Below, piece after piece: positions 1 through 39,350 of a stretch of 39,350 bases of DNA (position 1 is its first letter; the number at the start of each line of letters is the position of its first letter). The translations under genes were made by a program, and so were the position numbers. The stretch is taken from NCBI GenBank assembly GCA_016234955.1, contig JACRNN010000204.1, forward strand, positions 1-39,350, written 5' to 3'. The notes below the pieces were generated by a model, which had not been told where the DNA came from, did no database searches, and worked only from the letters and a program-made list of their open reading frames with translations. The stretch is from Deltaproteobacteria bacterium (lineage in GTDB: Bacteria > Desulfobacterota > GWC2-55-46).

Positions 1-1
1 C

Positions 2-1747
2 TACAGCCACGCCTCGAACATAAACCGCTACTCCAACCTCATACTCTCCAGATGCCTGCACAGGAGCGAGAAAAAACCGTTATTATGGTACGGGAAAACG
101 TCGCGCGTAGACCACAACTACTCGATAACGCGCAACGTCCTTACGCTGCGCGACGCCGAGGCCTGCAAGAAAGACCCCTCCGCCGTAATCAAGGCGTTTG
201 AATACTCCCAGGCATTCGACGTGGAGATAGACCAGGCCGCAAAGGACCTGATAATAGGGTTCCTCGACGAATCCGACGGCGGCTTCAGGGAATCAAGGGA
301 CGTATCCGACTCATTCCTCAAGATACTCAAGGGCAGGAACGTATACAGGACGCTTCTTGAGATGCACAGGCTCAAGTTCCTCGACAGATACATACCCGAG
401 TTCGAGGAGATAAGCTGCAAGGTCCAGCACGACCTCTATCACATATACACGGTGGACGCGCATACGCTCTTCGCCATAAGGGAGATTGAAAGGCTCAAGG
501 GCGAATACAAGTCCGAGTTCGCGCTCCTTTCAACCATTTACGAAGAGACCCCGAACCCTGAGATACTGATGCTCGCCGTACTCTTCCACGATATCGGAAA
601 GGCCCACGGCAAGGGGCACGCCGAAAAGGGCGCGGCAATGGTCCCCGAGATATGCCGGAGGCTGCACCTCTCCGAAGACGACACCGCCCTCATAAAATTC
701 CTCGTGGAGAACCACCTCATCCTGGCCAACACCGCCCAGTACAGGGACCTCCACGACGAGAAGCTCGTGATCGAGTTCGCCAGAAAGGTCGGCGACATGG
801 AAAGGCTCAACCTGCTTTACCTCCTTACGTTCGCGGACGTGAGGGCGGTGGGCCCGGACGTATGGAGCCAGTGGAAGGGGGCGCTTTTTCAGGAGATCTA
901 CTTCAAGGTGCTGACGGTCCTTGAAAGGGGCACCTTCGAGGTCGTGGAGGCGGGGGCGAAGATCGAGGAGATAAGGCATAGGGTGACGGACCTGCTGGCC
1001 CGGAGCGGAGTAACGGAGGCCGACGTGGACGAGTACTTCGGGCTGCTGCCGCAGAGGTACTTCCTTTCAAACAGCCCGGACTCCATCGCCGGGCACATAG
1101 ACCTCCTTAAAAGGTTCGTCAACGTCCAGTACCTGATGACCGTCAGGCAGGATACCTCCAGAGAGTATACCGAGCTAATCATCTGCACGTACGACGTCCA
1201 CGGGCTCTTCTCCATGATAGCGGGTGTCATGGCCGCCAACGCGGTAAACATACTCGGGGCGCAGATAAACACGCTCAAGAACGGCATAGCGCTCGACATA
1301 CTGCAGGTGAACACGCCCCTCGGGGAGCTCATCACGGACGAAGGGAAGCTCAAGAAGATAGAAAAGGACCTATCGGACGTAATCACCGGCAGGGTCAGGG
1401 TGGCCAATCTCGTCGGCAGGAGAAAACCGTCGATCCTCGACAGGAAGGCCAAGCCCAAGGTAAGGACGACCGTTCAGATAGACAACGACGTCTCGGACGC
1501 CTACACCGTTATAGACATCCATACCCAGAATAGAATCGGGCTCCTCTACGACATTACGTCCACCCTTTCAAGGCTCGGACTCTACATCTACATAGCCAAG
1601 ATATCCACGAAAGGGGAGAGCGCCGCGGACATATTCTACGTAAAGGACATCTTCGGCCAGAAGATATACTATAAGGAGCGGCTCAGGGAGATAGTCGATA
1701 CGCTCTACAACCTCCTGACGGAGAAGGAGCCCGCGGCAAATGGCTGA
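2..1747 (+). CDS. glnD: [Protein-PII] uridylyltransferase / UTP-GlnB uridylyltransferase, C-terminal part (5' end outside window)
   Basis: Frame is open from position 2 (YSHASNINRYSNLILSRCLHRSEKK...). HD-domain motif VLFHDIGKAHGKGHAEKGA, followed by two ACT-like regions (ELIICTYDVHGLFSMIAGVMAANAVNILGAQI; YTVIDIHTQNRIGLLYDITSTLSRLGLYIYIAKISTKGESAADIFYV). Confidence 0.93.
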   Translation, partial: YSHASNINRYSNLILSRCLHRSEKKPLLWYGKTSRVDHNYSITRNVLTLRDAEACKKDPSAVIKAFEYSQAFDVEIDQAAKDLIIGFLDESDGGFRESRDVSDSFLKILKGRNVYRTLLEMHRLKFLDRYIPEFEEISCKVQHDLYHIYTVDAHTLFAIREIERLKGEYKSEFALLSTIYEETPNPEILMLAVLFHDIGKAHGKGHAEKGAAMVPEICRRLHLSEDDTALIKFLVENHLILANTAQYRDLHDEKLVIEFARKVGDMERLNLLYLLTFADVRAVGPDVWSQWKGALFQEIYFKVLTVLERGTFEVVEAGAKIEEIRHRVTDLLARSGVTEADVDEYFGLLPQRYFLSNSPDSIAGHIDLLKRFVNVQYLMTVRQDTSREYTELIICTYDVHGLFSMIAGVMAANAVNILGAQINTLKNGIALDILQVNTPLGELITDEGKLKKIEKDLSDVITGRVRVANLVGRRKPSILDRKAKPKVRTTVQIDNDVSDAYTVIDIHTQNRIGLLYDITSTLSRLGLYIYIAKISTKGESAADIFYVKDIFGQKIYYKERLREIVDTLYNLLTEKEPAANG

Positions 1748-2654
1748 GACCGGGCTTGAAGATACCTGGGAGCGGCTCGTTGCCGAGTTCCTCGACTACA
1801 TAGTGGTGGAAAAGGGGCTCTCGGACAACACGCGCCTGTCCTACAGCCGGGACCTCATGCGTTTCGCCGCCTTCATGAGGGGCAGGGGTCCGTCCCTCAT
1901 GGACGCCAACGCCGATGACATATCCGCGTTTTTAGGGGAACTCAAGAAAGACGGCCAGTCGGCGCGCTCGTATACAAGGTCGCTCATAGCGATAAGGGGT
2001 TTTTACAGGTACCAGCAGAGAATGGGGAGGCTCAAGGCGTCCCCCTGCGCGTTTGTGGATATACCGAGGTTCACTAAAAGGCTGCCTGAGTTCCTCACGT
2101 TTGACGAGATAGACCGGCTCCTCGGGGCCCCCGGTGAGGACACCGCGCTCGGGCTGAGGGATAAGGCTATGCTTGAGACGCTCTATGCCACGGGGCTCCG
2201 GGTCTCGGAGCTGGTGAGGCTCAGGCTCAATGACCTGAACCTCCAGGGGGGGTATCTGACGGCCTTTGGCAAGGGGTCCAGGGAGCGGCTCGTCCCGATA
2301 GGGGAGTCCGCCATGTACTGGCTCGGACGCTATATGGCGGAATCAAGGCCCTCGCTCCTCAAAGGCAGGATGAGCAACCACCTCTTTGTAACCGCGCGCG
2401 GGACGATGATGACGAGGCAGAACTTCTGGCTCCTGATTAAGAAGGCCGCGCTTGTCGCAGGTATAGAGAGAATGAAGATGAAGCCCCACATCATGCGCCA
2501 CTCCTTTGCCACGCACCTGCTTGAGAGGGGGGCTGACCTCAGGATGGTCCAGGCCATGCTCGGACACGCCGACATCTCATCCACCCAGATATACACCCAC
2601 GTCACGAACGAGAGGCTCAAAGCCCTCCACAGGAAGGGACACCCGAGGGGGTAG
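1740..2654 (+). CDS. xerD: Site-specific tyrosine recombinase XerD/XerC-like
   Basis: 304 aa with N-terminal SAM-like core-binding domain and catalytic motifs (ATGLRVSELVRL, HIMRHSFATHLLERGADLRMVQAMLGHADISSTQIYTHV). Overlaps the glnD end by 8 bp. Confidence 0.9.
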   Translation: MAETGLEDTWERLVAEFLDYIVVEKGLSDNTRLSYSRDLMRFAAFMRGRGPSLMDANADDISAFLGELKKDGQSARSYTRSLIAIRGFYRYQQRMGRLKASPCAFVDIPRFTKRLPEFLTFDEIDRLLGAPGEDTALGLRDKAMLETLYATGLRVSELVRLRLNDLNLQGGYLTAFGKGSRERLVPIGESAMYWLGRYMAESRPSLLKGRMSNHLFVTARGTMMTRQNFWLLIKKAALVAGIERMKMKPHIMRHSFATHLLERGADLRMVQAMLGHADISSTQIYTHVTNERLKALHRKGHPRG

Positions 2655-2737
2655 TAGGCTTCGGGGGGCGCGGGGGGCGGCAGTCAGCGCGCTACATGCT
2701 GTTTTGTCAGGGTTTTGGTCATGGTCTGAACAGGGTC

Positions 2738-2885
2738 TTGAAGCTCCCCGCGGCTTTTCCGCGGGGAATCTTCGATATGTAAGGAAACAATTTCTATTCG
2801 CTCGCTTGATCCCGCAGCTTGGGGCTGGGGAATGCGCTCGCTATGCATACTCAATTGATACCAGCGGGAGGTATTACTTGACATA
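2738..2885. repeat. REP-like repeat region; hairpin GAAG-CT-CCCCGCGG-CTTTT-CCGCGGGG-AAT-CTTC plus a second partial copy
   Basis: Perfect 8-bp inverted repeat 2746-2753/2759-2766. 19-mers TTGAAGCTCCCCGCGGCTT (2738-2756) and GAATGCGCTCGCTATGCAT (2830-2848) recur at 4768-4786 and 4797-4815. Confidence 0.7.
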
Positions 2886-2957
2886 ATATCCATTATGCGA
2901 CATTAAACTTATCCACGAGCCTGCAAGCCCACGTTAAACAGGCCTTCCGGCCTTAGC

Positions 2958-3773
2958 TCAAAGCGTGTCGAAGTAGTGTTTTGCCTCCAACAGGAATATG
3001 TTCTGCGATATTGAGCGCTCCTTGAAGTTCATATACTGCCCGTATGTGGCGCGAAACTCCGTGTTCGGTGACTTGACGTCAAAAGGCCTCCATGCCAGCC
3101 CTCCCTCAAGATGGCTGTTCGTGTTTATGAACTTTATCTCCCCGAAGGCATAGAGCTTTTTGGGATCCTTCAGGATATCGTAGTTGAGGTTCACATCGAA
3201 CAGAATGCCCGGCTTGAACGGTTCGCCGTCCGGCTCCACAAGCTCCTTACTGAAAAAATACCCGGCGGAGGCGTAGCCCCAGAGCCGTTCCCTGTCGAAG
3301 TAATACCTGACGTCGGCCGCGCTCCCGTCCTTGAATCCGGACGGTTTATCAGGGCTTGTGCCCCTGTTCAGATTCGCCAGCGAAATGAGCCATATCCTGA
3401 ACTCGATGTTTTTGTCCTTGAGCGGCCTCATCGCCGCGCCGATTACCAGGTCGTACTCTCTTTTCGTAAAATCGAAACTCCCCTGGTTCAGATTCGTCGT
3501 CACTCCCGGGGTCGGCTTCTCCGTAAAAAAGTCATTGTTGATAAAGGCATAGTACTCCCTGGTGCCTATGTTCAGATTTATCTCCAGACGCATAAGCGGG
3601 TCGTAAACCAGGCCGTTCGGGGCCACGATGTGGCTGTCGAACGGATAAAAGCCTATGCCCGCGTCGCCCCAGGCCCCGGCATAGCATGTGACCGGTAAAA
3701 ACAGCAGAACAACGAAAAATATGATGTAGCCCGTAGAAAACCTTCCAGCCCAAAGCTGATGTTTCGTCGCCAT
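2958..3773 (-). CDS. Putative exported/outer-membrane beta-barrel-like protein
   Basis: 271 aa. N-terminal hydrophobic signal-like segment (TGYIIFFVVLLFLPVTCYA); aromatic-rich alternating segments ending ...FLLEAKHYFDTL. Confidence 0.6.
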   Translation of the reverse strand: MATKHQLWAGRFSTGYIIFFVVLLFLPVTCYAGAWGDAGIGFYPFDSHIVAPNGLVYDPLMRLEINLNIGTREYYAFINNDFFTEKPTPGVTTNLNQGSFDFTKREYDLVIGAAMRPLKDKNIEFRIWLISLANLNRGTSPDKPSGFKDGSAADVRYYFDRERLWGYASAGYFFSKELVEPDGEPFKPGILFDVNLNYDILKDPKKLYAFGEIKFINTNSHLEGGLAWRPFDVKSPNTEFRATYGQYMNFKERSISQNIFLLEAKHYFDTL

Positions 3774-3861
3774 ATTCCCGTACCGGTCTTCCTCCTTGAT
3801 TTGGATGCAGAAATACCCGCCGCCTCTCCCGTCGTGTTTCGATATGCATGCAGGGGCCGGT

Positions 3862-4095
3862 TCAGTCTATTATCACGTTCGTCAGGGTCCTCTTGACGTA
3901 GCTCAGGGACTGTATCTTGCTGATGACCACGTCGCCTAAGACCTTGAAGTTCGAGGCGGCCACATGGGCTATTATGTCGTATGGGCCTGTGACCACGCGC
4001 CCGCCCTTGACCCCGCCTATCTTCAGGAGCTTACTCATGACTTCTCTGGACTTCCCATGCTCGCATTCGATAAAGACATAAGCCTCTACAGCCAT
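3862..4095 (-). CDS. Stand-alone Lrp/AsnC-type ligand-binding (RAM) domain protein
   Basis: 77 aa, MAVEAYVFIECEHGKSREVMSKLLKIGGVKGGRVVTGPYDIIAHVAASNFKVLGDVVISKIQSLSYVKRTLTNVI; typical RAM domain with no HTH. Confidence 0.8.
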   Translation of the reverse strand: MAVEAYVFIECEHGKSREVMSKLLKIGGVKGGRVVTGPYDIIAHVAASNFKVLGDVVISKIQSLSYVKRTLTNVIID

Positions 4096-4167
4096 AGCCC
4101 CCTCCGTTAATGTTTGATATTTATTATGATGTTTTCCCGATAAACATTTGAAAACAATCTTTGAATA

Positions 4168-4680
4168 TCAGACATGAAAGATGTTGCGATGGCAGTCCAC
4201 ACAGGTCGCCTTGCCTGATTTCATGCTTGCATGGGCGGCCCTGCCGAACTCCGTTGAAGGTTTTGGCGCCTTGTGGCAGGTCCTGCATGACGCGCTGTCC
4301 CAGGACCTGATAGACTCCCTCGCCCTCGCGGCGAACTCCTCCCTGTGCGCGTCAAAGGCCTCTTTCGTGCCGAGGTCATATCTGAACTCGCTGATAATGT
4401 CCCTTACCCCCTCAACGATATGGGTCTTGACCTTTTGAGGGAACCAGGGCGGGAAATGGCAGTCCCTGCATTCAGGGTTTATACCGAGCGTCCCGTAGTG
4501 CCTCGACCTCTTGAGGGCTTCATACGGGTAGCTCATGGAGTGGCAGGATAGGCAAAACCCGGTGGAACTGAAGTACCTCTCGGCTGAAAACACCGCGTAA
4601 GCCGCGGCGAACACGATAACGGCTGTAACAACAATAATCCTTCCTTTCCCTTTATGCATCATTCCGGGCATCTCTACCAT
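4168..4680 (-). CDS. NapC/NirT-like tetraheme c-type cytochrome
   Basis: 170 aa. N-terminal membrane anchor and four CXXCH motifs (CLSCH, CRDCH, CRTCH, CVDCH). Confidence 0.85.
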   Translation of the reverse strand: MVEMPGMMHKGKGRIIVVTAVIVFAAAYAVFSAERYFSSTGFCLSCHSMSYPYEALKRSRHYGTLGINPECRDCHFPPWFPQKVKTHIVEGVRDIISEFRYDLGTKEAFDAHREEFAARARESIRSWDSASCRTCHKAPKPSTEFGRAAHASMKSGKATCVDCHRNIFHV

Positions 4681-4767
4681 GTTTTTATATCGACCCGCGT
4701 ATTTAGCTTACCAGATTTTCCCCGGTTTACAAGGGTCTCTCTTGATTATCTACGCCCTGCGGTAAGT

Positions 4768-4815
4768 TTGAAGCTCCCCGCGGCTTGGGCTTAGGAGAAT
4801 GCGCTCGCTATGCAT
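4768..4815. repeat. Second copy of REP-like repeat (TTGAAGCTCCCCGCGGCTT...GAATGCGCTCGCTATGCAT)
   Basis: Both 19-mers are identical to those at 2738-2756 and 2830-2848, here separated by only 10 bp. Confidence 0.7.
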
Positions 4816-4864
4816 GTTCAAAAGAAAAGGGGCCACGAAAAAACTCGCAACCCCTTGATTTTCT

Positions 4865-4941
4865 TGGCGCCCCCGAGACGATTCGAACGTCCGGCACACG
4901 GATTAGGAATCCGTTGCTCTATCCTACTGAGCTACGGGGGC
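4865..4941 (-). tRNA. tRNA-Arg (anticodon CCU), CCA encoded
   Basis: Reverse complement GCCCCCG-TA-GCTC...GAGC-ACGGA-TTCCTAA-TCCGT-...-TTCGAAT-...-CGGGGGC-G-CCA. Acceptor, D, anticodon and T arms are all discernible. Confidence 0.93.
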
Positions 4942-5058
4942 GTGGAATTTTTAAGAGTAATAATTTATCAAAAACGTTGTCCGCTGTCAATCTCTTAATA
5001 ACACGCCCCGAAGCAAACCGCGGGGTAAATGAGGGCGTCTTTGTCGGGCCCGGCCTCT

Positions 5059-6282
5059 TCAGATGATTATCCCGCCCGCCACCGGATACCCGGCGTGTTC
5101 GAGTACGAACCTGCCCGTCTCCGGGATATCCGAGAAGCTGTCCACCGCCACCGGCCTGTCAAGCCTTATCTCCACCTCGGCGACCTCGGCCGGCTTTATC
5201 GTGGACGCGTCGTTTTCGACAATCTCCACCGAGGCCGGGTCGAACCTCCTGTATATCTTCTCGATCCTGCCCTTTACCTCCTGCGTGGCGCACTTGAACG
5301 TGAGAGGGACCCCGAGCTTGTAGTCCTTGTCCACCATCCAGAAGATGTTCGCGCGCACCGAGTCCGTTATAGTCGAAGTCACCGCATCGACGATTATATC
5401 GCCCCTTTTAAGGCCGTCACCCTCTACGCGTATCCCTATGCACTCCGTGGCCTGGGCCTCGGTCAGCCCGTCTTCGAGGAACTTCCTTATCTCAAGCACT
5501 CTCGCGGCAGCCTTGCCTGGCAGGATGAAGACGTCCTGCCCTTTCCTCAGGACGCCTGCCTCCACGCGCCCCACGGCTATCTCGCCGCCGTCCAGGTCGT
5601 ACATGTCCTGCACCGGGAACCTGAGCCCCTTTTCCTCCACCTTCAACGCCCTGAAACTGTCGAGGGCCTGCAGCACCGTAGGGCCCTGATACCAGGAGAG
5701 GTTTTCCGTCTTTTTCGCGACGTTCTCGCCCTTGATGGCCGAGATGGGTATGACGTAAGCGGGGGATATGTTCAGGCGGCCGAGGACCGAGGATATCTCA
5801 TTCTCTATGGACCTGAAGGCCTCCTCGGAGTATCCGGCGAGGTCCATCTTGTTTACGAGCACGGCGACCTGCCTGACGCCGAGGAGCCCGAGTATGTAGC
5901 AGTGCCTCAATGTCTGCTCCCGGATGCCCTGGCTGATGTCCACAAGGAGGATCGCCGCCTCGGCCTGGGAGACTCCGCTTATCATGTTCTTCAGGAACTC
6001 CTTGTGCCCCGGCGCGTCGATAATCACGTACCTCCTCTTTTCGGTTGAGAAGAAGGTATGGGCTATGTCTATGGTTATGCCCCTCTTCCTCTCCTCCTCG
6101 AGGTTGTCCATCATGAACGCGAACTCGACGTCCTTGCCTTGAAGCGTTGACGCCTTTTTTATCTCATCGAGCTTCTCCGGCGGCAGCGACCCTGTGTCAT
6201 AAAAGAGCCTGCCCACGAGCGTGGATTTGCCGTGGTCGACGTGGCCGACTATGACTATATGAAGGGACTTCTCTTCCATCAT
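5059..6282 (-). CDS. cysN: Sulfate adenylyltransferase subunit 1 (GTPase subunit), no fused APS kinase
   Basis: 407 aa GTPase: [40 protein letters not shown]. Ends after the beta-barrel domains. Confidence 0.92.
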
Positions 6283-6360
6283 TCAATCCTCCTCACTCCT
6301 CGACGCCTTGCATCCGAATCTTTTTGAGCAGCCTGAACAACTTGAGTTTCTCGGCAACCC

Positions 6361-7164
6361 CTACATGTACCCGAGCGACCGGAGCTTCTGCATCGTATAT
6401 GCGTCCTCCTTGTCCTGCGCCCTGCCGGCGCGCTCGGAGGTCTTTGTGGTCTTGAGCTCCTCTATTATCTCGTCCACGCTTGAGGCCTGAGACTCGACCG
6501 GGCCGCAGCAGGGCGCGCAACCTATCGACCTGTACCTCTTGCCTTCCTTGCTGAAGTAGAGCTCGGTCACCGGGATATTCTCCCTTTTTATGTACTCCCA
6601 TATGTCGAGCTCGGTCATGTGGAGTATGGGGTGGATTCTGAAGTGGTTGTCCTCTTCGGTGGTGGATTTGAACTGGTCCCATAGCTCGGCCGGCTGGTCC
6701 TCGTAGTTCCATTTGAAGTCCACGTCCCTCGGGGAAAACACCCTCTCCTTCGCCCTTATCCCGTGCTCGTCCCTCCTGATGCCGAGCAGGAGCGCCTTGA
6801 AGCCGCGCCTGGCTATGGTCTGCTTGAGGGCGTTCGTCTTGAGCTCGTTGCAGCAGTCGAGCTTTGCCCCCTTTGAAGGCCCCATGCCGGCGGCCACCTG
6901 GCCCTCGTTGCGCCCGATTATCAGGTCGAGGCCCCACTTCTTCGCGTACTCGTCCCTGAACCTGTACATCTCCGGGAATTTGTAGGTCGTGTCTATATGG
7001 ATGACGGGGAAGGGTATGCGTCCGAAGAACGCCTTCCTGCAGAGCCAGAGGAGCGTCGTCGAGTCCTTGCCCACGGACCAGAGCATGGCGATGTCCCTGA
7101 ACCTGCTGTACGCCTCGCGTATGATGAATATGCTCCTGTTCTCAAGTTCGGTCAGATGGTCCAT
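6361..7164 (-). CDS. cysD: Sulfate adenylyltransferase subunit 2
   Basis: 267 aa. PP-loop-type motif VGKDSTTLLWLCRKAFFG; MTELDIWEYIKRENIPVTELYFSKEGKRYRSIGCAPCCGPV. Confidence 0.93.
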   Translation of the reverse strand: MDHLTELENRSIFIIREAYSRFRDIAMLWSVGKDSTTLLWLCRKAFFGRIPFPVIHIDTTYKFPEMYRFRDEYAKKWGLDLIIGRNEGQVAAGMGPSKGAKLDCCNELKTNALKQTIARRGFKALLLGIRRDEHGIRAKERVFSPRDVDFKWNYEDQPAELWDQFKSTTEEDNHFRIHPILHMTELDIWEYIKRENIPVTELYFSKEGKRYRSIGCAPCCGPVESQASSVDEIIEELKTTKTSERAGRAQDKEDAYTMQKLRSLGYM

Positions 7165-7203
7165 CCAGGTTACCCTCTCCTTTAATCGAATATCATAGTT
7201 TAA

Positions 7204-8565
7204 TCAATTACCCTTGAAATTATCAAGTATTAAATCCGTGAGACGCTCTATATGAAGCCTTTGGGAAGGGTTTACCCCGGCCGGGAGTATGCAGTGCGCG
7301 TCGTGTCTCGTGTGCATGCCCATGAAGTGGGTTCTGCCGAAGACCTCGTTCTTCTTAAGGTTCCCCTTGAGGTCATACCCGTCGTTGCCGACGCAGACCA
7401 GGTCGGGGCCCCGGAGGGCCGCGGGGCCGCTGTATAATTCGCGGTTCTCATAGACCCTTTTTATCACCTTGCTTCCGTCGGTATCGGTCATAGCCTCGAG
7501 CGCGGACCTTATCTCCGCCGCGGTTCTCTCTACATCTTGCTCCTTGACGCTCCCAAAGGGGTATCTCTTCTCCGCGTTGATATATATGCGCGCCGGGTCC
7601 ATGGCAAACGCCCTTGATCCGTCCTCCACCTGCTCGTAGTACTCCCTGCCGGAGTTCAGGGTCAAAAAATTATTTTCCCTCAGCCAGGCGTTGACGTAGA
7701 CCTCTTTTTTTATCGGCGTGAATCCGTGGTCCGACATGGTCATGAAAAACCCCTTGCCGTTGGTCTTTGACATGAAGCGCTCAAAGAGCCTCCCTATGGC
7801 CGAGTCCATCTCCCTGTAGAACGACACGAACCTCTCATGGTACCTGTGGGACGCGTCCCTCGCGGCGTCGAAGAAGAAGTGGTGTATCCTGTCGGTCTCG
7901 GTGATGACGCCTATGAAGAGCCCCCAGTCCGGCTCGTCAAGGTAATGCTCGAAGGCCTCCACGCGCTTCTTTAGAGCTAAAAAGGCGTCGTCGAAGAACT
8001 CATCGGGCTTATCCGCCGCCTTTGCCGCGTCTATGTCCGGCATGTACCCTATGGAACTCAGGTAATCGTAGGCGGCCTCCGGGTACGTCCCCTTCCTGAA
8101 GTCCGGGCAGACGAACCCGGCGGTCAGCACCCCGTTCATGGGCCTTGCCGGAAAGGTCTGCGGGACGTTAAGGACGATAGACCTTACGCCCCTGTTGATG
8201 CTACCCCCGCGCCTCTCAAATAGGGTCGAGGTCTTTGCCCCCGCCGTGCCGCCGAGCATCTCCCAGACCGTTGGGGCCAGGACGTTGTCGAAGCTCGGGA
8301 AGCTCATCCTGTAACTCCCCTCTTTCAGCTCCATGAAGCCGTATATGCCGTGCTCTCCGGGGTTTACCCCCGTCATGAAAGATGCCCATGACGTGGACGA
8401 TACGTCTGGGATAGAGGCGTCCATCTGGTTGAGCGTAAAGCCGCTCGACAGTATGGAGCCTATGTTAGGCAATATGCCCGCCTCCGCGTACTCCTTCATG
8501 AGGGTGTAGGGCGCACCGTCTATGCCTATTACGAATGCCTTTTGTTCATCCATATCAGATGCCAT
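7204..8565 (-). CDS. Alkaline-phosphatase-superfamily / type I phosphodiesterase-nucleotide pyrophosphatase-like protein
   Basis: 453 aa. FVIGIDGAPYTLMKEYAEAGILPNI, WASFMTGVNPGEHGIYGF, TMSDHGFTPIKKEVYVNAWLRENNFL. No signal peptide visible. Confidence 0.85.
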   Translation of the reverse strand: MASDMDEQKAFVIGIDGAPYTLMKEYAEAGILPNIGSILSSGFTLNQMDASIPDVSSTSWASFMTGVNPGEHGIYGFMELKEGSYRMSFPSFDNVLAPTVWEMLGGTAGAKTSTLFERRGGSINRGVRSIVLNVPQTFPARPMNGVLTAGFVCPDFRKGTYPEAAYDYLSSIGYMPDIDAAKAADKPDEFFDDAFLALKKRVEAFEHYLDEPDWGLFIGVITETDRIHHFFFDAARDASHRYHERFVSFYREMDSAIGRLFERFMSKTNGKGFFMTMSDHGFTPIKKEVYVNAWLRENNFLTLNSGREYYEQVEDGSRAFAMDPARIYINAEKRYPFGSVKEQDVERTAAEIRSALEAMTDTDGSKVIKRVYENRELYSGPAALRGPDLVCVGNDGYDLKGNLKKNEVFGRTHFMGMHTRHDAHCILPAGVNPSQRLHIERLTDLILDNFKGN

Positions 8566-8577
8566 CGTTTCCTTTGA

Positions 8578-10692
8578 TCACCCTTCCTTTTCGATTTTGC
8601 AGAGTAGCCCGCGTAGCTGGTACGAGCCGAACGCCGGGTCATACGGGGGGCCGTTGTCAGTCAGCACGTTGGCGTTCGACTCGAACGCGCCGTATAGAGG
8701 GCCGTCCCTCTCCGGGAACCACCATCCGTGCTCGACGCTCGCCACGCCGGGGTGGATTTCCTCGGTCACAAGGGCCTTCATCCTGATAGCGCCCCTGCGC
8801 GTGGAAACCCTCACCCACTCGCCGTTTGATACCCCGCTCCTCCGTGCCGCGTCCGGGTGGAGTTCCACCTGCGGGTCTGGCCGGAGCCTCCTCAGTGAAT
8901 CCACCTGCCTGTGCTCGCTGTGGAAGAACTCCGGCCTGCGGCTGCCGGTGATGAGTATGAGCGGAAATTCCTCCGCGATATCCGGCGCTGAGACCGGGCC
9001 CTCAGGGGGCTCCTTGAACGTCGGCAGGGGGCCGTAGCCCATCCTCTGCAGCGTCTTTGAATATAGCTCGACCTTCCTTGAAGGGGTTCTGAACCCTTGC
9101 TTCTCATACCTCCTGTACTCATGCGGAGGGAAGATGAAGGTCTTTTTCTTCAAATCATCGAAGTTTACGCCGAGCGGCTCGAGCTGGTGGTTTATCACGT
9201 CCTCGATGGTATCCCAGGCGCCGGGCAGCCCGAGCCTCTTTGACAGCTCGTTCATTATCCACTCGTCCTGCATGGACTCGTGGTGGACGGTTATCCTCTG
9301 CTGCGCCATCACCATGTTCTCAACGACGAGCGGGTACCCGATGGCCTGATCGACCTCTGTCCAGAAGGCCGCGGGCAGGACGTAGTCCGCGTGCGCGGCG
9401 GTCGGGGTCATGAAAAGGTCCGTTACCGCGAGGAGGTCGAGCTTCTTGATGCCCTCGTAGACCTCTTTCGAGTTTGCCACGGACGTTAGCGCGTTGTTGC
9501 CGAATATCAGCAAAGCCCTCACGCGGTAGGGGTCGCCCTCCCTCATGGCCCTGAAGAGCGCGGGGATGTGGGCGGACGGCATGAAGGCCCTCCAGCCCCC
9601 GAGGAGCTTGAACTCATCGGCCCCGAGCCGCTTCTTTAGCGCCCCCTCCGGGAGCTTGTCCTTCAAGGTCGGGTAGCTCCTTATGATGTTCATCCCGAGG
9701 ATGTCCCCGCCGGGAACGTCGAGGTTGCCGGTTATGGCGCGAAGTATGGCGAGCGCCCTCACGGTCTGGAGCGAGTTTGGGTTCTGCTCTATGCCGAGAC
9801 CCCATTCGAGTATGGCGGGCTTATTAAGCGCATAAGTCCTGGCCGCCGTTATTATCGCTGAAGCGGGGACGGTGGTGACGGACCCTGCCCACTCGGGGGT
9901 GAATGGCGCGACGTGGTTTTTAAGCTCCTCGAACCCGGTTGTCCATCTCTCGACGAACTCCCTGTCGTATATCCCCTCGGCGATTATCACGTTTATCATC
10001 GCGAGGGCGAGGGCGGCGTCCGTGCCGGGCCTGACCGGGAGCCACTGGGCGCACCTTCGGGCCGTCTCGCTCCTCCTCGGGTCTACGGAGATCGCCGCGC
10101 ACCCGGTGTCGAGCGCGCGCTTGACCGAAGGCGCTATCTCGCCGTCAGGCCCTGAGACTAACGGGTTGTGGCCCCAGAAAAGGATGCACCGGGGAGAGAC
10201 CTCGCCGTAATAATCGCCGACCACGAAGCCGCCGTAGGTCAGGTTGCTTACGGTTATCCTCGGGATGAAGCACTGCGCAAGGCCCGGTTCGTACCAGTTG
10301 GGGGTGCCGAGCGCGTTAGCGAACCTCACCACGTGCATGTAGTGGTGGCGTCCCGTGCCCTGCCCGATGGCGATGGATTCCGGCCCTGATTCCCCTCTTA
10401 TCCCGTCTATCCTGCCCGCTATCTCGTTCAGCGCGTCGTCCCACGAAAGCCTCTGCCACTGGCCGTCTCCCCTGCCCTTCTTCCTCTTCATCGGGTATTT
10501 GAGGCGGTCCGGGTGGTTTGCTATATCCGGGGACTTCACCCCCTTGACGCACATCCAGCCCCTGTTCATGGGGGAGTCCGGGTCGCCCTTCACGCTTACT
10601 ACGCGCCCGTCCTTTACGTGGACGAATACGCCGCACCCTCCGTGGCAGACCCTGCACACGCTCCTGAATGTCTTTTCGTTGCCGTCGTTCAT
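8578..10692 (-). CDS. Molybdopterin-dependent oxidoreductase (DMSO reductase superfamily), catalytic subunit
   Basis: 704 aa. N-terminal CRVCHGGCG...GWMCVKG [4Fe-4S] motif, molybdopterin-binding segments (ILFWGHNPLVSGPDGE, LLIFGNNALTSVANS) and a C-terminal molydop-binding-like domain. Confidence 0.88.
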   Translation of the reverse strand: MNDGNEKTFRSVCRVCHGGCGVFVHVKDGRVVSVKGDPDSPMNRGWMCVKGVKSPDIANHPDRLKYPMKRKKGRGDGQWQRLSWDDALNEIAGRIDGIRGESGPESIAIGQGTGRHHYMHVVRFANALGTPNWYEPGLAQCFIPRITVSNLTYGGFVVGDYYGEVSPRCILFWGHNPLVSGPDGEIAPSVKRALDTGCAAISVDPRRSETARRCAQWLPVRPGTDAALALAMINVIIAEGIYDREFVERWTTGFEELKNHVAPFTPEWAGSVTTVPASAIITAARTYALNKPAILEWGLGIEQNPNSLQTVRALAILRAITGNLDVPGGDILGMNIIRSYPTLKDKLPEGALKKRLGADEFKLLGGWRAFMPSAHIPALFRAMREGDPYRVRALLIFGNNALTSVANSKEVYEGIKKLDLLAVTDLFMTPTAAHADYVLPAAFWTEVDQAIGYPLVVENMVMAQQRITVHHESMQDEWIMNELSKRLGLPGAWDTIEDVINHQLEPLGVNFDDLKKKTFIFPPHEYRRYEKQGFRTPSRKVELYSKTLQRMGYGPLPTFKEPPEGPVSAPDIAEEFPLILITGSRRPEFFHSEHRQVDSLRRLRPDPQVELHPDAARRSGVSNGEWVRVSTRRGAIRMKALVTEEIHPGVASVEHGWWFPERDGPLYGAFESNANVLTDNGPPYDPAFGSYQLRGLLCKIEKEG

Positions 10693-10710
10693 ATTCTCTG
10701 TTTATATATT

Positions 10711-10789
10711 CTTGTGGTGGCAGGAGTTTCCTCCTGCCACCCTATTTAACAAACCACAAGTCGCCGTCAGGAGGAAACTCATGACGGCG
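10711..10789 (-). terminator. Paired intergenic hairpins (terminator/attenuator-like)
   Basis: GGTGGCAGGAG-TTTC-CTCCTGCCACC (10716-10741, 11-bp perfect stem, GAAA loop in the minus-strand RNA) and CGCCGTCA...TGACGGCG (10762-10789), lying just downstream of the GT2 stop. Confidence 0.5.
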
Positions 10790-10803
10790 CTGAAAATTAC
10801 TAT

Positions 10804-11778
10804 TTATTTACGCCCCCCGCGCGCCACACCCCAGAGCGCCCCGAGCCCGATTGACACGGCTCTCAGAAAAAGCAGCGCCGGAGAGACAACGGCCACTGCC
10901 GGGTCCTTGCGTAAGGCCGTTAGAAAAAAAGGCGTTGACAGGGCGAGAAAAAAGCCCCCCGCCAAAACGAATAGGAGCAACCCGTATGCGGGGAAGAGCA
11001 GGCCCACAGGCAGGCACGCCCCAATCATCATGGCGGCTAATATCTGGAACTTGAGCGTCTGGGGGGTGTATGTGTCCTTGAGCATCTTGTCCGGGAACCT
11101 CTTGTACACGACCATCCTCCAGTACCCCCTCCAGAACTTGAGCCTCGCGTACCTCTTGATCGAGTCCGGGTGGTTGAGGTGGCATACCACGGCCCGCGGG
11201 TTGAAGACCATCCTGTGCCCTGAGCTTGAGAGCCTGTAGGACAGCTCCGTATCCTCGTTGTTGGGCGCCGGAAAGCCCGTGTCAAAGCCGCCCGCCACGT
11301 CAAAGACCTCTTTCCTGAAGGCGGCCGAATAGGTATCGACCATGTCGATGGAGGGGGCCGCCTTCAGCATCTCGAACCTCTCCTCGAACTCGATCTGCGA
11401 GAACCGCGCCACTATGCCTGGCTGTAGAGTCCTGTACGCGCCCTTGACCGCCGAGACCGACGGGTCGGCAAAAGGCCTTGCCATCTCCTTTATCCAGTCG
11501 CTCTCCGGGACGCAGTCCGAGTCGGTAAAGAGGATTATCCCGCCCCTTGCCTCCCTCGCCCCCGCGTTCCTCGCGGCGGCCGGACCGAGGTTTCTCTGCC
11601 GGATGCACTTGACGGAGTAGCCCTTGACGATCAGCGGCGTGGAATCCGTGGATCCGTCGTCCACAACGATGACCTCGTAGCGTCCCTTCCCTACGGTCTG
11701 GTCCCGGAGCGAGCCGAGGCACTTATCTATCGTCCTTGCGGCGTTGTACGCCGGAACTATGACGGAAAACTCTATCAT
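10804..11778 (-). CDS. Glycosyltransferase family 2
   Basis: 324 aa. FSVIVPAYNAARTIDKCLGSLRDQTV, EVIVVDDGSTDSTPLI, FTDSDCVPESDW; C-terminal TM segments. Confidence 0.92.
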   Translation of the reverse strand: MIEFSVIVPAYNAARTIDKCLGSLRDQTVGKGRYEVIVVDDGSTDSTPLIVKGYSVKCIRQRNLGPAAARNAGAREARGGIILFTDSDCVPESDWIKEMARPFADPSVSAVKGAYRTLQPGIVARFSQIEFEERFEMLKAAPSIDMVDTYSAAFRKEVFDVAGGFDTGFPAPNNEDTELSYRLSSSGHRMVFNPRAVVCHLNHPDSIKRYARLKFWRGYWRMVVYKRFPDKMLKDTYTPQTLKFQILAAMMIGACLPVGLLFPAYGLLLFVLAGGFFLALSTPFFLTALRKDPAVAVVSPALLFLRAVSIGLGALWGVARGGRK

Positions 11779-11782
11779 CCGC

Positions 11783-13243
11783 TCACGTGCTCTGGAGCCT
11801 TGAGCCGCGTATCAGGTATTTGGCGAAGGTCCGGAGGGACTTAAGCGTCCTTCTTATCTCCCTCGGGTGCGCTATCATCTGGGATAATTTATAGAGGATA
11901 TAGCCCGGCCTCAGATAGAACTCCCTCCTCGCGTCGTCGCAGAACCTGACAAGCTCCTCGGCGCTCAACTCCTCTGTCCTTATGACGGTATTGTGGAGCC
12001 CCTCCTGGGTTATCCATTCGGAGAAGTCCGAGCTCCTTATGAGGCCCCTCTGCCTGTACCAGTCGTACGCCTCGGTGCCGGGGTAAACCATCACCGGGTA
12101 GAACTGGACGGTATCGGGGTTGAGGCCCTTTGCGAGGTCGAGGGTCTGCTTGAGCGTCTGCCTCGTCTCGCCGGGGAGCCCGGCCATGAAGCATCCGTGT
12201 ATGAGCATACCGGCCCTCCTGGCGTTGTCCATGAACCCCTTCATCTCCGCGACCTTCGTCTTCTTCTTCATGTTGTCGAGTATCGTCTGGCTACCGCTCT
12301 CAAAGCCGACGCAAAGGGAGCGGCACCCGGCCTCTCTCATCAGGCGCATGGTGTCGTAATCTATCCCTATCCTCGAATTCGCCGTCCAGGATATCTTTAT
12401 CCCCTTCTTGATTATCAGCTCGGACAGGGCCCTGCACCTCTTCTTGTCCACCGTAAGGGTGTCGTCCTCGAAAAAGACCGCCTTTGCCTGTGGGAAGTTC
12501 TCGACGATGTACTCCATCTCCTCCACCACGTTCTCAACGGACCTCAACCTGTAGCCCCTGCCCATGAGCGTCTGAGGGTAGACGCAGAATGTGCACGGGA
12601 ACGGGCACCCCCTGCTCGTCGTTATCGTCACCATCGGGAATAGCGCGTTCGGGTTGAAGTAGTTCTCTATGCGCAAGAACTTCCTGTAGACCTTGCTCAC
12701 GAACGGCAGTGTGTCGAGGTCGTCGAGGAACGGCCTTTTGGGGGTATTGACGAGGGAGCCGTCCTTGAGGTAGCTTATGCCGGGCACGATTCTAAAGTCC
12801 CCTTTTTTCTCAAGCGCTCCGGCTACCTCCACCACGGTCTGCTCGTACTCGTAGCGCGCAACGGCGTCGATCCTCTTGTCGAGCTTGAGCGTCTCTGCCG
12901 GGAGCGCCGAGACGTGTGTGCCAACGAGGAGCACGAACGCCGACGGGCGCTCGTCCTTGAGGCGGCCTCCCACAGCGACGTCGTTATTGATAGACGGCGT
13001 GGAGGTGTCCATCACTATGAGGCCGGGGTTGAAGACTCTCGCCCTCTTAACGACGTCCTCTACGGTCAATCCGTCGGCCGGCGCGTCTATGAAGTCGACC
13101 TCGAAGCCCTTGTCCATGGCCGCGCCCGCGGCGTAGGCGAGCCACATCGGGAAGTAGAGCGTCCCGCTCTTTGTGACGGCCGGGCTCCTCTGCGGCCGGG
13201 AGAACTTCTTCAGAAACGGCGGGTTCAAAAACAGTATCTTCAT
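11783..13243 (-). CDS. B12-binding-domain-type radical SAM protein
   Basis: 486 aa. N-terminal Rossmann/B12-like region MKILFLNPPF...; radical SAM motif TTSRGCPFPCTFCVYPQ (CxxxCxxC). Confidence 0.88.
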   Translation of the reverse strand: MKILFLNPPFLKKFSRPQRSPAVTKSGTLYFPMWLAYAAGAAMDKGFEVDFIDAPADGLTVEDVVKRARVFNPGLIVMDTSTPSINNDVAVGGRLKDERPSAFVLLVGTHVSALPAETLKLDKRIDAVARYEYEQTVVEVAGALEKKGDFRIVPGISYLKDGSLVNTPKRPFLDDLDTLPFVSKVYRKFLRIENYFNPNALFPMVTITTSRGCPFPCTFCVYPQTLMGRGYRLRSVENVVEEMEYIVENFPQAKAVFFEDDTLTVDKKRCRALSELIIKKGIKISWTANSRIGIDYDTMRLMREAGCRSLCVGFESGSQTILDNMKKKTKVAEMKGFMDNARRAGMLIHGCFMAGLPGETRQTLKQTLDLAKGLNPDTVQFYPVMVYPGTEAYDWYRQRGLIRSSDFSEWITQEGLHNTVIRTEELSAEELVRFCDDARREFYLRPGYILYKLSQMIAHPREIRRTLKSLRTFAKYLIRGSRLQST

Positions 13244-14484
13244 CAGACCACTTCCCTCGTTATTTTATCGTACTGCCTGATCTGCTCCGCCATGAAGCCG
13301 AGCTCACCCTTGAATTCTATGGCCTTGGTCGGGCACGCAAGGAAGCAGTACTGGCATCCTATGCACCCGTTGTCCCTGTCCTCGATCGTCTGCGGGAGCT
13401 TGAGCTCCACGGGGCAGTAGTCCGCGCACCTGGTGCACCCCTTCTCGCAGAGCTCTCTCTTCCACTTGAACCCCTCGAACCTCATCTCGTCCTTTATGAA
13501 GTTGTCCTGCCGGAGCCCCGTTAAAAAGAGCATCTTCCCGAACGCCTCCGTGGAGCAGAGGTAGTTGAAGGCCGCGGTGTTCCGCACGGCGAGGAAGTAC
13601 TTCTGGCGCCTGGGGCTGTGGATGAAGGAGGCGAAGGCGTTGGCTATCGGCTCCTTGAACTTCTTCTTGACGCCTTCGAGGTCGAGCGCGTCGGCGAACT
13701 CGCGGTGGCGAGCGGTCAGCAGGCCATGGTCTTCGGCGGCCTTGAGGGTGCGCACCTTCCTGTAATCGAAGTCCGCGATCCTCGCGCAGACGAGGTCTAT
13801 GAGATATGGGTCGACCCCGAATATGACGACCCCGGTGCGAAGCGGAGTGCCCCTCGTAGGCCCGAGCCCCTCCATGGCGATAAGGCCGTCGACGATGTGG
13901 AGGTGCGGCTTAATCCTCTTATTTATGTTAAGTATGTTCCTGGCGAGGGACCCGTGGGTCTTTTTCTTGTTCTCCTGGCCTACAAGGCACCCCATCATGT
14001 TCTTGAGGCAGACCGTCATGCCGGCCTCGAAGTGGGTCTTGAGCTTCGGCATGTTTATGAAAAAATCGGCCTCCACGCACTCCTTCGCCACCGAGGCCTT
14101 GACGCCGTCCTCGAAATCGACGCTTACGGTCTCGGAGTAGTTGAGGTCGGCTATCTTGACACCGTAATGCCTGGCGAGCCTGTCGTAGGAGAGCCTTGAG
14201 ATGACGCTTATGCCGTTCCTGTAAAAGCCGCTGTTGGTGCCCTCGGCCACCGTGATGTCGGAATAGCCGTAGCCCTTGAGCGCCTTTATGACCGCGGCCA
14301 CGAGCCTCAAATCCGTGGTGTTGCCTGTGAGCGCGTTCATGTTGCTGTTCATGTTCGGCTTTATGAGTATCCGCGCCGACCTCGATGCGGGCAGTATGTC
14401 GCGGTACCTTTCGAGCGTATCCGCAACTGCCTTTACTATGTCCTTGATCGAGTATGCCTTTACTATATCAAGCCTTGGACCCAT
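13243..14484 (-). CDS. DUF362 domain protein with C-terminal 4Fe-4S ferredoxin motifs (ORF extends to 14508)
   Basis: ARILIKPNMNSNMN, FFINMPKLKTHFEAGMTVCLKNMMGCL; CEKGCTRCADYCPVELKL and CIGCQYCFLACP. Start MGPRLDIVKAYS preferred over the upstream ATG. Confidence 0.82.
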   Translation of the reverse strand: MGPRLDIVKAYSIKDIVKAVADTLERYRDILPASRSARILIKPNMNSNMNALTGNTTDLRLVAAVIKALKGYGYSDITVAEGTNSGFYRNGISVISRLSYDRLARHYGVKIADLNYSETVSVDFEDGVKASVAKECVEADFFINMPKLKTHFEAGMTVCLKNMMGCLVGQENKKKTHGSLARNILNINKRIKPHLHIVDGLIAMEGLGPTRGTPLRTGVVIFGVDPYLIDLVCARIADFDYRKVRTLKAAEDHGLLTARHREFADALDLEGVKKKFKEPIANAFASFIHSPRRQKYFLAVRNTAAFNYLCSTEAFGKMLFLTGLRQDNFIKDEMRFEGFKWKRELCEKGCTRCADYCPVELKLPQTIEDRDNGCIGCQYCFLACPTKAIEFKGELGFMAEQIRQYDKITREVV

Positions 14485-15643
14485 TGTTCCTTCTCCCGGT
14501 CGCCTCAAGCAGGTCCGCTACCGCGTCAAATACGTCGTCTACGCCGATACTCTCCATGCACTCATTGTAAGGGGTGTGCCTGCAGACGTCCTCGTCGCAG
14601 GAGTGTCTGCACGGGAAGTCCTTTTCAACGACCCTGTGCGCGTTGCCGCAGGGCCCGGTCTCGTTGCTCTTGGACGGGCCGAATATGGCTACGGTCGGGG
14701 TCTTCCGAGCCGAGGCCAGATGGAGCGGCGCGCTGTCGTTCGTTACGAATACGTCCAGCCTGCCGATTACGGCGGCGCTCGTCCTGATGTCGGTCTTCCC
14801 GGCGAGGCTTACCCCCTTGCGGGACATCCCGCCCAATATCTCCTCTATTAGAGAGGCCTCCTGCGCGGAACCGGTGAAATAGACCCGCGCCCCTAATTCC
14901 CTCACAAGACGGTCTGCGAGGAGCGCGAACTTTTCCGTTCCCCAGCACTTGAGTCCCTTCCTCCCGCCGGGGTGTATGCCGGCGGCAAGTGGTGTGCTTA
15001 TGCCGCCGATACCGAGCGCCTCAATCGCCTTTTTCACTTCACTGCCAGAGGCCGTAAGCCCCCAGTCCAGCTTATCGACGGGAGCGCCTAAAAACCTTAC
15101 TATGTCGAGGTGGTACTCCACCTTGTGCTTGACCTCCTTGAACGGCACCACATGGGTAAGGAGAAACCCTCCGCCTCCCACGTTGTAGCCGACCCTGTAC
15201 CTCGACCTGCTCGGATAGGCGATGAAGAGGATGTCCCTTATATCCCCCCTGGCCTCTATGACGAGGTCGTACCTCTTTTTCCTGAGCGCCTTGAGGAAGC
15301 CGAGGTATTCCCTCAATCCTCCGCCCGGATAGAACCAGAAGGCGTCGTACGCGATCACCGAGTCGACGCAGGGGTTGTCCTTTAAGAGGTCCTTTGCACC
15401 GGTTGAGGTCAGGAAGGTAATCCTGCCTTCGGGGAATAGCTCCCGCAGGGGCCTCAATATTGGCAGGGTCATGACGACGTCGCCGATATAGGCGGTGCGC
15501 ACGACGAGTATCTCGCGTACGCCCTTTGCTTCTATCCTTCCATTGCCTTTAAGGATATTGAGCGGGGACCAGAGAATGCGGCCTATGGCGTCCGCGACCC
15601 TTGTGGCGATCCTCTTCTTCCTGTTGATTATCTTGTAGAACAC
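14468..15643 (-). CDS. Glycosyltransferase family 9 (ADP-heptose:LPS heptosyltransferase-like)
   Basis: 391 aa. EILVVRTAYIGDVVMTLPILRPLRELFPEGRITFLTS, FVTNDSAPLHLASA, VAIFGPSKSNETGPCGN. Confidence 0.9.
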   Translation of the reverse strand: MFYKIINRKKRIATRVADAIGRILWSPLNILKGNGRIEAKGVREILVVRTAYIGDVVMTLPILRPLRELFPEGRITFLTSTGAKDLLKDNPCVDSVIAYDAFWFYPGGGLREYLGFLKALRKKRYDLVIEARGDIRDILFIAYPSRSRYRVGYNVGGGGFLLTHVVPFKEVKHKVEYHLDIVRFLGAPVDKLDWGLTASGSEVKKAIEALGIGGISTPLAAGIHPGGRKGLKCWGTEKFALLADRLVRELGARVYFTGSAQEASLIEEILGGMSRKGVSLAGKTDIRTSAAVIGRLDVFVTNDSAPLHLASARKTPTVAIFGPSKSNETGPCGNAHRVVEKDFPCRHSCDEDVCRHTPYNECMESIGVDDVFDAVADLLEATGRRNNGSKA

Positions 15644-15748
15644 GGCCTTTTACGCTCGTCTCCCCTGTTGCAGGACCGCAACCCGCCCCTGGGGCTTTGG
15701 CACATCATACGAATATAATATGACATCCTGCGCGGTTTTGCCATATTT

Positions 15749-16636
15749 TTAGAGTTTTTTGCCATATTCACAGGCCTTTTCCGCCACCTCGATGAAGTAC
15801 TTTATCATCTGCCCCTTGTGGTTGAGCCCCTCCGGCACCCAGAGGTACCTCTCAGGCGAGGTAGCGTCCATCACAATATTTTCAGGGTTGTCGTTGCACC
15901 GCGTCCAGGGGGACTTGCCGGAGGCGGCGTTATTTATAAGCTCGATAGCATGCCCCTTGTAGCCGCCCTGGACATGGTCCGCGGCCGCCTGGTACCTGAA
16001 GTAATGGCAAGGCAGGCCCTTTATGAATGTGACGGCCTCCCTTTCGTCCCAGAAGTCATCCCTTGAGGACGGGAACTCCTTTAACGGCCTGTGCGTGTCG
16101 TTCTTCGTGGTGTTGAACCTGTTCGAGGGCCCCTCCCAGTCAAATACGTACTTTACCTGTTTCATCGGATAGCGGGAGAGCGCCCCGGTTGTGATGATGA
16201 TGCCTATGGAAAAAGAGAGTATGCCTATGCAACTGGAGTCCGCCTCCGGCAGCCCTGAGAGGTAATCCACCACGGTCGCGAGCTCCCTCTGATGGATCGG
16301 GCCCCAGTAGTCCTCCTTCCCTCCTGACCTGCCCCTGCCCGATGGATCGTAATGGAGGACAATAAAACCGAATGAAGCGAGGTCCTCGGCCCTCAGGGCC
16401 CCGCCCTTTGCCCCGCCTTTGTCGTAGTCCGTCCCTGGGCTGTTGGCGCCGGGGACGAAGACGACGGACGGATATCTGCCCTTAACCACAGGGGCATGGA
16501 CGTGGGCGTAGAGCCTGTACCCGGCGGGCGAGTCTATCCACGCCTCTCTGTATGACGTGTCTAACGGGCTTCTGCCAAGGAAGACGGAGAGGTCGGGGCC
16601 GCTGCTGCGCCCGAAGAATCTTGAAAATATGGACAT
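15749..16636 (-). CDS. Alpha/beta hydrolase
   Basis: 295 aa. PSVVFVPGANSPGTDYDKGG, FGFIVLHYDPSGRGRSGGKEDYW, nucleophile-elbow-like CIGILSFSIGIII. Confidence 0.75.
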   Translation of the reverse strand: MSIFSRFFGRSSGPDLSVFLGRSPLDTSYREAWIDSPAGYRLYAHVHAPVVKGRYPSVVFVPGANSPGTDYDKGGAKGGALRAEDLASFGFIVLHYDPSGRGRSGGKEDYWGPIHQRELATVVDYLSGLPEADSSCIGILSFSIGIIITTGALSRYPMKQVKYVFDWEGPSNRFNTTKNDTHRPLKEFPSSRDDFWDEREAVTFIKGLPCHYFRYQAAADHVQGGYKGHAIELINNAASGKSPWTRCNDNPENIVMDATSPERYLWVPEGLNHKGQMIKYFIEVAEKACEYGKKL

Positions 16637-16646
16637 ATCTTTATTT

Positions 16647-16836
16647 AGGGTGCCTCCAAAAATCAGATATTTTTCCGAGGTCGAGGCGGGGTGAATGAAA
16701 CCACCCCGGGCTTAAAGCCCCATGAGGTTTCAGAACGCTGAAATAAAAAAGCGGAGCATATATGCTAATATGTGTCCATTTTTATTTTCGCCCCAACAAA
16801 GAGATCGGGAAAAAGAGCAATTTTTAGAGGCACCCT
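16647..16836. mobile_element. MITE-like palindromic element (~190 bp)
   Basis: Terminal inverted repeats AGGGTGCCTC(C/T)AAAAAT, 16/17 match (16647-16663 / 16820-16836). Nested internal inverted repeats TGAAACC/GGTTTCA around GGGCTTAAAGCCC, and AAATAAAAA/TTTTTATTT around the AGCATATATGCT palindrome. Confidence 0.65.
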
Positions 16837-17759
16837 TCTTCCACTATGAGCATCCCCGGCGAATACCTGTCGAGAAAATGCATGTAGCCCGGGTGCATGG
16901 ATACGTAGCGCTCCAGCCTTGCAACGAATTGGCGCGTGGAATCCGCGGCCTTTTCCTCACCCTCAAGCTTGGAGGTTATAGGCCGTTCTATTATTATTTT
17001 ATACGGTTTTTTCCCGCCAGGCACGATAAAAAGAGGGATGAGCGCCGAGCCGTTCTTCTGCGCCAGCAGCGCCGGCCCGACGGGGAACATGACCCGGTTT
17101 CCGAGGAACTCAAAGGCCTTGTGCCTGCCCACGCGCGTCCCGGTGCCGCTGCCGTCGCCGGTTATCATTATGACGCCGTTGTCGTTGAGCCATTTGAACG
17201 CGTTCCTCAAAAACGAATCCGCCTTGATTATCTCGGCCGGCATCATCGACTCGTACCTGAGCCTCAGCCTGAAGGCGACGTTCCTGCCTGTCCAGCTCAA
17301 ACCCTCGTCCGATGGCAGCCCTATCTGCTTCATCCTGTAGCCCAGACGCGCGAGCGCCACAAGCGGCAGGTGTACCGGGCCGAAGTGGCCGTGGACAAGG
17401 ACGACCCCCCTGCCCTCCTTGAGCGCGTTGTCGAGGTTTTCGAGCCCCTCTATATCCACGAGCCTCTTGACGCGCCTTGCGTCGAGCCTGGGGAATATGA
17501 ATATGAGGAGGCGGTCGATGTAGTGGTTCCTGAAGTATTCCCTCGCGGCTTTGCCCCGGTCGGTGGAGACCCCGCGCATGCGCGCGAGATTTTTGCCGAG
17601 GAGTTCCTTCTTGCCGCCGGAAAACGCGTAGTGGAGGTCGCCTAAGAGCCTCATTATGGCGATCCCCAGGGAGACCGGCGACGCTAATATTATCCACCGG
17701 AGCGGGAACCATACGATGAGCCTCAGTATGTCCCGCCGTATGGACTCCCTCACCTCCAT
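16824..17759 (-). CDS. LpxL/HtrB-like lysophospholipid/lipid A acyltransferase
   Basis: 311 aa. DIEGLENLDNALKEGRGVVLVHGHFGPVHLPLVALARLGYRMKQIG, VIMITGDGSGTGTRVGRHKAFEFLGNRVMFPVGPALLAQKNGSALIPLFI. Confidence 0.82.
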   Translation of the reverse strand: MEVRESIRRDILRLIVWFPLRWIILASPVSLGIAIMRLLGDLHYAFSGGKKELLGKNLARMRGVSTDRGKAAREYFRNHYIDRLLIFIFPRLDARRVKRLVDIEGLENLDNALKEGRGVVLVHGHFGPVHLPLVALARLGYRMKQIGLPSDEGLSWTGRNVAFRLRLRYESMMPAEIIKADSFLRNAFKWLNDNGVIMITGDGSGTGTRVGRHKAFEFLGNRVMFPVGPALLAQKNGSALIPLFIVPGGKKPYKIIIERPITSKLEGEEKAADSTRQFVARLERYVSMHPGYMHFLDRYSPGMLIVEEGCL

Positions 17760-17810
17760 GTTCCATCCACCCTGTGTCCGGTTTTGGCCGAGCCCTTATC
17801 CCGCATGGCG

Positions 17811-19472
17811 CTAATACGCATAAAATTGCAGAAGGTACTCATCGAGGTCGTTGACTTTCTCGGTTTCGGAAGCGGAAAGGTTACTGATCTCGTCCTTATC
17901 CGCCGTCAGATTGTAAAGTTCATTGCCGATAGCGCCCTTGATGAGCTTGTAGCCGTCCCTGACTACCGATACCGACCTGGCGCCCTGCGCGGCGAGGTCA
18001 ACCCTGTAGGAGATGACGGGCCTTTCCGCAAAATCCACATTGCCGTCGTTGATGACTGGCAGGAGGCTCTTGCCATCGATATCCGGGGCGTCTATGCCGG
18101 CATAGTCGAGCGCGGTGGGGAGGATATCGATGGTCCTTACGTCATTGGTAACGGTCTTTGTCGAGGTCTGACCCGGAAATTTAATCAACAGAGGCACGTG
18201 CAGCAGTGAATTGTAGAGGTTGTTGCCGTGCGTGAAATAGGTGTCATGCTCGACCATGTTCTCCCCGTGGTCTGACGTGATTATGATGATGGAATCGTCG
18301 TACATGTTCCTGTTCTTGAGGGTGGAGATTAGCCTGCCTATCTGCTCGTCGGCGTAACGTATCTCCGAATCATAGGCGGCTACATAGAGCCTGGAGTCCA
18401 TGTAGTACTGGCCGTTGCTTGGCGGGCCTATCCTGGCCTGGATGTCGCTTGGCAGCGCGTCATAGGTTATGGCGCCGTCGGAGCCTAATGTGACAAGGGA
18501 CTGGTTTGAAGACACGTACAAGGGGTCCATGACAAAGTTGGATAGGAAGCCGTTATTGGTCTTGTAGGGCCAGTGGGGGCTTATAAGGCCGATAAAAAGG
18601 AAGAATTTTCTTCTCGCGAGGGAGAGGTTATTCAGATAGTTTATGGTGTAGTTTACGGCGGCGCTGTCATTGAACCCGATGTTGTCGTCGGTAAAATCGG
18701 CTTTTTCGTCAAACCCGTTGTGAAGGTTGATCACGAAGGAATTGGTCTGTACCGAAACGGTATGGTAGCCGTTGTCCTGCAACAGCCCCGGCAGCATCTT
18801 CTCGGTCGCCACGCCTGCGTTTGCCGCGACGTTATAATCATGGTTGTACGCCAGCTTGCCGAGAAGCATGGAAGCGAACGACGGCAGGGTCCACGGCGCG
18901 GCGCTGTAGGCGTTCTCGAATACCACGGAAGACCCCGCAAGGACGCTTATGTTGGGGGCGGTATCCCTTGAGTATCCGTAGAGAGGGAGATGGTCGGCCC
19001 TGAGCGTATCCACGACTATCATGATGATATTCGGGCTACTGACGTCGGGCGCTACGAACGCGAGGTTTATGACGGCGCTCGCCGCGGCAGAGACGTTTGA
19101 AGATGAATCTTTGAACCATAAGTACAACTGCTTATCACCGTAATTTCCGCTCACTTCATAGGATACCGTCCCGTTATAGCCCGATGACGGCGTGACATCG
19201 ACCCACCCGGCCGCGTCAGGCGCCGGGGCGGTCGGGGATTCCGAAATATAATAAGCGTTGACGGCCGCGTTGTCCGTGGCGCCTATGTTCAAAGAGACGG
19301 TCTTTGAAGATGTGTAGGCTTGCCCGTTATTTATGGATAACGACACGTTCTGAGGGGGCACGGCGTCCCCGGAAGATGTGCCCCCGCCGCAGCCGTTGAC
19401 AGCAAACGCCGCCGTCAATGTCAGAAACGTTAGGAAGAGCCTTGCGGGAGAACGCTTAAGAGTGGATGCCAT
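17811..19472 (-). CDS. Sulfatase-like (alkaline phosphatase superfamily) predicted lipoprotein with N-terminal Ig-like region
   Basis: Signal/lipobox MASTLKRSPARLFLTFLTLTAAFAVNGC; NIIMIVVDTLRADHLPLYGYSRDTAPNI, APWTLPSFASMLLG, ITSDHGENMVEH, SLLPVI. Start refined from the longest ORF (19550) to the lipoprotein Met at 19472. Confidence 0.82.
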   Translation of the reverse strand: MASTLKRSPARLFLTFLTLTAAFAVNGCGGGTSSGDAVPPQNVSLSINNGQAYTSSKTVSLNIGATDNAAVNAYYISESPTAPAPDAAGWVDVTPSSGYNGTVSYEVSGNYGDKQLYLWFKDSSSNVSAAASAVINLAFVAPDVSSPNIIMIVVDTLRADHLPLYGYSRDTAPNISVLAGSSVVFENAYSAAPWTLPSFASMLLGKLAYNHDYNVAANAGVATEKMLPGLLQDNGYHTVSVQTNSFVINLHNGFDEKADFTDDNIGFNDSAAVNYTINYLNNLSLARRKFFLFIGLISPHWPYKTNNGFLSNFVMDPLYVSSNQSLVTLGSDGAITYDALPSDIQARIGPPSNGQYYMDSRLYVAAYDSEIRYADEQIGRLISTLKNRNMYDDSIIIITSDHGENMVEHDTYFTHGNNLYNSLLHVPLLIKFPGQTSTKTVTNDVRTIDILPTALDYAGIDAPDIDGKSLLPVINDGNVDFAERPVISYRVDLAAQGARSVSVVRDGYKLIKGAIGNELYNLTADKDEISNLSASETEKVNDLDEYLLQFYAY

Positions 19473-19539
19473 GAGTTGCCCTGCCCTGTCTGGATGCGGA
19501 GATATGAAGCCTACGGGGATTTCAGAATCCACTGGACTG

Positions 19540-19618
19540 TTATCAGTCATCGGCTATCTGTTACCGGTTATCTGTTCTCGGTAAAAACACGTCTTTATCC
19601 TTCACCGATAACTGATAA
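19540..19618. repeat. Inverted repeat TTATCAGTCATCGG / CCGATAACTGATAA (13/14) in a TTATC/CGG-rich simple-repeat tract
   Basis: Direct reading: 19540-19553 and 19605-19618. Confidence 0.55.
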
Positions 19619-19670
19619 CCGAGTATGAGAAGATTAATAAACCCGTGGCGGCTTAAGAACGCCAAAAAAC

Positions 19671-20945
19671 CTACTTGCCCTTGAGTCTCATCGCCAGGTT
19701 CATGAACCTCTCGATATAGGCGGTCCCTGGGTTCGTGTAATACCTCGGGTAGAGGAGGTCGTCGCCCTTTTCCACCATCCCCTCCTTCAAAGCTATCTCG
19801 TAGAGCTTCGTGTGCGGCTCTATCCTCATCGAGTTGAACTCGAAGTGGACTCTCCTGCCCATCCCGGCCCGCGCCTTGAGGCAGAACCCGGCCATGGAGA
19901 GGAAGGAGGAGAGCGTCTGGCCCGGTGGGTTCTTGAAGAAGTTATAGCAGACCTCGAACCCTCCGGTCTCCTTCAATACGGCGTAGGCCTTCTCTATGTC
20001 GTCCCTGGTGATGTTTTTTCCAAGGGCCTTCAAGACCGCGTCGGAAAAGCCGTCGGGCGAGAGTATCACCTTCCGGCAGCCCGCCTCCCCGCACAGCTCG
20101 ACGAACTCCCTTGTAAGTCCGCTCTCGCTGAACCAGGCCGACCACCGGGGCTTTATGCCGCGCCTGAGTATCTCCCGGCAAATCGCCTCAGCGTGCTTCA
20201 AGGGTATGTTGAAGACGGAATCGACGAACGTAAAGCTGTCGATGCCGTACTTGGCGCCGAGCGTCTCTATCTCGTCCACTATCTTCTCCGGCGCGCGGAA
20301 CCTGTATCTCCTGCCGTTCAAAAACCCGTATATGCAGTAAACGCACTTGAGCGCGCACCCGCGTTTTGTCTCGATGCCCACGGCCTCCGGGACGTCTTTA
20401 TAGGCGGCCACGGGGTTCAAGTCCCTGTCGGGCGGCGGTAGCCTTTTGAGGTCAGCCGGCTCCGAAGGTCCGGTGAACCTGACCTTACCGTCCTTCCTGT
20501 AGTAGACCCCTTTCACCTTTTCAGGCGCGCCGAGGTTGTCGAGCAGGTCCGCTATTATAAATTCGCCTTCGAGATAGACACCGTAGTCTATCCTCGGCTC
20601 GTCCTCCATTATCACGCCCGCGAACATGGAGAACCCGGACCCCCCGGCGATGATCTTCGCGTCCGTGACGCTCCGTATCTCGCCCAGCATCTTCTTGAAG
20701 AACTCGTAGTAGAATACCACCCGCCTCTTGTTCGTGGAGTCGATGTTCCTGAGCGACACGCCCACGGCGTCGGGGCGAAAGTCCCTTATGACGCGCTTTA
20801 GCTCCTCGAACGGGTTTTCATGGACGTTCGGGTCGAACCCCCGCGCCTCGTGTTTGCCGAGGCCGGGGCGGATGCACGCGAGCCCGAGAGGGAATACCGG
20901 CGGCTCGCCCCCGCCCAGATAGGACTGTACCAGCAGTATCTTCAT
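19671..20945 (-). CDS. B12-binding-domain-type radical SAM protein
   Basis: 424 aa. MKILLVQSYLGGGEPPVFPLGLACI; radical SAM motif TKRGCALKCVYCIYGFLNGRRYRFR. Confidence 0.86.
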   Translation of the reverse strand: MKILLVQSYLGGGEPPVFPLGLACIRPGLGKHEARGFDPNVHENPFEELKRVIRDFRPDAVGVSLRNIDSTNKRRVVFYYEFFKKMLGEIRSVTDAKIIAGGSGFSMFAGVIMEDEPRIDYGVYLEGEFIIADLLDNLGAPEKVKGVYYRKDGKVRFTGPSEPADLKRLPPPDRDLNPVAAYKDVPEAVGIETKRGCALKCVYCIYGFLNGRRYRFRAPEKIVDEIETLGAKYGIDSFTFVDSVFNIPLKHAEAICREILRRGIKPRWSAWFSESGLTREFVELCGEAGCRKVILSPDGFSDAVLKALGKNITRDDIEKAYAVLKETGGFEVCYNFFKNPPGQTLSSFLSMAGFCLKARAGMGRRVHFEFNSMRIEPHTKLYEIALKEGMVEKGDDLLYPRYYTNPGTAYIERFMNLAMRLKGK

Positions 20946-22447
20946 GCGGGGGATCTGCCGGAGAGCCTCTTGGCGAGCCTGAAGGAGGTCTGGAGGCCCG
21001 CGTAAAGGGACTTGAAAAACGGCCTGAGCGGAGCGCTATTCAGGACGTCCACGACAGGGGACGACACAAGGAGCTTCAGGAGCGGGCTTGGGAACCTGCC
21101 GTTCCTCGATAGCGTTATGAGGAGATTGAGGTAGTTCTGGCTCCGCATCGTGTAGCTCTTCTCGTATATCTCCTTCTTCTCGTCCCTCACCAATCCGTCC
21201 CTCTTCGCCTGCTCGTAGAGCTTGGTGCCGGGGTAAAGGACGAGGGAGAACGGCTGGAGGTGGAAGGGCTTAGGTATCTCGGCGATGAGCCTCAGGCTCT
21301 CTATCCTGTCCTCGTCGGTCTCGTAAGGCACGTCGAGGATGAAGTCGTAGCTCGGTGGGACCATCCTGTCCTTGTACCGGTTTATGATGCGGAAGGCCTT
21401 CATGAGCCTCTCGTTGTCCATCTGCCTGCGGTTGAAGAGCTCCTGTATCCTCCTGCTCCCGCTCTCCACCCCCATCTGCAGGTATATGAGCCCGGCGTCC
21501 ACGAGCATGTCCATCTTCTCCTCGGTGACGGTCATGGGGGACGCCAGACAGCTGAACGGGAGCCCGATCTTCTCCTTGTAGGCAACGCAGAACTCCTCGA
21601 TGCTCTTCTTGTTGCGGGCGAAAAAGGCGTCGTCCGAGATCCATATGAAGCCGACGTACGGCAGGTTCTTCTTCACCCATAGTATCTCGTCCATCACGTG
21701 GGCCGTGGACCTCCAGCGCAGGTAGTTCTCGTTGTTGTAGAGGCCCTTCAATGTGTCGTTTATGCAGTAGGTGCACTTGTGCGGGCACCCGCGGCCGGTC
21801 ATCGTCTGGTACCCGGTCTTGTTCAGGTATCCGGAGACCGTGCCGGCCTCCATGCGGCCCTTAAGGAGCGCGAAGGTCAGGGGCTCAAGCCTGCCCTCAT
21901 GCATTATGTGGTGGTCTTCGCAACTGTAGTCCGGCCTCGGGTATATGTCGAGGTCGTGCGGGAGGCTCCGCGTCGGATTCCTTACCACCCTTGCGCCAGA
22001 CTTCATCCAGAGGTTCTTCACGTCATGGTAGGGCCTTTTCTCCTCCATCCTCTGCGCGAGCTCCAGCATGGCCTCCTCGCCGTCCCCCACGCACACGATG
22101 TCGGCATGGTCGAGGGACTCCTCGGGCCTGATGGTCGGGTGGACGCCGCCCCAGACTACAGGCGCCTTTATCCCGCCCGATTTGAGCTTTTCCGTAATCT
22201 GCACCGCGCCATCGTAAAAATTGGTCATGAGGGTAATTCCAATGATGTCGGAGGCCCGGACGAGCGAAATCAGCGAATCGAGCGCCGAGTCCGCGTACCT
22301 CTTGACGCCGTAGACGAGGTTGTCCCCGTAAGGGTCGGGTATGAATATCAGCTGCGTCGTGTGCCCGTTGGCCTTGAGATAGGCGGAGATCGTGCGTATA
22401 CCGAACGCGGTCACGTCCGGGTATGGGGATATAAGCGTTATCTTCAT
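20942..22447 (-). CDS. B12-binding-domain-type radical SAM protein (tandem paralog 2)
   Basis: Starts MKITLISPYPDVTAFGIRTISAYLKANGH; VVWGGVHPTIRPEESLDHADIVCVGDGEEAMLELAQR; TGRGCPHKCTYCIND. Start refined to 22447, overlapping the upstream stop (ATGA). Confidence 0.88.
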   Translation of the reverse strand: MKITLISPYPDVTAFGIRTISAYLKANGHTTQLIFIPDPYGDNLVYGVKRYADSALDSLISLVRASDIIGITLMTNFYDGAVQITEKLKSGGIKAPVVWGGVHPTIRPEESLDHADIVCVGDGEEAMLELAQRMEEKRPYHDVKNLWMKSGARVVRNPTRSLPHDLDIYPRPDYSCEDHHIMHEGRLEPLTFALLKGRMEAGTVSGYLNKTGYQTMTGRGCPHKCTYCINDTLKGLYNNENYLRWRSTAHVMDEILWVKKNLPYVGFIWISDDAFFARNKKSIEEFCVAYKEKIGLPFSCLASPMTVTEEKMDMLVDAGLIYLQMGVESGSRRIQELFNRRQMDNERLMKAFRIINRYKDRMVPPSYDFILDVPYETDEDRIESLRLIAEIPKPFHLQPFSLVLYPGTKLYEQAKRDGLVRDEKKEIYEKSYTMRSQNYLNLLITLSRNGRFPSPLLKLLVSSPVVDVLNSAPLRPFFKSLYAGLQTSFRLAKRLSGRSPA

Positions 22448-24045
22448 CTCTTTCTGCCGTCCACTATCGGGTCGCTCATCCTCATCTTGTTCAGGAACAG
22501 CCTTATCCTCTCCCAGTCGTGGCTCCAGATGACCTTTATGCCCTTGAATATGAACCTGATGAATTCGCCGACCCTGCAACCGATGTTGTAGAGGAAGGAG
22601 AGGTTCATCTTTGAGAGGAAGTTCACAACCGGCTCCCTTGCGAGAATATTGAGGATAGTCCTCGGAAAATGCTGGAACGTAAGGAGGTATATGAGAAAAT
22701 TAGGGTATGAGCGGTTGGGCGACACGTAGAACGGCTTCCTGTATATGTCGGAGGCGTCGTCCTTGATAAGCCCCTCTTTCTTGGCCTTGTGGTAGAGAAA
22801 CGTCTGCGGGAAAAATACCAGGCTCGATATGCAAAGCCCGTAGGGCTTGGGCAGTTGCATCAGAAGCCTCACCGTGTCCATCGTATCCTCATCCGTCTCC
22901 CAGGGGTTATCCAGGATGATGTGGTAGTCCGGCGGGAATATCCTCGGCACGTACCTGGAGATGGTCCTGGCGGCCTCCACTATCTTCTCGTTCGACTCGG
23001 TCCTGTTGTACAACTGTTTGATGCGCGAGCTTCCGGTCTGCACGCCCATCTCGACATAGACCATGCCGGCGTTCACGAGGTGCTCCATCTTCCTCTCGGA
23101 GATGGTGGTCGGGCTCGCCTGGGTATAAAAGGGCAGCCCTATCCGCTCCTTATAGAGCCTGGAGAACTCCTCTATCTCATGCACCGGTCTGGCGAAAAAC
23201 GTATCGTCGAAGAATTGAACGGCCCCGATGAACGGGAACCTCCTCTTGATGTCCTCGAGCTCTGTTATGAAGTTCTCCACGCTCCTGGCGCGGAAGTACT
23301 TCAACCCGACCTTCTCGTACATCTCCTTCTGATTGCTTATATTGCAATAGGAGCACTTGTGCGGGCATCCGCGGTCCGTCATGGTCCTGTAGGCTATCCG
23401 GAGCTTGCCGTCCGGGTGCGGGAGCCTCGGGAGCACATTCCGGAAGGCCTCCGCATCGAGCGGGACGATCCTGTTGGTCTTCAGGTCGAGGAGGTAGTGG
23501 TCCTTGAGGCTGAAGTCGAAGAACGGCAGCTTGTCGAGCTCGATGAACGAATCCCTCAGCCTGTTTCTTATGATACCGCCGTCCTTCTTGAACCACATCC
23601 CCTTGACGTCTGAAAAATCCCCGTTCCTCTCCTTCCGTTGCGCAAGCTCCAGGAGCGACTCCTCGCCCTCGCCTATGCAGACGGCGTCGGCGTATTTGAG
23701 GGCCTGCTCCGGGCTCGTGGTCGGGTGTATCCCGCCCCAGACGACGATGGAAGAGAGGCTCTTCTTCAGGGCCTCCGTAACCTGGATGGCCCTGTCGAAA
23801 TAGTTGGACATGAAGGAGACGCCGACTATGTCGGAGCCCTTGCAGAGCTCCACTATACGCTCAAGGACGGAGGCGTCATAGGCGTAGACGAAGTCCGCGC
23901 CCTTTTTAAGCTTGCCGATGCTTCCCGGAAGGAATATCAGACGGGTATCGAAGCCGTTGCTCCTCAGATACGCGGAGAGGCTCCTTACGCCGAAGGCGCT
24001 TATATCCGGCGGCGTCGGCGTTATTATGGTTATTTTAGTCTTCAT
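22444..24045 (-). CDS. B12-binding-domain-type radical SAM protein (tandem paralog 1)
   Basis: Starts MKTKITIITPTPPDISAFGVRSLSAYLRSNGF; VVWGGIHPTTSPEQALKYADAVCIGEGEESLLELAQR; TDRGCPHKCSYCNIS. Start refined to 24045. Confidence 0.88.
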   Translation of the reverse strand: MKTKITIITPTPPDISAFGVRSLSAYLRSNGFDTRLIFLPGSIGKLKKGADFVYAYDASVLERIVELCKGSDIVGVSFMSNYFDRAIQVTEALKKSLSSIVVWGGIHPTTSPEQALKYADAVCIGEGEESLLELAQRKERNGDFSDVKGMWFKKDGGIIRNRLRDSFIELDKLPFFDFSLKDHYLLDLKTNRIVPLDAEAFRNVLPRLPHPDGKLRIAYRTMTDRGCPHKCSYCNISNQKEMYEKVGLKYFRARSVENFITELEDIKRRFPFIGAVQFFDDTFFARPVHEIEEFSRLYKERIGLPFYTQASPTTISERKMEHLVNAGMVYVEMGVQTGSSRIKQLYNRTESNEKIVEAARTISRYVPRIFPPDYHIILDNPWETDEDTMDTVRLLMQLPKPYGLCISSLVFFPQTFLYHKAKKEGLIKDDASDIYRKPFYVSPNRSYPNFLIYLLTFQHFPRTILNILAREPVVNFLSKMNLSFLYNIGCRVGEFIRFIFKGIKVIWSHDWERIRLFLNKMRMSDPIVDGRKR

Positions 24046-25024
24046 CTCTTTTGCTCTCTCCCGCGTTGCGATGCCGAGACTTGAAAAACGGCGCGTCCCC
24101 GTGCTCTTCCATGAACCTCCTGAACGCGAGGAAGCCGAGGTAGTGGCCCGGGTGCCTGCGGACGTACTCCTCAAGCCTTTTGACGAAGGCCGCGGTCCGC
24201 CTCTCCACGAAGCCCTCCCCGGTTTCATCCCCCATCGGCGGCTCGATGACGAGCCTGTGCCTGCCGCCCCCCTCCCTCACTATGAAGGCGGGCAGGACCG
24301 CGCAGCGCGTTCGTTCGGCTATCTCCATGGCGCCTGTGGAGAAGAACGCCATCCCGCCTAAAAACTCCGCCGCGACCCTTGTCTTGCCTCCACCTCCGTC
24401 CATGGCGATGCCGAGGACCTCGTTCCTTCTAAGGCACAGAAAGACCTCTTTCATGGCGCCGAATACGTTTATGTGCGTAACCGGCAGAGACTGCTCGTGC
24501 CTCCACCTTATCTCGAGCCCGCGCTTCCACATGGCGCCTTTTTCCCCGGGGAGTTTCTCCTCCCATACAGTGGGGGGCGCGCTTACCTGGCTCATCTTGA
24601 ACCCCCTGTAGCCTATGGCGGGCATGATCATCTGGTTCGAGCCGAAGTGGGCGAAGACGAGCATGGCCCCCTTGCCGCGCCCGAGGGCCGCGTCGAGATT
24701 CTCAAGCCCTTCGCACTCGACGAAATCGGCGATATTCCCGCTGTTGAGCGCCGGATATACCAGGACCTCGAGGTCCTTGACCGCGTTGACTGCAAAGGCG
24801 TCGCGCACGGCGTGCCGCATCTTTTCCCCGTCGCGGCCCATGAACCTTGAGTACTCCTCTTCCAGCGCTCTCCTCCTGTTGCGCGCCATAAGGCGGAGGG
24901 CCGAGCCCAGGAGGCCCGCCAGAAAATATATGTATCGCGCCGGCATCTTCCGGACAAAAACCCTGAACGGATACCAGTATACCCACAGGAGCGCGTTTTT
25001 CACGGCACTGCCTATCAATCCCAT
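24035..25024 (-). CDS. LpxL/HtrB-like acyltransferase (second paralog)
   Basis: 329 aa. CEGLENLDAALGRGKGAMLVFAHFGSNQMIMPAIGYRGFKMSQVSAPP, VLGIAMDGGGGKTRVAAEFLGGMAFFSTGAMEIAERTRCAVLPAFIVREGG. Confidence 0.82.
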   Translation of the reverse strand: MGLIGSAVKNALLWVYWYPFRVFVRKMPARYIYFLAGLLGSALRLMARNRRRALEEEYSRFMGRDGEKMRHAVRDAFAVNAVKDLEVLVYPALNSGNIADFVECEGLENLDAALGRGKGAMLVFAHFGSNQMIMPAIGYRGFKMSQVSAPPTVWEEKLPGEKGAMWKRGLEIRWRHEQSLPVTHINVFGAMKEVFLCLRRNEVLGIAMDGGGGKTRVAAEFLGGMAFFSTGAMEIAERTRCAVLPAFIVREGGGRHRLVIEPPMGDETGEGFVERRTAAFVKRLEEYVRRHPGHYLGFLAFRRFMEEHGDAPFFKSRHRNAGESKRDED

Positions 25025-25035
25025 AGCGGACCCCG

Positions 25036-26646
25036 CTACTCCATGTAACCGAGGTTCTTGAGCTTTTCCGCTATATCTTTTTCCTGCTCCTCCGACAGTT
25101 TTTTAGCCTCGGTCTCATCCGTGGCCGCGTCGTCGGTGTAACGTACCGGTTTACGGGCAAGGTATTCCGGCTCCAGCGCCTGTTCCAGCGCCGCTCCGTC
25201 CATATACGCCGGGACGGCCATATCCATAAGATGGAGTATGGTGGGCGTAACGTCTATTATCCTCGGGTTGTCCAGGACAACGCCCTTTCTTACCGCCGGG
25301 CCTTTGAGCAGGAAGATGCCGTGCCTCTCATGCCTGCCGGACCATCTGTGCGACAGGAAGAGAGAGTCCTCGAAGGCCTTCCTGAAAAAAAGGAACTCGT
25401 TCGGGGCGATTATCTGGTACCCGGGAGAGCAGATGAGAGTCAGGTCCGGCGCCTTATGGGCGTGCTCCCCGGAGTATATATCTTCCCTCCTGTAGACCTC
25501 TGCAATAACCCTTTTCCCGGCCCCATCCCTTATCTCGCATAGCTCTCCGATGAGCCTGCTTGTAACGTCCAGGTACTGCGCGGGCGAAAGGTCGGGGTTT
25601 ATATAGATCGCCCCGGCAACGCCTTCGGAAAAGGCGGTCGTCTTTTCAAAATCGATAAGCGAGTAAAAGACGTTGATGGACTCATCCCCGCCTGGCTTTG
25701 TCCTGCCCCATCCGGCGTTGGGAAGCACCTGCCTGAGGGACCTGGCCAGGCCGCGCATTATCCTGGAACCATTTTTCGCCCTCAACGCCGAGGCCATATC
25801 CTGCTTCAACGTGAGATAGCCCTTTTTAAGGAGCCAGTTATTGAGAAAGAACGCCGCATTCAGCGGACCGGAGCCGTGGTCCGACACCATCATCACGTTC
25901 GTATCCGGCCCGGCCTTCTCAATGATCCTGCCGAGCGCGGCGTCGAGCCTTATGTACACCTCCGCGACAGCGCCGCCGTATCTGGAGTGCTCGGGGTGCC
26001 GGGGGTCGAGGTACTTCCAGAAGAAGTGCTGGACGCGGTCCGTGGCCATGAAGACGGCGAAAAAGAAGTCCCACGCCTTGCGCTCAATCAGATACAGGCA
26101 GACCTTCTCCCTGTAATCCATCATCTCTACTATGCGCTTCAGGTATGCTCCGGGGTCGCTCTCCTGCCTGCACTCAATCATGTATTTGCCGAAGAGGCCC
26201 TCTATCTCGGCCTTGAGCCCCGGCGGGGTGATGAAGTCGTCCGCGCCGTCAGGCGTGAACATCCCTGAGATGCTAAACCCGTCGAACTCATCCGGCGGAT
26301 AGGTCAACGGGACGTTCATCACGCCCGACTTCCTGCCCTTGTCGCTCAGGATGGACCAGACCGGCCTTACCGCGCGCATGGTCGCGTTGGAGAAGACGAT
26401 CCTCTTCTGCTCGGGCCTGTAGACCATGGCATCGTAGATGGCGTGCTTGCCGGGGTTGACCCCGGTGGATATGGAGGTCCAGGCTACCGGCGTCAGCGGT
26501 GGTATCGTGGATTCAAGCCTGCCCCAGGCGCCATCCCGCATCAGACTTGCCACGTTGGGCATCAATCCCCTGTCCACAAGGGGCTTGATGATGTCGAAGG
26601 TGGCCCCGTCCCAGCCCACCACTATGGTCCTTGTCCTCTCCATCAT
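25036..26646 (-). CDS. Alkaline-phosphatase-superfamily / type I phosphodiesterase-nucleotide pyrophosphatase-like protein
   Basis: 536 aa. IVVGWDGATFDIIKPLVDRGLMPNVASLM, PPLTPVAWTSISTGVNPGKHAIYD, VMMVSDHGSGPL, HRWSGRHERHGIFLLKGP, C-terminal KLKNLGYME. Confidence 0.88.
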   Translation of the reverse strand: MMERTRTIVVGWDGATFDIIKPLVDRGLMPNVASLMRDGAWGRLESTIPPLTPVAWTSISTGVNPGKHAIYDAMVYRPEQKRIVFSNATMRAVRPVWSILSDKGRKSGVMNVPLTYPPDEFDGFSISGMFTPDGADDFITPPGLKAEIEGLFGKYMIECRQESDPGAYLKRIVEMMDYREKVCLYLIERKAWDFFFAVFMATDRVQHFFWKYLDPRHPEHSRYGGAVAEVYIRLDAALGRIIEKAGPDTNVMMVSDHGSGPLNAAFFLNNWLLKKGYLTLKQDMASALRAKNGSRIMRGLARSLRQVLPNAGWGRTKPGGDESINVFYSLIDFEKTTAFSEGVAGAIYINPDLSPAQYLDVTSRLIGELCEIRDGAGKRVIAEVYRREDIYSGEHAHKAPDLTLICSPGYQIIAPNEFLFFRKAFEDSLFLSHRWSGRHERHGIFLLKGPAVRKGVVLDNPRIIDVTPTILHLMDMAVPAYMDGAALEQALEPEYLARKPVRYTDDAATDETEAKKLSEEQEKDIAEKLKNLGYME

Positions 26647-28073
26647 GCCTTATTCCTGTTGAAACCTTTTATAGCGCCTTTGAAAAAAGAGAAGGCGTCC
26701 GGCGGCAGCGCGTCGGTCAGCGACAGCACGCCGAAGTACGCTATGGACCCGAAGCCCACCGCGGCCGGGATGGAGTACCGCTTGAGCCAGATCGTGCCGG
26801 CGGCCCCCGTCGCGCCGGCTAACAGCGTCTTTGACAAAATCTTGTCGAGAACGAGCGGAAGCCCGTTCCTGACGACGAAATAGATGGAAAATAAGAACAG
26901 GAGGCAGTACGAAAAAAGGGCGATGTACGCGGCCGCCATGTAACCGTAATCCGGTATCAGGAACAGGGCGGCCAGAAAGTTAATCGCCAGGGCCGTCCCG
27001 CCGTAATAGACGCTGTACTTCTGCTTGTTCATCACTATCAGCATGGTGTTGAGCAGTATGTCCATGGAAAGCGGGACCGCCGCCCACGCAACCACCATGA
27101 ACGTGGCGGCTGACTCCGAATACTTGCTGCCGAAAACGACGTCTATTATCTCCCCCGCGAACAGGCAGAGGAATATCGAAAGGAAGACGCTCAGTATGAA
27201 TATGTACCTGAAGGTCTTATCATAGACCGCCGCCACCCTGGCCGGGTCGCTTTTCATGAGCCTTGAGAGCACGGGCAGGAGGGCCGCGACCAGGGCGAAC
27301 GGCAACACCTGTATCTGCATCACCATGTTGTGCGGTATCTGGAACAACGCCACTTCCTTCGCGCTCCCCAGCCATTTCAACATCAAGACGTCGATCCTGA
27401 AAAGATTTTGATAGAAAAATATGCCGAGCCCTATGACCGAGGAGTGCTTGAGCAGGGCCCAGAACACCTTTCCGTCTATCGTAAAGGACGGGCGCACGAA
27501 CCTGTATGACACGATGACGGCCGCCACGGACAACTGGACGGCGTTGGCGGCGGCCGTCGCTATCAGGAGCCATAAAAGGCCCATGTCAAGGTATATGACC
27601 ACGGCCACGCCGGCGGACATGACGACGCAGGATACGATCGTTATCAAAGGCTCGTAGAGCATCTTCTCGAACGCCTGAAAGACGATCCTGAAGAGCATGC
27701 CGAAGGTAAGGAAGGTCTCGGAGAATATCGCCACGACGATGCCGGCCGCCATCAGCTTTGAGGGCCTCAGGAACGCCAGGAATATCAGCATCGCGGCAAA
27801 GGCAATGGAGGCAAGCGCCCCCCTGAGCACCAGGGCCGAGCCGAGATAGACGTGCGCATTGGCCCTGTCCATGGCTATATCGCGGATAGTGACCTGCTGA
27901 ATGCCGAAGTACGACAAGGCCATCACGGACGATACCAGCGCTACGATGTAGGCGTAGTCCCCGTACAGTTCGACGGAGAGATACCTCGCCGCCGCGATGA
28001 TGATGAAAGAGGAAGCGGCGATCTGAATCCCCCTTGCCATCAGTATGAATATCGAGTTCTTTATTACGCTCAT
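26643..28073 (-). CDS. Polysaccharide/oligosaccharide flippase (Wzx-like, MOP superfamily)
   Basis: 476 aa polytopic protein. SVIKNSIFILMARGIQIAASSFIIIAAARYLSVELYGDYAYIVALVSSV; 4-bp ATGA-type overlap with the downstream gene. Confidence 0.88.
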   Translation of the reverse strand: MSVIKNSIFILMARGIQIAASSFIIIAAARYLSVELYGDYAYIVALVSSVMALSYFGIQQVTIRDIAMDRANAHVYLGSALVLRGALASIAFAAMLIFLAFLRPSKLMAAGIVVAIFSETFLTFGMLFRIVFQAFEKMLYEPLITIVSCVVMSAGVAVVIYLDMGLLWLLIATAAANAVQLSVAAVIVSYRFVRPSFTIDGKVFWALLKHSSVIGLGIFFYQNLFRIDVLMLKWLGSAKEVALFQIPHNMVMQIQVLPFALVAALLPVLSRLMKSDPARVAAVYDKTFRYIFILSVFLSIFLCLFAGEIIDVVFGSKYSESAATFMVVAWAAVPLSMDILLNTMLIVMNKQKYSVYYGGTALAINFLAALFLIPDYGYMAAAYIALFSYCLLFLFSIYFVVRNGLPLVLDKILSKTLLAGATGAAGTIWLKRYSIPAAVGFGSIAYFGVLSLTDALPPDAFSFFKGAIKGFNRNKA

Positions 28074-28101
28074 GGCACAACGCTCAAGGTGATATGTTTA
28101 T

Positions 28102-28128
28102 TGCCGACGAAGTTGTATTGCGTCGGCA
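28102..28128 (-). terminator. Stem-loop TGCCGACG-N11-CGTCGGCA between beta-propeller gene and wzx
   Basis: 8-bp perfect inverted repeat 28102-28109/28121-28128; no clear U-tract. Confidence 0.35.
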
Positions 28129-28148
28129 TGGTGTTTTTCAGCGCCCTG

Positions 28149-30326
28149 CTATTTATTGCAATCCTCCGGGCATACGCCCCTCTGCTGTTCTATGGGCTGG
28201 CATATCCCGTCGCCGCACCTGCCCTTCTGCCCGCCCATATTTCTGTTCCCTCCCGTCGGCCTGTCCCCTCCCCTTCCGTTCCCTTCCATTCCACGGCCTT
28301 CATGGCCGTTCGGCAGGTTTGCAGGCGCCTCCCCCGCGTTCAGGTCGAAGACCTCCACCACGGCGGCCTCGAAATAAGCGGCGCAGAACCTCCTATTCCT
28401 GAAGTCGAATGAGAAAGACGACTGGATGGATATCACCGGAGACAATGGCCATTGCCTCTTCAGCACCATATCCTCATATTCGTATACATGTTCACTCATC
28501 ATCGACGGCCCCGGCCTCGCGGCGCCTGAGAGGTATACCCTGTTCTTAGAATTGTCGAAGGCGACGACCCTGTCGCCGTAGGGGAATGTCGCCCTCTGCG
28601 CAAGGGTCTCGGCGTCAAGCACCCTGTCGCCGAGGTACAGGACGCCCTTCTCGGGGTTCGACGTCATTATATGCTCCGCCTTCGTTACGCTCACGAAGGC
28701 GGTCTTCACAAGCCTGTAGCTTCCGGCGTCGTATGCGTGGAGCGTCTGTTGCTCCGGCATGTAGACGTAGAGCCTCCCCATTTTCTCATTGAACGCGAGG
28801 ACTATCTTGCCGGGGGACGGGTTGGCGTTCGTCCTTTCGATATCGAAGTTCTCTATCTGTATGGTCCTTATCAGCCTCTGGCCTTTCGCGTCCACAACCG
28901 CGAGCGTCCCGAGCTCCGGGAACGCGGCGTAAAGGACCTGCCCCTTCCTGTCCATTATCATGGCAGAGAGGTTGTCGGTCCTCGGTTTTTTCGCGAGCCC
29001 CAAGGGTATGTGGGATACCACCCTGTTGGAGATGGTATCTATCACGTCTATCCTGCCGGCGTAATGGCTCAGCACATATAACATGCCCCCGTCATAGACC
29101 ATGTCCGTGGGCCAGAGCCCTATGCCCTGAGTCCCCATGCCGGCGTTCTCGTTGGGGATGGTGGTGATGGCCCTGGCGCGCATGTCATAAAAAGAGATGA
29201 GGTTGCCGCCGAGCCTGTCCCTCGTGTAAAAGCCGGTAGAGTCCGCGTTCAACGCTATCTCGTCGACGGATATGCCCACGCGTATGTCCTTGATCTTCCT
29301 GTTGCCGCCATTGAGGTCGAACACGCTTATTGTCCCGTCTCCGGTATTGGAGGAGTAGAGCTTGCCGGTCTGAGGGTCTATGTCGAAATAGAGCCCGTCG
29401 GGGCCGTGCTTTATGCGGCTGACGACGTTGCCGGAGGCGTCCTTGATGTTGATGACCCCATAGGCGGCGTTCTCGTCCTGCAGGTACCCGACCTTGAACG
29501 GATAACCCGAGTCCAAAAAGCTCAAGCCCCTGTAGGTCTGGGGCGTGCCCTTCCTGGGCATGGGGAGATAAGACGGGAGGGTTGGAGCCTCTGTCGCCAT
29601 TTTCCGCACTATGTCGACCTTGAAGGTCTTCTTGCTGCCGAAGTCAAAGAGATAGAGGTCGTGCGTCCTCGGGTCGAGGAACATGAACCCGCCGGGCATC
29701 CCGATGTCGAACGTATCGACAAGCTCGTCGCTGTCGAGGTCTACGACCCCGATGGAGGTAGACTTGGTTCCGCTGATGTAGAGGCGGCGTTTCGCGGCGT
29801 CGACCACCGGGTTGCCGAGCTTCAGGATATTGCCGTAGGGGGTCCTGGTGATGAGGTCTTTTATGTTTATCCTTTCAAGCGATTGCACTGTGGGCGCGGC
29901 TGAGGCGGCCCTCCCTGGCTGAGGGCCGGGGTGCGCTCCGGCAGCGCCTGAGTGGTTGACGTCTTCGAGCTTGAGGACGGCGTCGTGTACGAGACGGGCC
30001 GCCTCCGCCGCGCCGCCGGAACCGAGCAGCGACTCGATGCGCCGCGCCTCCTCCCTCGAGAGGACTCTATCCACCGGCATACCGCTGTGGAGCATGGACG
30101 ATATGACCCCTCCCAACTGCCTGTACCTCTCCTGAACGTTCCCGGCATTGGCCGGGGACTGGCGCTCCGCGGCAATGAGCTCCCGCGTCGCCGCCGACGG
30201 GTCGCCCTGATTTGGCTGCCTCTGCCCGTCCTCGGCCAGTACGTCGCCCGGCAAGAGGTGTTGGACCACAGGCAGAAGGAAAAGGAAGACCGACGCCATA
30301 CTCAGGAAAAATAATTTTTTGCACAT
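28149..30326 (-). CDS. Secreted YVTN/NHL-type beta-propeller repeat protein with Cys-rich C-terminal tail
   Basis: 725 aa. Signal peptide MCKKLFFLSMASVFLFLLPVVQHLLPGDVLAE; repeated propeller blades (VVDLDSDELVDTFDIGMPGG, ISVFDLNGGNRKIKDIRVGISV, IDVIDTISNRVVSHIPLG, LAVVDAKGQRLIRTIQI); tail CGDGICQPIEQQRGVCPEDCNK. Confidence 0.78.
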   Translation of the reverse strand: MCKKLFFLSMASVFLFLLPVVQHLLPGDVLAEDGQRQPNQGDPSAATRELIAAERQSPANAGNVQERYRQLGGVISSMLHSGMPVDRVLSREEARRIESLLGSGGAAEAARLVHDAVLKLEDVNHSGAAGAHPGPQPGRAASAAPTVQSLERINIKDLITRTPYGNILKLGNPVVDAAKRRLYISGTKSTSIGVVDLDSDELVDTFDIGMPGGFMFLDPRTHDLYLFDFGSKKTFKVDIVRKMATEAPTLPSYLPMPRKGTPQTYRGLSFLDSGYPFKVGYLQDENAAYGVINIKDASGNVVSRIKHGPDGLYFDIDPQTGKLYSSNTGDGTISVFDLNGGNRKIKDIRVGISVDEIALNADSTGFYTRDRLGGNLISFYDMRARAITTIPNENAGMGTQGIGLWPTDMVYDGGMLYVLSHYAGRIDVIDTISNRVVSHIPLGLAKKPRTDNLSAMIMDRKGQVLYAAFPELGTLAVVDAKGQRLIRTIQIENFDIERTNANPSPGKIVLAFNEKMGRLYVYMPEQQTLHAYDAGSYRLVKTAFVSVTKAEHIMTSNPEKGVLYLGDRVLDAETLAQRATFPYGDRVVAFDNSKNRVYLSGAARPGPSMMSEHVYEYEDMVLKRQWPLSPVISIQSSFSFDFRNRRFCAAYFEAAVVEVFDLNAGEAPANLPNGHEGRGMEGNGRGGDRPTGGNRNMGGQKGRCGDGICQPIEQQRGVCPEDCNK

Positions 30327-30478
30327 TTTAACACCCCTCGGATGGGTTGCAGGTTTACGGCAGCCGCACGTTTCAAAAAAGCTTCGGCGATAAACGGCTC
30401 AGCCGCGTTTGAAAAAGCATTAAAAGCTCACGACCATAGGGTTTTCCGCTCGCCCGGACGCGGGCCGACGGGGATAGG

Positions 30479-32017
30479 CTACCCTCCCTGATCTGATACT
30501 TCAGCGCTTATAGCCCTATTATCAGCGGCCTTTTCCCTGTCCTTGACGATATTCACCACCGCCATGGCGAACCCAAGCGGGAACCAGAAGTACTTCGAGC
30601 CGTACGAGGTAAGGTCATAGTCGACAAGGCCGTGCACGCCGCTCTCGGTAATCAGGGCCGCCACCGAGGCGAGCAGCATGTAATAACAATAGTCCCTTTT
30701 CGCGTTCCTCAGGTGGAAGTAGGTGTTTTTCACTATCAAATATAAAAGGATTATCAGAAGCAAGACGCCAAATACCCCCATATCGTAGAAAAAGGCGAAC
30801 GACACGCTGTTGACCTCCGGGGACGTGACCGTATTGCCGCCGCTCGAATAATATACGAACCCCCCGTTCCCCAGGCCCACGAGGAGCTTATATGGGTGCT
30901 TGACCATCTCATGCAAGCCGTTCTTCCACCATATCTCCCTCATCTCCATGCCGCTGAGGCCCTGCCCCTGCGACGTATCGGCCTCCGTTCCTGTGAATGT
31001 TTTATCCGAGAACAGGAGCTTGCCCTTGTAGCCGAACCCGACAAGCATCCTGTCGATGAGGCCGGGCTTGACCACAAGCACCGTGAATACAAACAACACG
31101 AAGAAGATGAAAGAATACTTGATGAACCTGTTCCTGAAACCGGGGTTTATGAAGATAAAAAACAGGTAGGCGCTGGTAAGCCCGATTATCACCCCCCTGG
31201 AAGTGGTCAGTATTATGCCGAAGAGCATGTACATTATGAGGATGAAGTAGATGGCCTTTACCTTCCACCTCTTCTCGTGCGCCATCGAACCGAGCGCCAT
31301 GAATACCGCCATGGATACGTAGCCCGCGACATGGTCGACTCCGCCCAGGCCCGCGGGCCTGTCGACCTGCTCCTGGAACGCCATCTTAAGACCGCTCCCC
31401 TTGGTGAGATATATGGTCTTCTCAACGTCTATCCATTGGGAAAGGATTATGGCGGTCGCCACGGCCACGCCCGCGAATATCCAGATATAGGACGTCCTCC
31501 TGAGCGTGGCCTCGTCCACGACCGTATTCAGGACAAGATAAAAAAGGGCGATGTTCAGGAACGTAATTACGGAAAGCCAGGCGGCTATCTTCAAGTGGGG
31601 CGCCCATATCATGGAGACGGTATCGAAGACGACGATGATCCAGAGGACGCTCGTTACCGGGGACTCCCTGAGGGGCTTTTTTTTGGCGACGCTCAACACT
31701 ACAACGCCGAGTATGCCCGCTAAAAGAGGCAGATAATACGGATATATCCTTATCTCATAGTACGGCGGGTACGAGATGAAGTACTGCACCATCTCCTCCA
31801 CCAGTACCAGCAATACGAGATAAAATGCGTATACAGGCTTGAACAGCCCCACGGCGAATATGCCGGCCGTTGCCAGCGATACGGCGAACACGTACCACGG
31901 CGCGGCAAGATAAACCATGCCCAGGACGACCCCGGCGGTCAGGAATATGGCCGGCAGATGAACCCCGTTCTTGGATATCGAAACCCGCATATCTTTCATT
32001 TGGCTGGAAAAAGGCAA
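30479..32017 (-). CDS. O-antigen ligase/polymerase (Wzy/WaaL) family membrane protein
   Basis: 512 aa polytopic protein. Periplasmic-loop-type region GRHEM-like GLHEMVKHPYKLLVGLGNGGFVYYSSGGNTVTSPEVNS; conserved placement next to cpsB/wzc. Confidence 0.82.
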   Translation of the reverse strand: MPFSSQMKDMRVSISKNGVHLPAIFLTAGVVLGMVYLAAPWYVFAVSLATAGIFAVGLFKPVYAFYLVLLVLVEEMVQYFISYPPYYEIRIYPYYLPLLAGILGVVVLSVAKKKPLRESPVTSVLWIIVVFDTVSMIWAPHLKIAAWLSVITFLNIALFYLVLNTVVDEATLRRTSYIWIFAGVAVATAIILSQWIDVEKTIYLTKGSGLKMAFQEQVDRPAGLGGVDHVAGYVSMAVFMALGSMAHEKRWKVKAIYFILIMYMLFGIILTTSRGVIIGLTSAYLFFIFINPGFRNRFIKYSFIFFVLFVFTVLVVKPGLIDRMLVGFGYKGKLLFSDKTFTGTEADTSQGQGLSGMEMREIWWKNGLHEMVKHPYKLLVGLGNGGFVYYSSGGNTVTSPEVNSVSFAFFYDMGVFGVLLLIILLYLIVKNTYFHLRNAKRDYCYYMLLASVAALITESGVHGLVDYDLTSYGSKYFWFPLGFAMAVVNIVKDREKAADNRAISAEVSDQGG

Positions 32018-32733
32018 ATCGATACCGGGCAGCTTACTAACTTTGAAGGGTTAGAGAACGACAACTCCACCGCCGTTTGACGCCCGGCCAGCTTCTCGAT
32101 GCAATGAAAAGCCTCCGGCAGGCGGTCCTTTATGCTTCCGGCCCTGTGGGTGTCGCTCGCCAGTATATGCGCAAGGTTGTTTTTAACCAGCGCCTTCACC
32201 GCGCCCTTGACCTTCCTGCCGTACTCGCCGAGCAGGCTGCCGGCGTTTATCTGCACAAGCACTCCCCTGTCCACGAACTCCTTGACGGCCGTATAATCCC
32301 TTATGACCTCGTCGCACCTCTCCGGATGGCACCAGATAGGGGTTATGCCCGAAGTCATCAGCTTGAAAAAGACGTCATGGGCGTACATGGGTATGTCATA
32401 TGGAGGGAACTCTATCAACGCGTACTTCCCCATGCCGTTTATCGTGAGCCTCCTGTCGGAGAGCACCGCCGGCAGGTCGTGGCTGAACCAAAGCTCAGCC
32501 CCGAGGGCTATGGCTATGCCGATATTCCTGGCGGCCACAGCCTCCTGAAGCTCCTTGAAGAGGCAGGCCACTCTATCGAGGTCCATGCCGCTATACGGGA
32601 AGTGCGGGGTCAGGACCACCCCCCTGACCCCGGCCTCAGCCGCCTCTTTCATTATTACGAGGGACTCGCCCAGGTCCCCGGCGCCGTCGTCCACGCCGGG
32701 AAGGATGTGGGTATGTATGTCGAAAAATTCCAT
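31996..32733 (-). CDS. PHP-type tyrosine-protein phosphatase CpsB/YwqE-like
   Basis: 245 aa. FFDIHTHILPGVDDGAGDLGESLVIMKEAAEAGVRGVVLTPHF, TPIWCHPERCDEV, HILASDTHRAGSIKDRLPEAF. Confidence 0.9.
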   Translation of the reverse strand: MEFFDIHTHILPGVDDGAGDLGESLVIMKEAAEAGVRGVVLTPHFPYSGMDLDRVACLFKELQEAVAARNIGIAIALGAELWFSHDLPAVLSDRRLTINGMGKYALIEFPPYDIPMYAHDVFFKLMTSGITPIWCHPERCDEVIRDYTAVKEFVDRGVLVQINAGSLLGEYGRKVKGAVKALVKNNLAHILASDTHRAGSIKDRLPEAFHCIEKLAGRQTAVELSFSNPSKLVSCPVSICLFPAK

Positions 32734-32758
32734 AGTAGGCCCCGATCGGATGTCCCGT

Positions 32759-34954
32759 CTACTTGTACTGCTGATAATAATAGTAGTAGGAATGCCTGCT
32801 GGTGGAGACCTTGTTCAGAGCGGCGCCTATAACGTTTATCCCCGCCTTGGTAAACAGTTCCATGATATCGGCGATATGCTTTTTCTTGGCCTTGCCGCTC
32901 TCTATCACCAGGATGACCCCGTCTGCGGCCCTGCCTAATATCACGGCGTCGCTGGCCGCCAGGATCGGCGGGGAATCGATGATCACAAGGTCGTATGCCT
33001 CTTCCATGTCCTTTATCAGCTGGTGCATCTTCTTTGACTCGACGAGCCTGGCGGGGTCCGGCGGGATAGGCCCCGTGGGGATTATGCTCAACCCCTCCAC
33101 GCCGCTGTCCAGACGGACGGCGTTTTCATCCGCCTCACCCACGATGAAGCTGGTAAGCCCGATCGTCCTGGGCACGTTGAAATATACGGTGATCCCCGGC
33201 CTTCTCAGGTCGCCGTCTATCAGAAGCACCTTCTTGCCTTCGGTGGCCGCCTGTATGGCGAGGTTCGAGGCGAAGAAGCTCTTGCCCTCGTCCTGCACAG
33301 AGCTTGTCACAACGATGCTCTTTGGCGGTTTGTCGGTGGTGGCGAACCTTATGCTGTTACGTATGGTCCTCAAGGACTCCCTGATGGGCGACCTCGGGTC
33401 CGCCTCGTTGATGAGCTTAGGCTCCTTTTTCTTCAACATGAAGACGCTTCCGAGGTAGGTAAGGTGCTTTACGGCCTTGACGTCATCGGAGGTGCAGACG
33501 GAATCGTCGAGGTATTCTATCAGGAGGGCCGCGCCCATCCCGAAAGGCGCGCCGAGGACTATCGCTATGATCGTATTGAGAAAGAGGTCCGGGTGCCTGT
33601 GCTTGGAGTCGTTCCTGTCGTGGACTATCGCCGGCTCCACGATGTATATGCTTGAGACCGCCATGGATTCGGCCATGCCCATCTGGTAGCGGTACTTCAG
33701 CATGGAGTTGTATATGTCCTGCGTGACGTTCACCGAGAGTTGGAGCTGGGCGTAATCCGCCGACTTCCTCGGCAGGGTCATCAACTCGCGCTCATACTTC
33801 TTTATGATTACCGGCAGGGCCTGGTTCTGGCTCTCAAGCGAGGCCATGTCCACGTAATATCCGGCGAGTTTTACCGAGACGTCCTGGTAGACCGGGTCTA
33901 TGCCCACGGTCTCGCTGCCGAATATCTTCTTGAGCTCCTTGTCGAGCAGGTCCTTTGACTCGTTGATCTTGTTCCGTATGTCTATAACGGCGGGGTGCTC
34001 GCCGGTGTATTTCGTCCGCGACTCGGCAAGGCTCAGGTAAAGGTCCCTCAGCGTGACCTTGAGGTTCAGGACCATCTCGTTGTCCTTCATCTGTTCGGAG
34101 GTCTTCTGGTACTTGGGGATGGCGCTCAACTGGGACTCGGCCCTGGATATCGACGCCCTGTCCTTGAAGATGGCGACGTTGTTGTCGGAGACCTGCTTCC
34201 TGTAGTCCGATATCCTCTGCAGGAGGTTCGTCGTCTCGGTATCGAGGTTTACGGTCTGCTCCTTCTCCTTGTAGTCCTTGAGCTCCTTTAGCGCGTTCTG
34301 GTATTCAGCCCTGGTCCTCTCTATGTTGGCCTCTATGAATTTGGAGACGCCCTTGTAGTCCTCCCTTACCCTCTTCAATTCGTCTCTGATAAAGGCATCG
34401 GCCATCTTGTTCGCCAGGGCGGCCGCCTGGACATTGTCCGGTGAAACCGCCTCTATTTCAATAAGGTCCGTCGATTCGTTCTGTTCGAAGTCGACGTGCG
34501 GCCTCGGTAATATCATGGCGAGGACGGAGGAGTCGAGCAGGTCGTCGGCCGTCATGACCTCTTCGGTCGACTCCACGTTGACGCCGAGGAGGCGCAGAAA
34601 AGGCCTCAAGAGGGGGATCGCCTTCATTATCCGCGCCCTTGTCCTCTCCCTCGTGACCTTGAGCTCGGATACGACCCTCTCGGCCACGGGCCTCACTCCG
34701 GCGAGGGCAAGGTAATCGGCCCTGTCGGTGTCGGTTAAGGCGGTGGTGGAGGAAGTCCCTGAGCTCTGCAACCCTATGCTTGAGAGGATGGAAGAAGAGG
34801 CCGCGGACCTGCGCAACAGCACCTGCGCGGTCGCGTCATACCACGGCGTTATTAAAAGCGAGCCGGTGACTATCGTGAGGAAGACGGCAAAAAACAGGAT
34901 TATAGCCGTCCACCTCCTCCTCCAGAGGATTTCGAGAATATGTCTAAGTTCCAT
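32759..34954 (-). CDS. Polysaccharide co-polymerase / bacterial tyrosine autokinase (Wzc-like)
   Basis: 731 aa. N-terminal Wzz domain with TM, coiled-coil, second TM; Walker-type SIVVTSSVQDEGKSFFASNLAIQAATEGKKVLLIDGDLRRPG; C-terminal tyrosine cluster SRHSYYYYYQQYK. Confidence 0.92.
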   Translation of the reverse strand: MELRHILEILWRRRWTAIILFFAVFLTIVTGSLLITPWYDATAQVLLRRSAASSSILSSIGLQSSGTSSTTALTDTDRADYLALAGVRPVAERVVSELKVTRERTRARIMKAIPLLRPFLRLLGVNVESTEEVMTADDLLDSSVLAMILPRPHVDFEQNESTDLIEIEAVSPDNVQAAALANKMADAFIRDELKRVREDYKGVSKFIEANIERTRAEYQNALKELKDYKEKEQTVNLDTETTNLLQRISDYRKQVSDNNVAIFKDRASISRAESQLSAIPKYQKTSEQMKDNEMVLNLKVTLRDLYLSLAESRTKYTGEHPAVIDIRNKINESKDLLDKELKKIFGSETVGIDPVYQDVSVKLAGYYVDMASLESQNQALPVIIKKYERELMTLPRKSADYAQLQLSVNVTQDIYNSMLKYRYQMGMAESMAVSSIYIVEPAIVHDRNDSKHRHPDLFLNTIIAIVLGAPFGMGAALLIEYLDDSVCTSDDVKAVKHLTYLGSVFMLKKKEPKLINEADPRSPIRESLRTIRNSIRFATTDKPPKSIVVTSSVQDEGKSFFASNLAIQAATEGKKVLLIDGDLRRPGITVYFNVPRTIGLTSFIVGEADENAVRLDSGVEGLSIIPTGPIPPDPARLVESKKMHQLIKDMEEAYDLVIIDSPPILAASDAVILGRAADGVILVIESGKAKKKHIADIMELFTKAGINVIGAALNKVSTSRHSYYYYYQQYK

Positions 34955-34984
34955 TTGATTCCCCTACGCGCAAAGTTTTGAAGT

Positions 34985-35755
34985 CTATTTGGCCGGGATG
35001 GAAAGCGGCGTCGTGGCGCCGTCCTTGCCCGTAAGGACGTTCTGGACCTGCGGCCACAGCACTATCCCGCTCTCCAGGTTCACTACAGGCGAAAGTATCT
35101 TGCCCAGGTGCGAGAAGTACCAGCTGACGTCCGCTATCGTCACCGACGGCACGTAGACGATGTCCCCGCCGCGTATAGGACTGTTTTCAGCCTTCGCATT
35201 GCCGGCGAGCAGGCTTGAGATGTTGACGGATTTAACCTCGGCCTTCTCTCCCGCGCGCCTTATCAAAAGCACGTTCTCGAGCTTCGCGTCCAGGGTGGCC
35301 CCGCCCGCCTTGGCGATGGCCTCCATCATGGTCACGCTGGAATCCACCGTGAACACGCCGGGGCTGTTTACCTGGCCGAGCACCATCACCTTTTGGCTCT
35401 GGACGGTTGATACGTTGATGGTTATCTGCGGGTCCTTGAGGTACTTCGAGAGCCTCGCGGTCATATCGTCCCTGAGCTTGAAGATGGACATGCCGCCGGC
35501 CTGCACGTCCCCTATCAGCGGGAACATTATCTTGCCGCCCGTGTCTATCTTGAGCGTCCTATGCAGGTCGTCGTTCCTGTATATCGTTATATCGACCGTA
35601 TCGCCGGGGCCGAGGATGAACTCGGAAATCCTTACCTCCTCTATCGGCGGCTTCTCCTCCTTCTCATCGACCTTGACCGGCGCGGAGGCGCACCCGGCGA
35701 GAACGACCATTATAAATACCAGGCCGATATGGATTGTCCCTTTTAGATATTTCAT
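34985..35755 (-). CDS. Polysaccharide export outer-membrane lipoprotein (Wza/SLBB family)
   Basis: MKYLKGTIHIGLVFIMVVLAGCASAP lipobox; FILGPGDTVDITIYRNDDLHRTLKIDTGGKIMFPLIGDVQAGGMS; SLBB region VMVLGQVNSPGVFTVDSSVTMMEAIAKAGG. Start refined from 35812. Confidence 0.92.
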   Translation of the reverse strand: MKYLKGTIHIGLVFIMVVLAGCASAPVKVDEKEEKPPIEEVRISEFILGPGDTVDITIYRNDDLHRTLKIDTGGKIMFPLIGDVQAGGMSIFKLRDDMTARLSKYLKDPQITINVSTVQSQKVMVLGQVNSPGVFTVDSSVTMMEAIAKAGGATLDAKLENVLLIRRAGEKAEVKSVNISSLLAGNAKAENSPIRGGDIVYVPSVTIADVSWYFSHLGKILSPVVNLESGIVLWPQVQNVLTGKDGATTPLSIPAK

Positions 35756-35787
35756 ATGTACGCACCCTTTCATGCCGCAACGCGCTT

Positions 35788-36954
35788 TCACAGCTTCACC
35801 ATTACCTTGCATTCGTTCCTGTTTACGGAGGCCTTGAGCGCCTCTATCGCGCCGTCGAAGGGGAACCTCCTGGAGATCATGGGAGAGGGGTCGAGCCTCC
35901 CGCGGGAAATGAGGCTTATGATGTTCGGGAATATGCCGTACCCCGCGTGCCCCCTTGCCCCCACTATCCTGTTCGCGCCTGATACAAGCCGGTCCAGATG
36001 CATGGGTGTGCTTGCGGCCGCCCGTCCGAGATATATGATCCTGCCCTGGCTGGCCATCGACCTCTCCATCTCCGGTATCGTGAGAGGGGCGGCCCCGGCG
36101 GCCTCGACCTGCACCCCGGCCCCCTCTCCCCGTGTAAGCTCCATGACCTTATCCGACGGGCTCTGTCCGCCCAGCCCCCTTGAATTGAAGGCGTAATCGG
36201 CGCCCATGCGCCTTGCGGCCTCCACCCTGCCGTCATAGACGTCGAAGGCTATTATAAGGGACGCGCCGCAGACCCTTGCAAGGGCTATGGCCCCGAGCCC
36301 TATGGGGCCGGCGCCGTGCACCACGACGGTCGCGCCGGGGAGGAACCCCCCCCCGGCCACGAAGATCCCGTTATACGCGCACCCTATCGGCTCGATAAGC
36401 GCGCCGATGTCGAAGATATCCTCCTCGGGGTACGCCTCCCTCAACCCGTCTATCTTCCAGCAGTACCTCTCGTTGACGGCTACGTACTCGGCGATGGCCC
36501 CGTTAACGCTCAGGCCCAGGAGCTCCACGTTCTCGCACTGGTTCGGCGCCCCGCCCCTGCATGAGCGGCAAAGGCCGCACCACATTACGCTCTCCACGGC
36601 CACAAGGTCGCCCTTTTTAAGGTTCGCGGCCTTTCCGCCGGTCTCCTCCACCACCCCGGAGAACTCGTGGCCGAGTATGCACGGGAACCTGGCCAGACCC
36701 GAAAAGAGTATATACCCGTCTCCGTCCGTCTCGTACAGATGGGTGTCGGAGCCGCAGACCCCGCATGATTTGACGCGGATGAGCACCTCGGTGTCCTCGG
36801 GCGCCGGCGCCGGGGTCTCTCTTATCTCGAAGACCGGGTCCTTCCAGACCTTGCTCCCGACCAACGCCCTCCTGCTCGCGCTCTCCCGCGCGCTCAAGGG
36901 GTAGCCCTCCCTCGGCTTCCACTGCGCGTCGACGAAAAGCGCCTTCATGCGCAC
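35788..36954 (-). CDS. Zinc-dependent medium-chain alcohol/sorbitol dehydrogenase-like protein
   Basis: 388 aa. CGVCGSDTHLYE, ILGHEFSGVVEETG, structural Zn motif CGLCRSCRGGAPNQC, nucleotide-binding VVHGAGPIGLGAIALARVCGA. Confidence 0.9.
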   Translation of the reverse strand: MRMKALFVDAQWKPREGYPLSARESASRRALVGSKVWKDPVFEIRETPAPAPEDTEVLIRVKSCGVCGSDTHLYETDGDGYILFSGLARFPCILGHEFSGVVEETGGKAANLKKGDLVAVESVMWCGLCRSCRGGAPNQCENVELLGLSVNGAIAEYVAVNERYCWKIDGLREAYPEEDIFDIGALIEPIGCAYNGIFVAGGGFLPGATVVVHGAGPIGLGAIALARVCGASLIIAFDVYDGRVEAARRMGADYAFNSRGLGGQSPSDKVMELTRGEGAGVQVEAAGAAPLTIPEMERSMASQGRIIYLGRAAASTPMHLDRLVSGANRIVGARGHAGYGIFPNIISLISRGRLDPSPMISRRFPFDGAIEALKASVNRNECKVMVKL

Positions 36955-38456
36955 TCCATCTCAAGCGCCTTTTTGTTTATCTTGCCGCTCCCGGTCTTAG
37001 GAAGCTCGTTCCTGAACTCTATTATCCTCGGGACCTTGTAGTGCGGGAGCCGGGCCCTGCAGAACTTGAGTATATCTTTTTCCGTGACGGCCCTGAAACC
37101 CTTCAAGGCTATTATCGCCTTGGGCACCTCGCCCCTCAGGTAATCCTTCGCCGCTATCACGGAGACCTCCTTGACGTCGGGGTGCTCAAGGAGCGCCGCC
37201 TCTATTTCAGCGGGGTAGACCTTGAGCCCGGCCACCTTCATCATTCCGGTCCTTCTCTCGACGAAGTAGAAGTTCCCGTCCTTGTCCTTCCTGCCGAGGT
37301 CGCCGCTCCGGTACCAGCCGTCCCTGAAAGGGTCCTTGTCCGCGGTGACTTCCTCGTAGTACGAGCCTACGACGCCGGGGCCCCTGAAAATCATCTCCCC
37401 GACCTCTCCCGGCGGCAGCTCCCGCCCGTTCTCATCGACTATCCGCACTTCATAGGAGCGGCACGGCCTTCCGATGGAGCCTGGGATTATCTTCTCCCCG
37501 AAGCGGTTGGCTATCGCTATGCCGGTAGTCTCGGTGCTCCCCCACACCGGTATGATATCCGCGCCGAGCTTCTTCCTGAAGGCCCGGATGAGTTCCTGGC
37601 GCGTGTACATGCCGCCGCTCTCCGGTATCCTCAGGGAGCTCAGGTCATAGGTCCTGTATTCGAGGAGCTCAAGGAGGTTCTCGTACATCGGGGCAAGCCC
37701 CATGACGCACGTCACCCCGTGCCTTGAGACGGCCTCGGCGAGCGATTTAGGCGATATCCTGTCGACAAGCACCATCGTCCCGCAAAGGTATAGCGCCCTG
37801 GCGAATATCTCGTGAGGGTGCGCGAACGGCGCGAACATGCAGAGATGGACGTCGGAGGCGGTGAGCGCGAGCGCGTCCACGGAGGCGAGCGTGTTCCAGT
37901 ATATGTTGGCGTGCGTAGTTACCGCGCCCTTTGATTCCCCGGTCGAGCCGGAGGTGTAGTTCAGGTATACGGGGTCGTCCGCCTTTATGTCAAGGGATGG
38001 GGCGGCGGGCGCGCCGGTGAAGGGCAGGTCGTTGAGCGAGAGCCGCCCCTCGACCTCTGCGTCCGAGACTATGACCTTGACATCGAGGCCCGGGCAGAGC
38101 GAGACGGCCTGGTCGGCCAACGGCAGGAAGGAGCTGTGCACCAGGAAGGCGCGCGGGGTTATGGCCATGAGTATCGCGGATATCTTCTCGGCGTTGAGCT
38201 CGAAGTTGACCGGGGCGGCCAGCGCCGCGGCCTTGGCCGCCGCCAGAAAGCCCATTACAAGCTCGGGGACCCTCGGCATCATCATGGCGACCCTGTCGCC
38301 CCTCCCGACGCCGAGGCCGATCAGCCCTCCGGCAAGCCCGTTTACCCGCCGGTCGAGGGCCGAGTACGATATCCTCTCGTCGTAATATAATATCGCGTCC
38401 TTCTCAGGCTCAGAGAGGGCGTTTTTCTCGATCATCTCAACAAGCGTCATTTCCAT
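36945..38456 (-). CDS. AMP-dependent acyl-CoA synthetase / acyl-acid ligase (ANL superfamily)
   Basis: 503 aa. YLNYTSGSTGESKGAVTTH, GWYRSGDLGRKDKDGNFYFVERRTGMMKVAGLKVYPAEIEAALLEHPDVKEVSVI, PKTGSGKINKKAL. Confidence 0.92.
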   Translation of the reverse strand: MEMTLVEMIEKNALSEPEKDAILYYDERISYSALDRRVNGLAGGLIGLGVGRGDRVAMMMPRVPELVMGFLAAAKAAALAAPVNFELNAEKISAILMAITPRAFLVHSSFLPLADQAVSLCPGLDVKVIVSDAEVEGRLSLNDLPFTGAPAAPSLDIKADDPVYLNYTSGSTGESKGAVTTHANIYWNTLASVDALALTASDVHLCMFAPFAHPHEIFARALYLCGTMVLVDRISPKSLAEAVSRHGVTCVMGLAPMYENLLELLEYRTYDLSSLRIPESGGMYTRQELIRAFRKKLGADIIPVWGSTETTGIAIANRFGEKIIPGSIGRPCRSYEVRIVDENGRELPPGEVGEMIFRGPGVVGSYYEEVTADKDPFRDGWYRSGDLGRKDKDGNFYFVERRTGMMKVAGLKVYPAEIEAALLEHPDVKEVSVIAAKDYLRGEVPKAIIALKGFRAVTEKDILKFCRARLPHYKVPRIIEFRNELPKTGSGKINKKALEMECA

Positions 38457-38533
38457 CGCGTCATCCAGGGTGTATTGAGCCGCCTGACGGTCATCCGAAA
38501 AGGCCCGTCGACAAGCATAGCGAGCTGAGAATT

Positions 38534-39350
38534 TTAATAGGCGCCGGCTTTTTGAAAGACGACCTTTACCGTCTTGAACAGGATTTTGAGGTCGAGCCAG
38601 AGCGACTGGTTCTTCACGTAATCGACGTCATAGCGTATCCAGTCGTGGAACGAGGCCTCGCTCCTGCCCTGTACCTGCCAGAGGCCGGTTACGCCGGGCT
38701 TCACCTTGAGCCTGATCGACCTCCAGCTCGGGCTGAACTTCATCTCGTCCATTACAAGGGGCCTGGGTCCCACGAGGCTCATCTCGCCGCGCAGGACGTT
38801 TATGAGCTGCGGCAGCTCATCAAGGCTGGTCTTTCTGAGCTTCTCCCCGATGCGCGTCACCCGCGGGTCGTTGAAGAGCTTGAACATCGGGCCGTCGACG
38901 TTTTTTTCGGCGACGAGTTTTTGCTGGAGAGAGGGGGCGTCCTTGACCATGGTCCTGAATTTGTACATCACGAAGTCCCTGCCGTCCTTCCCGCACCGTT
39001 TCTGGCTGAAGACGCACGGCCCCTCGGAATCGCGCTTTATCATGGCGCAGATAAGAAGCATCACGGGCGAAAGGAGCGCGAGGAGGACGGCGGAGGCCAA
39101 TATGTCCATAAGCCTCTTGGTAAAGAGGAAGGCCTTGTGTTTTAAACTCCCGAAGTTGAGCTTGAGGGACTCGGTAACTCCCCTGAGCTGGTACCTCGAC
39201 GGCACGAGATTCAAGTCCCCGAGCCTCAAGTCCTCCACCACTATCTTGTTCTCGAATTCATCCTCCGAGCACACCCTCACCCCCCTGCCGGCGATGCAGT
39301 ACTTGAGTGAGGAATCCTCCTCCATCTCGCACCCGTCAAGCAGGATGCTC
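38534..39350 (-). CDS. Undecaprenyl-phosphate sugar phosphotransferase (initiating transferase), N-terminus outside window
   Basis: Frame stays open through the right window edge (SILLDGCEMEEDSSLKYCIAGRG...). TKRLMDILASAVLLALLSPVMLLICAMIKRDSEGPCVFSQKRCGKDGRDFVMYKFRTM, KTSLDELPQLINVLRGEMSLVGPRPL, KPGVTGLWQVQGRSE. Confidence 0.93.
   Translation of the reverse strand, partial: SILLDGCEMEEDSSLKYCIAGRGVRVCSEDEFENKIVVEDLRLGDLNLVPSRYQLRGVTESLKLNFGSLKHKAFLFTKRLMDILASAVLLALLSPVMLLICAMIKRDSEGPCVFSQKRCGKDGRDFVMYKFRTMVKDAPSLQQKLVAEKNVDGPMFKLFNDPRVTRIGEKLRKTSLDELPQLINVLRGEMSLVGPRPLVMDEMKFSPSWRSIRLKVKPGVTGLWQVQGRSEASFHDWIRYDVDYVKNQSLWLDLKILFKTVKVVFQKAGAY

Follow-up and report, generated by a model that had tools for sequence, protein, structure and literature searches.

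A co-inherited set of radical SAM, acyltransferase and metalloenzyme genes within a Wzx/Wzy polysaccharide locus

Bacteria of many phyla inherit as a unit a gene block that, in the window (the whole stretch of 39,350 nucleotides analysed here), lies within a Wzx/Wzy polysaccharide locus and combines radical SAM enzymes, acyltransferases and metalloenzymes. Since this co-inherited block sits inside a sugar-polymer cluster, its likely product is a glycan or glycolipid of the cell surface. We give a probability of about 60% to the reading in which the block supplies the central chemistry of a single conserved pathway, anaerobic for the most part, whose acylated surface glycan (or glycolipid linked to a glycan) is exported through Wzx/Wzy/Wza/Wzc. 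That oxygen-sensitive metalloenzymes are co-inherited with polysaccharide export across several phyla points toward an undescribed envelope chemistry, and our search of open-licence papers found no relevant description of such a cluster.

Organization of the locus

The block as first drawn lies on the minus strand between the Wzx and GT2 genes, with PDE3 beyond, and encodes PDE1, LpxL1, four B12-binding radical SAM enzymes (rSAM1 to rSAM4), a sulfatase-fold protein, LpxL2, an alpha/beta hydrolase, GT9 and a DUF362-ferredoxin protein. Profile matches confirmed the gene families named in the preliminary description, that of the alpha/beta hydrolase being weak. The borders, right as to families, proved too narrow, as they missed the molybdopterin enzyme (8578-10692) and the AMP-ligase and dehydrogenase (35788-38456). 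The conserved unit is larger and falls into three parts. Its head comprises the sugar-phosphate transferase, the AMP-ligase, the inosose-type dehydrogenase, Wza and Wzc; its middle, which varies, holds Wzy, Wzx, a phosphodiesterase, the HX4Q acyltransferases and radical SAMs 1-3; and its tail runs through GT9, DUF362-ferredoxin, radical SAM 4, GT2, the molybdopterin enzyme and phosphodiesterase 3, with CysDN added in the window's own family. The genes, from head to tail, are the following:

38534..39349 (-): initiating sugar-phosphate transferase (Bac_transf, WbaP/EPS type; PF02397, 232.7 bits), running off the contig end
36945..38456 (-): AMP-forming acyl/aryl-CoA ligase (ANL family; PF00501, 261.6 bits), kept in the head across phyla
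35788..36954 (-): zinc dehydrogenase, predicted scyllo-inosose 3-dehydrogenase (IolM) type, head (NF041097, 521.9 bits)
34985..35812 (-): Wza-like export lipoprotein (Poly_export, SLBB domains)
32759..34954 (-): Wzc-like chain-length regulator with AAA domain (Wzz, GNVR, AAA_31)
31996..32733 (-): CpsB/CapC-type phosphatase (PF19567, 182.3 bits)
30479..32017 (-): Wzy-type polymerase (Wzy_C; PF04932, 34.0 bits, cut-off 31.7; 10 predicted TM segments)
28149..30326 (-): secreted beta-propeller-like protein (weak propeller-repeat matches; no Pfam family)
26643..28073 (-): Wzx-type flippase (PF01943, 65.2 bits)
25036..26646 (-): PDE1, NPP-type phosphodiesterase, AP superfamily (PF01663, 147.7 bits)
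24035..25024 (-): LpxL1, LpxL-fold acyltransferase, HX4Q (PF03279, 77.1 bits)
22444..24045 (-): radical SAM 1, B12-binding, corrected start (PF04055, PF02310)
20942..22447 (-): radical SAM 2, B12-binding, corrected start (PF04055, PF02310)
19671..20945 (-): radical SAM 3, B12-binding (nearest models BzaD and TIGR04072, both below cut-off)
17811..19550 (-): sulfatase-fold protein, probable lipoprotein (PF00884, 153.6 bits)
16824..17759 (-): LpxL2, LpxL-fold acyltransferase, HX4H (PF03279, 67.5 bits)
15749..16636 (-): alpha/beta hydrolase (weak Pfam S15 match, 21 bits, below the cut-off of 23)
14468..15643 (-): GT9 glycosyltransferase, heptosyltransferase-like, start of the tail (PF01075, 108.9 bits)
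13243..14484 (-): DUF362 protein with two 4Fe-4S motifs, corrected start (PF04015, 158.1 bits)
11783..13243 (-): radical SAM 4 (TIGR03471, 423.5 bits; trees)
10804..11778 (-): GT2 glycosyltransferase with two C-terminal membrane segments (PF00535, 119.5 bits)
8578..10692 (-): molybdopterin (Mo/W) enzyme, acetylene-hydratase-like, 704 aa, between GT2 and PDE3
7204..8565 (-): PDE3, second NPP-type phosphodiesterase, without signal peptide (PF01663, 138.7 bits)
6361..7164 (-): CysD (ATP sulfurylase small subunit), conserved neighbour in the window's family
5059..6282 (-): CysN-like GTPase, conserved neighbour in the window's family

The initiating phosphoglycosyltransferase, Wzx, Wzy, Wza and Wzc that define a Wzx/Wzy-dependent locus are all present, Wzy barely above its cut-off. 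The many overlapping junctions described earlier amount to six of the 12 from Wzx to GT2, the other six having gaps of 4-187 bp; packing is tightest from Wzx to rSAM3 and from GT9 to GT2. The listed reading frames of radical SAMs 1 and 2 were over-long, and conservation places their starts at 24045 and 22447, and that of DUF362 at 14484.

Conservation and co-inheritance

Presence and absence were profiled over 59 genomes of the window's class. The DUF362 protein and the molybdopterin enzyme occur in an identical set of 11 genomes, the inosose-type dehydrogenase in this set plus one (12/59), and rSAM2 in nine of the 11 DUF362 carriers and nowhere else among the 59, G003 and G012 being without it. 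Fisher tests of the DUF362/Mo enzyme pair, which ignore shared ancestry, gave 3.6e-12 by genome and 4.3e-7 by genus.

The same gene order is found in another genome of the same genus, at 82-96% identity, and near-complete versions are present in Nitrospinota and in the cultured Marichromatium gracile. The Nitrospinaceae locus L059 reads Wzc-Wzy-propeller-PDE1-LpxL1-rSAM2-rSAM3-LpxL2, followed by the alpha/beta hydrolase and GT9-DUF362-rSAM4-GT2; the propeller-like protein is thus kept beside Wzy and PDE1 in this family. Orthologous order also appears in Desulfobacteraceae (L065), Nitrospirota (L050 and L052) and Syntrophaceae (L061). M. gracile has rSAM4-GT2-Mo enzyme-transferase-AMP-ligase-dehydrogenase and Wzx-PDE1-LpxL1-rSAM1-2-3-GT9-LpxL2 (L233 and L234), and a close DUF362, when looked for, was absent from it.

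Across relatives, the best-kept parts are the tail from GT9 through DUF362, rSAM4 and GT2 to the molybdopterin enzyme and the head from transferase through ligase and dehydrogenase to Wza and Wzc, while the acyltransferase/rSAM1-3 middle varies. The initiating transferase adjoins the AMP-ligase and dehydrogenase in relatives, PDE3 keeps its position after the molybdopterin enzyme, and alpha/beta hydrolase orthologs were found in eight of the relatives' loci retrieved. Full-length CysD follows PDE3 in the loci of three other genera; whether CysD and the CysN-like GTPase take part in the pathway is uncertain. The tandem radical SAM pair, the HX4Q acyltransferase and the AP-superfamily gene, whose joint conservation had been proposed as a check, occur together in Wzx/Wza/Wzc loci of several phyla. 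The earlier idea of a single pathway thus withstands the refuting condition set for it, absence of joint conservation in relatives, and the comparative data support and enlarge it.

Enzymes of the block

All four radical SAM enzymes possess the CxxxCxxC motif and a B12-binding domain, that of rSAM3 slightly under the Pfam cut-off (30.1 vs 32.1). In trees, radical SAM 1 and radical SAM 3 each form a clade of their own (support 99/99 and 100/100, respectively), and orthologs of radical SAM 2 are present in relatives and other phyla. A phmmer search of rSAM1 against the PDB gave no match. rSAM3 reaches neither the BzaD model TIGR04385 (295 bits, cut-off 450) nor the ladderane-associated TIGR04072 (239.8 bits, cut-off 360), and ladderane synthesis was rejected on this ground. 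A distant rSAM2-like group (~48% identity; lake, Myxococcota and related MAGs) was set aside as different from the block, since rSAM2 stands alone there; six of its genomes have a DUF362 relative of 35-38% identity. The non-methylating members known from the cobalamin radical SAM group catalyse ring formation or rearrangement (PMC13142503).

The LpxL1 motif, HFG(A/S)NQ, is conserved in close orthologs, and LpxL2 has HX4H in the window and HX4Q in some orthologs; the canonical HX4D/E is absent from both proteins in the window and in close orthologs. PDE1 keeps the metal and nucleophile motifs, has no signal peptide, and its structure model matches ENPP/bacterial NPP enzymes (E to 1.8e-17). The sulfatase-fold protein lacks the C/S-x-P-x-R formylglycine motif of type I sulfatases and shows APWTLPS at the nucleophile site.

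The predicted fold of the DUF362 protein models nearest to the nickel-pincer racemases: all 17 significant matches are LarA-family entries (E 5e-6), with a global TM-score of only 0.31-0.40, and DUF362 and the LarA superfamily share Pfam clan CL0471 (PMC11770544). LarC, present in 55/59 genomes, was too widespread among the relatives to discriminate a nickel-pincer role of DUF362. The closest solved relative of the Mo/W enzyme over its full length is acetylene hydratase (2E7Z; 391 bits, next 288). In 10 of 10 sequences the metal-ligand cysteine (Cys141) is kept within LAQCFIPR, histidine replaces the catalytic Asp13 (CRVCHGGC in the window) and phenylalanine stands at the Ile142 position; Asp13, in the CxxCD motif of acetylene hydratase, is subfamily-specific (PMC12096430). 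The dehydrogenase exceeds the equivalog cut-off of NF041097 (521.9 vs 450 bits).

Alternative readings

A hopanoid pathway with rSAM4 as HpnJ, the enzyme that forms the cyclitol ether from lipid-bound glucosamine (PMC12583986), would suit the full-length match of rSAM4 to TIGR03471. However, its 423.5 bits fall under the cut-off of 577.6 (block orthologs score about 350-440), and the trees place it in its own clade, sister to but separate from true HpnJ (100/100). Hopene cyclase is absent from the window's genome and same-family carriers, just 7 of the 26 carriers have one at cut-off level, and additional HpnJ-like copies accompany true HpnJ in the genomes that have it; this reading is mostly refuted and most improbable. 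Modification of lipid A or the LPS core, which the families PF03279, PF01075 and PF00884 and the weak EptA/LtaS-like scores of the sulfatase-fold protein would favour, is improbable as well. The genome has a separate, single canonical LpxL (HX4E, 199 bits), to which LpxL1 and LpxL2, with Gln or His and 67-74 bits in this comparison, are additional; the in-genome lipid A control (L201) reads HFGNWE, and each of the block-free relatives G002, G005, G006, G007 and G013 has a single LpxL-family protein.

The source genome is a MAG of 299 contigs, 79% complete and 5.6% contaminated, so a binning artefact might be suspected, but synteny refutes this: a chance neighbourhood is excluded because the order recurs in the same genus, Nitrospinota and Desulfobacteraceae and the profiles coincide. 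A rather unlikely, still arguable case is that two pathways share the locus, one for an ordinary Wzx/Wzy polysaccharide and another, run by the radical SAMs, acyltransferases and AMP-ligase, for a membrane lipid or glycolipid not joined to the polymer. Solidesulfovibrio has a sub-block of LpxL1, AMP-ligase, a small DUF362, rSAM2-3, LpxL2, rSAM4 and GT2 with no Wzx/Wzy within the stretch read, and therefore part of the chemistry may not need the export route; in genus g10, head/middle and tail are ~40 kb apart on the same contig or on different contigs. Against this separation, in M. gracile (L233) GT2 and the Mo enzyme of the tail directly adjoin genes of the head, one locus is flanked by head and tail in the window as well as in G003 and G012, and the dehydrogenase and tail have a common presence and absence.

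Proposed pathway

The membership, order, co-inheritance and active-site motifs given above are direct observations; the catalytic steps and product of the single-pathway reading are what we infer from them. The WbaP-type transferase would start a lipid-linked unit, to which GT9 and GT2 would add sugars at the cytoplasmic face. One sugar might become a rearranged, carbocyclic or deoxygenated residue through radical SAM 4, whose sister enzyme HpnJ forms a cyclitol ether, together with the DUF362-ferredoxin, the Mo/W enzyme and the inosose-type dehydrogenase. Acyl groups would be attached by the AMP-ligase and the two HX4Q/H acyltransferases, with possible modification by radical SAMs 1-3, and the cytoplasmic NPP-type phosphodiesterases could trim activated precursors. 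Wzx would then flip the unit, Wzy polymerise it, and Wza/Wzc export the product. As product we favour an acylated glycan, exported by Wzx/Wzy, in which one residue would be radical-rearranged or deoxygenated. Of the product suggested in the preliminary description, acylation is supported at the level of family assignment, a radical-SAM-modified lipid or glycan would fit the nearest relatives (HpnJ and the ladderane/BzaD models), and the carrier found no specific support.

It is a speculative and doubtful further step that the locus makes a new glycan or glycolipid class, acylated and Wzx/Wzy-exported, whose carbocyclic or ring-rearranged, dehydroxylated sugar would be formed from a lipid-linked sugar by the HpnJ-sister radical SAM, the LarA-clan Fe-S protein and the Mo/W enzyme. 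Two groups of which little is understood, the DUF362 proteins and the non-methylating cobalamin radical SAM enzymes, gain a concrete context from the block, which also suggests a possible non-catabolic role for an acetylene-hydratase relative. The cultured carriers Marichromatium gracile DSM 203 and Solidesulfovibrio species make the pathway directly testable.

Comparison with known systems

As in the HpnI-HpnK-HpnJ hopanoid cyclitol ether step, a radical SAM of the HpnJ sister clade is paired with a membrane GT2; unlike there, the genome lacks hopene cyclase, no HpnK-type gene was seen in the locus, and the partners are DUF362 and Mo/W proteins. The ladderane radical SAM (TIGR04072) and BzaD (TIGR04385) are the nearest models of rSAM3, but it lies under their cut-offs and no fatty-acid synthase cluster is found here. 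The Mo/W enzyme resembles acetylene hydratase (2E7Z) and the catechol dehydroxylases of the bis-MGD family in its full-length match and metal-ligand cysteine, and differs in His/Phe for Asp13/Ile142, its glycan-synthesis context and the absence of partner subunits. The acyltransferases share PF03279 with LpxL/PatA-type enzymes, their nearest models being lauroyl and phosphatidylinositol-mannoside acyltransferases, but have HX4Q/HX4H instead of HX4D/E and score far under the model cut-offs. The DUF362 protein belongs to the Pfam clan of the LarA nickel-pincer racemase superfamily and may share its fold, its matches to LarA-family entries having a low TM-score; it differs in carrying two 4Fe-4S motifs.

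With Wzx/Wzy exopolysaccharide and capsule loci, the locus shares the initiating transferase, Wzx, Wzy, Wza, Wzc and the CpsB-type phosphatase; unlike them, it holds a co-inherited set of four cobalamin-type radical SAMs, non-canonical LpxL-like acyltransferases, DUF362-ferredoxin, Mo/W enzyme, AMP-ligase and inosose-type dehydrogenase.

Gene content and organization of the locus

The contig analyzed, C174, is complete in the window and belongs to a metagenome-assembled genome of 2.08 Mb in 299 contigs, with a completeness of 79% and a contamination of 5.6%. The preliminary description, which placed a block at 10804-28073 within a Wzx/Wzy polysaccharide locus and proposed that it encodes one pathway, was right in its observation, and every gene family that it named was borne out by the ORF listing and by Pfam and NCBIfam scans. 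The starts of rSAM1 and rSAM2, two of the four B12-binding radical SAM proteins of the block (rSAM1 to rSAM4), were too long in the mechanical ORF list, and their orthologs place the true starts at 24045 and 22447. Between Wzx and GT2, 6 of the 12 gene junctions overlap.

Three genes had been overlooked: a molybdopterin enzyme of 704 aa (Mo/W enzyme), located between GT2 and the third phosphodiesterase (PDE3), and an AMP-ligase and a dehydrogenase, both located between the initiating transferase and Wza. The dehydrogenase scores above the scyllo-inosose 3-dehydrogenase cut-off. On these data the locus divides into a head, a variable middle and a tail, in which LpxL1 and LpxL2 are LpxL-fold acyltransferases, PDE1 and PDE3 are NPP-type phosphodiesterases, and DUF362 is a DUF362-ferredoxin protein.

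Modules of the locus
Head: transferase, AMP-ligase, dehydrogenase, Wza, Wzc
Middle, differing between genomes: Wzy, Wzx, PDE1, LpxL1, rSAM1-3, LpxL2, alpha/beta hydrolase (ABH), sulfatase-fold protein
Tail: GT9, DUF362, rSAM4, GT2, Mo/W enzyme, PDE3; in the window's family also CysD-CysN

Further features of the window
1740-2654: gene for a XerC-like tyrosine recombinase, roughly 2.2 kb from the tRNA gene
4865-4941: tRNA-Arg(CCT), flanking the low-coordinate end of the locus
5059-6282, minus strand: CysN
6361-7164, minus strand: CysD, with CysN next after PDE3
8578-10692, minus strand: Mo/W enzyme
28149-30326, minus strand: secreted beta-propeller-like protein of 725 aa, without a Pfam family, between Wzy and Wzx

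CysD and CysN also follow PDE3, at full length, in five genomes from three other genera, where their identity to the window is about 85-88% and 66-77%, respectively; neither an APS kinase nor a sulfotransferase was seen, so that the two have only a possible role in the pathway. In G001, a genome of the same genus, the two are fused through an internal deletion (L027 5001-5297). Both Wzx and DUF362 are also broken up there and lack residues (L026 4170-5469 and 17812-19016), which may reflect either assembly error or decay.

Phylogenetic distribution of the block

Presence and absence were compared in 59 genomes of the window's class, with the window's own genome counted in. Orthologs of rSAM2 occur in nine of them and DUF362 in 11; the Mo/W enzyme has exactly the same distribution as DUF362, and the dehydrogenase occurs in these 11 genomes and one more. 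For the association of DUF362 with the Mo/W enzyme, Fisher tests give 3.6e-12 when genomes are counted and 4.3e-7 when genera are counted, both values ignoring shared ancestry. Head and tail are present and rSAM2 is absent in two genomes (G003 and G012).

A scan of the rSAM2 alignment against 84,980 species genomes, followed by HMM-based synteny tables, located the block in groundwater MAGs labelled Deltaproteobacteria, Nitrospirota, Nitrospinaceae, MAGs labelled Planctomycetota, Syntrophaceae, Desulfarculales, Desulfobacteraceae, Kiritimatiellia, Marichromatium gracile and Solidesulfovibrio. The fullest distant copy is a Nitrospinaceae locus (L059) with the order Wzc-Wzy-propeller-PDE1-LpxL1-rSAM2-rSAM3-LpxL2-ABH-GT9-DUF362-rSAM4-GT2; the propeller ortholog keeps its position there beside Wzy and PDE1. 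In M. gracile the tail is joined directly to the head (L233: rSAM4-GT2-Mo/W enzyme-transferase-AMP-ligase-dehydrogenase), and Wzx-PDE1-LpxL1-rSAM1-2-3-GT9 lies nearby (L234). No close DUF362 was found in M. gracile, so this protein may be replaceable in the pathway.

That the block constitutes a single pathway is well supported. The main rival is a reading of two adjacent pathways, since the Solidesulfovibrio sub-block lacks Wzx/Wzy within the stretch read. As for the single pathway, we infer its product, the order of its steps and that the acyl groups would end up on the exported polymer. In Solidesulfovibrio/Desulfovibrio loci (L073, L075 and L077), an additional DUF362 protein, shorter and lacking the ferredoxin part, is encoded between the genes for the AMP-ligase and rSAM2.

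Acyltransferases, phosphodiesterases and DUF362

Canonical LpxL is represented once in the window's genome (C118, 199 bits, motif HFGNWE); the two LpxL-family proteins of the block score 74 and 67 bits. Exactly one LpxL-family protein is present in each of the block-free relatives (G002, G005, G006, G007 and G013). The motif is HX4Q in LpxL1 and HX4H or HX4Q in LpxL2, conserved over close orthologs; the acidic residue is missing, which may point to a change in acyl chemistry or to another residue acting as partner.

The PDE1 model (pLDDT 77) matches an NPP-type phosphodiesterase. PDE1 and PDE3 have no signal peptide, and their catalytic domain begins at the protein start, which suggests that they act in the cytoplasm on activated precursors.

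For the DUF362 model (pLDDT 87), the 17 significant PDB fold matches all fall in the LarA family of nickel-pincer racemases, at modest TM-scores (0.31-0.40), and the two families belong to a common Pfam clan (PMC11770544). Since LarC is near-universal among the genomes compared, a nickel-pincer role for DUF362 is possible.

Comparison with HpnJ and acetylene hydratase

All four radical SAM proteins of the block have the CxxxCxxC motif and a B12-binding domain. In our trees the rSAM4 proteins form a single clade of 20 rows (support 100/98), spanning at least five phyla and sister to true HpnJ. Every one of the 26 rSAM2 carriers tested has an HpnJ-like copy, and true HpnJ is above the cut-off in only three, each of which has hopene cyclase as well. 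HpnJ converts lipid-bound glucosamine into a cyclitol ether (PMC12583986). Among cobalamin radical SAM enzymes, the known members that do not methylate catalyze ring formation or rearrangement (PMC13142503); by analogy, it is reasonable to suppose that rSAM4 would rearrange a sugar. A genus of relatives, g6 (G006, G015, G021, G024 and G027), has an HpnJ-like radical SAM protein of 398-408 bits and no DUF362 to go with it; this protein may represent another subfamily related to HpnJ.

The closest solved structure to the Mo/W enzyme is acetylene hydratase (2E7Z), with 391 bits against 288 for the runner-up. The metal-binding Cys is retained as in that enzyme, whereas Asp13, which is specific to the acetylene hydratase subfamily (PMC12096430), is replaced by His in the window's protein and in each of the nine orthologs compared, that of Marichromatium among them.
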